From: Akkermansiaceae bacterium | GTDB lineage: Bacteria; Verrucomicrobiota; Verrucomicrobiia; Verrucomicrobiales; Akkermansiaceae | DNA length: 64,000 nt | NCBI GenBank assembly: GCA_013041925.1 | Contig: JABDRB010000026.1 | Span: 1-64,000 of the forward strand | Direction: 5' to 3' | Shown here: positions 1 through 64,000 of the stretch, in pieces | How the letters are laid out: each line of letters opens with the position of its first letter | How positions within the stretch are numbered: the stretch's first letter is position 1 | Translations under genes and position numbers: made by a program | The notes under the pieces: model-generated | Database searches by the model: none | The model's input: the letters and a program-made list of their open reading frames with translations, nothing else | Told to the model about the DNA's origin: nothing

Positions 1-110
1 ATGGTGGCAATCAAGGCGAAGCCACGCTCCCCGTAATGCTTCAATGCGCGTGATGTAGGAGCCGATAGGGAGGAAAGGGATGGACTCGAGTAGGATGAAT
101 GAATTTTCAT
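1..110 (-). CDS. Pilin/PilX-like exported protein, N terminus only (cut by window edge)
   Basis: The minus-strand frame starts at an ATG ending at 110 and stays open to base 1, giving about 36 residues that finish in ERGFALIAT. A charged stretch, then G-F and a hydrophobic segment, is the prepilin-type N-terminal pattern. GFALIAT followed by a membrane helix is, as I recall, common in PilX-like and Verru_Chthon cassette proteins of Verrucomicrobiota. The helix itself lies outside the window, so this rests on one short motif. A second minus frame over the same bases is also open (contains ILLESIPFLPIG) but has a stop just upstream and no start codon. The gene sits 168 bp downstream of the PDZ/HEAT protein on the same strand. 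Confidence 0.4.
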   Translation of the reverse strand, partial: MKIHSSYSSPSLSSLSAPTSRALKHYGERGFALIAT

Positions 111-278
111 AACGTCAGGAAAACAAGTGAGTTAAATAAAACACAATGTAACTACGTATGAAATTACCGCCCCTGCCCTCGATGTCAAATTCAATATGGA
201 CTTTATTCATTGGCTCGTCGCCCTTCAGGGTCTGTGTCATTTCCTACCCCACGGCCGATGGCCGGAAACTCCCGACGA

Positions 279-3200
279 TCAATCGTCCAGTTCCATGGGG
301 TCAAAGCCCTCGATGGGGGCGGCTTCAGGTTGATGCACCTTGAGTAATACCTTGCCGGCGCGGGCCTGGAGGCCCTTCCACTTCGGGTAGTCGCGATAGT
401 CCTTACCGCTGACGCCACCTCGGAGTTGGGTAACCTCGATGTATTCGATCACGTCCTGAAGTGATTTTGCGGCGATTTTGCCATCGGCTGCTGAGAGTTT
501 ACCCATCCCTTCGGCGGAAGCGATTAAGCTTCCCGCTGCTGTGGACACCCCTTTTCGCAAGCAATACATCAAGGTTTTCAGTGCACGAGCCTCGTGGATC
601 TGCCCGAGGTAGGCGATAAGGCGTTTATCGAGATTGAGTCGGAGCATGGCATCGGCGAAATCCAAGCGCTGCTTGCTGGTGATGTCACCATAGCCTTGGG
701 GTCCGACGACCATTCGGCGTACCGACTGGGCACCGACAATCTTGGCTTTCGTTGGGCCAGAGCGGGCGAAATCAAGCAGCACGCGGTCAGCCTCACGGCT
801 CGGCGAGTAGGACAGCGCGAAGACGAGATTACGGAACACATTCATATTATCGGTTTCTCCCTCTTTCTTGAGGGCCGCCATACTTTCAACATCGCCGAGT
901 TGGGCGAGGATGTAATGGAGTGTCGGGCGTGCGGATTCACGACTCTTGGGCAGCATGGCGACGATCGCCTTACTCACTTTCGCAACGTGCGCTGGGTCGT
1001 CACGGCGGGAGAGGATCGCCTGCTCGCAACCGAGCAGATCCTCATCGGTTGTTGCCTGTTGGAGATGATCGAGAACATCCGGTAAGAGCTTATCGCCACC
1101 GATGTCAAAAGCGGCTTTGACCGCGGCTTGGCGAACGAAGGGTTCCTCGTGACTCATGGCCTGCTTGGCGAGCTTGAGACCGGCAGAAGAATGCGCAGAG
1201 GCAAGCACCTCAAGAAGGCCGGCGCGGGCTTTCTCGTCCTTCGTTTTTGTATAAAGTGCGGTGAGGCCGGACTCCCCGACAGCAGGAACAAGGGCTACGG
1301 CGAGCTTTTGGCTGTGCTGGCGCAGACGCCAGTAGTCGTGGCCAAGGTAAGGAAGGAGATCCTGAACGGCGTCCTGAGCGAGAGTTTCACTGAGGAAATT
1401 CATCGCAGCCATCTTACGAAAATAGTTTTTGCGTGCTGGGTCCTTCAACTCGGCACGGCAAAGCTTCATCTTGGCTCCAGTGCCATCAACGGCATCGAGT
1501 TTGGCTTGGAAAATCTTCTGCACATCCTGGGCAATACTCGGCAGCACGATCGGCTTTTTATCCGCGACGATAAGTTGGTAGAATTTATCCATATCGTAGT
1601 AGACTTTACTGTCGTTCACTAACTTCATCACCTGCGTCAATGGATCGTCGATCAGAACCACGCCGAGCGGCTCGATGAACTCGTGGAAAGCAGCGGGTTG
1701 CTTCTCAACCGCACCTGGGTCAATCAAGTTGCGTTTGTAGCCGACGTGTGGACGGATATGGCGAGAAATTGCGACCTTCTTACGCAATCGATGGGCGGCG
1801 GCTTGGACCGCCTCACGGTAGCCAAACTTCCCAAGCATCGCCTGGGCGGGAGCGCAGCGGTTGGCGAACATCTGCTCGACGACCTGCTCTTCCTCAGCGG
1901 CAAAGGTCAGGGGACCAGCGATGCGGGCAATGGTATCTTTATCCCAGATCTTCGCCCGTGAGGTGACAAAGCCGTGGCCTCCCACCGGATCGAGCTGGAG
2001 CACGTCTTCGATAGCTTGACGGACCAACTCTTCATCAAACCCGGCCTGAAACGGAGACCGCCCAAGCTTGGTGGCCTTGGCAAAGAGCGCTGTCTGAGTC
2101 TGATTGCGCACGCTGTTGGGGGACTCTCCCTTCGGCTCGGCGATCGTGGCCTTCAACAGAGCCAACTGCGATTCCTCGGCATCGGAGCTCTTCGAGATCG
2201 CCTTCACTGCCGTGACGCGCACAAAACCTTTGGGGTCGTCAAGCAGCTGGGTCACTTTCGACAACGACCCCAGCACGGTATCCGTTCCGCAGGCCAGTAA
2301 TGCACGACAGGCGCCGTCACGACTGCGGGCGTCTTCACTGCTGAGAAGCTCGACAAGGCGAGGCGCGATTGCCTTTTCACCGGCCTGGAAACGTTTCCCC
2401 AGCTCGGCGGCTACCTTCCCGCGGGTTTGGGGCTGGAAGATGTTGATCATTCCAAAAATCTCGTCGGTGCTCCATTCCCGCCATGGTTTGCTGGCACGCT
2501 CGATGAGCATCGGATCATGGAGCTGTGGCCGGGCGCTCGCCAAAAGCTGCTTCATTTCCTCCTTGCTGGTAAAAAGGTCCTCGTCCAGATCCTTACCCGT
2601 GATGAGCGTCTGTTTCAGGGCAACGGCTTGGTGCAACACCTCAGTGGCTGTGGGGTCACGCAGTGTTTTGTAATCGCCCGTTGGTGTATGGTAGATAAAA
2701 CTTCCATCGAACATCCGGCAGAGCGTGCGCCGCCAGCGCAGGTTTCGCTCGGCAAGAATGCGCCCCTCTCGGCCGCAAAGTGTTGCCGCCCAAGACGACC
2801 AGTTACCGTGATAGTCATGAGCGTGACCACCACGCCGAGTAAATGAACAATGCGTGGACATCTGGGCAAAGAACTTGGCACCGTGTTTATTTCCGAGCAA
2901 CTTCATCGCAAAGGCAATGCCGGTATTCTTGCCATTGCTGTCATCGGTCCCAGCCGGACCATGGTCGCCGTAGGGAATGGCACCTTGGTCAACATAGGAA
3001 CCGAAGAAGCGATGGGCTCGCTCGATAGCTTGATCGACCTCAGGGTGATCAACGCCAAGTTTTTTAGCCAAAGCGATGAGGAAGAAGCATCGGTTGCCCG
3101 CCGCGTTGAGGGCTCCATAGCCCGGATTCATGCGGTGGAACTCGCCACCATTAAAGGAAGGGAAAGCAAAAGTATGCCCCCAACTTCCGCCGCCGCTCTG

Positions 3201-4256
3201 GCCCATCGCGGCATCAATAGCAAACTTGCGCAGGGCGGGCAGGACAAAATCATCTCCCGTGGCGTCATAGTAGAGCGCGCAGTTGAGGCCGGTAAAGCCG
3301 TGGTGCCAGCTCTGATAACCCTTGTAACCCTTGTAGCCTGGCTTAAACATCGCCCCAGCGGGGACCGTCGGCGGGTGCCATTGGCGGGCATTCTTGCTGC
3401 GCACCCAATCATGCACGAGCTTGCGGTGTTCCGGTTTTCCGGAGGCGATCAACGCGATTGCTTCTAGCATCCCCCCACGGCCACTGCGTGGTTTTCTCGG
3501 ATCGGCAACAAATTTCTTCTCTAAGACCTTCCAAGCCTCTTCAAGGATCTGATTGGTTTTGGGGCAATCGTAGGGCGCGGTGTCGCTGTAGTCGGGCAAC
3601 ACACGCAGAGTGAGCTCGACCTCTAGTGTGATCGGGTCGATCGGGAATTCACCGAAGCCCCTTGCCTCCTTTTCGCGGGCCTCTTCAGCCTTCCACTCGT
3701 AAAGGGTATTATCGTTGCGAGCCTTGTCAAACAGGTCATCGATATCGACGGATACGATGTCTTTTTTACCGCTGCGTTTGAAGTAATTTTGGTCACGCCA
3801 GACTTGGAAGCTGATCTTTCCTCCATTCTTCTCGCGTTCGGCCTCGACAATCCCCTTGCCGATGAGGTGGCCTAGGTGACCGCCAGCGACGAATTTCTTG
3901 CCATTCATTCCGATGATGACATCGCCTCTGAGCAACTTCCCTTCGGCTGGTGAGCCTTTCAGGGTGGCCTGCACCTGGATTTGGTCTCCCTTGAATTTAC
4001 TGCCCACAAAGATGCCGACGGCACCACTGGGCCCGAGAGTCCATGGCTTTGGTGGACCTTTTTTCCCATCGGGGATCAGATCACCCTTAGTCAGGTCTGG
4101 GAGCTTGGCAGGGCGTCTGGATTCAGCAGCTGAGAGATCGCCACCTTTTGACAGCTCCTCGAGCTGCTCTGGGGAATGGGTGCGTTCCTCCGCAGCAAGG
4201 GGAGACATCAAAAAGCCCAACATGATGACGGGGGCCAAAAATAGAGTAGTTTTCAT
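279..4256 (-). CDS. Large exported PDZ plus HEAT-repeat protein, DUF6288-like
   Basis: A 1325-residue protein with a Sec signal peptide (residues 1-22, ending PLAAEE). A PDZ-like domain covers about residues 73-155 (GAVGIFVG, then LLRGDVIIGMNGK). Residues about 200-620 form an alpha-helical, Gly/Trp/His-rich region (YQSWHHGFTGLNCALYY, GGSWGHTFAFPSFNGGEFHR) like an alpha/alpha toroid, and match my memory of DUF6288 proteins of Verrucomicrobiota and Planctomycetota. The rest, about 620-1250, is HEAT-like helical repeats (SRDGACRALLACG, VRVTAVKAI, FVRQAAVKAAFDIGG). No catalytic residues can be named. The protein should be periplasmic or surface-exposed. It lies 137 bp downstream of the ExbB/ExbD cluster on the same strand and could be its last gene or a separate unit. 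Confidence 0.75.
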   Translation of the reverse strand: MKTTLFLAPVIMLGFLMSPLAAEERTHSPEQLEELSKGGDLSAAESRRPAKLPDLTKGDLIPDGKKGPPKPWTLGPSGAVGIFVGSKFKGDQIQVQATLKGSPAEGKLLRGDVIIGMNGKKFVAGGHLGHLIGKGIVEAEREKNGGKISFQVWRDQNYFKRSGKKDIVSVDIDDLFDKARNDNTLYEWKAEEAREKEARGFGEFPIDPITLEVELTLRVLPDYSDTAPYDCPKTNQILEEAWKVLEKKFVADPRKPRSGRGGMLEAIALIASGKPEHRKLVHDWVRSKNARQWHPPTVPAGAMFKPGYKGYKGYQSWHHGFTGLNCALYYDATGDDFVLPALRKFAIDAAMGQSGGGSWGHTFAFPSFNGGEFHRMNPGYGALNAAGNRCFFLIALAKKLGVDHPEVDQAIERAHRFFGSYVDQGAIPYGDHGPAGTDDSNGKNTGIAFAMKLLGNKHGAKFFAQMSTHCSFTRRGGHAHDYHGNWSSWAATLCGREGRILAERNLRWRRTLCRMFDGSFIYHTPTGDYKTLRDPTATEVLHQAVALKQTLITGKDLDEDLFTSKEEMKQLLASARPQLHDPMLIERASKPWREWSTDEIFGMINIFQPQTRGKVAAELGKRFQAGEKAIAPRLVELLSSEDARSRDGACRALLACGTDTVLGSLSKVTQLLDDPKGFVRVTAVKAISKSSDAEESQLALLKATIAEPKGESPNSVRNQTQTALFAKATKLGRSPFQAGFDEELVRQAIEDVLQLDPVGGHGFVTSRAKIWDKDTIARIAGPLTFAAEEEQVVEQMFANRCAPAQAMLGKFGYREAVQAAAHRLRKKVAISRHIRPHVGYKRNLIDPGAVEKQPAAFHEFIEPLGVVLIDDPLTQVMKLVNDSKVYYDMDKFYQLIVADKKPIVLPSIAQDVQKIFQAKLDAVDGTGAKMKLCRAELKDPARKNYFRKMAAMNFLSETLAQDAVQDLLPYLGHDYWRLRQHSQKLAVALVPAVGESGLTALYTKTKDEKARAGLLEVLASAHSSAGLKLAKQAMSHEEPFVRQAAVKAAFDIGGDKLLPDVLDHLQQATTDEDLLGCEQAILSRRDDPAHVAKVSKAIVAMLPKSRESARPTLHYILAQLGDVESMAALKKEGETDNMNVFRNLVFALSYSPSREADRVLLDFARSGPTKAKIVGAQSVRRMVVGPQGYGDITSKQRLDFADAMLRLNLDKRLIAYLGQIHEARALKTLMYCLRKGVSTAAGSLIASAEGMGKLSAADGKIAAKSLQDVIEYIEVTQLRGGVSGKDYRDYPKWKGLQARAGKVLLKVHQPEAAPIEGFDPMELDD

Positions 4257-4393
4257 AATTTAAAGATTGAAAAGATGCATAAGGCGACATCGGTGAAGCC
4301 GCGTTTCACGTTAGATAGTTGTTGATGATCTACCCTCCCTCGGTCGCTGCCTTGGTCGAGTCTGGGCGAGTCCGTTGGTCTCGGGCACTGGAT

Positions 4394-5566
4394 TCAGGCC
4401 CCCTTGGGTTCATTGCAAATATAAAGAGACAATCCGGTGGCCTTGGCCAGAGTGATTAATTTTTGTTTTTGCTCCTCGGGTATGGGATCATCGAGATCCC
4501 AGACAAGATGCATACTTTGGCGGACCTTGGCGCGGGTATCCTTGCGCTGGGTAAGCAGGTCAATAAATCGATCTAATAGTTCTTTAGATCGGCCTGCGGA
4601 ATCAACCACAAATGAACTGCGACCGAACCAAACCGTCTCGAAAATAAAATCGTCGTCGATGCTCCCCTGCTCGCCGTCGGCACGCAGAACATCGATCCGT
4701 TTCCGTCCCAGTGGGAGACGGGGGATGGCCTCGGGGATCTTCGCTGCAGCTTCTTTATCATCGGTGAGATAGACAAAGGAATCACCACGTTTGACAAGTC
4801 TGGACAACCCGACAGGACCGGCACCCTCAACGACCACGGGCAACGGTGTCAGACCATTGATCCAGGCACTAGGTAAAGGCAAAGGCAACGATGCCTTGGC
4901 GTAGATATTGGCACGTCTCAGGTAATCATAGACGACCATCAGTAGACCGAAAAAAATCAAAGCGTAGATGACCTTCAGGTTCAGGGCATCCAAGCGGTTC
5001 GCCCTCTCCAGATCCTCTTCAAGCATCACCACGGGCGCTTCCTCCTCCATGCCGTCAAGAAATTCCGAATCGGCCGCCGCGATGGCATTATCACCACCAA
5101 CCGCCGACTCAACACTGCCGTCATCAATCCCCCCCGCGGTGCGCGATTTTTTTTCTTTTTTCCAATCTGGCGTCGCCGACTTGATATGCCGACCCAAGTA
5201 TTTCAGGTCGTCCTCATCCATCCCGGCGCGATCGAGAGAATCTGCGGCAGTATCCTCGGCAAACCGGACATCTGAGAGTTCGCTACCGCGGCTTACCTGA
5301 AGGGCCTTGCGGCTGGCTTCTTGCCGCTCCTGTTGGGCGGCAATCTCGGCACTGCGGTCCGGCTGAATCAGATTCACATAGTTTTTTGAGTTATCTTTGG
5401 CGAGAACCAGAGCCACGATGGCCAAGCCAAGCCCGATCGGACACAACCAACGGCGCGGTCCTTTGATGGAATAGACGACCCAGCACAATGGCACAATGAG
5501 CCAGACCAGCACGCTGATCCATCCAGCGTGGCTAAAGTAATCCCAATGAAAGTAATCCGCGTTCAT
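4394..5566 (-). CDS. Membrane protein of the ExbB/ExbD-TPR cluster, unknown function
   Basis: A 390-residue protein with no family I can name. Two membrane helices lie near the N terminus (residues about 15-32 and 41-57). Then comes an acidic, Ala/Glu/Asp-rich linker of about 130 residues, a third helix (about 200-217, VIYALIFFGLLMVVYDYL), and a soluble C-terminal domain of about 170 residues. Its start overlaps the stop of the upstream DUF4159 gene in an ATGA arrangement, so the two are almost certainly translationally coupled and probably work together. The topology (two helices, long linker, one helix, C-terminal domain) suits an inner-membrane scaffold. Confidence 0.7.
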   Translation of the reverse strand: MNADYFHWDYFSHAGWISVLVWLIVPLCWVVYSIKGPRRWLCPIGLGLAIVALVLAKDNSKNYVNLIQPDRSAEIAAQQERQEASRKALQVSRGSELSDVRFAEDTAADSLDRAGMDEDDLKYLGRHIKSATPDWKKEKKSRTAGGIDDGSVESAVGGDNAIAAADSEFLDGMEEEAPVVMLEEDLERANRLDALNLKVIYALIFFGLLMVVYDYLRRANIYAKASLPLPLPSAWINGLTPLPVVVEGAGPVGLSRLVKRGDSFVYLTDDKEAAAKIPEAIPRLPLGRKRIDVLRADGEQGSIDDDFIFETVWFGRSSFVVDSAGRSKELLDRFIDLLTQRKDTRAKVRQSMHLVWDLDDPIPEEQKQKLITLAKATGLSLYICNEPKGA

Positions 5567-7176
5567 TTTTTATTTTTGGAGATGGTATCGTTCCACTGGG
5601 TGAACGAGTAGTAAATCAGGTTGATTCCGAGGTTCATGGCAGCATCACGCATCTCGGGTGTGACATCGGTGTAGTTTTGCGATTTCCACGCGTCGTTCAT
5701 ATCACCGGGGTGGTAGAATGCGATCCATCGGCCGTCATGTTTGATCCCGAGGGCACGTCGGCCACCGTGGTGCCAGAATGCGGGTGCGCCTTCAGGAAAT
5801 CCATTGGGAAGCTGGTAAAGCATATCGTCATCCGGAATGTCGAGGAGCGTCTTATCGGGGAACACTTGACGGATGAAGTGGATGAACGAGTGGTGGAAAT
5901 TGCGGTGACCGGCGTCAGCAATGAGCATCCCCCCATTGATGCAGTAATCCCGAAGTATCTTAATATCTGCCGTGCTAACACGCCCCATGCGGTCGTTTCC
6001 AGTCATGTAAACAAAGGGAGGAAAACCGTCTTTCGGGTATTTTTTAAGCAAGGCGATCGAATGGCTCTCCCCTTTGCGTGCGATTTTTTTAAACCCAGTA
6101 GCTTGGGCAAAGGCACGCAGGAAATTGATGTCAGCTCCAGTCTGGTTCATGCCATCATCCCACCCGGAGCCACCGTGATCGAGACGAATGAAGCGGATTT
6201 TGTAACCATCCATACCCTCGGGCCAGCCGCCTTTGGTGCCTCCACCCTTACCCATTTTACCTGCCTTGCTGGTATTTGCCGAGTAGGTGACTTGGGTTTG
6301 TTCTTTGAGTTGCTCATCGACCTCCGTATTATCTAGGTCTGGCTGGTCGAAAATGATCGCTGAGTTAGGGCGCAGGCTGAGGGTTTTTTTCTTTTTCTTT
6401 TTAGGTTTCACCACCTTGACCATAGCGACCACGGGGTTGCCGCTCCCTTTGGGCACGCGGTAGGCTTCGACACAGCCGCCGAGGCTAAGGATGTAGGGGA
6501 TGATGACGATAATAAGGAGGTGGGTCAGGCTACTTGCGTAAAGACTGCGGCGATGACGCGGGTCACGGCCGTGGGTGCGTATATCCTCAAGCACGCGGTC
6601 GCCTACCATGGGATGACCAGAAACACGGGTGAATGCCGCAAAAACCGATCGACTGCGGATCATGGCATGGAGCCAAGCACCGTAGAGTGCCACTGCGAGA
6701 GCCGGCCAACATGCTTTCCACCAAAGTTTAAACGTGGTGGCGCCATCTTGTTTGGCTCCAGCCACCTCCAAACCCTCGTCAAGGATCGATGAAACCCCCT
6801 GCCAGACGAAGTAGACGTAGGCTGAGACGGCCAGGTAGACGATCAACATCGACACCCGGAGTAGTTGATAGGTTACCCGATTGCGCACCAAGCTTAAGAT
6901 CCCACTCAGGGCGCATGCCCCACCCATGACACCAAACAGCAGAAAACAAATCTCCAGCGCTTGGGCCGTTCCATTCGCTTCCCAAAGTGTCAACACCGAC
7001 GGGTTTTGAGCGAGGAACGCGGCCAGAACTGGAGGACCCCATTTCCACGCAGCAAACCCAAGACCGAGAAGCATCAACGCAGCCACGCTGACGACGCTCG
7101 ACTTAAAGACGGACGCGCGGGTTGGGATTTCATCGATCCACTGGTCAGGGATCTTACTCTGGTTCTTTTGTCTCAT
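5563..7176 (-). CDS. Multi-pass membrane protein with C-terminal DUF4159 domain
   Basis: 537 residues. About five membrane helices occupy roughly residues 28-235 (for example VAALMLLGLGFAAW, ICFLLFGVMGGACALSGI, LLIIVIIPYILSLGG). A basic run PKKKKKK and a Gly/Lys-rich linker follow at about 265-325, then a DUF4159 domain to the end. DUF4159 resembles a class I glutamine-amidotransferase/ThuA fold; visible pieces are FLRAFAQATG, PFVYMTGNDRMG, LRDYCINGGMLIADAG and AFYHPGDMNDAW. In other bacteria DUF4159 proteins often occur with MoxR/DUF58/VWA genes; here the neighbours are ExbB/ExbD. The gene overlaps the next one by 4 bp and starts 54 bp after the TonB-like stub. No catalytic Cys is evident, so it may be a binding rather than an enzymatic domain. 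Confidence 0.8.
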   Translation of the reverse strand: MRQKNQSKIPDQWIDEIPTRASVFKSSVVSVAALMLLGLGFAAWKWGPPVLAAFLAQNPSVLTLWEANGTAQALEICFLLFGVMGGACALSGILSLVRNRVTYQLLRVSMLIVYLAVSAYVYFVWQGVSSILDEGLEVAGAKQDGATTFKLWWKACWPALAVALYGAWLHAMIRSRSVFAAFTRVSGHPMVGDRVLEDIRTHGRDPRHRRSLYASSLTHLLIIVIIPYILSLGGCVEAYRVPKGSGNPVVAMVKVVKPKKKKKKTLSLRPNSAIIFDQPDLDNTEVDEQLKEQTQVTYSANTSKAGKMGKGGGTKGGWPEGMDGYKIRFIRLDHGGSGWDDGMNQTGADINFLRAFAQATGFKKIARKGESHSIALLKKYPKDGFPPFVYMTGNDRMGRVSTADIKILRDYCINGGMLIADAGHRNFHHSFIHFIRQVFPDKTLLDIPDDDMLYQLPNGFPEGAPAFWHHGGRRALGIKHDGRWIAFYHPGDMNDAWKSQNYTDVTPEMRDAAMNLGINLIYYSFTQWNDTISKNKK

Positions 7177-7230
7177 TCTCAGGATGATGGCTATAAGGGC
7201 ACTGGCTCAATGACAGGGATTTCCGACCTC

Positions 7231-7692
7231 TTACTTAAAGAGGTCTTCCTCGTCGTCCTCGGGCTTGGGTAAGGTTGGGCCGGTCGCCTTTTTATTGATC
7301 TCCTGCTCGATTGCCGACTTGGGTTTCTCGGGTTCAGGGCTGGGATTTTCTTGTGACTTCTTGGGGGAACTCTCCTTGCTCGGAGCCTTAGGCGCCCTCT
7401 TTACGCCGCCAGCAAATTGGCTACTCAGGTCCTGGGGCTTAAGGTCATAATCCTCGGCAATTTCACGCAGAGCGACGGTGGCTTCACGCATCGCGGCATC
7501 CATCCGATTTTTCTCGCTCATCTCGGAAAGATCTTCTCCGGCGATGGCTTTGTAGAGATAAGGAAAACTGCTGCCGACAAGTAGGATGGCGTGCACGATC
7601 ACGGTAAAGATGATAATCGACTTCAGGCTACTCCCCTGGAAGTGTTCCATCAGCTGATCCGGTGTTGTTTCTTCTTTCTGTGTATCTATCAT
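7231..7692 (-). CDS. TonB/TolA-like single-pass protein lacking a recognisable C-terminal domain
   Basis: 153 residues: a short cytoplasmic N terminus, one membrane helix (about residues 25-43, IIIFTVIVHAILLVGSSF), a helical charged stretch, then a Pro/Lys/Ser/Glu-rich tail (EKPKSAIEQEINKK) ending DDEEDLFK. One N-terminal anchor plus a Pro/Lys-rich extended periplasmic segment is the TonB/TolA plan, and the gene follows exbB-exbD-exbD directly, where tonB or tolA would be expected. Unlike TonB it has no globular C-terminal domain and ends in an acidic tail. Assignment as an energy-transducing partner is inference from position and composition; no TonB family motif is present. Confidence 0.6.
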   Translation of the reverse strand: MIDTQKEETTPDQLMEHFQGSSLKSIIIFTVIVHAILLVGSSFPYLYKAIAGEDLSEMSEKNRMDAAMREATVALREIAEDYDLKPQDLSSQFAGGVKRAPKAPSKESSPKKSQENPSPEPEKPKSAIEQEINKKATGPTLPKPEDDEEDLFK

Positions 7693-7747
7693 GTTTGTTC
7701 GTTTTTGAATTGTTAAATTGGTTTAGTTCACTTGGTAAATCATCGTT

Positions 7748-8167
7748 TTATGGCTGTTTTTCACCGACGGCTTCGATGATCCCGCCTGCCGCTGCGATCG
7801 CTTTAATGACGGGTTCAAACGTCTCCTTAGGCAACGAGCTATCGCACTTAAACTGGACGTGCCGTTGGTCGTCGGAAATAGTACTGGTGAGCAGCGCCCT
7901 GACACCCCACTCGACATCCTTGGCATTATCAACGCGGGTGCCATCAAAAAAGATTTCGCCATTTTCATCCACCGCGATTCGAGCCACGACCACGGCCTGC
8001 ATTTTTTTGACATGTTCGGAAAGCGGAAGCACGACTTGCATCTTTTTATCCTTCGACACCTCGCTACAGACCATAAAAAAAATGATCAGGAGAAAGGCGA
8101 TGTCGCCCATGCTCGCAATGGGCACGGGGACGGCTCGGCGTTTCTTACTCTGGGGTCGTTTTTTCAT
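7748..8167 (-). CDS. exbD: ExbD/TolR-type biopolymer transport protein (second copy)
   Basis: 139 residues with a basic cytoplasmic N terminus, a single membrane helix (about 20-38) containing MGDIAFLLIIFFMVCSEV, and a periplasmic ExbD/TolR domain. The Asp in the helix (GDIAFLL) matches the proton-path Asp of ExbD/TolR/MotB proteins. The family works as a rotor-stator pair with ExbB/TolQ in the inner membrane, using proton motive force to act on periplasmic partners. It begins 6 bp after the first exbD and precedes the TonB-like stub. The periplasmic half differs strongly from the first copy (DENGEIFFDGTRV, WGVRALLTSTISDDQRHVQF), so the two are probably not interchangeable. Confidence 0.9.
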   Translation of the reverse strand: MKKRPQSKKRRAVPVPIASMGDIAFLLIIFFMVCSEVSKDKKMQVVLPLSEHVKKMQAVVVARIAVDENGEIFFDGTRVDNAKDVEWGVRALLTSTISDDQRHVQFKCDSSLPKETFEPVIKAIAAAGGIIEAVGEKQP

Positions 8168-8173
8168 GGTTGA

Positions 8174-8587
8174 TTAATCCTCCTCGACGATGGCCACAAC
8201 TCCCTGATGGGCACTGATCGCGGCAAGGGCTTGAAAATAGTTATCGTAAGGGGTGCCGTTGGTTGACTCGAGCATGATCACGCGTTTGGCGGGTTCTTTC
8301 TCACCCAACTCCAATGCCTCAAGACGCTCATTGAGGAGCTCGACGCTTACTTTTTTGTCGTTAAAAAAGATCTCGATGCCACGCAGGTTGACAATGGGCG
8401 TTTTATCCGACTGGCTTTGACTTGCTTTCTCACCTGAAGGCAAATCAGCGGCGATTGACTTGACCTTCACCAAGGTGGTAGCCACCAAGAAGTAGATGAT
8501 GAGCAGGAACGCAATATCTGAGAAGGACCCGGTCGGGATTTCTCCCGTGCGGTGCTTCTTTTCCTTGCTGTAGCGTTTTCTCGACAT
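8174..8587 (-). CDS. exbD: ExbD/TolR-type biopolymer transport protein (first copy)
   Basis: 137 residues: Lys/Arg-rich N terminus, one membrane helix with SFSDIAFLLIIYFLVATT (proton-path Asp near residue 24), and a periplasmic ExbD domain ending QGVVAIVEED. It lies 6 bp downstream of exbB and 6 bp upstream of the second exbD. Paired exbD genes after one exbB are seen in several envelope systems, where two different ExbD chains may assemble asymmetrically inside the ExbB pentamer; whether that happens here is not visible from sequence. Confidence 0.9.
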   Translation of the reverse strand: MSRKRYSKEKKHRTGEIPTGSFSDIAFLLIIYFLVATTLVKVKSIAADLPSGEKASQSQSDKTPIVNLRGIEIFFNDKKVSVELLNERLEALELGEKEPAKRVIMLESTNGTPYDNYFQALAAISAHQGVVAIVEED

Positions 8588-8593
8588 GAGTGA

Positions 8594-9238
8594 TTAGTGA
8601 TGCGTCAAGATAAACTCGACCACCTCGCTGGTGCCTTCCTCGATTTCGAGTTCGATTTCGTCACTCCAGCGGTTAAACACACTTTGGGGGATAACCGCCA
8701 GGAGGGCAACGATCAAGCCGACCGCGGTGGTTACCATGGCTTCAGCGATTCCGTCAGCTACGGCGCCGCCGCTACCACCGACGCTTCCAGCATCCGCGAG
8801 TCCAGCGAAGGAGGCGATCATACCGGTAACCGTTCCCGTCATCCCCAGAAGAGGGGCGGCCGTTCCGATGGTGGTCAGGACGTCGAGGCGTTTGTTCACC
8901 ACGCTCATTGCTTGGGCACTGTAGTCCTCCATCACCTGGCCAACAACCAGGCGCATGGTCTCAGAACTCTCCTTTTTACCGTGAAGGTGGGAATACGAGC
9001 GAAGACCTGCGAGCATTACGGATGCAATTGGACCGTGAGCTGATTCACACTGCGAAATGGCAGCTTCGATATTGTTATTGCGGAGATGAGTGAGCACCTT
9101 CGCGCGCAGTGATCGGGTGTCGATCTTGCGGTTGACGCGGAATGCTCTCCAGCGGTCATAGACCACGGCTAGGCTGATCAGGCTGCAAATAACCAATGGG
9201 ACCATTATAGGTCCGCCTGTTAAGATTTTTTCTAACAT
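8594..9238 (-). CDS. exbB: MotA/TolQ/ExbB proton channel family protein
   Basis: 214 residues, typical of the family. Helix 1 is near the start (GPIMVPLVICSLISLAVVYD). A cytoplasmic region of about 90 residues follows, then the two conserved channel helices: TIGTAAPLLGMTGTVTGMI (about 125-145) and EAMVTTAVGLIVALLAVIP (about 165-185). The Gly/Thr-rich motifs are the family signature. It forms the oligomeric inner-membrane motor that encloses ExbD helices and uses proton motive force. It is followed within 6 bp by exbD and preceded (18 bp) by the 112-residue protein, in one operon with the giant TPR proteins. Confidence 0.92.
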   Translation of the reverse strand: MLEKILTGGPIMVPLVICSLISLAVVYDRWRAFRVNRKIDTRSLRAKVLTHLRNNNIEAAISQCESAHGPIASVMLAGLRSYSHLHGKKESSETMRLVVGQVMEDYSAQAMSVVNKRLDVLTTIGTAAPLLGMTGTVTGMIASFAGLADAGSVGGSGGAVADGIAEAMVTTAVGLIVALLAVIPQSVFNRWSDEIELEIEEGTSEVVEFILTHH

Positions 9239-9256
9239 TATTAATAGACTTAGTGT

Positions 9257-9595
9257 TTAGTTTTTCGGTTCAGTAGTAAGGAAATTGAGAACGCGCAGGG
9301 CATCGCGTGCTGTGAGGCCGCAGCAGCTATAGCGCAGTGATTCGGCTGGTTCAATTACAAGTTTGCCTGTGGCATGATTGTAATGCGTATGCCGGGCGTC
9401 GGAAATCGGTATTCGGTCGAAGTATCGACGCCGTGAGACTGAGAGAAGCACCAATTCATCCTCCATGACACAGAGCCAGAGAGGGGTTTTACGCCACCAG
9501 CGTCCGGTATCGACCCGCGTTTTTGTACGGAGTCGAAGCCGCGGTTGGGCATCGCCCACGATATCGCAGAGGAGTTGTTGTTCGAGTGCTTTCAT
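9257..9595 (-). CDS. Small hypothetical protein, possible PH-like fold
   Basis: 112 residues, no signal peptide or membrane helix, so cytoplasmic. The pattern WWRKTPLWLCVMEDELVLLSVSRRRYFDRIPI, split by short loops, looks like a run of beta strands and resembles bacterial PH-like domains; the last 20 residues form a helix (ARDALRVLNFLTTEP). I do not recognise a named family. It sits between the giant TPR gene (20 bp) and exbB (18 bp), so it is probably co-translated and could regulate or attach to the motor on its cytoplasmic side. Function unknown. Confidence 0.6.
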   Translation of the reverse strand: MKALEQQLLCDIVGDAQPRLRLRTKTRVDTGRWWRKTPLWLCVMEDELVLLSVSRRRYFDRIPISDARHTHYNHATGKLVIEPAESLRYSCCGLTARDALRVLNFLTTEPKN

Positions 9596-9615
9596 GAGAG
9601 GAATCAGTAAATGTA

Positions 9616-12600
9616 TTAGCGTCTTTTATTCGCCTCTTTCAAGGACTCCAGCATTCTTTCACGCGCTAGGGTCTCCTTCTTGATGATGGATTCGAATACG
9701 GGATCAGCGAGTCGGCCACGCGAATACTTAGCCCATTTGCTATCGGGAAAATCGAAGGTGACGCGGCGGTAGATCTGGTAAGCTGAGCGCTTTGCCTCTC
9801 CGCGCGATTTCCAACCCGTGCTGGGGCTACGCTCGTGACTGAGTCCACACCAGTAGAGCGCCTGAGCACGGATGTCTCGGTCGTCATATTCCTCATTATT
9901 GATGACAATTTCAAACCCGGCGATCGCTTTTTTATATTGGTGAGCGCGCATGTAGTTTTGAGCGGCGCTGAGCCCGGAGAGTCCAGCAAGCGGGTTATCA
10001 GGGAAGCGCTCCTGCAATTTGGAATAGACCATGGCCGCTTTGAGGAATTCGGGGTAGGATAGTTCATCGAGACGCAGTACTTCCGCCTTTGATTCGACGT
10101 CTTCTTTTTCACGCAGTAGGTCGGCTTGTTTTTTATGTAGCATGCCTTTTTTCCTAAAGTATCCACCGAGACGGGCCATCACGGTGGGGATCAACTCGTC
10201 GTCAGGGTACTTGTAGGCGAGTTTGACATATTCCTCAACCGAGTTTTCGATCTCCCCCATTTTTTCGTATACGAGGGCGGTCTTGAATTGCGCCTTAGAG
10301 GCGAACTCGGTATCGGGGTAGTCGGTAGGTATTTTTGAGAACCGAGCAAGGGCGTCTTGGTAGAGTGGTAGTTTGGCCTCGTCGTTTTTCGAGAGGTCGG
10401 CGTATTCCTGAGCGAGGTTGCCGAGCAGGTATTCCGCATGGGCACGCATCTCATCATCACGGTGGGTTGCGAGGGCCTCGGTGAGAAGTTTGCGGGCCTG
10501 CCCCATCTCGCGGCGGGCGAGGCTTTCCTGATCCATCTTACGGTGTTTTTTAGCGAGCTCAAAAAAGCACTCGGCAAGGGTAAAGCTGGTCTTCACCGCC
10601 ATCTGGTCACCGGAGTAACGCTTACTGAATGGCTCGATGATGCCATCGGCACCCTTATTGACGGAAACGGTCCGTTGTTGTAACGGGTCTTCGCCTGACG
10701 CGGCGTAGGTGACGCTGATGTCATCCCCGTAGTGGATTGGGAATCCGTTGAGCTCAACAGGAGGAAGCTCCGCTGGAATTTTACTATCCGCATAGCTGAT
10801 GGAGAAAACGCCTTTGAAAATTCCGCTGTGGTGCTCGGTTTCGCTAATTTTGTAGACGGCGGATGCGCCACTGCTGCCCTTCAGGGTCACTGATACCGTA
10901 TCGCGTTCTGGGCTCTGATCGAGGCCGCGAGCAATCAGGCGGATATAGACTTTTTCACCCACAAATGCGCTGCGCAGGGTGCGGTTGAAGTTACCGTTCA
11001 TCACGGAGAGGAAGGCGTGGCTACCAACGGTGAACGACATGGTTTTCCACTGCACTTTGTCGTCGGCATCTTTGTAAGGGTAACCAACGTGGATGAGATC
11101 ACCGGCACGGACGGCGAGCCCATCAGGGATGGCGGAAGCAGACATAGCTTCGGCCGCCTTAGTGGCAAAACTGCGTGCTGGGGGATCACCGAGGATCAGA
11201 GGCAAGGAAAAGGAGAACCGTCCTTGCTCAAGAGGCGTGGCATTAGTTTGCGGGCGGGTGTTAGTGCCGGCGGTGTAGCCACTGGGAATCAAGGTCGGGC
11301 TACCAGTGAGCGCACCGGTCAGCTTCAACGTTCCGGGGACACGGACGTCAAAGACCTTATCGGAGGAAACTTTCGCAGCCTTACGGGCAGCGTCGGTTTG
11401 AATGTAAGCTCTGATTTCGCTGCTCTTGGCAAGTGCAAGATGAGGCGCCACGACATCGAAGCGCAAGGATGATCCAACCACCGCCTTCAGTGACGTTTGC
11501 GCGAGGCTGGGCTCATCGATATAATTGTAATTCAGGGTGCGGCGAATCTGCACGACTTCGGGGCCGAGGTCTCGTTTACGTTGACTGCCCGCGCTCGTAT
11601 GGGTGATAGCTTCATCGTCAGGGATCGGGGACACGGGCAGGAGTTTGCTTGTCGCATGGTAAGCCGCGAGCTTGGGGGTGCCATACTTCGCGTGCTCGAT
11701 GATGACGTTACGATCGGCGGGGATGCCGGGGTCGAGGTTTTCCATATCGCGGTAGGTCGCGGTGATGGTGCCACCTTCTGGAAGCTTGATTTCAGAATCG
11801 CGCTCGGGGTTACCAGATACGGGGAAGACGCGGCCAATGAAGCGACCGCTGTGGACTTCCGTTTCTACCGCCTTGATCATAACTTTTTCACCTTCGCTGG
11901 TGGTGATATGAATATCCACGGTATCGCGTTGCGGGCCGCTGTCCATATCGGCATCGTCAATGACTAAGGCCACGGCGTCGTCAAATTTAAAGCGGCGGAT
12001 GGTTTCTGGCTCAAAAACCCGCCCCTCATCGGTTTGTGTATAATTGAGGAATGAGGCGGTAATCGTCGCCGTATTAAAGGCAACGGTCAGGCTTTTATCG
12101 TGTCGCGTGCGGCGTGGCGTGGCTGAGCGTGAGTCATCGTAGCGCACGTTGACTCGATCACCAGGCAAGACCTCGAGTTGTCCGTTTTCACGGAGCGCCT
12201 TAAAGTCTTGGGCAACCGGCAGTAGCGTATTGCCTTTTCGGTCGCTTAGAGTGACTGTTTTCACCGTCGGGGCGACACCTTGGAACCCCTGAACCACAAG
12301 ACGGACAAGGCGGGCTTGACTGCGGTCACCGAAGGCGACGTCAATTCCGGTATCGGTTTCTGTGATAGTGGCTGGCTGGAGGATTGATTGACGCGCGCCT
12401 TCAGGGAACTGGACGGGGTCGAACATAGTATCCGGGCAGGGTTCGAGTTTCTCCTTACCAGGGACGTCACACATAATAACGGGTTTACGTTTTTTTAACG
12501 TATTGGCTGCCTCGGTGCGCCAGACCTGAATTTCGTGTAATCCTGGGCCGAACTCGCGCTCGATGGTGAGTGGATCATCAGATTTTTCTGTGGAGGGACG

Positions 12601-15600
12601 GCCGTCGATCAAGAAGATCGTTTGAGTCTCCCCTTTACCATTAGCGGCAGAAAAACCTCCGAGGCGGAACCGGCGGATAGCGGCAGCCGACTGATAGAAG
12701 TATGCGCGGAACTGAATCAATACCTGAGACTGCGGATGTATTCTGACGTGAGGGTATTTTTCAACGCTGAGGTTGGAAAGATAAGCCGCGTTGTATTCCA
12801 TCTTCGGATGAATGGAGTTGAGCTCCATTCGTTGTTTCCAGTCCTTAGGCAGTTTTCTGCCCTTCGGCAGGGAAAGCTGATCAAGATGTGTGTTGGGGAC
12901 GACGGAGATCCGAGGACGTCCGTCCCAAGGGGCTTTGTTTTTCGTTTCAGGGAAGCGGGAGCGGGTGATCCACTTTTTGCCATTCATGGACGTCTGCAAG
13001 ACAAAATGGGTAAGCCCCTGCCCAGCCGCACCGAAGTCGAACGTCATTTTGTCGATGGGCACATTGTCGTTGAGATCGACACCAAAGGTGCGGGCCTTGT
13101 CTTTGTCTCCGACGTTACCAGACCAGCCGGGGTAATCTTGAGAACTGATTGCCATGTTGGGGTCGCGGCCTGGGGCACTTTCTGAGGCAAAGGCCATGGC
13201 TTGAGCACTGGTGGTGGGCACGATGCCTTCGAACTCACCGGTGTAGGCTCCGCTTTCCTTGAGAACCACCTGACGAATTTCATCACCACTGGTGGCGTTC
13301 AGGCTCACGGTGATTTCATCAATTCCTGGGGTTTGACTTTGATCGGGATCGATCACACGGATATAAACGGGGTTGCCGGGGCGGACGCGGCGGGTGCCGA
13401 GGGCGGTTTGAGCGGAAGAGAGCCCAAGTTCCTCGATATCCAAGCGGCGCTCACCTTCTCGTGGTGGGAAAGCTCCAGCAGAAAATGCAAGCTGAGCATC
13501 AGAGGCGACCTCGATAGCTATGTCCGGATCAGCAGGCAGGTCGTCCATTTTTGCACGAAACCGTTTCGAATAGCCGAAGCGGATTTTATCTTTTCCGAGG
13601 ATCTGGAGAACTTTGTCACCTTTGATCGGTGCACCAAGGACGGTGGGGACTTCAGCCCGGAACTTCTCTTTGCTGTCACCAAGCTGATGGAGCATGACAC
13701 GTTCGCTGTCACCGGATTCCGCCCATACTTCCACCTCGATATCGGCACCAACACCAGAGACACTCAAGGTGGGGTCGCGGAGGTTGATTTTAATCGACTC
13801 ACCGGGCACGATCATGGTGTCGTCTTGGGACGGTCCGAGTTCGATTTCACTGGCCTCAACAAGTTTGCGCATCTGGAATTGGATTTTTCCGCGTAGGATC
13901 AAGGCGTCGGAATGTTTAGGCTGCTGCCGCAGCACGTAATCGACGGCACCGAATGCCTCCTTATAATTTTCCTGATCCATAAAGACCTCGGCACGGGCGT
14001 AATAAATTAGAATACGGAACGCGGGATTTTTGAGGACCATGAGTTTATCCAGCTCAGCGAGGGCACTTGAAAAGTCCTTGGAAACGCGATCGACCATCAC
14101 CGATCCGAGCGCAGCGCGCAACTGGATGGAGGTGCCTTTGTATTCGGCGGCATCGGCGACTTTACGGAACCAGGCGCGTGATGTCGGCAAGGCTCCCTTG
14201 CGGAATGCGAGGTCAGCATAGGAAATTTTCAGCTCAGCTTCTTGTTCGGCGCTAAATGTGCCCGCGGACTCGCGCGACCAGATCATGAGTTCCTTGATCA
14301 GCGTCTCGGCGCGGGCGGTTTGACTCGTCTCGGCATTGCGTTTCAGCAACCAGAAGTTGTATTCGATGGCGAGTTTACGGATGATCGGCTTGAGTTGGTC
14401 GGGGTTTTCGTCGTAGAGTTTCCATGCGGCATCCAAGTTTCCTTGAACAAACTGCGCGTTGGATTTGTAGATACTGTATGCAGGGTCGGTTTCATCCACG
14501 GGGATATCGACCGCGCCGATGGCGACGGTGGCCTTGCCGATGACCCCTCTGATTCGAGCCTTAATGAGCGGGATTTTCCAATCTGTGCGAGGAAAGTGGA
14601 TACGACCGAACGAGCCATAAACCGCAGCACGGGAAAATGTCACGGCGATGGAAGCTGCCTCAGCTTTGAATGCCGCTTCGGTCATGAGCGACAATTCGAT
14701 GGCGCCCATGGCATCACGGCTATCGCCCGAAGTGGCGGCATGCCAGAGTCCAGCCGCGTAGGGTTCTAGCGCATCCCATTGTTTGTTTTTCTGGGCCTCT
14801 TTCGCGATGCGGATGACAAGAGCTTCATAGCCTTGAGCTTTGGGATACTCTGCGAGCGGAGCGTTTTCCCTGAACAAGGAAAGCACGAGTCTGCGGGTGG
14901 TCGCGGACCACTTTGGCAGGGTCGCCACCTTGCTGAGCCCGATCACAGCGACTTTTACGGGTGCCCTGCGAACGCGCTCGATCACGGTCTTCAGTGCGAC
15001 CTCCACCTGAGCTGGCGACGCCCCCTCCTGCAAGGAAAGTAATTCTCGACAATGCTGTCGAGGATCCGAAACCGATCGATTCACCATGCCGAAGCCTCCG
15101 AAAATCAACCAATTTGATGCTGCCTTCTGGTAGGCCGTATCCATCTTGGCGTAGGCTGGGGATGGGATGAGGTTCTTCATGAAGTCAGCAGACTCTTTTT
15201 TCTTTGGATTCACACAATGTAACCAAAGACTAAAAATGGGTTCGGACAGCTCACCTGCTTGCATCTGTTTGCGTAACAAGGTCTCCAAATACGCGGCATA
15301 CTCTGGCAATGCCTTTCTGATGTTCTTGAAGCCCCATCGCTCCCAGCCACCTTTAATGCCTGGACCAAAAGAGAGCCTCGAATAGGGGTTACCAAAGTCT
15401 ATCTTCGTGAGTGCCTGGCGAAGAAGACTTTCCTGAAATTCCCTGGATGCGGGTGATGCCGTCACAAAATCCGTAGTCAGCGTCTTAAGGAATTGAGCCT
15501 TTTCTTTTTGAGGTGCTTGCTTAAGCAGCCCATCCCATAAAGAGAGCAAGCCAGGAGTGTTTACGTTCCCACCTCGAAGCTCCTTATAGAGTTGCTTAAA

Positions 15601-17025
15601 GGCAGCCGTTCGCTCGGCGATACTCGCTTTCTTGCTGACTTGTTTTTTGAGTTTCTGGTAGCGGGTATCGAATTGGGCGTATTTTTTAGTGGGTGCCTCT
15701 GCTTTTGTGTCTCTCTTAAACATGCCGCTTTGCCAGAGGTTATGAGTCGGCTCCTTGATCTCGGCAAAACGCCACATTTCCGACTTCATCATATCCTCAA
15801 TGACGATGCTATACCTGCGTTCCGGCTTGGCCCAAACGCGGACCATCGCAGCCTGTGCGTGTGGGTTGCGGGCTAGGTTCGGGGCCATCACCTTGGCGGT
15901 CTCCACCGTCAGGGTTTTATCAAACAGCGTGATGTTGGGCGCGAATAGTGAGTTGAATACAGCAGGCAAATCTCGGACGAGGGCACGAACGTCCCGGCGT
16001 GCGATGAAGTATTCGCCAATGCTGCGGTTTTTTGCGTAGGCCACCTTATGCCTGAGCACCCCCCTCGCTTGGGCGGGAGACATGCTGCGCAATGCCTTGA
16101 GAACGGGTGCGGTCTTCTTTGAACGTCCTGGGTCAACAAACTTGGCGAAGACACCTGAGTCACTTTGTTTGGTATGCATCCAGCCTTCGGCCACGATGAT
16201 GGATCCTTGATATGGCAATACCTCAACAAGCGCGTTCGCGGCTCGCAATGGGGCATCAAGCATCAAAAGCGGCACCTCTTTACGATCGGCGGCATATTTC
16301 TCCAGCCGCTTCTGGACAGGGATGATCGCCTGCAACCAGCTCAGGCGTGCCCGTAACTGCTTACTGCTTCGTTGAGCCTTGGCGAGGTTTCCGAGCGCCG
16401 CAAAGATGGAATTACCGCTGTGCTGGTAGGTTTCAAGTTCACGAAGCATGGCCGACTCAAACTTTGCGAGGTGCTCAGCTGGGTCATTGGTGTTGTATAT
16501 GGCGGTCAGTCGGTTTGCCATGGCAACCATGTCGCCACGGCTCCGTGCCTTCGCTAGGAACCAGGCATCCCATTGTTTGGCCTGCCCGAAGGCGCGTAAG
16601 CGGTTACCGTCCTCGCGCATCAGGAGGTAGGCGGACTCCGGTTCGTTCATGCTGTTCATCAGCAGGCGATAAACCGAGTCGACAGCGATGCCACCTTGTT
16701 TGGCATCCTGTGGGTTCCCTTTCAGAAATTTGCGGTAAAAACTGACGGCATCCGCCCACTCGCCAGCATAGTCGGCCGCCTGCCCTGCCTGGAATAAGAG
16801 ATTTTGCGAGTTGGATGGATTGGCGGTCAACCACGGCTTCACCTTGGCAAAGGCCTTGGCGGTCCGGTGCTCATTCATCCCCGTTGTCAGGATACCGAGC
16901 ACAGACCCCTCGGTCTGGTTTTTTGACCCTTCAAATGCCTTGATCTGATCGTCAAGCGGCGAGGCGACGGCTGTGCAAGCTGCGATAAAATAGAATGAGA
17001 AGCCTGTCAGGTTTCGATAGTTCAT
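9616..17025 (-). CDS. Giant exported helical-repeat/beta-domain protein, 2469 aa (paralogue B)
   Basis: Exported: N terminus MNYRNLTGFSFYFIAACTAV. The IAAC could be a lipobox or cleavage may follow AVA-S, so whether it is a lipoprotein is open. Residues about 30-1060 are TPR and other helical repeats. Beta domains follow near 1070 (INLRDPTLSVSG), 1210 (VIDPDQSQTPGIDEITVSL), 1690 (VIDDADMDSGPQRDTVDI) and 2030 (GLDQSPERDTVSVTL). Several end in a T/S-G-x-F-x-G turn after ETE or KES. A PA14-like stretch lies near 1470-1500 (FLIDGRPS, GPGLHEIQVW). From about 2140 to the end are TPRs of the CpoB/BamD kind (FSKIPTDYPDTEFASKAQ, VTFDFPDSKWAKYSRGRL). It is a clear paralogue of the next gene upstream and lies 20 bp before the small protein that precedes exbB. 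Role unknown; probably periplasm-spanning. Confidence 0.8.
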   Translation of the reverse strand: MNYRNLTGFSFYFIAACTAVASPLDDQIKAFEGSKNQTEGSVLGILTTGMNEHRTAKAFAKVKPWLTANPSNSQNLLFQAGQAADYAGEWADAVSFYRKFLKGNPQDAKQGGIAVDSVYRLLMNSMNEPESAYLLMREDGNRLRAFGQAKQWDAWFLAKARSRGDMVAMANRLTAIYNTNDPAEHLAKFESAMLRELETYQHSGNSIFAALGNLAKAQRSSKQLRARLSWLQAIIPVQKRLEKYAADRKEVPLLMLDAPLRAANALVEVLPYQGSIIVAEGWMHTKQSDSGVFAKFVDPGRSKKTAPVLKALRSMSPAQARGVLRHKVAYAKNRSIGEYFIARRDVRALVRDLPAVFNSLFAPNITLFDKTLTVETAKVMAPNLARNPHAQAAMVRVWAKPERRYSIVIEDMMKSEMWRFAEIKEPTHNLWQSGMFKRDTKAEAPTKKYAQFDTRYQKLKKQVSKKASIAERTAAFKQLYKELRGGNVNTPGLLSLWDGLLKQAPQKEKAQFLKTLTTDFVTASPASREFQESLLRQALTKIDFGNPYSRLSFGPGIKGGWERWGFKNIRKALPEYAAYLETLLRKQMQAGELSEPIFSLWLHCVNPKKKESADFMKNLIPSPAYAKMDTAYQKAASNWLIFGGFGMVNRSVSDPRQHCRELLSLQEGASPAQVEVALKTVIERVRRAPVKVAVIGLSKVATLPKWSATTRRLVLSLFRENAPLAEYPKAQGYEALVIRIAKEAQKNKQWDALEPYAAGLWHAATSGDSRDAMGAIELSLMTEAAFKAEAASIAVTFSRAAVYGSFGRIHFPRTDWKIPLIKARIRGVIGKATVAIGAVDIPVDETDPAYSIYKSNAQFVQGNLDAAWKLYDENPDQLKPIIRKLAIEYNFWLLKRNAETSQTARAETLIKELMIWSRESAGTFSAEQEAELKISYADLAFRKGALPTSRAWFRKVADAAEYKGTSIQLRAALGSVMVDRVSKDFSSALAELDKLMVLKNPAFRILIYYARAEVFMDQENYKEAFGAVDYVLRQQPKHSDALILRGKIQFQMRKLVEASEIELGPSQDDTMIVPGESIKINLRDPTLSVSGVGADIEVEVWAESGDSERVMLHQLGDSKEKFRAEVPTVLGAPIKGDKVLQILGKDKIRFGYSKRFRAKMDDLPADPDIAIEVASDAQLAFSAGAFPPREGERRLDIEELGLSSAQTALGTRRVRPGNPVYIRVIDPDQSQTPGIDEITVSLNATSGDEIRQVVLKESGAYTGEFEGIVPTTSAQAMAFASESAPGRDPNMAISSQDYPGWSGNVGDKDKARTFGVDLNDNVPIDKMTFDFGAAGQGLTHFVLQTSMNGKKWITRSRFPETKNKAPWDGRPRISVVPNTHLDQLSLPKGRKLPKDWKQRMELNSIHPKMEYNAAYLSNLSVEKYPHVRIHPQSQVLIQFRAYFYQSAAAIRRFRLGGFSAANGKGETQTIFLIDGRPSTEKSDDPLTIEREFGPGLHEIQVWRTEAANTLKKRKPVIMCDVPGKEKLEPCPDTMFDPVQFPEGARQSILQPATITETDTGIDVAFGDRSQARLVRLVVQGFQGVAPTVKTVTLSDRKGNTLLPVAQDFKALRENGQLEVLPGDRVNVRYDDSRSATPRRTRHDKSLTVAFNTATITASFLNYTQTDEGRVFEPETIRRFKFDDAVALVIDDADMDSGPQRDTVDIHITTSEGEKVMIKAVETEVHSGRFIGRVFPVSGNPERDSEIKLPEGGTITATYRDMENLDPGIPADRNVIIEHAKYGTPKLAAYHATSKLLPVSPIPDDEAITHTSAGSQRKRDLGPEVVQIRRTLNYNYIDEPSLAQTSLKAVVGSSLRFDVVAPHLALAKSSEIRAYIQTDAARKAAKVSSDKVFDVRVPGTLKLTGALTGSPTLIPSGYTAGTNTRPQTNATPLEQGRFSFSLPLILGDPPARSFATKAAEAMSASAIPDGLAVRAGDLIHVGYPYKDADDKVQWKTMSFTVGSHAFLSVMNGNFNRTLRSAFVGEKVYIRLIARGLDQSPERDTVSVTLKGSSGASAVYKISETEHHSGIFKGVFSISYADSKIPAELPPVELNGFPIHYGDDISVTYAASGEDPLQQRTVSVNKGADGIIEPFSKRYSGDQMAVKTSFTLAECFFELAKKHRKMDQESLARREMGQARKLLTEALATHRDDEMRAHAEYLLGNLAQEYADLSKNDEAKLPLYQDALARFSKIPTDYPDTEFASKAQFKTALVYEKMGEIENSVEEYVKLAYKYPDDELIPTVMARLGGYFRKKGMLHKKQADLLREKEDVESKAEVLRLDELSYPEFLKAAMVYSKLQERFPDNPLAGLSGLSAAQNYMRAHQYKKAIAGFEIVINNEEYDDRDIRAQALYWCGLSHERSPSTGWKSRGEAKRSAYQIYRRVTFDFPDSKWAKYSRGRLADPVFESIIKKETLARERMLESLKEANKRR

Positions 17026-17069
17026 TAGAAATAAAAATGGGTAAGTTGTTCGGTGCTTTTAGCGACTCC

Positions 17070-20000
17070 CTAGCGCCCTTGCTCGAGGCGTTCGATCTCA
17101 AGTTCGTTTTCGAGCTTTTGCAGGGCGCCTTGTGACAGCTGACCCCGAGCGTAAGCAGCCCATTTACTTTCAGGGAAATCATAGGTCAGGCGTTTGTATA
17201 TCGAGTAGGCGGCCATCGGTTGCCTGAGTGACTGGTAACACATCCCCGCCCAGTACATCCCCTGTGACCGCAGGGTTTTGCCATCGTAAGCATGGTCATT
17301 GACCACATGGAGGAAGGCGGCCAGCGCCTCGTTATGTTTCTTGGCACGCATGTATGCTTGGCCTGCACGAATACCCGCTTTACCGGCAAGGGGGTCGCTG
17401 GGGAATCGTTGTTGAAGTCGGCCAAATATCTGGGCGGTCTTGATATACTCGCGCTCGGCTAAAACCTGCTTCGCTGCCCCTTTAAACTGAGCATCCTTGT
17501 TGTCGACATCAGCTAACAACTGCTTGGCTTCCCTTTCATACGTGGCGGCACTGCGCAGGAAGTAACTGCCGAGTTTTGCCATGGCGGTAGCTAGGTATTC
17601 CGAGTCTGGGTATTTGTAAGCCAGTTTGACATACTCCTGGGCGGCGATGTCTGGCTGTTTGAGTTTTTCATAGACGGAGGCAATTCTGTATTGTGCCTTG
17701 GAGGCGTGGAGGGTGTTGGGGTAAGTGCCGACCACATTCATGAAGCGCGATAGCGCCGCTCGGTAGCGGGTTTCCTTGATCTCTAAATCTTGGGTATCGT
17801 TGGCCTCCTCAAGCGAAAGGTTCCCCAACAAATACTCCGCATGCGAGCGAGTTTCTGGATCTTTGAATTGATCCATGGCCTTGGCGAGGAGTTGTTTAGC
17901 GCGGACATATTCGCGAGCAGCCATCTCCGCTTTACCGAGTTTGCGGTGGCTTTTTGCCAACTCAAGATAACTCTCGGCCAGTGAGAACTGGGTGCGCATG
18001 GCAATCTCAGGATCATCGTATTTTTTAGAAAAAGGCTTGATCGTTCCATCGGAGCCCTTGCTGATCGTGATCATTCGGGTGGGTGATTTTAGACCGTTGC
18101 TCGCGGTGTAACGCATGGCTACGACATCGTCATATAAAACGGGGAAACCATCACGGTGGACGTTATGCTGGGCAGGTTTGCTTGCAGGATCGGCAGGATC
18201 AGCAGATTTGCTTGCAGGATCGGAGACATCGAGAGCCTTGAGGTAGGAAAGGCTGTAACTCCCTTTGAATATGCCGCTGTGTGAGGTGGACTCACGGAGT
18301 TCGACACGGTGCTTGGCACCTGATTTTGCCTGCATCAGGACGCTGACCGTATCATTTTTATCGGAGACATCGCCACCGAGGTCAACGACACGGAGGCTGA
18401 TGGTTTCACCGACGTAGGCGCTGGTTCGAGCAACTCGGAAGTCGTTCTCCATGACGTCAAATACGGGATGGGTGACCACCTTGGTGGTGGTGGTGAGCCA
18501 CTGGCTGGCACCCGATTGATCTTTGTATTGCGTACCGATGTGGACATGTTCGCCGGGCAGCACGATCAGGCCGGCGACTTTCAACTTACTATATTCCTCG
18601 TATGGTAACTCGCCGTTGCGGGCTTTTTGAATGAGTTCATAACGCTCATCACTGCTCAAAATGCCGTGATTGGGCTGGTGGCCTGCGATGAGTGGGACAT
18701 CCATAGTAAAGCGGTCGAGGGCTGCGTTGCTTGACCAGAGTTTGTGGTTATTCTCGGTGTAGGACTCGATTTGTGGAGTGCCTCTCCATTTGTCACCGTA
18801 TGCCCCGCTTGGCGGCGTCAGATGACCGATGAGCTCGATTGTCCCTGGGACATTGAGGTCAAATACTTTGCTATCCAAGGGAACTTGAGCAAGCTTTCGC
18901 CCGCTGTCAGTCTGGGCGTAGACAGCGATGGTGGATGAGGTTCCGAGTGCAAATTGGGGTGCGAGTAGTTCGATATACATCCGACGACCGTGCACGCTTT
19001 GGAATCCGCCTTCGGGTGGTTTCGTTGTCGGGAATAATTTGTGGGAGATCGACCAGCTCGGCTGGATCAATCCTCTTCCTGCTTCTCTTGCTTTGCGGGC
19101 GGAATCGGTTTCCACTCTCCGTTGCCATTCATCCATCGGGATAAATCCCTCGGCGAGGGATCGGTAACCCGGCAGATCTTCGGCATTGGTGCTGAAGTCA
19201 ATAGCCGTCACGGTCGGTTGAGACAGGCTGAGTTGTGGCAGAGTAAAGGCGGCATGGCCGATGGTGGCATAGCGATCGGTGGGCACGCCGGGCTCGGTGT
19301 TTTCTTGGTCACGGTAAGTGGCGGTCAGCGTCCCCCCCTCTGCAACTTGAATTTCGTCTTTGCCTGACACAGGAGTAGGAACTGGGGTCATGATCGCCTC
19401 AAAGACGCCAGTAGACGGACCGGTTTCAGTGGCTATAAACTCACGATTTCCACCGGCCTCGCTCTGCACGGTAATTTTCAGTGTGTCTGGCTCGACACTG
19501 ATATCCATATCCGCATCGTTTACGACGAGCGAGAGTGGTTGCCCGTAAGGGAAGCGGAGGAGCTTCTCGTAGTAGGGCATATCCTTCTTGTCTTTGCTGC
19601 TATAGCGTGGCTTGATATCGGCGAATTCGACTTTGGCCGTGCTGAATGCTACTTGGAGGAAGCGTTCGCGCTTCTCAAAGGATTTGGTGACAAAACGATC
19701 GTCGACGTAGCGCACCGAGATTTTATCTCCGGTGAGAATCTCGAGCGTATTGTTTTTATTGAGTTTTGCGTAGTCTTCGGCCACGGGCAGGACTTTTTTA
19801 CCATCGGGAGTGGCGAGGGATAATTTATTCAAGGCGGGAATTGGCCCCTCACTTTTGAAAAAGACGAGTTTAAAGAGTCGCGCACGGGACTCGGGTGCAA
19901 ATTTCACCTTGAACTCGGTGCCCGCATCATTGGCCGAGATGCTTGCTGTGGCATTGCGATGGGCCAGTACACCTTTGGGGAATTGGCTGGGATCGAAGAA

Positions 20001-23000
20001 GCTGTCGGGGCAGTCGACCAGAGCTTCATCGCCTTTGAGGTTGGTAAGTAACTTCACGCCCCGGCCGAAACCGAGGTTAGCGACCCAACCGGCGGCCCAG
20101 ATTTCGAACCGGTGCACTCCGGGGCTGAGGTTGATGGAACCTTCGAGTCGACCGCCGCTTTTGCTGGTGATCGGACGACCATCAACAGCCAACATAAACT
20201 TAGGTTTGTGATTAATCGAAGAGTGCGTTTTGGGGGGGATTTTAAACTTCCCGAGTTCTAGTCGGAACTGGCGTTTCACCTCGGTTGGTTCGTAGAAATA
20301 ACCTTGGAAACGGTAAATCACGGATGATACGTTGTGATTATTCTGGCGCTTCCAATTGATAGATTGGTAGAGTGATTTCGTCAGTGCCTCGGACGCACCG
20401 GCGACATTGGCTGATACCCCTTGGGCATACTTCTGGCTCAGCCAACCACGGTTCAAGTGCTCCGACATCTCACGCAGGTCGAACTCCTTGCGTCCCTTGC
20501 TGCTAGCATGCAATTTATCCGTGTCATTCATCACCGTAACCGACGGTTGCCAAGGATTTTTCAGGGTGAGTTGGTTTTTGGGATAGGCTGCGACGGGGAT
20601 CATTTCCCTAGGATTCATGCCGGTGAGAAGCATCCATTTTTTAAGCTTAGAACCTTGCTCGTTGGCATTGATTGTCATCTCGCCGAGTTCGACGTTGTCG
20701 TTGAGGTCCACATTAAATTCTGGGGTCTTCCCCTTGACGATGACAGGCTGCCAAGCAGGGTAACTGGTTTCTGGGCTGAGCACCATGTTCGGGTTACGAC
20801 CGGGTTCTGAGTGTTGTGCGAATGCCATCGCTTGGGCACCAGCGGTCGGGACACTTCCCTCGAACCATCCGCTGTGGGTATCGGTTTCCTTCAGCGTGAT
20901 ACGGGAGATGAAATCGCCACTTGAACTTGCCACACTCACACTCAGTTCATCGATTCCCGCAGTGCGTGATCGGTCGGGGTCGATGACACGGACGTGGATC
21001 GGGCTCCCAGGTTTAACGCGGGTTTCAACCGGCGATTCTTTTTCTTTTTTCTCAGAGGCACCCCCTTCACCGGTAACGAGCTTGCGACCAGCGGCGGCGG
21101 CGCGCTCGACTTTCGCCAGATTGGCCAGTTCGGCTTCGGTAGCGTCACGGTTTTTACCCTCCATCGCCTCCATCTGCTTTTCCATGTCGGCGATGCGTTG
21201 TTCATCCTCAGTGAGAAGCTTGCGGGAGGATGCCATGAGGGTGGAATTGGAAGCAATGGTGATTGGGCCACCGCGCTTCTCCGGCATGTTGTTCATTTTC
21301 TTCCTGAATCGTTCAGAATAGGCGTAGAAAACCTCGTCGTCGCCGATGACTTGAAGGATGCGGTCGCCTTCTTTCGGGGCGCCAAGTGCGGTGGCGACTT
21401 CGCCACGGAACTTAGTTTTCTGATCACCAAACTGACGAAGGAAGAACGTTTCTTTATCGCCTGATTTTGCCCAGACGACCACTTCAATTTCGGTGCCGGC
21501 ACCAGACACAGCGAGGGTCGGATCGACCAAGGTGACTTTAAGTTTTTCACCTGGCACGAGTGTAGTCTGGGAACTTCCAGGGGTAACCTCAATCTCGGTG
21601 GCCTCCATGAGTTTTTTGCGTTTGAGCTGAACCTTGCCGAGCAGGATTTTGGCTTCGCCGTGGTTGGGTTCGCGAGCGAGAATCGACTCAATATCGTCGG
21701 CTGAGTCATCGTATTCTTCCATGTCGTAGTAGACAACGGCGCGGGCGTAGCGGGCGGGCGACCACATCTCAGGGATGCGTTCGAGTTCGAGTAATCCGAG
21801 AGTTTTCAGGGCGGCGTCGAAGTCCTTGCCAATGCGCTCGGCGTCGGCTTTACGCAGGGTGGACTGGTAGCGAGCGACTACGCCTTCGTAGGCTTTGTTT
21901 CCCTGGGTCTTGCTATAGATCTGATGCGCTTCGCGGAGTTGACCGCGCTGCATGGCAATGTCACCGTAGGCGAGTTCGATGCCGATTTTTTCTTCGGGGG
22001 TAAGTGGTGAGGTTGGCTCGGCAGCCCAGTTGAGCAGGACTTTGACGAATTCCTCCTGTCGGATTTCATCGCGGCTATAGATCACGCGTTGGAGGACCCA
22101 ATTGAGGTAACTCACGTTGAGATCGCGGTGGATCGGGATGAGCTGTTCCCAATTTTCATCACAGAGTTCCCAGGCGCTGTCTTCGTTTCCTGTTAACCAG
22201 TCGCCTTGGGATTTATAGATGGGATATGTGGGGTTGTTTTTTGCGACAGGAATAACCATCAGCCCCATGTTCATCGCAGCTTTGCTACGGAGAGTTTTGA
22301 GCCGACGTGTATCACGTGCGGGATCTACTTTCCTGCCGTTAGCTGGATCGGGAAAAACAATCTGACCAGTAACAGCCATAGCATAGGCCGCCGATGGCTG
22401 TGTGTCCTCTAAACTCTGAGCAAAGGTCAAGGTTTGCGGGAGGATATACTGGTGCCTCATGACTCTGACACTCTCCCATAAGGTGTAGGCTACTTTGTGG
22501 ATGACCACTGGATCTTGCTTCTTCTTCACCGCGGTGAGCAAGCTTCTGGGAAAAGCATCCCCAGAGGCAGGCATGACATTGAGCTCAATAAGATCGACGA
22601 TAAGACTAAAAACTTGGGGGTCAGAGAAAACGGCAGGATCGAGTGCTCCGACTTGATTAGAGGCCCAGACCTCCATGCGCGTTGGGGATTTTTTGATAGC
22701 TTCAATGGCTTTGGTAAGTGCGGCCACGGCGGTCGCGACATCGGTCTGCGGGGCGATAATTTCTGCGGGGTTGCCCTTCTTGGGGGCAACGACTGCCTTC
22801 TGGGGCAGCGCCAATAGGTCTTTGCAGGCGATAGCGGGATCGGTGGAATTGACGATGGCTATTTGAGCCGGGGTCATGACGTCCTTTTTGAACCACTCAT
22901 AGGCGGCATTTTGCAGTTCAAATGGCATGGTCTTCCATAACGGCGATTTCACCAGTGCCTGTATCAGTTTGATCTGTTCGGCATTGTCATCGGGATACTG

Positions 23001-24923
23001 CATGTTGATCCATGCCATGACCTTCCATGATTCGATTTTGTTGGCTTTGAGTCCATCGGCGATGGACTTGCGCATAGCGGCTTCGAGTGGATGCGGTTTG
23101 CATTTCGCAGGATAGCGTTTTTTGAGTTCAGCCATGCCACGATGGCGTTGAGCGAGGTAGAGGATACCAGGCGCATACTTGGTGACATTGACTTTGTTGG
23201 CAGCTTCGATCTCTTTCCAAATCGGATCAGAACCAGATATTCCTGTGGTGATTGCATTACGGGCTAGCCTCTGGGCCTCTGGGCTGGTGTCCTTTAGCAG
23301 CTCGGGAATCGCCTCAGGAGTCATTAAGGTGATCGCTTTCAGTTGGGCATAGACTGCGGGGGTTTTAGGTTGCTTCGAGCGATAGTCTGCCCACAGTTTT
23401 TTGAACAAAGCGATACGCTGGTTAGGAGCAGCCTTTGAGTCGAGTGCCGCGGCTTTGATTTTTACGGCAAAAGCCTTGGACTCCTTTATCTTCTGATCAC
23501 GTGTTTTATTGCCGCCTGGTCTCCCAGCATAGTGCCAAAGTTGATCGGCGTAACGGCCGTCTAGCTCTACAGCGCCGAGTCGCCAAGCCTCGGGGCCAAG
23601 CAGAGCTGTGATCATTTTATTAAAGTCTTTGTCTGTGCCACCCGCAGCAATTGCACGGATCAACGAGGCTTTAGGGTTGAGGTTCTGCGCCAGTGATGGG
23701 GCGAGTTTTTGCGCCTCCTGTGGAGTGACTCGGTTCCAAGGTTTTTCTAGCAAAAGAACGCCGACCCGGCTTTTCATCACCTTAGAATTAGCCTTGAGGT
23801 AGTCTCTCACCGCTTTGACCTGATGGGGGATGACTGAATTATTCGCGTAATATCCATTGCTCCACGACTGCAATAAGTCGGCAAGCTGAAGCGGCGTGAG
23901 TCGAGGAATGGCGGCTACGATCGGTGCCATTTTGGCATCGATTTCATCAGGCCAGTACTTCGCAGGATCACCACGGTAGTGACGCCCACGGCTACCTCCG
24001 GCCCACCCCGTTTGCACCCATTGGGCGTATTGAGGGTATTTCACCAGAAGTGCCTTGGCTTCAGCCACCGGTGGTGAGATCATCTTGCCGGCAAGTTTCC
24101 CTTGGTTGTAGCCTTTGACCGATACCGCCCAGTCCAAGCGCAGTGCCATTTCTTGATTAAAGGTCATGGCCTTGGAGAGTTTTCTATAATTGGTGACGAG
24201 TTCTGCGTTCACAGAAACTGGCAGTTCGATGGCGGTATCGACTTGCTTGAGCAGCCAGTTGAAATAATTGCGATACTCAACCTGCAGCAGTTCGGTTGAC
24301 AGCCCTGCCTTAATACAGGCGTGCAGTCGGGCGGAAACCGCGATGGGGTCCTTGCGGAGGACCGCTTTATCAAGGAACCAGGCGTCGAACTGATGCGCCC
24401 GCGGGCAAACCATGACGCGGTTGCCATCGTTACGCCCGAAGGCGTAGGCACCGCTTTCGTCTTTGAGTTGATAAATCAACAGGGAATAGACAGATTGAAC
24501 CGCATCGTCCGCAGTCGCGGATTTCAGGTCAGCTTTTTTGAGATACTGCTGGTAGATGGCGACGGCACTCTTCCAGTCGCCGCTGAGTTCTGCAGCTTGT
24601 CCCGCGTAGTAGAGCAGCATACCGTTTTCCGGCAGGTTTTGTCGTAGCCATTTTTGAGTTTCGGCGATCGCTTGGGTGGGCTTGCCTTCCTTAATGCCAG
24701 CTTTCAGCAGGGAGATGATGGCGTCTTCGGATTGGGTTCCGATGGAAGCGGTGACCGTCTTGCGTTGTTCCTCAAATGTGGCAGCGGAAGCAGGGATTAC
24801 CAGCGAGCTAAGGAGAACCAACCCCAAAGAAGTGCCCAAGATCCAAATTTTCTTACCAGAAGATCGATGCACTGTTCTGATGGCGAAGGAGTCCCTTGGA
24901 TTCGCGTGTGTTGGAATAGTCAT
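17070..24923 (-). CDS. Giant exported helical-repeat/beta-domain protein, 2617 aa (paralogue A)
   Basis: Signal peptide near residues 25-48 (WILGTSLGLVLLSSLVIPASA). The plan matches paralogue B: helical repeats to about 1080, beta domains near 1120 (VTLVDPTLAVSGAGTEIEVVVW), 1308 (VIDPDRSRTAGIDELSVSV), 1794 (VVNDADMDISVEPDTLKITV) and 2174 (LGGDVSDKNDTVSVLM), a PA14-like piece near 1574 (MLAVDGRPITS, SPGVHRFEIW), and C-terminal TPRs from about 2340. Two differences stand out: a charged coiled-coil insertion at about 1218-1298 (ADMEKQMEAMEGKNRDATEA) and an Asp/Pro/Ala/Ser/Lys micro-repeat near 2235-2250. The gene starts 66 bp after the 781-residue TPR protein and ends 44 bp before paralogue B. 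Probably a long periplasmic scaffold; function unknown. Confidence 0.8.
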   Translation of the reverse strand: MTIPTHANPRDSFAIRTVHRSSGKKIWILGTSLGLVLLSSLVIPASAATFEEQRKTVTASIGTQSEDAIISLLKAGIKEGKPTQAIAETQKWLRQNLPENGMLLYYAGQAAELSGDWKSAVAIYQQYLKKADLKSATADDAVQSVYSLLIYQLKDESGAYAFGRNDGNRVMVCPRAHQFDAWFLDKAVLRKDPIAVSARLHACIKAGLSTELLQVEYRNYFNWLLKQVDTAIELPVSVNAELVTNYRKLSKAMTFNQEMALRLDWAVSVKGYNQGKLAGKMISPPVAEAKALLVKYPQYAQWVQTGWAGGSRGRHYRGDPAKYWPDEIDAKMAPIVAAIPRLTPLQLADLLQSWSNGYYANNSVIPHQVKAVRDYLKANSKVMKSRVGVLLLEKPWNRVTPQEAQKLAPSLAQNLNPKASLIRAIAAGGTDKDFNKMITALLGPEAWRLGAVELDGRYADQLWHYAGRPGGNKTRDQKIKESKAFAVKIKAAALDSKAAPNQRIALFKKLWADYRSKQPKTPAVYAQLKAITLMTPEAIPELLKDTSPEAQRLARNAITTGISGSDPIWKEIEAANKVNVTKYAPGILYLAQRHRGMAELKKRYPAKCKPHPLEAAMRKSIADGLKANKIESWKVMAWINMQYPDDNAEQIKLIQALVKSPLWKTMPFELQNAAYEWFKKDVMTPAQIAIVNSTDPAIACKDLLALPQKAVVAPKKGNPAEIIAPQTDVATAVAALTKAIEAIKKSPTRMEVWASNQVGALDPAVFSDPQVFSLIVDLIELNVMPASGDAFPRSLLTAVKKKQDPVVIHKVAYTLWESVRVMRHQYILPQTLTFAQSLEDTQPSAAYAMAVTGQIVFPDPANGRKVDPARDTRRLKTLRSKAAMNMGLMVIPVAKNNPTYPIYKSQGDWLTGNEDSAWELCDENWEQLIPIHRDLNVSYLNWVLQRVIYSRDEIRQEEFVKVLLNWAAEPTSPLTPEEKIGIELAYGDIAMQRGQLREAHQIYSKTQGNKAYEGVVARYQSTLRKADAERIGKDFDAALKTLGLLELERIPEMWSPARYARAVVYYDMEEYDDSADDIESILAREPNHGEAKILLGKVQLKRKKLMEATEIEVTPGSSQTTLVPGEKLKVTLVDPTLAVSGAGTEIEVVVWAKSGDKETFFLRQFGDQKTKFRGEVATALGAPKEGDRILQVIGDDEVFYAYSERFRKKMNNMPEKRGGPITIASNSTLMASSRKLLTEDEQRIADMEKQMEAMEGKNRDATEAELANLAKVERAAAAGRKLVTGEGGASEKKEKESPVETRVKPGSPIHVRVIDPDRSRTAGIDELSVSVASSSGDFISRITLKETDTHSGWFEGSVPTAGAQAMAFAQHSEPGRNPNMVLSPETSYPAWQPVIVKGKTPEFNVDLNDNVELGEMTINANEQGSKLKKWMLLTGMNPREMIPVAAYPKNQLTLKNPWQPSVTVMNDTDKLHASSKGRKEFDLREMSEHLNRGWLSQKYAQGVSANVAGASEALTKSLYQSINWKRQNNHNVSSVIYRFQGYFYEPTEVKRQFRLELGKFKIPPKTHSSINHKPKFMLAVDGRPITSKSGGRLEGSINLSPGVHRFEIWAAGWVANLGFGRGVKLLTNLKGDEALVDCPDSFFDPSQFPKGVLAHRNATASISANDAGTEFKVKFAPESRARLFKLVFFKSEGPIPALNKLSLATPDGKKVLPVAEDYAKLNKNNTLEILTGDKISVRYVDDRFVTKSFEKRERFLQVAFSTAKVEFADIKPRYSSKDKKDMPYYEKLLRFPYGQPLSLVVNDADMDISVEPDTLKITVQSEAGGNREFIATETGPSTGVFEAIMTPVPTPVSGKDEIQVAEGGTLTATYRDQENTEPGVPTDRYATIGHAAFTLPQLSLSQPTVTAIDFSTNAEDLPGYRSLAEGFIPMDEWQRRVETDSARKAREAGRGLIQPSWSISHKLFPTTKPPEGGFQSVHGRRMYIELLAPQFALGTSSTIAVYAQTDSGRKLAQVPLDSKVFDLNVPGTIELIGHLTPPSGAYGDKWRGTPQIESYTENNHKLWSSNAALDRFTMDVPLIAGHQPNHGILSSDERYELIQKARNGELPYEEYSKLKVAGLIVLPGEHVHIGTQYKDQSGASQWLTTTTKVVTHPVFDVMENDFRVARTSAYVGETISLRVVDLGGDVSDKNDTVSVLMQAKSGAKHRVELRESTSHSGIFKGSYSLSYLKALDVSDPASKSADPADPASKPAQHNVHRDGFPVLYDDVVAMRYTASNGLKSPTRMITISKGSDGTIKPFSKKYDDPEIAMRTQFSLAESYLELAKSHRKLGKAEMAAREYVRAKQLLAKAMDQFKDPETRSHAEYLLGNLSLEEANDTQDLEIKETRYRAALSRFMNVVGTYPNTLHASKAQYRIASVYEKLKQPDIAAQEYVKLAYKYPDSEYLATAMAKLGSYFLRSAATYEREAKQLLADVDNKDAQFKGAAKQVLAEREYIKTAQIFGRLQQRFPSDPLAGKAGIRAGQAYMRAKKHNEALAAFLHVVNDHAYDGKTLRSQGMYWAGMCYQSLRQPMAAYSIYKRLTYDFPESKWAAYARGQLSQGALQKLENELEIERLEQGR
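18177..18223. repeat. 30-bp spaced direct micro-repeat inside the 2617-aa gene
   Basis: A 17-base word starting tttgcttgcagg occurs at 18177-18193 and again at 18207-18223, 30 bp apart. It encodes DPASKSADPA then DPASKP on the minus strand, an Asp-Pro-Ala-Ser-Lys linker between the beta domain and the C-terminal TPR block. Likely replication slippage in a flexible linker. Confidence 0.6.
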
Positions 24924-24989
24924 TCGAATGATGATCGGATTTGGGTGTTATAAAAAACTTAATCGGGAGTGGCGGAATCAGGCGCGTGA

Positions 24990-27335
24990 TTACTCACCGT
25001 TGGAATTTGCAGATTCTGCTTCGATGCCGGCGAGCTTTTGGCGGGCCTCCGTGATGTGTTTGCTGGACGGATAATCGGTGATCAGCTGACGGAGTTTTGC
25101 CTTGGCGATCTCGTTGTCGCCCATGCGATAACCGACGTTCGACCAGAGCAAGAGCATTTCATCGAGGAACGCGGCGTCTGGGTAATCGCTAAAGACGCTG
25201 TCAAGGAGGTCGGCAGCCATGGAGAAGTTTTCGGTATTGACGTAATGGCGGACCACACGACCGAGGGATTCGGCAGCGAATGAGCTCTCTGGATAGGTTT
25301 CGTAGGTCTTGCGGTAGGCTGCGATGGCTCCGCCCATAGCTTTTTGCAGGGCGGTGGCAGGAGAGATTCCCGCCTTCCCCCACTTACTGTTGTGTTGGTC
25401 AGAGGCTTTAATCGATTCCTCGGCTTGTTTCTGCAGGACTTCACCGATGCGGAACTGGGCCTCGGCTGCGGAGATCGGGTTTTGAAGTTGGAGTACACGT
25501 TGGTAGGATTCCACTGATTTTTGGAAGTCGCCCTTATCGGCTAGGCTACGGCCGAGGGTCATCAGCGCCTGATCGGCGAGCACGGACTCGGGGTAGAGGC
25601 GGTTAAAAGCAAGGCAAGTGGAGGTAGCGGCTTGGTAGTCGGATTTCAGCAGCTCACTTTCCCATTTGAGTTTGAATGAATTCTCCACCAGATCGCCGGG
25701 AAGTTTTTTGCGATTGATGATGATCGGGTCGATTTTCGCGAGGGCTTCTTTGGCGCGCAGGGATGCGCGTTGATCGAGGCCCATATCTTTATAAATTCCG
25801 CCGAGTCCATTAAGAGCTTCGGCTTCGACCGAGCTTTTGCGTGCTTTGAGCAAAGCATCGAACACGACATACTGGTCGGCAGAGACGCCGGAGTTGACCG
25901 ATCCTGAGACTTTGATGGTGGCATCGCTTTCGCGCGGATCATCGCCGTAGAGGTGGACATCGTCCGTGTAGGTGACACGAAGTTCATCGAGCTCGTCGGT
26001 ATGGAGGATGGCGTCGGATTGATCAGGTTCGACACCCTGTTCGGTGGGGGCCAGTTTAATTTTCCCCATAAAGATGCCAGTGCGAATCTCTGGCCCCTCG
26101 GAAATTTCCACAAGGGTGACCGTGATGCTGTCGCGTTCTTTCCAGACATCTTTTTCATCATCCTCGAGGGCGAAGATATCGATCGTGCTCTCGGATTCGG
26201 CATCGGCCTGAGCCTCGACTTTATAACGGGACGTGACGGTGAGCGTAACCTTTTCTGCGCCAGCTGTTTTATCAAGGTCGGCATCGCGCAACATCAGCAC
26301 CTGAGGCTGACCTGGGTAGGCAATGTAGGCTGGGGTCGAGTAATCGCCAAGGAAGAAGCCAACGGTTCCAGTGCTCACAGCGCGAACCTTCCCGGTGCGC
26401 GGCACACCTTTCTTGCCGTCCATCGTGCTATCGTCGAGATAAGTGACAGTCAGGGTGTCGCCACCAATCATTTGCAGCACGCCATCGCCAGGTTTGGCAT
26501 CGCCTAGGGCGGTGGGTGCGGAAGCGAGCATTTCATGTTTTTTACCTGCCACGGGCACGCCTGTGATAATTTCAGTATCGCCACTGCTAACGGTGATTTT
26601 TGCGGTCACTGGCTGGTCGAGCTTGCGCATGACCGGCACATCGGCATCGACAATTTTGGCATAAAACCGCTGACCGATCTCGATTCTACCGAGTTCTTCA
26701 CCTGCGTCCTCAACCTCCGTGCCGACCAGAGACAACGAGTCGATCGCTTTGTTCCAGTTTTTTAAATTGTAGTGGCTCATGCCGATGTAGTAGTAGGCTT
26801 TGTTGGCCCACTTCGTTTTACCGGCGACCTCGGTGAGGCGGCGGAACAAGGGGAAACAAGCGGAATACTGACCTGCCTGATACTGGCTGAAGCCGGCCTG
26901 GAAAAGTGCCTCGTGGTAAAGTTCCTGTGCGGTTTCAGATTGCTTTTCGCCAGGTTCGGGAGCAAGCAGGCGGGTGAGCAGGAGAAAGTGGCTGAGTGCC
27001 TCTTTGTTTTTATGCAACCCGAGATAGTGTTTCCCCATCGACATATGGGCCATATGGGCGAGGGTGGACCCTTGGTTATCACGCACCACGGTGTTGAGCA
27101 TGGTGAGGCCACGTTCGTATTGTTTATATTCCATCAACTCCATTGCCTTGTCATAGAGGTGCTTGGCTCGGCGGTCGATGTCGGCAGAAACGCGGGATCG
27201 TGAGCTATTGGCCTTCTCGGGCTGGGCCTTATTCCCTTTCCCCTTACGCTGAGCGTGGGAAGTTACTGGCAGTGCCAACAATAAGGTCAGAAGAACCAAG
27301 ACTTGTTTTGTATTCACTGAACTAGAATATTTCAT
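24990..27335 (-). CDS. Exported TPR protein with central beta domains, 781 aa
   Basis: I chose the ATG ending at 27335 because it begins a clean signal peptide (KQVLVLLTLLLALPVTSHAQ). In-frame starts at 27353 and 27422 add residues without a better leader. TPRs run to about residue 200 (YDKAMELMEYKQYERGLTML, ALSHFLLLTRLL). A central beta region (about 215-500) carries the same motifs as the giants (LMLRDADLDKTAGAEKVTLTV, RTGIFMGKIKL). TPRs follow to the end (FQKSVESYQRVLQLQNP, LLDSVFSDYPDAAF, LRQLITDYPSSKHITEARQKL). It looks like a reduced version of the giant proteins, in the same operon. Predicted periplasmic; partners are probably the giants and the ExbB/ExbD motor. Confidence 0.75.
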   Translation of the reverse strand: MKYSSSVNTKQVLVLLTLLLALPVTSHAQRKGKGNKAQPEKANSSRSRVSADIDRRAKHLYDKAMELMEYKQYERGLTMLNTVVRDNQGSTLAHMAHMSMGKHYLGLHKNKEALSHFLLLTRLLAPEPGEKQSETAQELYHEALFQAGFSQYQAGQYSACFPLFRRLTEVAGKTKWANKAYYYIGMSHYNLKNWNKAIDSLSLVGTEVEDAGEELGRIEIGQRFYAKIVDADVPVMRKLDQPVTAKITVSSGDTEIITGVPVAGKKHEMLASAPTALGDAKPGDGVLQMIGGDTLTVTYLDDSTMDGKKGVPRTGKVRAVSTGTVGFFLGDYSTPAYIAYPGQPQVLMLRDADLDKTAGAEKVTLTVTSRYKVEAQADAESESTIDIFALEDDEKDVWKERDSITVTLVEISEGPEIRTGIFMGKIKLAPTEQGVEPDQSDAILHTDELDELRVTYTDDVHLYGDDPRESDATIKVSGSVNSGVSADQYVVFDALLKARKSSVEAEALNGLGGIYKDMGLDQRASLRAKEALAKIDPIIINRKKLPGDLVENSFKLKWESELLKSDYQAATSTCLAFNRLYPESVLADQALMTLGRSLADKGDFQKSVESYQRVLQLQNPISAAEAQFRIGEVLQKQAEESIKASDQHNSKWGKAGISPATALQKAMGGAIAAYRKTYETYPESSFAAESLGRVVRHYVNTENFSMAADLLDSVFSDYPDAAFLDEMLLLWSNVGYRMGDNEIAKAKLRQLITDYPSSKHITEARQKLAGIEAESANSNGE

Positions 27336-27488
27336 TATCTTATAAAGTTTCATCGGATGACTGATTAATAGAGATTTTAAATGCGCTGCATGGAAGAGAT
27401 GCAATACAGAGGGCAAAAACAAGGAGCAAAGGTAATATTTTCATGCGCTGATCAACGGTCCCCATCACGGGTAAGGTTAATGGGGTAA

Positions 27489-29228
27489 TCATTCCTCTGC
27501 CGTGGACTCACCACCGGTGAGCGCAACACCGTAGCTTTCCAGACGGTTATGCGCTTCACTGGACTCGCCGCTTTTTGGGTAGCGGCGCAGGACCATACGA
27601 AGTTGCTGCACTTCCTTGCCTTTGTTTCCACTGATGCGGTAGATGTCAGCAATTTTCAAACTGGCCTTGGATGCTGTGCCGCCACCGACTGACTCGAGTC
27701 CCTGGACGGTTTTGACGGCCTGCGGGTATTGCTTGAGTGCCACCATGCAGTCGGTGACGCCCCAAGTTGAGTCGGGTTGTTTGTTGGCTCCGCGGTAGGC
27801 TTTGATCGCTTCTTCGTAGCGGCCCAATCCTTGAAGCAGCCTAGCCTGTGACAAGCCGAGCGCCTGACCCGCATACTTGGGTGCTTTTTGCAATGCTGGG
27901 ATTTCAGCCAGCGCTTTTTCCATAAACGGTCTATTCCGGTGGCTTCGTGCGTTGTAATAATCAAAGCGCGACTTTGCAGCAAATGCCTTGTCCTTGATTC
28001 TGGAGAAATAGCGTAATACAAATTCTTCTGGCTCATAATAAGCGGAAAAGTTGGCTAGGTTCTTGATTCCCTCATCCGTCATGCCATCGGTACTAACCGA
28101 GCGCATGACAGCCCGTGACTCCCCATACATACTCAGCGGGTATCTCAACTTACCCATCAGCTTCATTTTCTCCGCCGTCTTCATCCCTGCGAGAAACGGC
28201 TTGCTTTCGCTGGCAAAAAACGCAGAGCGCATTTTGGGATCGCTGGAGTAATATCCGCACCACGTCAACACACGAGCAAGTGTAGCAGGTTGCCTTTTAT
28301 ACTGCTTTTCTAGGCGTGCCAGCCAGGTCTTGCTGTCCTTTTCATAGACATTTTGGAGATCGAACCACTGCTTGCGCAAGCCATCCTTATCTGCAAAGCG
28401 ATCACCCATTTTGGAACTCCAATAGCGGGCGACCTTCTCCTTCTTATCCTGCTCCGTGTCCTTCATTTGCTGAGCCTTACTGAGAACCGTGGACCAGTAG
28501 CGCATATCCACGTCTGGTTTGTCAGTTTTTTGGCCCCGGCCATCAAAGCCGCCCGCCGCAACATAGAACTCCTTGAGCTTATCATGGTTTGGACTGCGCG
28601 TGACGTAGTGGCTTATCACGGCGCGGCGGGCAGCCTCGGCCGCGCGATGGTTCGTTTTTGAAAATGCAACGGCGGTGCGCCAGTGGTATTCAGCAGCCTC
28701 CTCGAATTTCCCGAGTTTTGCCATGGCTCCTCCGAGGTAAGTCAGGGCGGTGCCGGAGTTTGGCTGAGCCACATAATCGTCATCCTTAACCATACGAGCC
28801 CATACGGCGTTCTGTTTGGCGGTATCTCCATTTTGTTGGTGACACAGCCCCATATAAAAGAGCGCACCAGCGGCGTAGCTGACATCATCAGGAAAGTAGT
28901 CAACGACATCCTGGTAGGCCTTTATGGCGGCGTGACGTTTATCGATCTGATGCAGACAACGCCCCATGCGCAACAGGACGTAGGGGAGGGCCTTGCTATT
29001 GACGAACTCGAACGAATACGCCTTGTAGGCGGCATAAGCACCTTTGTAATCGCCCTTTTTATAAAGTTTATCGGCGTCCTCTAGGTTCAGCCCCTCGAAG
29101 GTATCTAATTTGGCAAACGCCTTACTTGGATAGAGGATTTCATCACCTGCCCTTTGTGCCGCGTCAACTTGAATGACTCCCGCCTGAAGCACCAGCAGCA
29201 GGCATCCACTTTTTAATAGATTTTTCAT
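27489..29228 (-). CDS. Exported TPR protein, first gene of the ExbB/ExbD-TPR cluster, 579 aa
   Basis: I chose the ATG ending at 29228, which starts a signal peptide (KNLLKSGCLLLVLQAGVIQV, cleavage near DAA-Q); an ATG ten codons upstream (29258) is possible. The mature protein is helical: TPRs at about 35-170 (LYKKGDYKGAYAAYKAYSFE, HAAIKAYQDVVDYFPDD, KFEEAAEYHWRTAVAF), a less regular middle, and TPRs again near the C terminus (RYEEAIKAYRGANKQP, QLRMVLRRYPKSGESSEAH). No beta domains. It is the most upstream gene of the cluster; the next gene starts about 150 bp later. Probably a periplasmic scaffold or adaptor. Exact function unknown. Confidence 0.75.
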   Translation of the reverse strand: MKNLLKSGCLLLVLQAGVIQVDAAQRAGDEILYPSKAFAKLDTFEGLNLEDADKLYKKGDYKGAYAAYKAYSFEFVNSKALPYVLLRMGRCLHQIDKRHAAIKAYQDVVDYFPDDVSYAAGALFYMGLCHQQNGDTAKQNAVWARMVKDDDYVAQPNSGTALTYLGGAMAKLGKFEEAAEYHWRTAVAFSKTNHRAAEAARRAVISHYVTRSPNHDKLKEFYVAAGGFDGRGQKTDKPDVDMRYWSTVLSKAQQMKDTEQDKKEKVARYWSSKMGDRFADKDGLRKQWFDLQNVYEKDSKTWLARLEKQYKRQPATLARVLTWCGYYSSDPKMRSAFFASESKPFLAGMKTAEKMKLMGKLRYPLSMYGESRAVMRSVSTDGMTDEGIKNLANFSAYYEPEEFVLRYFSRIKDKAFAAKSRFDYYNARSHRNRPFMEKALAEIPALQKAPKYAGQALGLSQARLLQGLGRYEEAIKAYRGANKQPDSTWGVTDCMVALKQYPQAVKTVQGLESVGGGTASKASLKIADIYRISGNKGKEVQQLRMVLRRYPKSGESSEAHNRLESYGVALTGGESTAEE

Positions 29229-29271
29229 AATTCTTGAGAACAAGTCAGCTCGATTCATGGCTCACGACTAT

Positions 29272-29286
29272 TGACTGGATAACGGT
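29272..29286 (-). promoter_or_regulatory. 15-bp word shared with the GH36-like gene leader (copy 1)
   Basis: The minus-strand word ACCGTTATCCAGTCA lies 14-28 bp upstream of the 29258 ATG of the first TPR gene. The identical word in the same orientation occurs at 31565-31579, upstream of the GH36-like gene. One or two chance 15-mer matches are expected in 64 kb, so only the matching position and orientation make it suggestive. AT-rich DNA (about 29340-29390) lies just upstream and may hold the operon promoter. Confidence 0.25.
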
Positions 29287-29471
29287 CGAGTGAAAGACGC
29301 ATATTCGAGCATTCGATGAATTTCAGCTATTCATACGTAGGCATGATTCTCATATTACAACATATCGATAATTTTTTACCCGTGAAACACCTGACGATCT
29401 GAGTTACCGCATGCCCCCCCCTAAAAAATAGAGACGGCAGCGACGTTACGTTTCGGCCTTTCATGGCAGGA

Positions 29472-31538
29472 TCAGTCGATACGCAGGAAGATATACTGAA
29501 GTTTCTCGGGGATCTTCGCGGTTACCACGCCGTCCTTCAGGCTGGCCGTTCCGGGCCCACTGAGCACGGTCACCTTCTGTCCCAGATTTTTGAGCAGCGG
29601 CACCTTAACCGACCATTCGGAGGCGTCGTTGAGTTCGCGAAAAACGACGATTCGGGCGCTTTTGCGGTCCTTGCTGACGGATGACATACCCGTCCATACG
29701 ACACCGTCCGGTGCGTCACCAATCGGGATGATGTGGCCGGAGAAGATCGCCTCGCGTTCATTTTTCCAAGCGGCGACCAGTGGCGGCAGTTTCTCGAAAT
29801 ACTCTTGGGGGAGGTTGGAAATCTCAAACCATCCCAGCGGATTAGAAAACATGATGCTGGCGAATAGGGTGTCTGGTGCGTAGAGCGCCGGGGCGAGCGG
29901 ATCATCCTTGTAGAGTTTCGTGTTGCGCTGATTGTTGAGAAACTCCATGCGGAGGCGCAATGGGTCAACGTGGTCGGCGAGCATCCAAAGGTTACGTAGG
30001 GTCAGGTGTGGCCAGTATTTGTGCCAGTCGCTGTATCGGTTTTCGACAAAAATAGGTCCGACATTGGGGGAGCCGAAATAGCTGGGTCTCAGACCCGCAG
30101 TGGCATCGGGATCAAACACGACGCGGCCGTCGGATGCCCGCAGGATCTTATCATAGAACTTCCGCAGGTTCTCTTCGGCCTTGCGCGTCGGCATCTCCAC
30201 GGCATCGATTTTGATGTATTCGATCCCCTCTTTGAGGCTGCAGTCGATCAAAAGATCAGCGTCACGCTCCCAATGTTTCATTTCCTTTTCCGAATCCGGC
30301 CCGAACCATAGACCAAATTTCATACCTTTGGCTTCGGCAGCTTCAACAAGCGGCTTTAACCCGTTGGGAAATCGTTTCGGGTGGGGCGACCAGAACTCAG
30401 GGTCGGCGGCGTAGAACTCGCCCCAAGCACCTTTTCCAAATGCGGAATTTCCCGACATTCCTTTTTGCCAACCGTCATCGACTTGGACAACGTCAACGCC
30501 GAGCCTAGAGCCGGCTTCAATTTCCTTCATCAGAAAGTCCTCGCTGACACGAGCATCTGCCGATCGGTCGCCCCAGGTATTACTGAGAAAACGCGCATCG
30601 CGCTTGGCATCGAATGTCCGGATACAGCGTTGATAGTCCTGCAGGGCGGCGATGCGTCCCGGGCGGCCGCCGGTGTAACTGAGCACCACGGAGGCATACC
30701 CGTGACCGGCAAAAATGACTCGCCGACCTTGACCCAGCACGCGTGCGTCCCAAGCATTTTTCACAGGGCGGGCGTGTGGTAAGGGAGCGAGTTTAAGGAA
30801 AACGAGTCCCTCACCAGTGACTGGATTTTCGACATGGAAAAGGTTCCCAGAAACATCAAATGCGCTATGCAAGGGCATCCATTCTTTTTCATGAACGAGA
30901 TCATTGTAGTGATCGGTCTGGTCCATCAGGGTGACTTGGGTGAATCGGAGGTGTTGGATGCTGAGAATCAGATCATCGATGGCATCCAGTGTTTTTGCGG
31001 GTTTCTTGGGCTCCTGATTGTTTTCTAGGCCGCTGGGTTGTGCTTTGGCCCCCTCCCCCTCGTTCTTACCCACGTTTTCTCCAGGGGTCTTTGAGCTTGT
31101 GTTCGGCTTGAATGTCACGGTGATCCCGCTGGCACCGGGAAACACCTGAAAGCGGCAACTAAAGGAAGTGGTCGCCCCCTTGCTGACCATATCGATCACG
31201 AGAGATTCGGCTTCCACTGGGCTGAGTTGACCCGATTTTGAGGTAACCGTCGTGCTGCGGGGTTCGGCGACAAGGTTGCCGCCTGGGTGCGGTGCGGGCT
31301 GGCGCCCTGGGCGGCGGAGCCACTCGCGGTCGGTCACCTTATCACGAAACGAAACTGGGGTGAGCAAGCCTTGGTCGATGCTCCATTGACGTTCGACCAA
31401 GGTATTACCGATGGTGAGTCCCTTGTCGTTCCATTGGGCATAACAGCCTTTGAATTCAACTTCATCTGCCAGGGCTAATGTGGCTGGTAGAACAATGAGG
31501 GCGACGAGGGTGGTGGAAAAATAGGCTCTGTGTTTCAT
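29472..31538 (-). CDS. Exported GH36/melibiase-like alpha-galactosidase family protein
   Basis: 688 residues with a signal peptide (TTLVALIVLPATLALADE). An N-terminal beta-rich domain is interrupted by a low-complexity insertion at about 155-190 (Glu, Gly, Asn, Lys, Pro). A TIM barrel follows with VVQVDDGWQKG, MKFGLWFGPDSEKE and IKIDAVEMP; the Asp of that last motif (D445) is in the position of the clan GH-D nucleophile. FDPDATAGLRPSY may hold the acid/base Asp. A C-terminal beta domain ends at YIFLRID. Family GH36/GH27 enzymes release terminal alpha-galactose (or related sugars); the substrate is not predictable because the substrate loops differ from classic melibiases. It is the last gene before the TPR cluster and probably transcribed separately. 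Confidence 0.65.
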   Translation of the reverse strand: MKHRAYFSTTLVALIVLPATLALADEVEFKGCYAQWNDKGLTIGNTLVERQWSIDQGLLTPVSFRDKVTDREWLRRPGRQPAPHPGGNLVAEPRSTTVTSKSGQLSPVEAESLVIDMVSKGATTSFSCRFQVFPGASGITVTFKPNTSSKTPGENVGKNEGEGAKAQPSGLENNQEPKKPAKTLDAIDDLILSIQHLRFTQVTLMDQTDHYNDLVHEKEWMPLHSAFDVSGNLFHVENPVTGEGLVFLKLAPLPHARPVKNAWDARVLGQGRRVIFAGHGYASVVLSYTGGRPGRIAALQDYQRCIRTFDAKRDARFLSNTWGDRSADARVSEDFLMKEIEAGSRLGVDVVQVDDGWQKGMSGNSAFGKGAWGEFYAADPEFWSPHPKRFPNGLKPLVEAAEAKGMKFGLWFGPDSEKEMKHWERDADLLIDCSLKEGIEYIKIDAVEMPTRKAEENLRKFYDKILRASDGRVVFDPDATAGLRPSYFGSPNVGPIFVENRYSDWHKYWPHLTLRNLWMLADHVDPLRLRMEFLNNQRNTKLYKDDPLAPALYAPDTLFASIMFSNPLGWFEISNLPQEYFEKLPPLVAAWKNEREAIFSGHIIPIGDAPDGVVWTGMSSVSKDRKSARIVVFRELNDASEWSVKVPLLKNLGQKVTVLSGPGTASLKDGVVTAKIPEKLQYIFLRID

Positions 31539-31564
31539 GGAATTGGATAGGAAATGAAGTAAAA

Positions 31565-31579
31565 TGACTGGATAACGGT
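31565..31579 (-). promoter_or_regulatory. 15-bp word shared with the TPR operon leader (copy 2)
   Basis: Identical to the word at 29272-29286, same strand, here 27-41 bp upstream of the GH36-like start codon. Possible common operator or a relic of local duplication. Confidence 0.25.
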
Positions 31580-31671
31580 TAAAAAAGACGGTGTAGAGAG
31601 ACGGTAATCACTACGATAAGTATTTTCTGAGATTCGAGTGTGAGTCATACAGTTAGCGGACAAACAAGAAA

Positions 31672-31745
31672 CCCAGGGGATCCCCCCCCGGGCTTAAAAT
31701 GCGATCCCCCTTGCAGGGGTAATAATCAACGCGCCCCTCGCGGGG
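31672..31745 (-). terminator. Three GC-rich hairpins after the Gfo/Idh gene, the last with a T-rich tail
   Basis: Read on the minus strand: CCCC-GCGA-GGGG (31734-31745), CCCC-TGCAAG-GGGG (31706-31719), then a larger hairpin at 31672-31692 built on GGGG-GAT-CCCC flanked by CCC and GGG and followed by TTTCTTGTTTG. The last fits an intrinsic terminator for the oxidoreductase gene whose stop is 31790. Confidence 0.45.
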
Positions 31746-31789
31746 TGGTGATCAATGAGGCACCATTCTGGAATAGCACCTGCATTTTT

Positions 31790-33229
31790 TTAAACCTTGT
31801 AATATTCCTCCCAGCCTTTGCGTGGTGGAGCTCCGACCAGCAAATGGTTGGCGACATCGTTACCGGTGATCGTCTCGGTTTTCCGGTCAAACTTGATGGA
31901 TGATTGGGTCCGTTGCGCGATGCATCCGAGGCAGAGGACCTTACTAAGTTCACCGGCAACGGCGAAGTTCGAGTTACATGTTTTCTCCCCCTTAACACCG
32001 AGTGCAAAGTCCATGAAGTGGTTCGGCTGATTTTGCTCGAAGTCAGGCAGCTTACCCACCTTGGAGGCGTTGTCATTATTGACCACGACGAGAGTATTGC
32101 CATGGGATGACCCCCTGAAGCTAACCCCATCGGCACGATGGATAATTTTACCCGGAGGCAAGGCCTTGACCTTGTTTCCGCTTCCGCCTGATGCAGGTGC
32201 GGCCTTATCGTTGGACTTCGTATTATGATATCCGTCAGGGAGTTCAGGCAGGTTGCCGACTCCTTCACTCCATACGATATCCATGGCGGGCATCGTTTTG
32301 CTTCGCTCCGGGAAGTGGAATTTCAGGGTGGAACTCATCGGGAACACATGCTTGTTATGCCCCTTGATCATATCCAGAGTAACGGACTCGGGCATACCGA
32401 GTTTGAGGAACTGGTGAGCTGAGTCGAGGATGTGGGCACCCCAGTCGCCGAGCGCGCCGTTACCAAAGTCATACCAGCAGCGCCAGTCGCCATTGATGTA
32501 GTCATTGTGGAAGGGTTGGAAGGGGTTCTGGCCGAGCCATGTGTCCCAGTCCATGCCTTTGGGCATTTCGTCGGCCTTATTCAGCCACTGCTCCCAAGTC
32601 ATTCCTTGGGTGGGAACCTTGGCATTCCATTTGTGCCAGCGGCGTCCCTTGGTCATGTGGGCATCCATGCGGGTGACATTATCCATGACGCCAGCTTTGA
32701 CCATTGCGCGGAACTGATAGTAGTTGGGTCCGGAGTGGCCTTGGTTGCCCATTTGGCAGGCTACCTTATATTTGGCTTCGGCCTTGATGAGGATGTTGCA
32801 TTCTTGAAGCGTGTGGGCCAGTGGTTTTTCCACATAAACGCCTTTTCCGAGAGCCATCGCATGCATGCAGATCGGGAAGTGGGTATGGTCGGGGACACCT
32901 ACCGAGACGGCATCGATCTGTTTTTCCATTTTATCGAACATCTTGCGGAAGTCATGGAAACGAGGAACCGTCGGGTATTTCTTAAGGATTTCCTGTGTAT
33001 GTTTATCACCCATTTGAGTATCGCAAACGGCGACAAGGTTGAACATACCGGTTTCCATCAGATCTTTAACAACCCGCGCTCCACGGTTACCGATGCCGCA
33101 GCATGCTAGATTAATGCGCTCACTGGGTGCAAGTTTACCTGCGTTGGCGAGGTAAGGAAAAGCAGAGAAGGCTGAGGCGCCTGCAGCTGTTTTAAGGAAG
33201 TTACGGCGAGATGATGTGGGTAATGACAT
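31790..33229 (-). CDS. Tat-exported Gfo/Idh/MocA family oxidoreductase (with GH78)
   Basis: 479 residues. The N terminus SSRRNFLKTAAGASAFSAF is a Tat signal (RRxFLK), so the folded cofactor-bound enzyme is exported. Rossmann motif CCGIGNRGARV near residue 45, then CDTQMGDKH, PDHTHFPICMHAM and VEKPLAHTLQE (the EKP catalytic Lys motif), then the C-terminal dehydrogenase domain (NKADEMPKGMDWDTWLGQNP, GALGDWGAHILDSAHQFL). The family oxidises or reduces sugar hydroxyls with NAD(P). Located 140 bp downstream of the GH78 rhamnosidase on the same strand and upstream of the GH36-like enzyme, so probably part of glycan catabolism. Substrate unknown. Confidence 0.88.
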   Translation of the reverse strand: MSLPTSSRRNFLKTAAGASAFSAFPYLANAGKLAPSERINLACCGIGNRGARVVKDLMETGMFNLVAVCDTQMGDKHTQEILKKYPTVPRFHDFRKMFDKMEKQIDAVSVGVPDHTHFPICMHAMALGKGVYVEKPLAHTLQECNILIKAEAKYKVACQMGNQGHSGPNYYQFRAMVKAGVMDNVTRMDAHMTKGRRWHKWNAKVPTQGMTWEQWLNKADEMPKGMDWDTWLGQNPFQPFHNDYINGDWRCWYDFGNGALGDWGAHILDSAHQFLKLGMPESVTLDMIKGHNKHVFPMSSTLKFHFPERSKTMPAMDIVWSEGVGNLPELPDGYHNTKSNDKAAPASGGSGNKVKALPPGKIIHRADGVSFRGSSHGNTLVVVNNDNASKVGKLPDFEQNQPNHFMDFALGVKGEKTCNSNFAVAGELSKVLCLGCIAQRTQSSIKFDRKTETITGNDVANHLLVGAPPRKGWEEYYKV

Positions 33230-33369
33230 GGTCTATTCTCTTTCTATGTTTACGATTCAATAAATAAGCATTGGTGCTTAGGGGTGGGATATTAGCCTTG
33301 GGGTGCCGTGTCACAACCTAAAAAAAGAGGTTATTTTCAGGGCGAGGATTTTGTTTTTCATGGGGTCGA

Positions 33370-36141
33370 CTACTGGCTAGCTATTTTCGAGGTAATGAGG
33401 AACGAACCCGAGCTGATAAGAATGACGGCTCGGTTATTCTCCATACGTAGAAATTCGACACCTTTTGCACCCTTGGCGGGCTTTCCATCGATGGCAACAT
33501 GGGCTAGATCGGCTGCTGGAACAAACACGGTTGAGGATACGTTAGTCGGGACCGTAATTGCCCACTGGAATGCCTTACCTTCGCGTTTCCAGCTACTGCT
33601 GATGCGCCCTTGAATGGAATCGTAGTGGCCTTTCGCCCAAGTGACCCCCTCGCCCAGTTCAGGTTTCATGGTGATTTTTTTAAACCCAGGGCCGTCGGTA
33701 TCGATACCCAGCATACTGCGGAACATCCATTCGCTACAGGCGCCGTAGGCGTAGTGGTTAAAGGAATTCATACCGACATCACCAAAGCCATCTTTATGGG
33801 TGTAGCTGTTCCAGCGCTCCCAGATCGTGGTGGCTCCTTGCTCAATCGAGTATCCCCAGGACGGGTAGGTTTTGTTTTGGATCAGGCGGTAGGCGAGATC
33901 GCTGCGGCCGATTTCGGTGAGGGTGGGTAGCAGGAGAGACACGCCAACAAACCCGACCGAGAGGTGATAGTCCTTGGCCTTGATTCGGTCGACAAGGTGA
34001 CCCGATGCCTGGGTGCGTTGTTTTTCTGTGAGCAGGTTGAAGTAGAGCGCCAAGCAGTAAGCGGTCTGCGAGTGTCCCGCGATGGTGCCATCCGGCTTCA
34101 CAAACTTCTGCTGGAAGTTGGTGCGAATCTCGTTGAAGAGTTTGTTGTATTTGGCGGCATCCTCATTTTTGCCAAGACCCTCTGCCATTTTTGCCATCAG
34201 GCTGGTAGAGTATCCGAAGTAGGCGGCGGAGATGAGCTCTTTGGGAGTTTTTGACCCAACAGCTAACCAGTCGCCAAACCCCCTGACCTGACCGACGAGA
34301 CCTTTTTTGCTGTGACAGTAATCGATGAACCGCGCCATGGCTGCGTAGTTTTCACGGATGATCCTTTGGTCGCCGTAGATCTGATAAATTGTCCACGGGC
34401 AGATCACGCCAGCATCCGCCCAAGCGGGGGAGCCGTGGCCGTGGAAGACCGGAGCCTGCTGGCCAAAGGTTCCGGCTTTGTTTTGCGTGTCCATCAGGTC
34501 GATGATCCATTTAGTAAAAAAGGCGGAGACGTTCTGGTGGTTACAGCCAGAGCGGATAAAGACCTGGGTGTCACCGGTCCAGCCAAGCCGTTCGTCGCGC
34601 TGCGGGCAGTCGGTGGGGACTTCGAGGTAGTTCGACCGCTGGCCCCAGACGACGTTGCTATGGAGCTGATTGAGTAGCGGGTTCGAGCATTCGAATGTGC
34701 TGGTCATCGGGGCGTCGGAGTGGATGACGATTCCAGTGATGGTGTCTTTATTGGGCTTGGCAGTTAGCCCCGTAACCTGAACGTAACGGAACCCATGGAA
34801 GGTGAAGTGGGGTTCGTAGGTCTCCAGCCCCCCACCCTTCAGTATATAGTTATCGGCGGCGCGGGCCGAGCGGAGGTTGTCTTGGTAAACGATACCGTCG
34901 GCATTGAGCATCTCGGCAAACTGCATGTTAATTTTATCACCTGCATTTCCAGTGACTTTCAAGCGTGCCCAGCCGGAGAAATTCTGGCCTAGGTCGAAAA
35001 CGTAGGTGTTGGGTTTGGGCTCGGTGAGTTTGACGGTGGGCAGCTCTAGGATTGGGCGAACTGGAACGCCGGGGTAGGCTTCGATGACGGGGTTGATCTC
35101 GGCACCGGTGTTGACGGCGGCCCAGGATTTGTCGTTGTAGTTGGGTTTATTCCAACCCGAAATCTCCTTGCGGGCGTCGTAGGTTTCGCCTTCAAACATG
35201 TCGGATAGAATGATCGGCCCAAAGGATGCTTTCCAGGTCCGGTCGGATGCGATGACCTCGGAGCTGCCGTCGGCGTAGGTGATGTGGAGCTGACTCAGAA
35301 GGCGGAGTTTTTTGCCGTATTGGTTTTGTCCCAAGATACTGATATTGCCACGGAACCAGCCATCGCCGAGGATGGCGCCCATGGCATTAGAACCGTTCGG
35401 CCCGTTGGCGAGCATGTCCGTGACATCATAGGTGCGGTAATAAATGCGCTTCCGGTAATCCGTCCAACCAGGGGTGAAGTATTCGTTGCCGACACGTTGA
35501 CCATTAACGTGCATTTCGACGTGCCCTTGGGCGGTGACGTGGAGCGCGGCGCGGGTAACTTTTTGGGTCAGTCTGAAGTCTTTCCTGAGATACTGCGCGG
35601 GCAGGTAGGATTTGAATTTCGGTTTTGCTTTCGGTTTGTGTTTAAAATTGCGCACCGGCATTTTGGCGACCTCCTTGGGCGTGGCGTCGTAGCCGATCCA
35701 TTCGGCGGACCAGTCGGATTTCTGAAGAAGTCCCATCGACCACATCGCGGAATTGCTCCATCCCGACTCCCTGCGGTCTTTACCCCAGACGGAGACCTTC
35801 CAGAATGCTTGCATACTGGATTTCAGGGGGATCCCGTTGTAGGGGATGTGGGTGGTTTGATTGGAACTTACGATTCCAGTGTCCCAGAGGTCGCCGATGC
35901 CCTTGTTGAGTTTTCCCAGAGAGCTGGCGACGATAATTTGGTATTGGGATTGTTTTTGCCCACGGACGTCGGATTGAAGTTTCCAGCTGAGGCGTGGTTG
36001 GGTGACGTCGATGCCGAGCGGGTTGACAAGGTATTCGCAGCGCAGGTCGATGACTTTGATCTCGGGTGCGGCTGATAGCGAGGTCGAAAGGCATGTGAGA
36101 GCCATTGTGATGACGACAAGTAATTGATGGGACATTTTCAT
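33370..36141 (-). CDS. Exported GH78 alpha-L-rhamnosidase
   Basis: 923 residues with a signal peptide (VVITMALTCLSTSLSAAPE). Domain order fits GH78: N-terminal Fn3-like region (DLRCEYLVNPLGIDVTQPRLSW), Bac_rhamnosid_N (YLRKDFRLTQKVTRAALHVT, HVNGQRVGNEYFTPGWTDY), a concanavalin-like beta domain (FDLGQNFSGWARLKV, EPHFTFHGFRYVQVTG), the (alpha/alpha)6 catalytic domain with DCPQRDERLGWTGDTQVF (family signature with acidic catalytic residues), and a C-terminal beta domain (GWSIEQG-like motif seen as GYSIEQGATTIWERW). It hydrolyses terminal alpha-L-rhamnose from glycans or glycosides. Starts 39 bp after a sulfatase remnant, precedes a Gfo/Idh gene; fits desulfation plus derhamnosylation, as in ulvan-type polysaccharide use. 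Confidence 0.93.
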   Translation of the reverse strand: MKMSHQLLVVITMALTCLSTSLSAAPEIKVIDLRCEYLVNPLGIDVTQPRLSWKLQSDVRGQKQSQYQIIVASSLGKLNKGIGDLWDTGIVSSNQTTHIPYNGIPLKSSMQAFWKVSVWGKDRRESGWSNSAMWSMGLLQKSDWSAEWIGYDATPKEVAKMPVRNFKHKPKAKPKFKSYLPAQYLRKDFRLTQKVTRAALHVTAQGHVEMHVNGQRVGNEYFTPGWTDYRKRIYYRTYDVTDMLANGPNGSNAMGAILGDGWFRGNISILGQNQYGKKLRLLSQLHITYADGSSEVIASDRTWKASFGPIILSDMFEGETYDARKEISGWNKPNYNDKSWAAVNTGAEINPVIEAYPGVPVRPILELPTVKLTEPKPNTYVFDLGQNFSGWARLKVTGNAGDKINMQFAEMLNADGIVYQDNLRSARAADNYILKGGGLETYEPHFTFHGFRYVQVTGLTAKPNKDTITGIVIHSDAPMTSTFECSNPLLNQLHSNVVWGQRSNYLEVPTDCPQRDERLGWTGDTQVFIRSGCNHQNVSAFFTKWIIDLMDTQNKAGTFGQQAPVFHGHGSPAWADAGVICPWTIYQIYGDQRIIRENYAAMARFIDYCHSKKGLVGQVRGFGDWLAVGSKTPKELISAAYFGYSTSLMAKMAEGLGKNEDAAKYNKLFNEIRTNFQQKFVKPDGTIAGHSQTAYCLALYFNLLTEKQRTQASGHLVDRIKAKDYHLSVGFVGVSLLLPTLTEIGRSDLAYRLIQNKTYPSWGYSIEQGATTIWERWNSYTHKDGFGDVGMNSFNHYAYGACSEWMFRSMLGIDTDGPGFKKITMKPELGEGVTWAKGHYDSIQGRISSSWKREGKAFQWAITVPTNVSSTVFVPAADLAHVAIDGKPAKGAKGVEFLRMENNRAVILISSGSFLITSKIASQ

Positions 36142-36180
36142 GTTTTTGTTTTGATGACATTGGCTAGCAAATTCATAATC

Positions 36181-36429
36181 TCAAACGATCCGCGATGGTC
36201 GGTGCGTCAGGAATGACTCGCGAGCAGTCGATTTGTCGCCCCACCTTGATACCTCCTTTTTTGATGACGGATTATAGCAGGCTACGTCGCCATATCCAAG
36301 GTCACCCTCCAGGACAAAAAAGATGTTAGTTCGCGTGCTATTTATAGCGCTAGGCTTGCCTGCGGATGTGACTGTGGATACCGTGGAAAGAACCACTAGT
36401 GCGAGCCATAAAAAGGGTTGTAGGATCAT
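36181..36429 (-). pseudogene. Sulfatase N-terminal remnant
   Basis: An 82-codon frame begins with a signal peptide (FLWLALVVLSTVSTVTSAG), continues TNIFFVLEGDLGYGDVACYN, matching the family N terminus (PNIxxxxxDDLGYGDxxCYG), then reads DKSTARESFLTHRPSRIV, which resembles LDxLAREGxxFTDAHxPSxVC of type I sulfatases with residues lost. It stops just before the formylglycine Cys would appear. The first metal-binding Asp of the DD pair is also replaced (EGD). So it lacks the catalytic Cys and over 80% of the enzyme and cannot be active. It lies between the phosphatase (24 bp) and the rhamnosidase (39 bp), consistent with an internal deletion. Confidence 0.75.
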
Positions 36430-36453
36430 CAGTGATATCGGGTTAGGTAAATA

Positions 36454-37866
36454 TCATTTCAGCACCTGAACGTCCTCGTGGTAGACCTGACCGTCGACGC
36501 CGCAGTGCTTGAAGCGGGCATGAGGAACTCCATTTTCCCGGCTTATTTCGACGTTCAGAAACCCACCTTTAACGTTCAGGTATTGGTGCATTTTTGAAAC
36601 ATTTTTCTGTGACCACCCGCCGGCGTGCTGGTTGGATGTCGGGCCACAGGAATACTCGCGGACGGATGTTTTTGGGTCGACTGAGACGTATTGCCAATGC
36701 CGGTCGCCGCAAATGATGAACATGTTTTTCTGCTGACTGACAAATTTTCGGATTTCATCACCCTCGTGGGTGAAACCGGCGTTGGCGTGGTTGTCGTTTT
36801 TTCGGCCACGATCAGGCCCGACGATCGGTGTGGGTGAGATCAAGAGGCGGAATGCGGCGTCGGAGTTTTTGACGCTCTCGAAGAGCCATTGTTTTTGTTT
36901 GGCTCCCCAGATGGTTTTTTCAGGGCTGTCGGCGGAGCTGTTAGGTGAACGGTATTGCCTACCCGCGACCAGCCAGATTTGCAGGTCCTTCCCCCAACGG
37001 ATCGTCCGGTAGGGCAACTCAGGCAGGCCCGTCTGCTCCCTGAAAATCTCCAGACCGCGACCCCATGTCAGGTCACCGTAATCTTTTCCCGGCCAGGAAT
37101 CGTTTTTTGTGATGTCGTGGTCGTCGCGCATGAAGTAACTGGCGATGTTGTTGTGAAATTTTCGTTGGAATGGCAGGGCGTAGGTCGAGTTCCATTTGAA
37201 ATGCGCGAGCATCTCGTCCTTCGCCCAAGGTGCTGGTCTGTCATAGTAAACGACGTCACCGGTGTGGACAAAAAAGCTGGGATTGAGCTTCAGCATTTCG
37301 CGGAATATCTGGTGCCCGTTGTCTTTGTCGTCTCGGCGATTGTAGTCCTGTCCGGTGACCACGGTGAAGCTGACCGGGGATGTCTGATTTTTTGCTGGGG
37401 CGGTTTTGAATGTCCCCTGCACCTTAATCGACGGTTGATCGTTTTTTGTGGCGCGTCCTTCGGCGAGCAGTCTGTAGGATGTCCCAGGTGTTAAATGCGT
37501 GAGTTTAAACAGGCGGGTGAAGTTGGCCTTGGGGTTAACGTCATGCCATGGGGTGGTGGTTTTTTTCACCCCGTCTTTATTTTTGACCCAGTAGGTGACC
37601 CTGACCTCGCCAGCCGTTCCGACCGCGCTTCCTTGCATGTCATCCAGCGATTTTCCGGCAGGCAGGGACTCGGCGGCATCCTCAAAGGGTGTGCCGGTGG
37701 TATTGCGTGTTTTGTTTTTGGTGAGGCGTGTCCAGATGGAGGCGGATGACGCATCGACTTCGACAATTTTGACACCGGTGGCCATATGGACCTCGCCGGC
37801 ATGGGATGAGATCCTTGTGGATGCGAGGGCGAGGGCGAGAAGGAGCGGAATGATGCGGAAATTCAT
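36454..37866 (-). CDS. PhoD-like exported metallophosphatase
   Basis: 470 residues from the ATG ending at 37866, chosen because it opens a signal peptide (MNFRIIPLLLALALASTRIS). A GTG at 37890 would overlap the upstream sulfatase stop as GTGA and add eight residues. After an Fn3-like N-terminal domain (to about residue 150) come the PhoD-type metal motifs: VTGQDYNRR, VHTGDVVYYDRP, FMRDDHDITKND, and IICGDRHWQYVS. These ligands bind Fe/Ca in PhoD alkaline phosphatases and phosphodiesterases. It probably removes phosphate from esters outside the cytoplasm. It is encoded immediately after a sulfatase, so the pair may act on the same sulfated or phosphorylated substrate or simply be co-expressed. 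Confidence 0.85.
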   Translation of the reverse strand: MNFRIIPLLLALALASTRISSHAGEVHMATGVKIVEVDASSASIWTRLTKNKTRNTTGTPFEDAAESLPAGKSLDDMQGSAVGTAGEVRVTYWVKNKDGVKKTTTPWHDVNPKANFTRLFKLTHLTPGTSYRLLAEGRATKNDQPSIKVQGTFKTAPAKNQTSPVSFTVVTGQDYNRRDDKDNGHQIFREMLKLNPSFFVHTGDVVYYDRPAPWAKDEMLAHFKWNSTYALPFQRKFHNNIASYFMRDDHDITKNDSWPGKDYGDLTWGRGLEIFREQTGLPELPYRTIRWGKDLQIWLVAGRQYRSPNSSADSPEKTIWGAKQKQWLFESVKNSDAAFRLLISPTPIVGPDRGRKNDNHANAGFTHEGDEIRKFVSQQKNMFIICGDRHWQYVSVDPKTSVREYSCGPTSNQHAGGWSQKNVSKMHQYLNVKGGFLNVEISRENGVPHARFKHCGVDGQVYHEDVQVLK

Positions 37867-37886
37867 ATTGCTATTTTTATGGAAGA

Positions 37887-39410
37887 TCACGGACGGTTGG
37901 AAGGTTTCTTTTTCCTCAGGTGATGTGTCTGGGGGACGTCCACCACTTCATACTTCTCCTTGAGGCGTGCCAGTTCCTTTTTGAGCGCTGCGATCTGGCC
38001 GGCGTATTCAGCGTTGTTATACTCGCTTTTCATTTCCGACGGGTCCTTTTTTAAGTCGTAAAATTCCCACTCTTCGCCATCGGGCACGTCGATCCCGTAG
38101 AAACGGATCAACTTGAACCGTTTGCCGGCAACCCCCTCGTGTCGACGCACGCTGTGAACCGCGGGGTATTCATAATAATGATAATAGAGGTTTTCACGCC
38201 AATCCGCAGGTGTCTTTCCTTTAAAAAGAGGAAGTAAGCTTTCGCCCTGCATATCGGCAGGTGCCTCAACCCCGGCGATATCCAGAAAGGTTTCGGCGTA
38301 ATCAATATTTTGCACCATGTCGTGGTTCCGCGTGCCGGGTTTGATCACACCGGGCCATTTGACGAGAAGCGGTGCGCGGAACGACTCTTCATACATAAAG
38401 CGTTTATCAAACCATCCGTGTTCACCCAGGTAAAACCCCTGGTCGGAGGAATACATCACCACCGTGTTTTTATCCAGTCCCGTCGCCTTGAGATGGTCGA
38501 GTAGTTTGCCAATATTTTCATCCACCCCCGCGATACAAGCTAGGTAGTCACGCATATACATCTGATACTTCCAACGCACGAGGGCCTTACCCGTCAGCGG
38601 TGTTTTTTCGAGCTCCTCCTTGCGTGGAGATTTCCCGGCCTTCAGATCACCCCGCATCCCCATCGTGTGGGCAATACTCATGTCCTGTTTTTTTGCCGCC
38701 GTCCCGCGCCCTTCGTAATCGTCAAAAAGCGTATCGGGTTCGGGGAAGGTCATGGTGCTGAATTTTTTCTTCCAGCGGGTCGTCGGCTGCCAATGCCGGT
38801 GCGGCGCCTTGTAGTGGACCATGAGCATAAAGGGTTTATCCTTGCTCCGATCCTTTTTTAGCCAATTGAGAGCGCGCCTCGTGATGACATCCGTCGAGTG
38901 CTCACCCTTGTAGACCGTTTGCCCCTTCTCCGTGATGAAGCGAGGATCCCAATACTTCCCCTGACCAGGGAGAACCTCCCAGTAATCAAACCCCTGCATC
39001 TTGCCACTGAGGTGGATTTTTCCGATCATCGCCGTTTGGTAGCCCTTTTTTTGCAGGATCTTTTGAAATTGCTGCTGGTCATGGTTAAACGCGACACGGT
39101 TGTCAATTTTCCCATTCAAATGGCTGTGTTTACCCGTCAGCAAGGTGGCACGACTCGGTGCGCATATCGAATTTCCGACATAGGCCTTATCAAAAACCAT
39201 CCCTCTCTCCGCGATCCGATCAATATGGGGAGTGAGGTCGAGGCTCTCGAAGCGCCCGCCGTAGGCACCAATGGCCTGGTAAGCGTGATCATCCGAAAAA
39301 AGCCAAAGGATGTTTGGCTTGGAGCCCGCCGACAGGTTGTGACAGGATACCATGACAACCACCGCCGCAACGGCCCGCTTGAAGGATGAAACCCAGACAT
39401 TCTCGATCAT
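37887..39410 (-). CDS. Exported type I sulfatase (formylglycine-dependent), CxPSR motif
   Basis: 507 residues from the ATG ending at 39410; longer in-frame starts are disfavoured because this one begins the signal peptide (FKRAVAAVVVMVSCHNLSAG). N-terminal metal site: PNILWLFSDDHAYQ. Activation motif ICAPSRATLLTGK with Cys83 as the formylglycine site. Further active-site pieces: MIGKIHLSG, MVHYKAPHRHWQP, MYSSDQGFYLGEHGWFDKRF (metal-binding Asp plus Gln). It resembles choline/heparan-type or carbohydrate sulfatases of family S1; substrate not predictable. A formylglycine-generating enzyme must be supplied from elsewhere. Co-directional with the PhoD-like gene it abuts; divergent from the methyltransferase gene. 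Confidence 0.92.
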   Translation of the reverse strand: MIENVWVSSFKRAVAAVVVMVSCHNLSAGSKPNILWLFSDDHAYQAIGAYGGRFESLDLTPHIDRIAERGMVFDKAYVGNSICAPSRATLLTGKHSHLNGKIDNRVAFNHDQQQFQKILQKKGYQTAMIGKIHLSGKMQGFDYWEVLPGQGKYWDPRFITEKGQTVYKGEHSTDVITRRALNWLKKDRSKDKPFMLMVHYKAPHRHWQPTTRWKKKFSTMTFPEPDTLFDDYEGRGTAAKKQDMSIAHTMGMRGDLKAGKSPRKEELEKTPLTGKALVRWKYQMYMRDYLACIAGVDENIGKLLDHLKATGLDKNTVVMYSSDQGFYLGEHGWFDKRFMYEESFRAPLLVKWPGVIKPGTRNHDMVQNIDYAETFLDIAGVEAPADMQGESLLPLFKGKTPADWRENLYYHYYEYPAVHSVRRHEGVAGKRFKLIRFYGIDVPDGEEWEFYDLKKDPSEMKSEYNNAEYAGQIAALKKELARLKEKYEVVDVPQTHHLRKKKPSNRP

Positions 39411-39638
39411 GCGTGCATCAACTCTAAATTTACGCGTCCTGTCAATGACCCATCCATTGCCGCGCCAATATGATCCTGTTGAGAAATTCAATTTGACACC
39501 TCCCCGCGGTTGGGGAGAATGCCGCGTCTCTTGGCAAGCCATTGCATGGTATGTCTCCCGATGACATCCATGGTCCGTTCCGTCATGCCGACTGACCGCC
39601 ACCCGAATTCCTTTTTCACCCCACGCCCTTTTTCACCC

Positions 39639-40613
39639 ATGATTGATCCAGCACCTATTTATGATGCAGCGACTGCCTTTTGGAAGTCGTCCGTTCTTTT
39701 TGCAGCCTGCCGCGTCGGCGTCTTCGATGCGCTAACTGACCCTTCCGATGCTGAAGGGGTCGCCAAACGACTCGATCTCTCGCAACGCGGTGCGCTCGCC
39801 TTGCTCGATGCCTGTGTCGCACTTGATTTACTCGAAAAGAAAGAAGGCCAATACCACAACACCCCGACCAGTGAACGCTACTTGACCAGCGAGAGCCCCG
39901 CATCACTCCTCGTCACCCTTGAATTGCAGGCGAAAACCTACCCGATGTGGATGAATCTTTCCGAATCGGTCAAAAAAGGCCAACCCACCATTCCGCCCAG
40001 AGACCTGCTGGGTGGCGACCCCGAGTTGACCGAGCAATTCGTCGTAGGGATGCACCAGCGTGCTCTGGGCATTGCGGAGTCGTTGGTCAATGTGATTGAC
40101 CTCAGTGGGTGCCGATTGCTCGCCGATATCGGCGGTGGCCCTGGCACCTATTCGACGATGATCCTCAAACGCTACCCTGAGCTGAGATCCCGAATCTTTG
40201 ATTTAGCGCCCATCCAAGATGTCGCCCGCACGCTTGTTGCGACTTCTGGCGTTGACGACCGCATTGAGATGGTCCCCTGTGATGCAACGAAGGACGACTT
40301 CGGGAACGGCAACGATGCCGTTCTCATCTCTGGCTTACTCCACAGGATGACGCCTGAGACAAGCCAAGATATCCTGCGTAAAGCCTACCAGGGAATGGAA
40401 TCTGGTGGACAATTGATCCTCAATGACCTCTTCACGCTCGATGGTGAACCAGCACTCGCGGTCCTCTTCGGGCTTCAGTTTTTATTGACCAATGAGACCG
40501 GCGGAACCCACGACGCACGTGACATGGCGGCCTGGGCATCGGATGCAGGATTTGTCGATATCGAGACGATCTCCCTGTTCCCCTACATGGTGATCACGGC
40601 GCGTAAGGCATAA
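39639..40613 (+). CDS. SAM-dependent O-methyltransferase (methyltransferase 2 family)
   Basis: 324 residues from the ATG at 39639 (MIDPAPIYDAATAFW); upstream in-frame starts give a non-homologous tail. The N-terminal winged-helix dimerisation domain is clear (SSVLFAACRVGVFDAL, GALALLDACVALDLLEKKEG, NTPTSERYLTS). The SAM site is LADIGGGPGTYSTMILKRYP with the acidic loop after strand 2 (RIFDLAPIQDVAR), then LISGLLHRMTPETSQDILRK and GGQLILNDLF. This family methylates small molecules such as polyketides, carotenoids or bacteriochlorophyll precursors. It stands alone, divergent from a sulfatase and convergent with the DUF1080 gene, so no pathway context helps. A resistance or secondary-metabolite role is possible but unsupported. 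Confidence 0.85.
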   Translation: MIDPAPIYDAATAFWKSSVLFAACRVGVFDALTDPSDAEGVAKRLDLSQRGALALLDACVALDLLEKKEGQYHNTPTSERYLTSESPASLLVTLELQAKTYPMWMNLSESVKKGQPTIPPRDLLGGDPELTEQFVVGMHQRALGIAESLVNVIDLSGCRLLADIGGGPGTYSTMILKRYPELRSRIFDLAPIQDVARTLVATSGVDDRIEMVPCDATKDDFGNGNDAVLISGLLHRMTPETSQDILRKAYQGMESGGQLILNDLFTLDGEPALAVLFGLQFLLTNETGGTHDARDMAAWASDAGFVDIETISLFPYMVITARKA

Positions 40614-40659
40614 GCCACAGAGAAAGCCGAGCATCCTGCGCCTAGCCCGCAATTACGAG

Positions 40660-41427
40660 CTACGGCAAGACGCGGATCCGCAGGTTGCGGAACTCGACGG
40701 GTGACCCCTCGGACTCGAGACAAAGGTAGCCGGTCTTGGGCTCGCACTGGGTTCCTCCCGATACCTCCTCGCCGTTGACCCACAGGCGCACCTCGCCGTT
40801 GATACAGCGGATATAGTAGTGATTCCACTTATTGATGCCCTTGGTCAAGCGCTTGATGGGGAAGCTCCGTTGTTTGTTGGGCGCCATCGGGGGGAAGGGC
40901 TTCATTTTTGCCCTGACTGGAAACACGTCGCCATGCGAGGTAAACCAGTCGGGTTTCTCTCCCTTATTCTTCTCCCAGTTCACCTCGTAGCCGAGGTCGA
41001 GCACCTGCACTTCGATCCCAGCCGGAAGCCGTCCCTTACTGTCGGAGCGGAGTTGATCGAGTGATTTCTTACTAGCCCACACAAAAATACCGGAATTGCC
41101 GGCATACCGCAGGTGCCGCCACTCCACGACCATCTCAAAGTTGGTGAAAGGGGTCTTGGAGGCAATAACACCCACTGGCTTTCCGCTACAGTGGGCGACT
41201 CCATCTCGCCACGACCATGTGTCGGGGTCACAGTTGACGTTTTCAAAATCGGCAGCCCCCAAAGCCCTCCACCCCTGACCGCGACCGTCGATAAAGGCTT
41301 TGCGTAGATACTTGGCATCCTCATTTTGGGTTCCCCCTTTTTCTTTAGCGACCGAAGGAGCGATAAGGCCGACAAGGCATAATCCCATGATGGCCGCGAT
41401 AACGACGTGTTGAATGGTTCGTTTCAT
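40660..41427 (-). CDS. DUF1080 protein, 3-keto-glycoside hydrolase/lyase family
   Basis: 255 residues from the ATG ending at 41427, chosen because it removes overlap with the Gfo/Idh gene (13 bp gap) and begins a signal peptide (VVIAAIMGLCLVGLIAPSVA). The body is a concanavalin-like beta sandwich typical of DUF1080: WRDGVAHCSGKPVGVIAS, TNFEMVVEWRHLRYAGNSGIFVW, GIEVQVLDLGYE, NHYYIRCINGEVRLWVNGEEV and GYLCLESEGSPVEFRNLRI. Some DUF1080 members have been shown to cleave 3-keto-glycosides, products of Gfo/Idh oxidation, by elimination. Its Gfo/Idh neighbour immediately upstream in the same operon supports that role. Periplasmic. Confidence 0.85.
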   Translation of the reverse strand: MKRTIQHVVIAAIMGLCLVGLIAPSVAKEKGGTQNEDAKYLRKAFIDGRGQGWRALGAADFENVNCDPDTWSWRDGVAHCSGKPVGVIASKTPFTNFEMVVEWRHLRYAGNSGIFVWASKKSLDQLRSDSKGRLPAGIEVQVLDLGYEVNWEKNKGEKPDWFTSHGDVFPVRAKMKPFPPMAPNKQRSFPIKRLTKGINKWNHYYIRCINGEVRLWVNGEEVSGGTQCEPKTGYLCLESEGSPVEFRNLRIRVLP

Positions 41428-41440
41428 TGGCTTGATTAAA

Positions 41441-42766
41441 TTACCCGTTAAGAACCCAACCATCTCGGTAGGTTTTTTTCACATATTGCTGCGCCTCGGG
41501 GCAGTTGCTTGCTTCCAGTTTACTGGCATCCCAGTCGAGGGATTGACCCGATCGGAATGCGACAGCACCGAGGAGGTTGTGTTCGACGAGGGCTCCCGAA
41601 TAGTCGAAGTCGCAGGTGGTCGGGCTGCCAGTTTTACAGGCCTGAATCCATTCCTGATGGTGACCCAGCGAACGTGGGATCAAATCATCCGCCGTCGGGA
41701 CGTCGTATCCGGTCATATCACTCCTGAGCACCACCACGCGGAATCCGTAATCGGCCAGCAACCAGCCTTTTTCCCCAGTAAAGAGAATCCCCTTACCCAG
41801 AGCGTCACGATTAAATGCCTTCAGCGGCATACCTGGCTTGGGACCACCGTCAAACCACCTCACTTTCACACCTGGACGCTGGTCGGTGGCAGGGTGCTCC
41901 CAGGTCACCTTGATTTGTTCAGGGTAGGAGTCGGGGTGAAGCGGTTTCCCCTGAGCCTCGCAGCGGGTTGGAAAACGCAGGTTCAATGCCCAGTAGGGAA
42001 GATCCATGAGGTGGCAGCCCATGTCACCGATCTGGCCGGTTCCAAAATCCCAGAAACGGTTCCACTTGAGACAGCTGCCAGGATAGCCCGGATTGTAATC
42101 ATGATGGGGGGAGGGCCCGAGCCAGAGGTCCCAGTCAATATGAGCGGGGATCGGGGTGACGGCTGGATAGTAAGCCTCCGCCTTGCGCGGGCGATCCACC
42201 CACGCGTCGGCGGACTTAACGTCTCCGATCACTCCATCGCGAATTAACTCGACAACGCGCCGGTAGTTGTCGGAAGCGTGAATCTGTGTGCCCATTTGAG
42301 TAGCGATCTTCCCCTTGTTGCGGAGATAGGTCTCGCGCACGACTCGCGCCTCGTGCACGGAATTGGCGAGAGGTTTTTCACAATAGACATGCATACCGCG
42401 ATTCATCGCCCACACGTTGACAAAGGCGTGAGTGTGATCGGTGGTGGAGCACACCACGGCATCGATATTCTTCTGCTCAAGGCATTTTCTCCAATCGACA
42501 TACGTCTTCGCTTTGGGAAATTCCCCCGCCGCCTTGGCGAGATGACGGGCATCCACATCGCAAAGCGCCACGATATTCTCGTCTCGCACGCCATTCAGAT
42601 TAGCGGCACCGCGTCCCCCTACGCCAATCACAGCGATGTTGAGCTTGTTGTTGGCGGAATTGGCGGCGGAAAGCATGCCGGACGGGAGAATCGTCAGCCC
42701 CGCTCCGACAGCCCCGGCCGACTTGATGAAATCGCGCCGTGACGACATGGGGGATTCTGGTTTCAT
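41441..42766 (-). CDS. Tat-exported Gfo/Idh/MocA family oxidoreductase (with DUF1080)
   Basis: 441 residues. Tat signal SSRRDFIKSAGAVGAGLTIL near residues 8-26. Rossmann motif IAVIGVGGRGAANLNGV, then CDVDARHLAKA, TTDHTHAFVNVWAMNRG and CEKPLANSVHEA (EKP motif). The C-terminal domain has WDFGTGQIGDMGCHLMD and the closing NAD-dependent dehydrogenase region. It sits 13 bp upstream of a DUF1080 gene on the same strand. In Bacteroidota such pairs oxidise glycosides at C3 and cleave the product, so a 3-dehydrogenase role is the best inference. Its upstream neighbour is the fetB remnant, beyond a 15-bp tandem repeat. Confidence 0.9.
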   Translation of the reverse strand: MKPESPMSSRRDFIKSAGAVGAGLTILPSGMLSAANSANNKLNIAVIGVGGRGAANLNGVRDENIVALCDVDARHLAKAAGEFPKAKTYVDWRKCLEQKNIDAVVCSTTDHTHAFVNVWAMNRGMHVYCEKPLANSVHEARVVRETYLRNKGKIATQMGTQIHASDNYRRVVELIRDGVIGDVKSADAWVDRPRKAEAYYPAVTPIPAHIDWDLWLGPSPHHDYNPGYPGSCLKWNRFWDFGTGQIGDMGCHLMDLPYWALNLRFPTRCEAQGKPLHPDSYPEQIKVTWEHPATDQRPGVKVRWFDGGPKPGMPLKAFNRDALGKGILFTGEKGWLLADYGFRVVVLRSDMTGYDVPTADDLIPRSLGHHQEWIQACKTGSPTTCDFDYSGALVEHNLLGAVAFRSGQSLDWDASKLEASNCPEAQQYVKKTYRDGWVLNG

Positions 42767-42874
42767 ATCACAGAGCTACGGGCCGGCATCATCCCAACTT
42801 TCAGTAAAAAACCGAGAGTAGTCAGACATCCCGTGCTCATGGCCGCACGTGCCACCTTAGGTGATGGCAAAAAG

Positions 42875-42905
42875 TGATGGGGGGAAACTTGATGGGGGGG
42901 AAACT
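42875..42905. repeat. Tandem 15/16-bp direct repeat at the end of the fetB remnant
   Basis: TGATGGGGGGAAACT at 42875-42889 is followed directly by the same word with one extra G at 42890-42905. The second copy runs into the TAG stop (42904-42906) of the fetB remnant. The G-run length difference suggests slippage. It lies upstream of the Gfo/Idh start at 42766. Confidence 0.7.
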
Positions 42906-43473
42906 AGCTCACGTTCCGAAAAACCTCGGGGCGGAGGCGCTGATAATCGTCAAAAGCGATGGCGAGACTCAAGAGCACATTGACCAGCGACCCGACGACC
43001 ATGGCCGTGAAAATACAAATCATGATCCCGATTTGATACTTGATCGCCGCCATGGGCATCGCTCCACCCAGAATCTGGCCGGTCATCATACCTGGCAGGG
43101 AGACAATCCCCATGGTCGCCATCGTGGCAATGGATGGATTGATGGCGGCCTTGATGGCATCACGGAGGTAGGGGCGCACGGCCTCACGCAAGGAGGCTCC
43201 AAGCATGAGGTAGGTCATAAATTTATTCTCGTTTTTACGGATGCCGCTATAGAAACGCTCAAGACTCATCACATGACTACGCAGGCAGTTTCCCAAAATC
43301 ATCCCAGTGATTGGCACCAGATATCGCGCGTCATAGAGCGGTTCAGGGCGAATGGATACCAAGATAAACCAACCACTGACAAAGAGCGTGCTTCCAGCGA
43401 CCCCCACCAGGGAACGCCAGAAAAAGAGGCCGCGTTTTAACCCGGCTTTATGGAGGGCACCCAGATAGTCAGT
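42904..43473 (-). pseudogene. fetB/UPF0014 permease remnant, 5' end missing
   Basis: From a GTG at 43407, a frame of 167 codons reads as the C-terminal two thirds of the UPF0014/FetB iron-export permease family: LVPITGMILGNCLRSHVM, GASLREAVRPYLRDAIKAA, GIVSLPGMMTGQILGGAMP and AIKYQIGIMICIF. Family resemblance continues upstream of the GTG (GLKRGLFFWRSLVGVAGS) as far as the stop codon at 43474-43476, which is the stop of the preceding TIM-barrel gene in the same frame. Full family members have about 250 residues, so roughly the first 80-90 residues and several helices are gone. No ATP-binding partner (FetA) lies nearby. Most likely a decayed gene joined to the upstream gene by a deletion. Confidence 0.75.
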
Positions 43474-44391
43474 TCATCGATGCGATGGTTTACCGTAAAA
43501 CAGATGGCGCATAAATTGCTGATTGAGCTGAAAGCTTTTTTCGATCCCGAGTTTTTTATCGGTGGCTTTTTCCGCGATAATCCAGCCTTTGTAACCGATG
43601 GAGTCGATCCGTTTTTTGAGCCTTAGGAAATCGATTTCGCCATTCCCAAGAACGACACCATGCTCCTTGAAATGGATCTGGCAGATGTGGTCTGTGCCCA
43701 ATTTCTTGATTTCCTGATCAATGTCATACCCCATTTTATGTGCGTTGGCCACGTCATAGTAAACCTTGACCGCGGGGGAATCAACCGCTTGCAAGATTTT
43801 CAGAAGCTCATCAGCACTGAGCCAAGTTTCCAGACCGAGGGTCAAGCCGTGTTTCTCAGCCTTGGGTGCCACCTTTTTTAAACGTCTGATGACTTCTGCG
43901 GTAAGGTCAGGTTTATTTTTGATGTCGCCTTTCCCGAAAAATGCCAACAGGACAATCTTGGGCCTTACTCGATCGGCAAGTTGCTGATCCTCGATGAGCT
44001 TGGCTTCTTTTTCCATCAAGATCATCACATCAAGCACCTCACTCACCCATTTTTCAGCGTTGGGATCGGATGAATACGGCACGCCATTGAGGCAACCCAT
44101 GGCTAGGGACGCCATCCCCACCCCGGTCTCTTTGACTTTAGCCCGAAACTGGTCCCTCACCATTTTATCCCGCAGGTCAAATGCCCCACCATTAAAACTC
44201 ACCTGCACGCCATCAAAGCCTAACTTTTCAGCAAAGTCGAATGCCTCTGGGTTTTGCGTTTTCCCGATCGACCAGTCACAGACTCCCAGTGGGTGATCTT
44301 TTTTATCCAATGCTGAACCACCTAGCGCGCTTGATATTGCTACGGTCAGGACGCTTAATAATGGGATGATACATTTCATGGAGATCGTCAT
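43474..44391 (-). CDS. Exported sugar phosphate isomerase/epimerase-like TIM-barrel protein
   Basis: 305 residues; a Met at codon 5 is an equally good start (MKCIIPLLSVLTVAISSALG signal peptide). Fold: AP-endonuclease-2/xylose-isomerase-like TIM barrel with LGVCDWSIGK, KLGFDGVQVSFNG, MASLAMGCLNGVPY, HGLTLGLETWLSADELL, VYYDVANAHKMGYD, ICQIHFKEHGVVLGNGEIDF and GYKGWIIAEKAT. The Glu/Asp/His/Glu positions of the divalent metal site are present. Proteins of this type accompany DUF1080 and Gfo/Idh enzymes in keto-sugar pathways, where they can act as isomerase, epimerase or hydratase. A sigma-70-like promoter lies just upstream. Its stop coincides with the frame of the fetB remnant behind it. Confidence 0.85.
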   Translation of the reverse strand: MTISMKCIIPLLSVLTVAISSALGGSALDKKDHPLGVCDWSIGKTQNPEAFDFAEKLGFDGVQVSFNGGAFDLRDKMVRDQFRAKVKETGVGMASLAMGCLNGVPYSSDPNAEKWVSEVLDVMILMEKEAKLIEDQQLADRVRPKIVLLAFFGKGDIKNKPDLTAEVIRRLKKVAPKAEKHGLTLGLETWLSADELLKILQAVDSPAVKVYYDVANAHKMGYDIDQEIKKLGTDHICQIHFKEHGVVLGNGEIDFLRLKKRIDSIGYKGWIIAEKATDKKLGIEKSFQLNQQFMRHLFYGKPSHR

Positions 44392-44428
44392 TGGTAGGTT
44401 ATGGGTGTGGGTTCAAGCAACGGACGTC

Positions 44429-44457
44429 AGCATACCCATGCCCAATGATGCTGTCAA
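44429..44457 (-). promoter_or_regulatory. Sigma-70-like promoter for the TIM-barrel gene
   Basis: On the minus strand TTGACA (44452-44457) is followed after exactly 17 bp by TATGCT (44429-44434). The -35 box is perfect and the -10 matches TATAAT at four of six positions. The expected transcription start is about 30 bp upstream of the gene's ATG at 44391. It also lies in the 128-bp gap downstream of recN. Confidence 0.6.
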
Positions 44458-44519
44458 AGTGGACGTTGATTGACAAGGCGTTGCTTGCAACTGGGCACGA
44501 GCGACAGCCTTGAAGCCCG

Positions 44520-46169
44520 TCACTCAAGCAGGCTCTCTGCCATCGCGCGAGCTTGTTGACCGCCACCACCAAGCATGCGCACCAACTCGTCGATTCGCTC
44601 CTCGCCAGCTACCGGCACCATGCGCGAGCACGTTCGCCCGTCATCGACATCCTTGCTGACCAAAAAATGATGATCGGCGACCGCAGCCACCTGAGGAAAA
44701 TGAGTGATGGCGACCACCTGATGCTGCTGACCAAGACGTGCCATCTTTTCACCCACCGCTCGGGCAATCTCACCCCCGACATTGGCGTCAATTTCATCAA
44801 ATACCATCAGTGGTGTGGCATCCTGCTCAGCAAGCGCGCTTTTGACCGAAAGCATCACCCGTGAAATCTCACCGCTGGAACCAATCTGACGCAGAGCCTT
44901 CAGCGGCTCACCCAGGTTGGGTCCAAATTCAAATTCCACATCCTCAAGTCCACTCGCCTCAGGCTTGGCGTGCGCAACCAAGCGCACTTCAAATGCCGCC
45001 TGCCTGAAGCCTAGCTCCTTCAAATGCGATGAAATATCCTTGGCCAGTCGAGGGGCCGACGTCCGACGTAGCTCACTGAGCTTCGCCCCATCGCCATCCA
45101 CCACCACACGGGCAGCGTCCACATCAGCCTGAAGTTGCTCGAGATGTTCCGCACGATTTTCCACCGAGTCGAGCCGCTGTGCCACCTCCTCACGGTGACG
45201 AAGCACATCATCCAGTCTGGGACCATATTTACGTTTCAAGGATTCCAGCGTGTTAATCCGTTCACCTAGCCGATCGAACTCAGCAGGATCCGTGTTGAGG
45301 TCATCGAGGTAATGGGAAAGCCCACTCTCCATTTCCTGAAGCTCAAGCACCGTCCTCTCTACCCCCTCAAGCGTATCCCGCAGGGAGGGGTCCAATCGCT
45401 CCAGATCCCGACTCATTTTTTGCAAGTAGCCCAAGCGGTCCAACAAGGAGTCGTCCCCCCCCGACAACAAACCGACCGCGCTACCAACTCGTTCGACGAG
45501 GTGAGAGCTGTTTGCTGCGCGTTGGTAGTCCGACTCAAGATCTGCCTCTTCGGAGGGATCGGGGTGAGCCGCATCAATCTCCTCGAGTTGATGCCGCAAA
45601 AGATCAAGCTCACGCTCCCCCTGCATCCCAGCCGATTGAAAAGCATGCAAGGCGTCCGACTTCTGTCGCCAATCTTTCCAGGCAGCCCGATAAGTATCCC
45701 TCACGCCAATGGCACCCGCATACGCATCGAGCATCACAAGCTGCCGATCGATCGAAAGCAACCCCTGATGATCGTGCGGGCCGTGAAGATCCACCAAATA
45801 CCCCCCCAGCTTCTTTAATAAACTCAACGTCGCTGGCGAATGATTGACAAATTGTTTGTTTGTCGACTGCCCGACGACACGTTTCACAATCAACTGTCCC
45901 CCCTCACAAGGGTCCATGCCAGCATCTTCCAAAACGGCATTAACTACTGGGGCATTGGCCAAATCAAAAACAGCCTCAACCTTACACGACACCTCGCCGG
46001 TGCGGATCAGCCCTTTATCCGCCCTCTCCCCCAGAATAAGTTTCAGCGCTCCGACAATGACGGATTTACCCGCACCCGTCTCACCGGTGACACCGATCAA
46101 CCCACGCTCCAACTGCCATTCGAGCTCATCGACAAGAGCCAGATTCTTGATTTTCAGTAAACTTAACAT
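44520..46169 (-). CDS. recN: DNA repair protein RecN
   Basis: 549 residues from the ATG ending at 46169 (MLSLLKIKNLALVDELEWQL), which matches the universal RecN start; a longer in-frame extension would overlap the divergent gene. Walker A VTGETGAGKSVIVGALKLIL near residue 30; a DLHGPHDHQGLL-type motif (Q-loop region); a long coiled-coil middle (about 150-360); SSGEISRVMLSVKSAL (signature motif) and VFDEIDANVGGEIA (Walker B), then AITHFPQVAAVADHHFLVSK. RecN is an SMC-like ATPase that holds broken DNA for RecA-dependent repair. Cytoplasmic. In many bacteria it is SOS-controlled; a 7-bp inverted repeat lies between this gene and the divergent metallo-hydrolase. Confidence 0.95.
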   Translation of the reverse strand: MLSLLKIKNLALVDELEWQLERGLIGVTGETGAGKSVIVGALKLILGERADKGLIRTGEVSCKVEAVFDLANAPVVNAVLEDAGMDPCEGGQLIVKRVVGQSTNKQFVNHSPATLSLLKKLGGYLVDLHGPHDHQGLLSIDRQLVMLDAYAGAIGVRDTYRAAWKDWRQKSDALHAFQSAGMQGERELDLLRHQLEEIDAAHPDPSEEADLESDYQRAANSSHLVERVGSAVGLLSGGDDSLLDRLGYLQKMSRDLERLDPSLRDTLEGVERTVLELQEMESGLSHYLDDLNTDPAEFDRLGERINTLESLKRKYGPRLDDVLRHREEVAQRLDSVENRAEHLEQLQADVDAARVVVDGDGAKLSELRRTSAPRLAKDISSHLKELGFRQAAFEVRLVAHAKPEASGLEDVEFEFGPNLGEPLKALRQIGSSGEISRVMLSVKSALAEQDATPLMVFDEIDANVGGEIARAVGEKMARLGQQHQVVAITHFPQVAAVADHHFLVSKDVDDGRTCSRMVPVAGEERIDELVRMLGGGGQQARAMAESLLE

Positions 46170-46186
46170 GCTTTTTTTCTCTTCTT

Positions 46187-46203
46187 CGCCAATCTCATTG
46201 GCG
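46187..46203. promoter_or_regulatory. Inverted repeat in the recN/metallo-hydrolase divergent region
   Basis: CGCCAAT-CTC-ATTGGCG, a perfect 7-bp inverted repeat with a 3-bp centre, 18 bp upstream of the recN ATG and 33 bp upstream of the divergent TTG start. Its place between divergent genes makes it an operator candidate, but no known LexA consensus is matched. Confidence 0.3.
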
Positions 46204-46236
46204 CTGCGGGCGTAATTATGCCAAGCTTTCCCCAAG

Positions 46237-47040
46237 TTGAAACCTGAAACTTCACTCACCTTCCTCGGCACCAGCACTTCCACCGGCGTCCCTGTCATCG
46301 GCTGCCGCTGTATCACCTGCTGCTCAAACGACCCAAAGCTGACTCGGACCCGATCGTCCATCCACCTTCAGACGCCGGATTTCTCCATCCTCGTCGATAG
46401 TGGCCCGGACCTAAGAGAACAAGCACTGCGCGAAAATCTCGCCCGCGTCGATGCCGTGCTTTACACCCATGCCCACCTCGATCACATCACCGGCTTTGAC
46501 GAACTTCGTGCCTTCTGCTGGCACCGTGATGCCCCCCTGCCGCTTTACGGGTCTGCCGATTGCCTTGCCGAGCTCAAGCGTATTTTCAGCTGGGCCTTCC
46601 TCCCCACCAATACCTATCGAGGCTATATCAAACCTGACCCGATCGAAACCACGGGACCCATTCAGTTTGGAAAACTCACCGTCACCCCTGTGCCCGTCAT
46701 CCATGGCTCGATGAAAACGCAAGGCTATCGCTTCGACTATCCCGGCACCCCATCCATCGCCTACCTGCCAGATGTCAAAACCATCCCCAGCGAAAGCCGA
46801 CCACTGCTTCTCGATATTCCCGTGCTTATCATCGATGCCTTACACCGGCGTGAACACGCCACCCACATGAATCTCACCGAAGCCCTCGCCACCTCAGAGG
46901 AACTCGGTGCTCAACAGGTCTACCTCACCCACCTCTCTCATGAACTCGATGTCACCGAAGCTCAACATGAGTTACCCAGCCACATCCAGTTCGCCCACGA
47001 CGGATTAAAACTCCATTTTCCATTGGACGCGTCTGTCTAG
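46237..47040 (+). CDS. PhnP-like metallo-beta-lactamase-fold hydrolase
   Basis: 267 residues. The start must be TTG at 46237: the frame has a TAA at 46213, no ATG between, and the homologous sequence begins at once (LTFLGTSTSTGVPVIGC). Cys cluster CRCITCC followed by RTRSS matches the extra structural zinc site of PhnP-type enzymes. The metal motif YTHAHLDHITGFDELR (HxHxDH) and later VIHGSMKTQGYRFDY, IAYLPDVK, IIDALHRREHATHMN and THLSHE complete the two-metal site. The family includes phosphodiesterases and related hydrolases acting on cyclic phosphates; exact substrate unknown. Cytoplasmic; divergent from recN, 28 bp before the TIGR03790 gene. Confidence 0.88.
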   Translation: MKPETSLTFLGTSTSTGVPVIGCRCITCCSNDPKLTRTRSSIHLQTPDFSILVDSGPDLREQALRENLARVDAVLYTHAHLDHITGFDELRAFCWHRDAPLPLYGSADCLAELKRIFSWAFLPTNTYRGYIKPDPIETTGPIQFGKLTVTPVPVIHGSMKTQGYRFDYPGTPSIAYLPDVKTIPSESRPLLLDIPVLIIDALHRREHATHMNLTEALATSEELGAQQVYLTHLSHELDVTEAQHELPSHIQFAHDGLKLHFPLDASV

Positions 47041-47068
47041 AGACTTACCTTCCTCCTTCCCAACGCTT

Positions 47069-48643
47069 ATGAAATCCGTTTTTGTCATCCTCACCCTCAC
47101 CGCTAGTCTTCTGACGGCCGCTCCCATCGCGCCCAAAAACGTTGCGGTGCTCTACAACAGCCAAATCGCCGAGTCCAAAAATTTGGCCGAATTTTACGCC
47201 AAAGCACGGGAAATCCCGATGCAAAACCTGATCGGACTGCCACTACCCGACTCAGCACAAATCAGCCGCAAGGACTACGACGCCAAGCTCCGCGACCCAC
47301 TGAGAAAAGCTTTCATCGACCGCGGTTGGTGGTCGATGGGAAAAACCCCGCAAGGGAAACGAGTGACGATCTCCACCAAAATCACCACCCTGGTCTGCAT
47401 GCGTGGTGTGCCGTTCAAAATACCGAGGTCTGCCATCAGCCCAAGCAAAGAAACCAGTAAAAAACTACCCGCCACCATTGCCAAAAATAACGAAGCGGCG
47501 GTCGACTCGGAACTCTCCGCACTCGGACAATACGGCGCTCCCATCCATGGAGCGCTCAATAACCCCTATTACAAAAAAGACCAACCTTTTTCAGAGTCAG
47601 GAATCCCCTTCATGCTGCTCGTAGGACGGATCGACGCCCCTGATTTCACCCTCTGCAAACGCATGATCACCGATGCCATTGCTACCGAATCGCGCGGCCT
47701 CTGGGGGATGTGCTACCTCGATCTTGCCAAAAAAGGCGGCGGCTACGCTATCGGTGACCAATGGCTCGAAATCATCGCCCAACTCAATAGAACCACCGGA
47801 ATCCCGACCGTGATCGACCGCAACAAACAAACATTCACCACCAACTATCCGATGAATGACGCCGCCCTCTATTACGGCTGGTACACCACCCACAAAAATG
47901 GCCCTCTGCTCAACCCCGAATTCCGCTTCCGCCGTGGCGCCATTGCCGTCCACCTGCACTCTTACAGCGCTAGCAACTTGCGTAACGCCAACAAAAATTG
48001 GACCGGTCCCATCCTTGCCAAGGGTGCCGCCGCTACCGTGGGTAATATTTACGAACCTTACCTTCACATGACCCACCATTTTGACATCCTCCACGATCGA
48101 CTTCTCAAGGGTTATTCTCTGATCGAGGCCGCCTACATGGCCATGCCTATGAGCTCGTGGCAGAGTGTCGTTTTAGGCGACCCCCTCTACCGGCCGTTCA
48201 TCCACCTCAATGGCTCAGGAAAAAAAGACCCCGAGGACCGCGACTACCGCGCGATCCGCATCGCCAATGAACGCTGGGGCAATGACCCAGATCATATGGT
48301 CAAAAAAATCCGCACCGCCGCCGCCGCCAAAACCAACGCACGGCTCTACGAATACCTCGGACTCTGGCACCGTGATCAAAAAAAACCCGAGGTCGCCATC
48401 GCCTTTTTCCAAACCGCCAGCAAAAAACACATCAAGAAGTCCGACCGCCTTCGCCAATGGCTCTATACCGCCGATATTCACCGCCAGAACGGAAACAAAT
48501 CCCTCGCCATCGCCACCTTGAAAAAAGCAAAGGAAACCATCGGCAACATCCCCGAATCCCAAACCACCCAAGCGCTGCTTAACATTCTCGACCCCCCAGC
48601 ACCACCACCCGCAACGCCCAAAAAAACGTCACCAAAGAAATAA
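47069..48643 (+). CDS. Exported TIGR03790-family protein, unknown function
   Basis: 524 residues. Signal peptide MKSVFVILTLTASLLTAAP. Sequence features I associate with TIGR03790: NVAVLYNSQIAESKNLAEFY near the N terminus, LVCMRGVPFKI, AAVDSELSALG, MLLVGRIDAP, ALYYGWYT, GAIAVHLHSYSASNL and WTGPILAKGAAATVGNIYEPYL, SSWQSVVLGDPLYRPF. The Gly/Asp/Cys pattern is reminiscent of caspase/gingipain-like folds, but no catalytic role is established. The C-terminal 120 residues look TPR-like (YEYLGLWHRDQKKPEVAIAF, TADIHRQNGNKSLAIATLKK) and end in a Pro/Lys tail. Likely periplasmic. It is 28 bp after the metallo-hydrolase and 41 bp before deoC, so possibly in one transcript. Confidence 0.75.
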   Translation: MKSVFVILTLTASLLTAAPIAPKNVAVLYNSQIAESKNLAEFYAKAREIPMQNLIGLPLPDSAQISRKDYDAKLRDPLRKAFIDRGWWSMGKTPQGKRVTISTKITTLVCMRGVPFKIPRSAISPSKETSKKLPATIAKNNEAAVDSELSALGQYGAPIHGALNNPYYKKDQPFSESGIPFMLLVGRIDAPDFTLCKRMITDAIATESRGLWGMCYLDLAKKGGGYAIGDQWLEIIAQLNRTTGIPTVIDRNKQTFTTNYPMNDAALYYGWYTTHKNGPLLNPEFRFRRGAIAVHLHSYSASNLRNANKNWTGPILAKGAAATVGNIYEPYLHMTHHFDILHDRLLKGYSLIEAAYMAMPMSSWQSVVLGDPLYRPFIHLNGSGKKDPEDRDYRAIRIANERWGNDPDHMVKKIRTAAAAKTNARLYEYLGLWHRDQKKPEVAIAFFQTASKKHIKKSDRLRQWLYTADIHRQNGNKSLAIATLKKAKETIGNIPESQTTQALLNILDPPAPPPATPKKTSPKK

Positions 48644-48684
48644 TCACGCCCCTCGCCAAGGAATCATCCCCACCTCTCACTGAC

Positions 48685-49371
48685 ATGAAAGAATATACGC
48701 AACAAGAGGTCGCTGCGACCATCGACCATGCCGTCCTGAAACCGGAACTCACCGATACCGACGTCAAAGAGCACGCTGCGATGTGCATCGAAAACAGCGT
48801 CTTCAGCATGTGCGTCAAGCCGTGTGATGTCAAATTAGCCGTCGCATTATTAAAGGATTCCCCGGTCAAAGTTTCCTGTGTGTTGAGCTTCCCACACGGA
48901 GCCGACACAACTGCAACCAAAGCGTTCCAAGCGCAACAAGCGATCGATGACGGCGTGGATGAAATCGACATGGTCATGAATATTGGAAAATTCATGTCAG
49001 AGGATTTTGATTACGTCAAAAACGATATCACCGCCGTGGTCGACATCGCCCACCCACACCATGTCCTCGTGAAAGTCATTCAGGAAAGTGGATACCTTTC
49101 ACATCAGCAGATTACAAAAGCTTGTGAGATTTCCCATGAAGCGGGCGCTGACTTTGTAAAAACATCAACAGGATTCGGCCCGGGGTCAGCGACCACAGAA
49201 ACGATTGATACCATGATAAAATCCGTGGGGGACAAAATGCAAGTGAAGGCATCCGGGGGCATCCGCACATGGCAGCAGGCTGTCGATTTTTTAGAACAGG
49301 GCGCCGATCGTCTGGGGGTCGGATCCACGGAAGCCGTGCTCCATGGAGCAGACGCTCAAGGAGATTATTAA
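48685..49371 (+). CDS. deoC: Deoxyribose-phosphate aldolase
   Basis: 228 residues, usual length. TIDHAVLKPELTD near the start; CVLSFPHGADTTATKAFQA; DEIDMVMNIG, with the Asp of the proton relay; ADFVKTSTGFGPGSAT, with the Schiff-base Lys; VKASGGIRTW, with the second Lys; ADRLGVGST phosphate site. It cleaves 2-deoxyribose-5-phosphate to glyceraldehyde-3-phosphate and acetaldehyde in nucleoside catabolism. Cytoplasmic. No other nucleoside genes are adjacent; neighbours are a TIGR03790 gene and a sulfatase on the same strand. Confidence 0.95.
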   Translation: MKEYTQQEVAATIDHAVLKPELTDTDVKEHAAMCIENSVFSMCVKPCDVKLAVALLKDSPVKVSCVLSFPHGADTTATKAFQAQQAIDDGVDEIDMVMNIGKFMSEDFDYVKNDITAVVDIAHPHHVLVKVIQESGYLSHQQITKACEISHEAGADFVKTSTGFGPGSATTETIDTMIKSVGDKMQVKASGGIRTWQQAVDFLEQGADRLGVGSTEAVLHGADAQGDY

Positions 49372-49417
49372 CCCACAAGCAACGTCACCCCACCATACAA
49401 CCACCATCCCACATACC

Positions 49418-51085
49418 ATGCATTTCCTTTTCAAATCCACAGCCATCATTGCCGCATCATGGTTTATCACACCGCTAGCTATGGCAAAGCCGACAAGCTC
49501 AAAAGCGACCAGCCGACCCAATATCTTGGTTGTCATGGTCGATGACCTCGGGTTCTCCGACCTCGGATGTTACGGCAGTGAAATCCAGACCCCCACGCTC
49601 GACCGCCTTGCGGCAAATGGCTTACGCTTTTCCCAGTTCTACAACACCGCCAAGTGCCACTCCTCGCGCGTCTCGCTGTTGTCCGGCCAATACTGCATCC
49701 AGGCTGGCGATGTCCATCTCAGCAAGGCCGTCACCTCGGCTGAAGTTCTCGGCAAGGCGGGGTATTTCACCATGATGACCGGCAAGTGGCACCTCAAAAA
49801 AGAGCCCACCGATTTCGGTTTCGACCGCTATTTCGGGCACCTCAGCGGTGCCTGTAACTTTTACAAAGGTGATAACACCTTCCGCCTCAACGGAGAGAAA
49901 TGGAACGTCCCTAAAGAGGGTTTTTACACCACTATCGCCGATGTCGACCACGCCATCCATTTCCTCGGCGAAGCACGGAAGTCAGAAAAACCATGGTATC
50001 TCTACATCGCATTCAACGCACCCCACGCCCCCCTTCAACCACTCAAAGAGGACTATGAAAAATACCAAGGCCATTATACCAAAGGCTGGGACGTCATCCG
50101 CAATGCCCGCTTAAAAAAACAACGTGACCTTGGGCTCTTTGGTAAAAAACTCACCGAGTCACCACGCCCCGATCACATCCAAGCGTGGGACACGCTCAGC
50201 GCCGACTGGAAAATATTCGAAGAAAAGCGCATGATGGCACTCGCCGGAATGATCGACCGCGTCGACCAGGAACTCGGCCGCTTAGTCGCCAATCTTGAGG
50301 CAGCTGGTGAACTGGACAATACCATGATCCTTTTTATCTCCGACAACGGTGCCTGCCCATACGACCGTAAACGCAGCCAACGAAAAATTGAAGAAATGCC
50401 CTACAACCCTAACGTAACATGGGCCGACAGCACCGGATGGGCGTGGATGCGCAATAGTCCGTTTCAGTTCTACAAACAAAACCAGTTTGAAGGTGGGATC
50501 AGCACGCCGGCAATCGTCCACTGGCCAGCCGGACTTCAAACCAAAATCGGATCAATCATCCACGACCCAGCCCACATCATCGACGTCCTGCCTACCTTGT
50601 CCGAAATCGGCAAGGCTCCGATTCCTGACAGCTGGCCAGGCCGTCATCTCAACCCCGTCTCGGGAGTCTCTCTCGCACCTATCTTTGCTGGTAAAAGCTT
50701 GAATAAACGCCCCCCGATTCACCTCCTCTATGAAAGTGACCGCGGGCTGCGCATCGGCGACTGGAAACTCGTCAGCTTTAAAAGCCAACCATGGGAACTC
50801 TACAACATGGCCAACGACCGCACCGAACTCAACAACCTCGCATCTAAGGAGCCGGAACGTTTGAAAACAATGATCAAGGAATGGCACCGCATGGCGGTCG
50901 ATCAGCTGCAAGCACCCGCCCATCTTCGCAAGCCAGTGGCTGCGGAAGCAAAACCCCACACCCACCGCGAGTGGAGCGACCACAGCAAAGGCCCGACCGA
51001 GGCCGGCCCGAAAAAGACCAAATCACGCCGTATCAAAAGAAAAACCAAATTCAAAAAGACAATGCCTCTCCAAGGAAGCGAATAA
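49418..51085 (+). CDS. Exported type I sulfatase with unusual CHSSR activation motif
   Basis: 555 residues from the ATG at 49418, 46 bp after deoC, which begins a signal peptide (FKSTAIIAASWFITPLAMA); an upstream in-frame start would overlap deoC. PNILVVMVDDLGFSDLGCYG is the N-terminal metal site; TPTLDRLAANGLRFSQFYN leads into AKCHSSRVSLLSGQY with the formylglycine Cys at residue 80. Other motifs: MTGKWHLKKEP, HAPLQP, LFISDNGACPYD, STPAIVHWPAG. The C terminus is Lys/Arg-rich (KTKSRRIKRKTKFKKT). The motif is C-x-S-S-R rather than C-x-P/A-x-R, so conversion to formylglycine is uncertain. Substrate unknown. Confidence 0.9.
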   Translation: MHFLFKSTAIIAASWFITPLAMAKPTSSKATSRPNILVVMVDDLGFSDLGCYGSEIQTPTLDRLAANGLRFSQFYNTAKCHSSRVSLLSGQYCIQAGDVHLSKAVTSAEVLGKAGYFTMMTGKWHLKKEPTDFGFDRYFGHLSGACNFYKGDNTFRLNGEKWNVPKEGFYTTIADVDHAIHFLGEARKSEKPWYLYIAFNAPHAPLQPLKEDYEKYQGHYTKGWDVIRNARLKKQRDLGLFGKKLTESPRPDHIQAWDTLSADWKIFEEKRMMALAGMIDRVDQELGRLVANLEAAGELDNTMILFISDNGACPYDRKRSQRKIEEMPYNPNVTWADSTGWAWMRNSPFQFYKQNQFEGGISTPAIVHWPAGLQTKIGSIIHDPAHIIDVLPTLSEIGKAPIPDSWPGRHLNPVSGVSLAPIFAGKSLNKRPPIHLLYESDRGLRIGDWKLVSFKSQPWELYNMANDRTELNNLASKEPERLKTMIKEWHRMAVDQLQAPAHLRKPVAAEAKPHTHREWSDHSKGPTEAGPKKTKSRRIKRKTKFKKTMPLQGSE

Positions 51086-51182
51086 CAACTTAGCTCGAAT
51101 CCCCCATCATCTCAGAGAGACAAACCCATACCCACACCGTGGGCACGCCGCAACGGGAGAGAGCCTCAGATTATTTGATCCC

Positions 51183-51956
51183 ATGCATCCCTCCATCAAA
51201 AAATCAAACATCCTTATCATCATCGCTGTGCTTCTCAACACAGCCTACGCCCAATCTCCTGAGCTAGTCAAAAAACAGAAACCCACGACCAGAGCCATTA
51301 CCCCAGCCCATCGATTGGCATATAAAGGCTGGAGAGAACGTCACGAACAAATCGTCCAAAAAGTAAAAACGAGTGACCCTAAGCTCGTCATGATTGGAGA
51401 TTCCATCACCCACAATCTGGATAGACCTGACCGCGCAGGCCTGCGGAAACAATACCTGGATCAATACAACACGATTAACATCGGCATTTCAGGAGACCGA
51501 ACGGAAAATGTCATCTGGCGATTACAAAATGGCGCATTCGACGGCATCAAACCGAAAGTTGCCACTCTCTTAATCGGAACCAATAATACCGATGGCAACC
51601 ACTACCTGCACATCAGCACACCCGATCAACTCGCCGCCGGCATATGGAAAATTTGCTCTATTGTCAGAAAGATGTCGCCGGATACAGAGATCGTGTTGCT
51701 GGGAATTCTCCCCTACGGATACAAGCCGAATCACAGGGACGAAATCAACAAGGCCACCAACAAAATCATCTCCCGATTCGCCGCTAAAGATCCCCAAATC
51801 CACTACCACGACCTCGGCTACCTCTTTCTCAAAGATCACGGCAGGGTCAACGTCCGAGGCGACCTGATGCCCGATTACCTCCACCCCAACGTCCAGGGCG
51901 AAACCCTGATCCTCAAAACCCTCGCCCCGGTCATCTCAAAGTTGATGCGAAAATAA
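51183..51956 (+). CDS. Exported GDSL/SGNH hydrolase (acetylhydrolase-like)
   Basis: 257 residues. Signal peptide ILIIIAVLLNTAYAQ. SGNH blocks: KLVMIGDSITHNL (block I, Ser), INIGISGDRTENV (block II Gly), TLLIGTNNTDGN (block III Asn), and MPDYLHPNVQGE (block V Asp-x-x-His). It resembles platelet-activating-factor acetylhydrolase gamma-type enzymes, which in bacterial glycan clusters often act as carbohydrate deacetylases. It follows the CHSSR sulfatase by about 100 bp on the same strand, so a joint role in removing sulfate and acetyl groups is plausible but inferred. Predicted periplasmic. Confidence 0.9.
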   Translation: MHPSIKKSNILIIIAVLLNTAYAQSPELVKKQKPTTRAITPAHRLAYKGWRERHEQIVQKVKTSDPKLVMIGDSITHNLDRPDRAGLRKQYLDQYNTINIGISGDRTENVIWRLQNGAFDGIKPKVATLLIGTNNTDGNHYLHISTPDQLAAGIWKICSIVRKMSPDTEIVLLGILPYGYKPNHRDEINKATNKIISRFAAKDPQIHYHDLGYLFLKDHGRVNVRGDLMPDYLHPNVQGETLILKTLAPVISKLMRK

Positions 51957-52026
51957 CGCCGAAGGCCTAGGGACCGTTGTAGGGAGGAGGGACACCCCCT
52001 ATTCTCCCCCCAGAATCCTGTCAAAT

Positions 52027-52056
52027 TTGCGTATTAGGCCGGAATTGGGGTAGATT
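52027..52056 (+). promoter_or_regulatory. Weak sigma-70-like promoter candidate for leuC operon
   Basis: TTGCGT (52027-52032) and TAGATT (52051-52056) with an 18-bp spacer, in the 276-bp gap before leuC. Both boxes match consensus only partly. The resulting leader of about 170 nt shows no leucine-rich leader peptide and no clear attenuator. Confidence 0.2.
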
Positions 52057-52232
52057 TTTCAACTTTAGGATGGCAACTTCCACCAATCTCCCATTACATC
52101 CGCGCGCGACGCAAACGGGAACCGACACATCCACCACCCTCCCATCAGCCCCACTGACAAGGGGGAAACTCTGGATAGCATCGCCATTCCCCCACTACAT
52201 TTCCCCACTAACTACCAACTACCAGCACTACC

Positions 52233-53636
52233 ATGGCAAAGACTTTATTCGATAAAATTTGGGATGCGCACGTTGTGACAGAAGTCTCAGACGGGCCGAC
52301 ACAACTCTACATTGACCGTCAGTTCGCACACGAAGTCACATCGCCACAGGCATTCAATGGCTTGAGGGAGCGTGGATTAAGCGTGCTTCACCCAGAAAAA
52401 ACGATCGCCACACCCGACCATAACATCCCAACCTGGGATCAGGACAAGCCGATCGCCGACCCAATCTCCAAATTCCAGGTGGAAACGCTCACCAAAAACT
52501 GTGAGGAATTCGGCATCACCCTCTACGAACTGGGCAACAACAAGAACGGTATCGTCCACGTGGTTGGACCTGAAAATGGCTACACGCTTCCCGGAATGAC
52601 CATCGTTTGCGGCGACAGCCACACGTCCACCCACGGTGCCTTCGGCACGATCGCCTTCGGTATCGGCACCAGCGAGGTCGAAATGGTGCTGGCGAGCCAG
52701 TGTATCCTCCAGCCGCGCCCGAAACGCATGCTCATCAGCATCGACGGCGAGCTCGACAAGGGAGTGGCCGCCAAGGACATCATCCTCTACATCATCTCGA
52801 AATTATCCACCGGTGGCGCCACCGGGTATTTTGTTGAATTTGCCGGCTCTGCTATCACCTCACTGTCGATGGAAGCCCGCATGACACTCTGTAACATGAG
52901 TATCGAAATGGGTGCCCGCGGCGGATTGATCGCGCCAGACCAAACGACATTCGATTACATCGAAGGCCGCGAGTTTGCCCCGAAGGGAGCCGACTGGGAC
53001 AAGGCACTGGACTACTGGAATACTCTGAAAACCGATGACGATGCCGAGTTCGACAAGGCCCACTATTTCAAAGCGTCCGACATCGAGCCCATGATCACCT
53101 ATGGCACCAACCCTGGAATGGGCGTCGGCATCACCGGCTCGATCCCGACCCTCGCCGACATCGACGAGGCAGGGCAAGCCTCGTTTAAACAATCCATGCA
53201 ATACATGGGATTTGAGCCGGGTGACCAGATGATCGGCAAAAAAATCGATTATGTCTTTGTCGGTTCCTGCACCAACGGCCGGATCGAAGACCTCAGAACG
53301 TTCTGCAACTTTATCAAAGGCAAAAAGAAAGCCGACGACGTGGTCGCATGGATTGTCCCTGGCAGCCGCCAGGTGGAGAAACAAGCCACCGAAGAAGGTC
53401 TCATCCAAATCATGAAGGAAGCAGGGTTTGTCATGCGCCAGCCCGGATGCTCAGCCTGTCTCGCCATGAACGATGACAAGGTGCCCGCCGGCAAATACAG
53501 TGTTTCCACATCGAACCGGAACTTCGAAGGTCGTCAAGGCCCCGGAGCTCGGACATTGTTGTCCAGCGTGCTGACCGCCGCAGCCGCAGCCGTTACCGGA
53601 GTCGTCACCGACCCCAGAACCATGCTGAACAAATAA
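52233..53636 (+). CDS. leuC: 3-isopropylmalate dehydratase large subunit
   Basis: 467 residues, the usual length for the bacterial LeuC type. Aconitase-superfamily motifs: [12 protein letters not shown] at the start, [54 protein letters not shown] and [13 protein letters not shown], the last two holding the [4Fe-4S] cysteines. With LeuD it isomerises 2-isopropylmalate to 3-isopropylmalate, and the same pair acts on citramalate. First gene of leuC-leuD-citramalate synthase-leuB. The start has no Shine-Dalgarno sequence and an A/C-rich leader ending ACCATGG. Confidence 0.97.
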
Positions 53637-53670
53637 TCCCCTTCCACCAACTCCAGCAACCATCAAAACC

Positions 53671-54267
53671 ATGGCAATCGAAAAATTCTCAACACTCACA
53701 TCCTCCTGCATCCCCCTGCCCATCGAGAATGTGGATACCGACCAAATCATCCCGGCACGCTTTTTAAAGGCGACCACCAAGGAGGGCTTCGGAGATAATC
53801 TTTTCCGCGACTGGCGCTACGACAAGCAGAACCAGCCGAAAGCAGATTTCATATTAAACGACCCAACCTACAGTGGCCAAATCTTGGTCGGAGGCAAAAA
53901 CTTTGGCAGCGGATCCAGCCGCGAACATGCCGCTTGGGCGATTGCCGGATACGGCATCCGAGTCGTTGTCTCCAGCTTCTTTGCCGACATCTTCAAAGGA
54001 AATGCCCTCAATAATGGCGTGCTTCCCGTTCAGGTGTCCGAGGACTTCCTATCCCAGATCTTCGCAGCCATCGAGACCGATGCCAAAACCACGGTATCCG
54101 TCGACCTGGCAGCACAGAGCATCACCATCGACGCCACTGGCGCCTCCGAAAACTTCGAGATCAATGGCTACAAAAAGAATTGCCTGACGAATGGATACGA
54201 TGACATCGACTACCTCTTGAGCAACAAGGAAAAAATCGAAGCCTGGGAAAAAACCAGCTTCTATTAA
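53671..54267 (+). CDS. leuD: 3-isopropylmalate dehydratase small subunit
   Basis: 198 residues. [20 protein letters not shown], a conserved LeuD N terminus; [33 protein letters not shown] and [19 protein letters not shown] complete the swivel domain. Partner of LeuC, closing the active site over the substrate. It starts 34 bp after leuC with an A/C-rich, SD-less leader ending ACCATGGCAA, nearly the same as that of leuC. Confidence 0.97.
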
Positions 54268-54274
54268 TGTGTTG

Positions 54275-54286
54275 CACGTGCACGTG
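54275..54286. promoter_or_regulatory. 12-bp palindrome between leuD and the citramalate synthase gene
   Basis: CACGTGCACGTG, a perfect palindrome made of two CACGTG units, 8 bp after the leuD stop and 70 bp before the next start. Could be a binding site for a dimeric regulator or an internal hairpin; a chance origin is possible. Confidence 0.2.
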
Positions 54287-54356
54287 AATGCACACGACTT
54301 GGCAGTCGGCATCGGCGGACGCCCCTCATCAGCTCGCACCTCCCCAATAAGGAAAA

Positions 54357-55868
54357 ATGCACATTGAAATAATGGATACCACGCTCAGGGATGGCGAGCA
54401 AACATCCGGGGTCTCGTTTTCGGCACATGAAAAACTGAGTCTGGCAAAAATCCTCCTTGAGAACGTCCGGGTGGACCGACTCGAGGTGGCATCAGCGAAG
54501 GTGTCCGATGGCGAGTTTCAATCGGTTAAAAAAATCACCGCATGGGCAAAAGAGCACGGGCATCTCAATCAAATCGAGGTGCTTGGATTTGTCGATGGCA
54601 AGGTATCCGTCGATTGGATTACCGGCGCAGGCGGTCGTGTCATCAACCTGCTGGCCAAGGGGTCACAGCGGCACGTCGAACGGCAGTTGCGCAAAACCCC
54701 AGAGGAACACCTCTCCGACATCCAGGCGGTCATCGCCTATGCCGCCACCCAGAATGTCGAGGTCAACATCTACCTCGAGGACTGGTCCAATGGCATGGTC
54801 AATTCGCCCGACTATGTTTTTTTCATGGTCGACGGATTAAAGGACTCGGAGATCAAGCGATTCATGCTTCCTGACACCCTGGGATTACTCAACCCAGACC
54901 AGACATACGATTTCTGTCATCAGATGGTCACGCGCTACCCCAGACTCTGGTTCGATTTTCATGCGCACAACGATTACGACCTCGCCGCGGCCAACGTTTT
55001 CAGTGCGGTCAAAGCCCAAGTGCACGGCATCCATGCCACCGTCAACGGCATGGGCGAAAGAGCTGGCAACGTCCCGCTCTCCAGCGTGATCGGCGTGATC
55101 CACGACCAACTCAAACAAACCACCCACATCGAGGAAAGCTACATCAACAAGGTGAGTCGGATCGTCGAAACGTATTCAGGTGTCAGAATCCCCGCGAACA
55201 AGCCAGTGATTGGCGAGTTTGTGTTCACCCAGACCGCCGGCATCCACGCCGACGGAGACTCCAAGGACAACCTCTACTACAACGACCTCCTGCCCGAGCG
55301 GTTCGGCCGCACCCGCGAATACGCACTCGGCAAAACATCCGGAAAAGCCAATATCCAGAAAAACCTTCAGGAACTCGGCATCAGTTTGGACCAGGATGAT
55401 ATGAAACGCGTCACCAACAAAATCATCGAACTCGGTGATAAAAAAGAACGCGTCACCAAAGAAGACCTCCCGTTCATCATCTCCGATGTCCTCGGTAACG
55501 ATCACGGAAAACACGAAATCGAGGTCGTCAACTACTCACTCTCACTCACCCACGGACTCAAACCCGTCGGCACCGTTCGTTTAAACATCAAAGGGGAGAT
55601 CTATCAGGAAACAAGCGTCGGCGACGGCCAATACAACGCCTTCGTAAAAGCCGTCTGGAGCATCTACAAACGCCTCGGCAAACAACACCCGACACTTATC
55701 GACTACTCCGTCACCATCCCCCCAGGTGGCCACACCGACGCACTCGTGGAAACCACCATCCTCTGGAGCTTCAATGGCAAGGAGTTCAAAACCAGAGGAC
55801 TGGATGCCGACCAGACTGAGGCCGCCATCCAGGCAACGATCAAGATGCTCAACATCATCGAAGAATAA
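54357..55868 (+). CDS. cimA: (R)-citramalate synthase-type LeuA-family enzyme
   Basis: 503 residues. HMGL-like TIM barrel (1-about 330): TTLRDGEQTSGVSFS, EVLGFVDG, NIYLEDWSNG, FDFHAHNDYDLAAAN, ATVNGMGERAGNVPL and HADGDSKDNLYYND, then a linker and a C-terminal LeuA allosteric domain (about 390-503, IPPGGHTDALVET). Aligned by offset of five to the Leptospira citramalate synthase as I recall it, all named pocket residues agree: R11, D12, L76, L99, Y139, E141, D299, N305, L306, Y307. The Leu/Leu/Tyr set marks a pyruvate rather than 2-ketoisovalerate pocket. It would condense pyruvate and acetyl-CoA for isoleucine synthesis. An AAGGA-like SD precedes the ATG. 2-isopropylmalate synthase remains the alternative. 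Confidence 0.75.
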   Translation: MHIEIMDTTLRDGEQTSGVSFSAHEKLSLAKILLENVRVDRLEVASAKVSDGEFQSVKKITAWAKEHGHLNQIEVLGFVDGKVSVDWITGAGGRVINLLAKGSQRHVERQLRKTPEEHLSDIQAVIAYAATQNVEVNIYLEDWSNGMVNSPDYVFFMVDGLKDSEIKRFMLPDTLGLLNPDQTYDFCHQMVTRYPRLWFDFHAHNDYDLAAANVFSAVKAQVHGIHATVNGMGERAGNVPLSSVIGVIHDQLKQTTHIEESYINKVSRIVETYSGVRIPANKPVIGEFVFTQTAGIHADGDSKDNLYYNDLLPERFGRTREYALGKTSGKANIQKNLQELGISLDQDDMKRVTNKIIELGDKKERVTKEDLPFIISDVLGNDHGKHEIEVVNYSLSLTHGLKPVGTVRLNIKGEIYQETSVGDGQYNAFVKAVWSIYKRLGKQHPTLIDYSVTIPPGGHTDALVETTILWSFNGKEFKTRGLDADQTEAAIQATIKMLNIIEE

Positions 55869-55886
55869 CCATCAATCCATCACACC

Positions 55887-56951
55887 ATGAAATTAAATAT
55901 CGCAGTACTCGCCGGAGACGGCATCGGACCGGAAATCATCGATCAGGCACTTAAAGTCACCCAAGCGGTGTGCAACAAGTTTGGCCACGAACTCTCCTAC
56001 GAGCACGCCATCACAGGCGCATGCGCCATCGATGAAGTCGGCGAACCCTACCCCGATGCAACTCACGAGTTATGCATGAAGTCGGACGCGGTCCTCTTCG
56101 GTGCCATCGGCGATCCCAAATACGACAACGACCCCAAAGCCAAAGTCCGCCCAGAACAAGGGCTGCTCGGCATGCGCAAAAAACTCGGCCTCTATGCCAA
56201 CCTTCGCCCGGTCGTTACCTTCCCATCCCTGATCCACAAATCCCCCCTCCGCACCGACCTCGTCGACGGAGCCGATTTCATGTGCATCCGCGAACTGACC
56301 GGCGGTATTTATTTCGGCGAAAAAGGCCGCTCCGAGGACAGAAATACCGCATTCGACACCTGCACCTACACCCGTGAGGAAATCGAACGCATCCTTAAAC
56401 TCGGGTTCGAATACGCGATGAAGCGTAACAAGAAACTCACCATCGTGGATAAAGCCAACGTGCTGGAAACATCACGCCTGTGGCGCGAGGTCGGCCAGGA
56501 AATGGTCCCCGATTACCCTGAGGTCGAAACCGAATTCATGTTTGTCGACAATGCCGCCATGCAGCTAATCCAGTGGCCGAAAAACTTTGATGTCATGGTC
56601 ACCGAAAACATGTTCGGCGACATCCTCACCGATGAAGCCTCTGTCATCACGGGCTCACTCGGCATGCTCCCTTCCGCCTCCATCGGCGTGCACACCAGTG
56701 TTTTCGAGCCCATCCACGGCTCCTACCCACAGGCCGCAGGAAAAGACATTGCCAACCCGCTGGCCACCGTCCTTTCTGCCGCCATGATGTTTGAATACGC
56801 CTTTGATCTTAAGGAAGAAGGCGCCCTGATCCGCGAAGCTGTTGATGCCTCGCTCGAGGAGAAATACGTCACCGAGGACATCTCCGAAGGCACCTCCTAC
56901 AAAACCTCCGAGGTCGGCGACTGGTTAACCCATTATATCAACCAGAAGTAA
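55887..56951 (+). CDS. leuB: 3-isopropylmalate dehydrogenase
   Basis: 354 residues, normal length. [20 protein letters not shown] at the start; [54 protein letters not shown]-type motif seen as [71 protein letters not shown]- and Mg-dependent oxidative decarboxylation of 3-isopropylmalate (or 3-methylmalate in the citramalate route). 18 bp after the citramalate synthase gene, clearly the same operon. A 9-bp hairpin overlaps its stop codon. Confidence 0.97.
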
Positions 56952-56970
56952 CCGCTTCCGTAAGCGGTTA
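56949..56970 (+). terminator. Hairpin at the end of the leu operon
   Basis: TAACCGCTT (56949-56957), loop CCGT, AAGCGGTTA (56962-56970): a perfect 9-bp stem that includes the leuB stop codon. There is no T-run after it, so it may stabilise the 3' end or need Rho rather than act as a classic intrinsic terminator. Confidence 0.45.
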
Positions 56971-56988
56971 ATGAATCGCTTCCATTCC

Positions 56989-57086
56989 GCTCTCATCCGA
57001 GAGCCCAAAACCTATGTTCAAAAATCCGCTAATCAATAGTTTTCTTGGTGCAGTGAAGGTGTGAGCTATCGCTCCATTAAGCGATA
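56989..57086. promoter_or_regulatory. Two inverted repeats upstream of the GH95 gene
   Basis: GCTCTC-ATCC-GAGAGC at 56989-57004 and TATCGCT-CCATTA-AGCGATA at 57067-57086 are perfect inverted repeats in the 242-bp gap between leuB and the fucosidase gene. The second, 107 bp before the start codon, has the size of a dimeric-repressor operator. A TTGACA lies shortly after it but no convincing -10 box follows. Confidence 0.3.
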
Positions 57087-57193
57087 CGTGCCGAAATATT
57101 GACATCTCGACCTTCGTATTTTCCGTGGTTGGCCATTCTCTACACAACGTCCACCTCCCCCTCAGTAAAAACGAAATCACCCACCCATAAAAC

Positions 57194-59602
57194 ATGATAA
57201 TCACGAACAGAAAGACCCTTTTTATGCTATTGTTGATGCCCGCATGCCACCTATTACCACTCTCCGCTGATGATGTGGCAAGCCCCATGGGCAATGATTT
57301 GCTATGGTCTTCTGAGCCCGTGCGTTTCACCGAAAAAATGAGCCTGAGAGCCCAGGTAAAGCACTGGTCTCAAAATGTTTATCCTATGGGCAATGGTCGT
57401 TTGGGATTTACTGTTTTTGGAGATCCGGACAGGGAGCGCATTCATTTCAACGAAGATTCTCTCTGGTTGGGCAACGAGGATTATCCCGGCGGATATCAAC
57501 CGTTCGGCGATATCTACGTTGAGCTAGGCCACAAAGACTACAAAGATTACCGACGTGTTCTCGATATCGAGCGTTCACTGCAAACCGTCAGCTATACCTC
57601 AGCGGGTGTCCGCTACAAACGAGAATACTTTGCCAGCTACCCAGATCAAGTCATGGTCTTCCGTTTCTCCGCTGACCAACCGAGTTCCCTGACGGGCAAG
57701 GTTTCGTTAGACAGCATGCATCGCTCTCAATTTGCCATGGACCAAGGGCACACTCCGGAAAAAGCTGCTGCAATTCAATTGGGTGCCGAGGGTCAAACCC
57801 TTACCATGAAGGGGTCTAATAAAGATCTTTTCTGGTGGCGTGTGTTCATCGATAAGGCTAATCGCAAAGGCAAAGATGGCCAGAAACAGCGCCGAGGTAG
57901 GGCATACGGCAGTGACAAAATTATCGAACTTGATTATGAGGCCCAAGTTCGAGTCATCAATCAGGGTGGATCCGTAAAGGTTGAAGGAAACCACCTCGTC
58001 TTCGACAAATGTGACGAGGTCATCCTGCTGCTCGGGGCTGACACCAATTACATCAATCAACGCGAGAAAGGTTGGCGCACCGACCACCCACATGATCGCA
58101 TCACCGCGCAGATCGACAAAGCGGCAGCTCAAAGTTACGACGCCCTTCTGAAGTCACATCTCGAAGACTATACAAAACTCTATGACCGTTTCGACATTGA
58201 GCTAATCGACGGTAACGACGATCGTCAAAAAATTGAAACCGCCAAGCGCTTGGCATCCTATCAAGCAGGTGGAGATGCTGGGTTGGAGGCTCTCATGTAC
58301 CGCTATGCGCGTTACTTAATGATTAGCTGCTCTAGGCCGGGTCACGGTGGCTTACCCGCCAACTTGCAGGGCCTGTGGCTGTTTCACTTGCGCCCAGCAT
58401 GGCTCTGTGATTACCACACCGACATTAACCTGCAAATGAACTACTGGTTTGCTGACCAAGCGAATCTCTCCGGATGTTTTCTTCCACTCGCCGAATGGGT
58501 TGACTCGATCCGGCAAGTCCGCAAGGAGGAAACTCAGAAAGTTTTTGGCGTAAAACACGGTTGGCTGATGCGCTCCGAAAATGGAGTTTTTGGGGGGTCT
58601 TCCTATCACTTTCAAAAGGGAGACTCGGCATGGATCAGCCAGAATCTTTGGGATCATTACGCCTTCACACAGGACAAGGAGTATCTTCGCAAATACGCCT
58701 ACCCCGTCATGAAAGAAGTCAGTCGCTTTTGGCTGGAGCACCTCAAAGCATTGCCCGATGGGTCCTTAGTAGTGCCCGATGGCACCTCGCCAGAACACGG
58801 CCCCAAAAAGGATGAAAAATCGGGAAAAATCGTCATCGAGCAAGGCCATCGGACCCATCTTGACGGCGTTTCGTATGACCAGCAACTCTGCTGGGATCTG
58901 TTCAGCAACACCATAGAAGCCAGCAAAGCACTCGGCATGGATGATGCGTTACGCAAGACCCTGACCGAAAAACGCGACCGCCTTCTTGGCCCGCAAATTG
59001 GAAGGTGGGGGCAGCTTCAGGAGTGGATGACCGACGTTGATGACCCGAAAAATCAACACCGTCATGTCAGCCATATGCTTGGGGTTTATCCGGGACGCCA
59101 GATTCACCCGACGACAACGCCAGAATTTGCTCAGGCAGCAAAAGTCAGCATGATCGCTCGTGGCGCAGGGAAAAGCGGTTGGGCCAAGGTCTTCCGTGCT
59201 TGTGTGTATGGTCGTTTGCTCGACGCGGAGCGGGCTCACGGAATGCTCGGTCTTATTCTGAAGACTCAGGTTTATGGCAACCTCTGGGCAACCCACCCAC
59301 CGTTTCAGATTGATGCCAACTTTGGATTTGCCGCCGCCGTCAATGAGATGCTTGTGCAATCACATATGGGGGAAATCCAACTGCTGCCTGCACTTCCAAA
59401 AGCCTGGCCTGACGGGAATGTGCGCGGCATGCGCGTGCGGGGTGGATTCGAGCTCGATATGATTTGGAACAACCACCAGCTTCAGCGCGTTGAAATACGC
59501 AACCTGAGTAGTTCGGATGGCAAGTGCTCGATCCTCTACAACAATACGAAACGAGAGCTCACCATTGGACGCAACAAGCCAGTCGTAATTGATCAATTCT
59601 GA
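57194..59602 (+). CDS. Exported GH95 family alpha-L-fucosidase/galactosidase
   Basis: 802 residues. Signal peptide (FMLLLMPACHLLPLSAD). N-terminal beta-sandwich with PMGNGRLGFTVFGDPDRERI, HFNEDSLWLG and GYQPFGDIYVEL, typical of GH95; a helical (alpha/alpha)6 catalytic domain with SRPGHGGLPANLQGLW, YHTDINLQMNYWF (D410-I-N412), VPDGTSPEHGP (candidate acid Glu), HRHVSHMLGVYPGRQI and FQIDANFGFAAAVNEML; a C-terminal beta domain ends the protein. GH95 enzymes remove alpha-1,2-L-fucose, or alpha-L-galactose, by inversion. The motif has Asp where many members have the first of two Asn, a possible specificity change. Followed by a sialate O-acetylesterase. Confidence 0.92.
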   Translation: MIITNRKTLFMLLLMPACHLLPLSADDVASPMGNDLLWSSEPVRFTEKMSLRAQVKHWSQNVYPMGNGRLGFTVFGDPDRERIHFNEDSLWLGNEDYPGGYQPFGDIYVELGHKDYKDYRRVLDIERSLQTVSYTSAGVRYKREYFASYPDQVMVFRFSADQPSSLTGKVSLDSMHRSQFAMDQGHTPEKAAAIQLGAEGQTLTMKGSNKDLFWWRVFIDKANRKGKDGQKQRRGRAYGSDKIIELDYEAQVRVINQGGSVKVEGNHLVFDKCDEVILLLGADTNYINQREKGWRTDHPHDRITAQIDKAAAQSYDALLKSHLEDYTKLYDRFDIELIDGNDDRQKIETAKRLASYQAGGDAGLEALMYRYARYLMISCSRPGHGGLPANLQGLWLFHLRPAWLCDYHTDINLQMNYWFADQANLSGCFLPLAEWVDSIRQVRKEETQKVFGVKHGWLMRSENGVFGGSSYHFQKGDSAWISQNLWDHYAFTQDKEYLRKYAYPVMKEVSRFWLEHLKALPDGSLVVPDGTSPEHGPKKDEKSGKIVIEQGHRTHLDGVSYDQQLCWDLFSNTIEASKALGMDDALRKTLTEKRDRLLGPQIGRWGQLQEWMTDVDDPKNQHRHVSHMLGVYPGRQIHPTTTPEFAQAAKVSMIARGAGKSGWAKVFRACVYGRLLDAERAHGMLGLILKTQVYGNLWATHPPFQIDANFGFAAAVNEMLVQSHMGEIQLLPALPKAWPDGNVRGMRVRGGFELDMIWNNHQLQRVEIRNLSSSDGKCSILYNNTKRELTIGRNKPVVIDQF

Positions 59603-59824
59603 TGCTCACCTAGGTTGATGATTCCCATCACGTGGCGCCGAGCAAGCACCCCAACCTGTTAGTCTTCCTTCAAAAAGGATCAATAGGGCTATTTTGCGAC
59701 TGATGGCTGGCAGAAGAACCCGCTCACCTCAGCTTCCGACCAAAATACCCACTGAAAAAAATCCCCTTGGCAGGGTGGGTCAAGGAGTTCATGTTCAGGG
59801 CGATCCTCATCGCATTTAATCGAC

Positions 59825-61279
59825 ATGAATTCACCAACCTACACGGCCCTCAAAGCCACATACTGCTCCCTTGTCCTCGCCCTGATCACCGCCGCGCCGC
59901 TACTCGCCGCGGAGTTATCCACGGCGTTCCCTAAAGATCCACTGCCGCTCGAGCTAGCACCTCGGATGGGCCGTCCTTTCAACGACAGCGCAGTGTTCCA
60001 ACAGAACATGCTCATCCCCGTCTGGGGATGGACATTGCCTAGCGCGGATGTCGTGGTGACCTTTGACCAACAGAAGCACTCCACCAAGGCTGGGGCAGAC
60101 GGACGCTTTCAAGTGAAGCTCGACCCCATGCCCGCCGACAAGCTGAAGTCGGTGAACGATGCGCCGACCGGTCACACGCTCACCGTGGTGACCCGCGCAG
60201 GAGGCAAGGAGGCAACAAGCGCGTTCACCAACATCCTAATCGGGGAAGTCTGGCTCTGCTCCGGGCAGTCAAATATGGCGGTAAGATTTGGCAACACCGC
60301 CTACCCTAAAAACTCACAGAAAGATGCCGACTATCCCGCACTGCGCTTCCTCGATACAGAGTGGACCGTCAGCACCCCGAAAACCTGCGGCCGTTGCTAC
60401 AGCATCTCATTCGTTTTCGGGCGCCAACTTCAGAGCGAGCTGCTGGTCCCCATCGGCCTGATGAATGCTGCGGTGGCCGGAACCGGGATCGATGGCTGGC
60501 AGTATGTCCCGCCGGGGGAGCCACCAATCAAAACAAAGTACCAAAACTTCATCCCCAAGATCGAGCCGCTGGTCGGCCATGCGATGCGCGGCACCCTCTG
60601 GTACCAAGGTGAAGCTAACGTAAAGGACAAACAGGGATACCTCCCCAAGATGAAGCGACTCATCGATGGCTGGCGCGGTGTCTGGGGCCAAGGTGACTTT
60701 CCCTTCTACTTCGTCCAGCTCGCCTCAATGGGTGAATCCCCGACCGACAAGCCGGAAGGCGGTGACGGGCGGGCAGGCATTCGCAACGCCCAGCTCGAGA
60801 CCCTCTCCATCCCAAACACCGGCATGGCAGTCGCTATCGACATCGGCGGCCGAAGAGAACATCCCAAAAACAAATACGACGTCGGCTTGCGCTTGGCCCG
60901 CTGGGCCCTGCATAAGGACTACAACCACAAGGACCTCGTGCCAAGTGGACCGCTCTATAAGAGCCATCAGATCGAAGGCCACACCATTCGGGTGAAGTTT
61001 GATCACGCACAGCATGGCTTGATGCTGGCCAAAAAAGAGGGCTGCGAGCCACCGATACCCACACCCGATGCCTCGATACCTTGGTTGTCGATTCAAGCCA
61101 AGGACGGCACTTGGCATCTGGCCGCGGGCACCATCGACGGCTCTGATTTGATCGTCTCTTCCAAGGAGGTTCGCGAGCCGACTGCGGTGCGTTACGCCTA
61201 CACCCAGCACCCGATCGGTTGCAATCTCTACAACAAGGACGGTCTTCCCGCCTCCCCCTTCACCACCTGTGGCTACTGA
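59825..61279 (+). CDS. Exported sialate O-acetylesterase (SASA-domain)
   Basis: 484 residues. Signal peptide (SLVLALITAAPLLAA). N-terminal beta domain (FQQNMLIPVWGWTLPSADV, DGRFQVKLDPMPA), then the SGNH-fold esterase: GEVWLCSGQSNMAV, with the GQSN Ser block; VPIGLMNAAVAGTGIDGW; RGTLWYQGEANV; FPFYFVQLAS; MAVAIDIGGRREHPKNKYDVGLRLA, holding the Asp-x-x-His-like region (here GGRREHP); a C-terminal beta domain. It removes O-acetyl groups from sialic acid or other sugars. Located 222 bp after the fucosidase on the same strand; both fit trimming of decorated host or algal glycans. Predicted periplasmic. Confidence 0.88.
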   Translation: MNSPTYTALKATYCSLVLALITAAPLLAAELSTAFPKDPLPLELAPRMGRPFNDSAVFQQNMLIPVWGWTLPSADVVVTFDQQKHSTKAGADGRFQVKLDPMPADKLKSVNDAPTGHTLTVVTRAGGKEATSAFTNILIGEVWLCSGQSNMAVRFGNTAYPKNSQKDADYPALRFLDTEWTVSTPKTCGRCYSISFVFGRQLQSELLVPIGLMNAAVAGTGIDGWQYVPPGEPPIKTKYQNFIPKIEPLVGHAMRGTLWYQGEANVKDKQGYLPKMKRLIDGWRGVWGQGDFPFYFVQLASMGESPTDKPEGGDGRAGIRNAQLETLSIPNTGMAVAIDIGGRREHPKNKYDVGLRLARWALHKDYNHKDLVPSGPLYKSHQIEGHTIRVKFDHAQHGLMLAKKEGCEPPIPTPDASIPWLSIQAKDGTWHLAAGTIDGSDLIVSSKEVREPTAVRYAYTQHPIGCNLYNKDGLPASPFTTCGY

Positions 61280-61438
61280 GGCGCCACTGCCACTAGAAAA
61301 ATTCAGGCAGTCATTACCGCAACCGTGAAGTCCCCCTATGAGCGAGGCATGGTAACGTCGGTGAGTTTCCCGAAAGCCGGGCAACAACGGGAAACGCGCC
61401 CACCACAGCGATCGATCGAACCAAGTCGAGCCAATCGG

Positions 61439-64000
61439 TTATCCTTCAGCGGCGGGATCCTCCGGCATCGGCCCAGGCTCTGGCAACGTGAAAAAGAAAC
61501 AGGCGCCTTGATCCACTTCTGACTCGGCCCAGATGCGCCCGCCGTGGCGTTCCACGATACGTTTGACAAGCGCCAACCCAACCCCCGTGCCTTCGAAATC
61601 CGGCTGAGTATGCAGGCGCTCAAACACGCCGAAAAGTTTATGAGCGTGGCGCATATCGAACCCCGCTCCGTTGTCCTTGATGTGGTAAACCCAGCTTCCG
61701 CCCGCACCCATTTCAGCCCCAATCTCGATGATCGCCTTCGGACATTTACTCGTGAACTTGAGGGCGTTGCTGATCAGGTTGATCCAGATTTGCCGAATCA
61801 TCGTCGGGGTGCCTATGGTGGGCGGGAGCTCTTGCAGATCAAACGCAACAGTGCGATCAGGTTGGGTCGCCATTAACTCCTTATAGACCTCTTGCGCCAT
61901 CACATGCATGTTGACGGCGACCGGCTCAACACGCTGACGACTTATTTGGGAAAAACTCAACAGGTCGTCGATCAGGCAGCTCATCCGTGCCGTCTCATCG
62001 CAGATGACCTGAAGCAAACGTCGGCCATTGTCATCAATTTGTGGTCCGCAATCCTCCATCATCATGTGGGCGTAGCCATCGATCGCACGCACCGGGGTCC
62101 GCAGGTCATGCGAGACCGAATAACTAAAGGATTCTAGCTCCTCGTTGACTACGTTAAGCTTGGTGGCGCGGGCCTCCAAATCGTCGTTGAGACGCTGGAT
62201 GTTGGTATTGGCTAACTGTAATTCTTGGGTCCGCGTCGCCACACGTTGCTCGAGTTCCGCGTTGACCTTAAGGACTTTCGACTGGGCCTCCTTGATCTCA
62301 GTGATATCCAAGCAACTGCCGATGTAACCGAGAAACTCACCCGCAGCATCGTAGCGCGGCACTCCCGTATCGACGAGTGTGCGGAACTCACCATCGGCAC
62401 GGCGCAACCGATACTCCATCCGGAACTTCTCTCGGCGCTCGAAGCTGTTCACATAAATCTCTAAACAGCGATCGAAATCATCTGGATGTACGCCTTCAGC
62501 CCAGCCATTGCCCGACTCCATCGACAACGTTCGCCCTGTGAACTCCAGCCAACATTTATTAAAGTAGTAGCACCCCTTGTCCAAGCCAGCCTCCCAGATG
62601 AGCACGGGCGTATTATCTGCCACCGAGCGGAACCGGGCTTCACTTTCGCGCAGCTCGTTTTTTGCCCTCCTCGTCTCGGTGATGTTGAGGTGGGAAACCA
62701 ACGCCCCTTTAGGTTCATGCAAGATCCCGATCGCCTGAAGTGTGATCCATTCCGCCTGCCCTGAAGATGTCCGCGGGTATTCCAGCTGAAACTCCCGGCG
62801 CGTCCCGTCCAACACCTCCCGAATGCCCTTGATCGCGGCCTCAGCGTAGGGTGACTTCGTGACGATGGCTTTGGAGCAAACTTCGAGGTAATTACTACCG
62901 AGCTCCATCGTAGGGCCGTCGTCCACGCCTTGCTCACGTGAGAAATGTAGCCACGGTTCGTTGACGTCGAGAATCTCCCCGTCGGAGTCGAGCATCACGA
63001 TCTCTGCTGGCAGGGAGTCGAGAATTGAGGTTTTTAACAACTCAGTATGCTTTAACGATCTCGCCACCTGGTCGCGCCTAGTGATCTCCGCATTGAGTTT
63101 AAACAGCACTGCTGTGAATAATGCAAGGCTCAGAAGAAGTCCGAGCGGGAGAACACTCAACACCTGCTTCGTTTTATCTTCCACCAGCGCATGCTCTGAT
63201 ACAAGGATGGCCTCTAGTTCCTGCCTCATTTCACTGAATTGCGTTCTGATTTCGTCACTCAACTGTCTGCCATGTCCCGTGGCGATCAGTAAGCGGGCCG
63301 ACTCGAATCCCGTCGTTCGGCGCAGGTCGATGGATTTCTGTAAAAATTCGACACGCTCGGCGACCAGCGGCTCAATGGTCGCGAGCCGCTCCTCGAGGTA
63401 AGGCCTTGCTTTCAACAACTCATGCAAAATCGTTAGATCACTTTGCACCCTAGTGTTGATGACCTGGTGCTCCTTGATGAAATCCTCTTGTCCCGTGATC
63501 ACATACCCCCAAGCTCCATACGGCGAATCTTCGAGTTCGATCGTGACGAGATTAATGACGCTAAGCGTTTTGCGCGTCAACCGCTCATCCTCCGAGTATT
63601 TGAGGAGATCCGTTGTGGTGCGGTAGGAAATGGAAGCCACCACGATCAACATCACCAAAGCCAGCGTTCCCACGATGGTCAACCCGCGCCCGATCAGCCA
63701 GCGCCTCCTCCCTTCACGCCTTGCAAAGGCGAGCATCGCGATCCCCAGCAACAGGAAGAGCACGGCCGTATGGATCGCCAACGCGGTCATACGCCACAAG
63801 GTCGGGCTAACATCGAACCCAACGAGGTAGCCAAGTAGGCCCAGCAAGCTGATCATCACCACCAATGAGCCCAAGCATTCCAGCGCCCACAAACGCCAAG
63901 GGGAAAAACCCCCAGCCCGGCTCATGAGCCACAGAGACACTGCGCTCAACAAGACACTGGCCGAGCAATACGGCGACATGCGCCCTGGATGAACTGTGCC
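61439..64000 (-). CDS. PAS-domain sensor histidine kinase, 5' end beyond window
   Basis: At least 853 codons; the frame stays open to the window edge, and the upstream residues (TVHPGRM) continue a pattern usual in such kinases, so the Met at 63979 need not be the start. N-terminal membrane helices (LGSLVVMISLLGLLGYLVGF, LFLLLGIAMLAFA, TLALVMLIVVASI), a CHASE3-like periplasmic sensor (about 120-290), another helix, two PAS domains (about 330-430 and 450-575), a coiled coil, and the kinase: H-box SYSVSHDLRTPVRAIDG, N-box WINLISNALKFTS, DNGAGFD, LFGVFERLH, GTGVGLALVKRI. It autophosphorylates on His and passes phosphate to a regulator, not in the window. Stimulus unknown. Confidence 0.92.
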   Translation of the reverse strand, partial: GTVHPGRMSPYCSASVLLSAVSLWLMSRAGGFSPWRLWALECLGSLVVMISLLGLLGYLVGFDVSPTLWRMTALAIHTAVLFLLLGIAMLAFARREGRRRWLIGRGLTIVGTLALVMLIVVASISYRTTTDLLKYSEDERLTRKTLSVINLVTIELEDSPYGAWGYVITGQEDFIKEHQVINTRVQSDLTILHELLKARPYLEERLATIEPLVAERVEFLQKSIDLRRTTGFESARLLIATGHGRQLSDEIRTQFSEMRQELEAILVSEHALVEDKTKQVLSVLPLGLLLSLALFTAVLFKLNAEITRRDQVARSLKHTELLKTSILDSLPAEIVMLDSDGEILDVNEPWLHFSREQGVDDGPTMELGSNYLEVCSKAIVTKSPYAEAAIKGIREVLDGTRREFQLEYPRTSSGQAEWITLQAIGILHEPKGALVSHLNITETRRAKNELRESEARFRSVADNTPVLIWEAGLDKGCYYFNKCWLEFTGRTLSMESGNGWAEGVHPDDFDRCLEIYVNSFERREKFRMEYRLRRADGEFRTLVDTGVPRYDAAGEFLGYIGSCLDITEIKEAQSKVLKVNAELEQRVATRTQELQLANTNIQRLNDDLEARATKLNVVNEELESFSYSVSHDLRTPVRAIDGYAHMMMEDCGPQIDDNGRRLLQVICDETARMSCLIDDLLSFSQISRQRVEPVAVNMHVMAQEVYKELMATQPDRTVAFDLQELPPTIGTPTMIRQIWINLISNALKFTSKCPKAIIEIGAEMGAGGSWVYHIKDNGAGFDMRHAHKLFGVFERLHTQPDFEGTGVGLALVKRIVERHGGRIWAESEVDQGACFFFTLPEPGPMPEDPAAEG

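Follow-up and report, generated by a model that had tools for sequence, protein, structure and literature searches.

A block of twelve genes, all on the minus strand of a Verrucomicrobiota genome, probably encodes an ExbB/ExbD-driven envelope machine with giant TPR/beta-domain proteins that is distinct from Tol-Pal and Ton. The block lies in the window analysed here (64,000 nucleotides of contig JABDRB010000026.1 of an Akkermansiaceae bacterium), and this reading, already made in the original prediction, is well supported at the sequence level by motor residues, synteny, co-occurrence and a separate ExbB branch. The eleven minus-strand genes first described are all present (4394-29258) and are closely spaced or overlapping, with gaps of 66, 66, 44, 20, 18, 6, 6, 55, 54 and -4 bp, but the block does not end at 4394 as proposed, since a twelfth gene continues it at 279-4256, after a gap of 137 bp. 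Pfam recovered the expected four exported TPR proteins (589, 810, 2617 and 2469 aa), one ExbB (MotA_ExbB, 3.7e-26) and two ExbDs (2.7e-16 and 4.8e-17), and neither Pal, TolB nor a TonB-dependent receptor was found among the twelve genes with Pfam or NCBIfam. Between the block genes no strong terminator-like site was detected on the operon strand; one such site lies upstream of the block (31669-31695), and promoter predictions were no commoner than in shuffled sequences. Dozens of PVC genomes contain the same block, which is thus more than a chance arrangement.

Features of the block and their positions in the window
Feature	Position	Strand	Basis or remark
TPR589, exported TPR protein, first block gene	27489..29258	-	YbgF/CpoB-type TPR, below cut-off
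TPR810, exported TPR protein with one giant-type beta domain	24990..27422	-	TIGR02795
Giant2, 2617 aa	17070..24923	-	alpha-solenoid/TPR N-half, beta-domain region, C-terminal TPR
Giant1, 2469 aa, Giant2 paralogue	9616..17025	-	architecture as Giant2
Giant1 residues 1040-2145, S-layer-like Ig domains	10591..13908	-	model, Foldseek/VIA, NCBIfam
Giant1 residues about 1274-1597, CBM32/discoidin-like (F5/8 type C), inserted beta domain	12235..13206	-	
Small conserved protein, 112 aa	9257..9595	-	no TM, no signal peptide
ExbB/TolQ-type proton channel subunit	8594..9238	-	Pfam, motor residues
ExbD1	8174..8587	-	Pfam, Asp24
ExbD2	7748..8167	-	Pfam, Asp22
TonB/TolA-like stub, one TM	7231..7692	-	T30-x3-H34, helical/disordered tail
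DUF4159 protein, TM5, basic linker and periplasmic GATase-like domain	5563..7176	-	
S-x3-H motif, DUF4159 residues 215-219, in TM5	6520..6534	-	invariant 31/31
Motor-box-like stretch NPVVAMVKVVK, DUF4159 residues 247-257	6406..6438	-	beside E. coli TolA/TonB
390-aa protein, three TM segments	4394..5566	-	kept in part of family
PDZ/DUF6288/HEAT exported protein	279..4256	-	last gene, conserved in two-giant clade

The pore Thr and Glu of ExbB/TolQ and the transmembrane Asp of ExbD/TolR, which mark a 5:2 proton motor, are all present. In alignment with E. coli TolQ, T136 and T171 of ExbB were each kept in 41/41 sequences and E166 in 40/41, and in alignment with TolR the proton-binding Asp was kept in all ExbD1 (Asp24, 39/39) and ExbD2 (Asp22, 37/37) sequences. 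The block ExbBs form one branch in the tree (98/91), apart from the six other ExbBs of the host.

The DUF4159 protein (7e-27, its sole Pfam family) was originally called membrane-bound, and this part of the description stands; the plain label, however, falls short, and because of an S-x3-H helix we propose that the protein is a second TonB/TolA-type force transducer. In its AlphaFold model four TM helices are followed by TM5, an 85-residue basic linker and a domain with a class-I GATase/ThuA-like fold, for which 4i66 was the closest structure among the Foldseek/VIA matches listed (Z 22.9), followed by GATase, ThuA and IFT52 structures. S215 and H219 of TM5 are invariant in 31 relatives, and S-x3-H occurs in 39/47 DUF4159 proteins when all lineages are included. 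The corresponding control counts were 6/798 for other TM-like segments and 2/189 for helices TM1-4 of these DUF4159 proteins. Some members of a DUF1501-linked clade have lost the His from both the DUF4159 helix (H to Y) and the stub helix; in the giant-first clade, it is missing from DUF4159 in a few cases. The full SHLS motif, for which E. coli was the reference (Leu at H+7, Ser at H+11), is absent from DUF4159, which has Ile/Leu at H+7 and Leu/Met instead of Ser at H+11. A motor-box-like stretch follows 28-38 residues after His219, a spacing about as in E. coli TolA/TonB (sequences from NC_000913); its conserved NPVVAMVKVV, disordered in the AlphaFold model, is near register with SIDAVMV of TolA and PISVTMV of TonB. 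A vWA domain was neither matched by Pfam in this protein nor among the Foldseek/VIA matches listed, which were GATase-like, and the TonB/TolA C-terminal domain was found neither in the DUF4159 protein (Pfam, model) nor in the stub. The literature searched yielded no paper on DUF4159.

The stub itself is TonB/TolA-like as predicted, with a single TM helix and a histidine positioned as in the DUF4159 helix. Its residues F29, T30, H34, S42, D150 and F152 are invariant in 24 sequences, T30 and H34 giving an [S/T]-x3-H helix, and the TM His is found in nearly all stubs. Ser stands at H+8 and not H+11, so the SHLS motif is incomplete, and the protein has no globular domain and ends in a conserved D-L/I-F peptide.

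The giants measure 2300-3000 aa across the family and share a conserved core of the beta half and the C-terminal TPR. For Giant1 residues 1040-2145 (pLDDT 84.4, pTM 0.72), the beta half resembled a Nitrosopumilus S-layer protein (Foldseek 5.5e-22; VIA Z 15.9, 4.8 A, 219 residues), and residues 1614-1761 matched an anammox S-layer family of NCBIfam (1.4e-10). The CBM32-like domain aligned with a sialidase CBM32 (1wcq; VIA Z 14.5, 2.5 A, 127 residues) and with galactose oxidase (VIA Z 14.5), and F5_F8_type_C matched at 1.3e-4, below the Pfam cut-off. Judged by these models, the giants look sugar-binding and S-layer-protein-like. While their beta-half folds are like those of S-layer proteins (Nitrosopumilus maritimus 8c8m, anammox Kustd1514) and CBM32 modules, the giants add long TPR/solenoid halves and a tie to a proton-motive-force (PMF) motor, and no S-layer anchoring domain was identified in them. 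TPR810, whose true start is probably downstream of the TTG, scored 99.5 bits against TIGR02795 (YbgF/CpoB TPR; cut-off 90.1).

As the original prediction anticipated, the giants co-occur with the motor. Among 289 evenly drawn Verrucomicrobiota genomes, giants were found in 20, from 16 families, and the identical 20 carry a motor-type DUF4159; among 195 Planctomycetota genomes, the same eight carry both. Rubritalea profundi is an example of a carrier in culture. These coinciding sets, which cover about 4-7% of the genomes sampled and remain exact even when giants and motor lie on different contigs, support a real PMF-driven system. Giants without exbB/exbD/DUF4159 neighbours, named beforehand as a sign against the machine if routine, do exist as orphans in multi-giant genomes, so that this sign is partly seen, but a motor-type DUF4159 was found elsewhere in every giant-bearing genome tested; the motorless giant loci L056, L061, L099, L127 and L128 were therefore rejected as counterexamples, the gene being on other contigs in genomes G314, G269, G322, G326 and G324. 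The block is retained through at least three gene orders, which differ from clade to clade. Several orphan giants, up to seven giants in all, may stand beside few motors in one genome, and together these findings suggest that one motor probably serves many giants.

We give slightly better than even chances to the reading of the whole as a PMF-driven trans-envelope force machine with two transducers and giants that handle glycans or polymers. The sequence itself shows an ExbB pentamer-type channel, two different ExbDs carrying the proton-path residues, two membrane proteins with the [S/T]-x3-H helix, and a constant complement of exported TPR proteins accompanied by at least one giant. Proton flow would rotate the ExbD1/ExbD2 dimer within ExbB. 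The stub and the DUF4159 protein may dock on ExbB via the conserved histidine, and the DUF4159 arm and the terminal peptide of the stub would pull on the giants by their YbgF/CpoB-type TPR domains. Most speculatively, the giants would bind a glycan or surface polymer through their CBM32-like and S-layer-like domains, the pull would capture, strip or move this polymer across the outer membrane, and several interchangeable giants would share one motor, much as one TonB serves many receptors. Handling of glycans or surface polymers is our best guess for the cargo role; since the block contains no outer-membrane channel, it does not explain polymer passage.

An envelope-integrity or surface-layer machine is the strongest rival, although we regard it as unlikely: as a Tol-Pal analogue, the motor would pull on the giants and thereby keep the outer membrane, or a coat resembling an S-layer, attached to the cell body. 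The S-layer-like folds and the anammox profile match would suit this role, as would the CpoB/YbgF-type TPRs and the fact that TolQ is the best NCBIfam model for ExbB, albeit below its cut-off. However, the block lacks Pal, TolB and any OmpA-like peptidoglycan-binding domain, and the sporadic distribution, with up to seven giants per genome, fits an accessory, substrate-specific role better. Compared with Tol-Pal, the block shares the TolQ/TolR-type motor, a TolA-like S-x3-H helix, a YbgF/CpoB-type TPR and perhaps a motor-box-like strand, but has giants, two TolR-like proteins and an accessory distribution, and no TolA C-terminal domain.

Less probable still is a gliding or adhesin motor of the Agl-Glt kind, in which giant TPR scaffolds would carry a surface adhesin (the CBM32-like domain) along the cell. 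AglRQS-Glt likewise combines a TolQR-type motor, in which there are two TolR-like proteins, with TPR partners, and the modelled glycan-binding fold could contact a substrate. Against this, no Glt or gliding family was matched in Pfam/NCBIfam, and no cytoplasmic track or polarity protein was recognised in the block. In favour of it, a gliding role has been proposed for the vWA transducers of PVC bacteria (PMC12204202).

That vWA class, a TPR - TolQ-like - two TolR-like - vWA arrangement predicted in PVC bacteria in 2025 (Mol Biol Evol, PMC12204202), is the closest precedent. The block can be called undescribed, since no published description was found in the literature searched, but this sister class has been predicted. 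The clusters treated in that paper may include the present one. Both have a TolQ-type motor, two different TolR-like proteins, a TPR gene and the same host phyla, and in the window and its relatives the TPR gene, tolQ-like gene and differing tolR-like pair likewise precede a downstream transducer with an S-x3-H helix, disordered linker and Rossmann-like end domain; the motor box of the vWA transducer can be likened to the motor-box-like stretch of DUF4159. In contrast, the DUF4159 end domain probably takes the place of vWA, four helices precede the S-x3-H helix instead of it being a single N-terminal TM, and the block adds giants and a stub, encoded separately, that has a His helix as well (PMC12204202).

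An ordinary Ton-type energiser, with giants, TPR proteins and DUF4159 forming a linked polysaccharide-utilisation or other exported module, is very improbable: sugar-degradation genes do adjoin the block (alpha-L-rhamnosidase, sulfatases, GH95), but the co-occurrence is exact even across contigs, the gene sets are preserved through rearrangement, the number of sulfatases does not follow the presence of giants, and elsewhere in the genome there are another ExbB/ExbD locus, which encodes a TonB-like protein, and further ExbB loci. The block shares with Ton the ExbB/ExbD motor, a TonB-type anchor helix and probably one motor for several partners, but has no TonB C-terminal domain or TonB-dependent receptor. 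Zorya (ZorAB) defence was dismissed, as nine proteins including ExbB and the ExbDs gave no PADLOC match at E<=0.01.

Only a handful of functions are known for PMF-driven 5:2 motors, namely Ton, Tol, flagella, gliding and Zorya. If our reading of a trans-envelope force machine is true, a new and conserved group of clients, served by a distinct type of transducer, would lengthen this list, DUF4159 would gain a role, and for PVC bacteria there would be a specific candidate system for the energised handling of polymers. Polysaccharide uptake in Planctomycetes has been termed 'analogous but unknown' (PMC5520146), and in other species of that group dextran uptake into the periplasm, by a machine that is not known, is blocked by CCCP, so an energised uptake system is wanted there (PMC5394234). 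Being present in so few genomes, the system is not the general planctomycetal route. That it constitutes a third kind of outer-membrane machine driven by the PMF, in addition to Ton and Tol, is a tentative idea that we doubt more than we credit; one motor with two transducers would energise interchangeable giants, as glycan-binding, S-layer-like scaffolds, for the import or handling of large polymers, and no TonB-dependent receptor would be needed.

In the window, the block neighbours alpha-L-rhamnosidase, sulfatase and GH95 genes. Sulfatases are abundant in most giant genomes; two have only 1 and 9, so sulfatase/CAZyme neighbours are no rule, and a sulfated-polysaccharide PUL reading was rejected. 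The homology search with the 390-aa protein (W390) gave chance matches only. For the 112-aa protein, the name 'PH-like' finds no support (no Pfam match, chance PDB matches only), although the protein family is conserved. The DUF6288/PDZ/HEAT gene also adjoins motorless second clusters.

The original prediction of eleven tightly packed minus-strand genes was borne out, from 29258 down to 4394, and Pfam likewise supported ExbB, the two ExbDs, DUF4159 and the TPR proteins as named there. A twelfth gene, encoding an exported PDZ/DUF6288/HEAT protein 137 bp beyond the eleven, adjoins the block in many relatives too. The host genome is 3.28 Mb and 98% complete. The neighbouring region carries sugar-degradation genes (alpha-L-rhamnosidase, sulfatases, PhoD, GH95 and a putative alpha-galactosidase-like protein), and a terminator-like site parts the operon from all of them but the last.

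Features of the gene block (minus strand, in block order), its surroundings and relatives' loci
Feature	Location	Coordinates
TPR589, exported TPR protein	window	27489-29258
TPR810, exported TPR protein	window	24990-27422
Giant2 (2617 aa)	window	17070-24923
Giant1 (2469 aa)	window	9616-17025
112-aa protein	window	
ExbB	window	8594-9238
ExbD1	window	8174-8587
ExbD2	window	7748-8167
One-TM stub	window	7231-7692
DUF4159 membrane protein	window	5563-7176
Three-TM protein (W390)	window	4394-5566
PDZ/DUF6288/HEAT protein	window	279-4256
Sugar-degradation neighbours	window	29472-63979
Terminator-like site	window	31669-31695
127-aa four-helix protein	L032	6897-7280
127-aa four-helix protein	L022	3535-3918
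Divergent second module	L165 (G322:C222)	6890-13710

The ExbB of the block can be aligned with solved ExbB/TolQ, and the TolQ-equivalent residues are conserved (both threonines in 41/41 sequences, the glutamate in 40/41), as is the proton-binding aspartate of ExbD1 (39/39) and ExbD2 (37/37). The system's ExbBs form a single branch (support 98/91) separate from the host's six other ExbBs, which sit on long branches. A further ExbB/ExbD locus in this genome comes with a TonB-like protein, so the block is not the host's Ton system.

According to PMC12204202, the hallmarks of TolA and TonB are an SHLS helix that binds the motor, a motor box downstream and periplasmic reach, and the DUF4159 protein fits this transducer pattern more closely than its name implies. 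In its last TM, S215 and H219 are unchanged in 31/31 sequences, and S/T-x3-H occurs in 39/47 DUF4159 proteins of all lineages, compared with 6/798 TM-like segments of other proteins from the same loci and 2/189 segments in TM1-4 of DUF4159 proteins. The helix is followed by a conserved NPVVAMVKVV and a lysine run, spaced approximately as in E. coli TolA/TonB (NC_000913), then by about 85 residues predicted to be disordered and a globular domain. The latter matches 4i66, a DUF4159 crystal structure (Z 22.9); weaker matches are the folds of class-I glutamine amidotransferase, ThuA and IFT52. The positive-inside pattern ahead of TM5 would place this domain in the periplasm. The stub carries F-T-x3-H, and 24 sequences all share its T and H, a Ser at H+8 and a D-x-F near the C-terminus; stubs of other lineages nearly all retain the His. 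A complete SHLS motif was found in neither protein, and some giant-first members, like the DUF1501-linked clade, have lost the His from one or both.

In an even draw of 289 Verrucomicrobiota genomes with completeness of 90% or more, 20 from 16 families carried a giant (profile A1, best match >250 bits). Searched independently, the DUF4159 profile A4 (cut-off E <= 1e-60, set in advance) returned the same 20; the nominal probability of about 3e-31 overstates independence, the genomes being related. In 195 Planctomycetota genomes both sets comprised the same eight, two of which (G322 and G319) were already found via giant loci. A4 was made from giant-linked DUF4159 proteins, and the fast first search may overlook weak copies; an A4-subfamily DUF4159 in a giant-free genome would still have been detected.

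Of the 57 giant loci followed by 3 kb or more of sequence, five had no motor genes, so that the expected exbB/exbD/DUF4159 neighbourhood fails there, but it stands at genome level, motor-type DUF4159 being present elsewhere, e.g. in G314 and G269, where the motor module lies on a separate contig. Giants exceed motor modules in G322 (seven giants versus one close and one divergent module), and giant clusters outnumber close motor-type DUF4159 genes in G326 and G335; hence several giants appear to share one motor. The divergent G322 module encodes ExbB, two ExbDs, a multi-TM stub-like protein ending DDFLKLD, a DUF4159 protein (659 aa, carrying S-x3-H) and a TPR protein, with a DUF6288-like HEAT protein alongside. 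Second TPR810-Giant2-Giant1-DUF6288 clusters at L056 and L061 lack motor genes, suggesting from gene content that DUF6288 partners the giants rather than the motor.

Across 84,980 species genomes, the giant profile identified 58 loci, all in PVC-type bacteria save bins without clear assignment. The recurring order was TPR589, TPR810, giant(s), small protein, ExbB, ExbD1, ExbD2, stub, DUF4159, W390 and sometimes DUF6288, with a single giant in deeper lineages. A second arrangement runs giant, TPR589, TPR810, ExbB, ExbD1, ExbD2, stub, DUF4159, and a third PSCyt/PSD1, DUF1501, TPR810, giant, ExbB, two ExbDs, stub, DUF4159, TPR589. That the gene set is kept despite rearranged order argues for joint function rather than mere inheritance of one ancestral stretch.

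Residues 1040-2145 of Giant1 were modelled with a mean pLDDT of 84.4 and best matched a Nitrosopumilus S-layer protein (Foldseek 5.5e-22, VIA Z 15.9); NCBIfam also reports anammox S-layer similarity in the giants. Residues 1274-1597 resemble CBM32/discoidin domains (Z 12-14.5; best match 2.5 A), those in sialidase and galactose oxidase as well as clostridial CBM32s. YbgF/CpoB-type TPRs (NCBIfam) score above cut-off in TPR810 and below it in the giants' C-termini. Distant giants are recognisable only from about profile position 800 onwards, hence their N-terminal half diverges faster.

Taking the parts list, conserved residues, exact co-occurrence and predicted folds as established, we consider it quite probable that the block is a PMF-driven transducer machine. 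Proton flow through ExbB/ExbD1/ExbD2 would pull two arms, the stub and DUF4159, and these in turn would act on the giants' TPR domains; the giants might bind glycan or a surface polymer, which the machine would move or release. Given such a machine, polymer handling is a tentative assignment, somewhat short of an even chance, beside which stand a role in envelope or surface-layer integrity and a gliding or adhesin motor. Planctomycetes take up macromolecules actively by unexplained means (PMC5394234, PMC5520146), but the system occurs in just about 4% of the Planctomycetota genomes sampled, too few for it to be their general uptake route. Nearest in kind is an uncharacterised class of PVC systems reported in PMC12204202, in which TPR, TolQ and two TolRs go with a vWA transducer; its clusters may include this family. 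In the literature searched, we found no paper on DUF4159 and none joining DUF1501 with ExbD.

PSCyt1/DUF1549/DUF1553 and DUF1501 genes lie beside the giant cluster at six loci from several lineages (L023, L024, L025, L027, L092 and L096; Pfam-checked in L024, L025, L092 and L096), which links these planctomycete-type families to the system. At L032 and L022, a four-helix protein (Pfam 23S_rRNA_IVP, also bAvd-like) lies between ExbB and ExbD1. In the isolate draft genome of Rubritalea profundi (L060), TPR810 and both giants are each broken into two frames, through either real decay or assembly errors. A planctomycetotal motor module (L148/L149, G334:C3) contains a tandem pair of DUF4159 genes.
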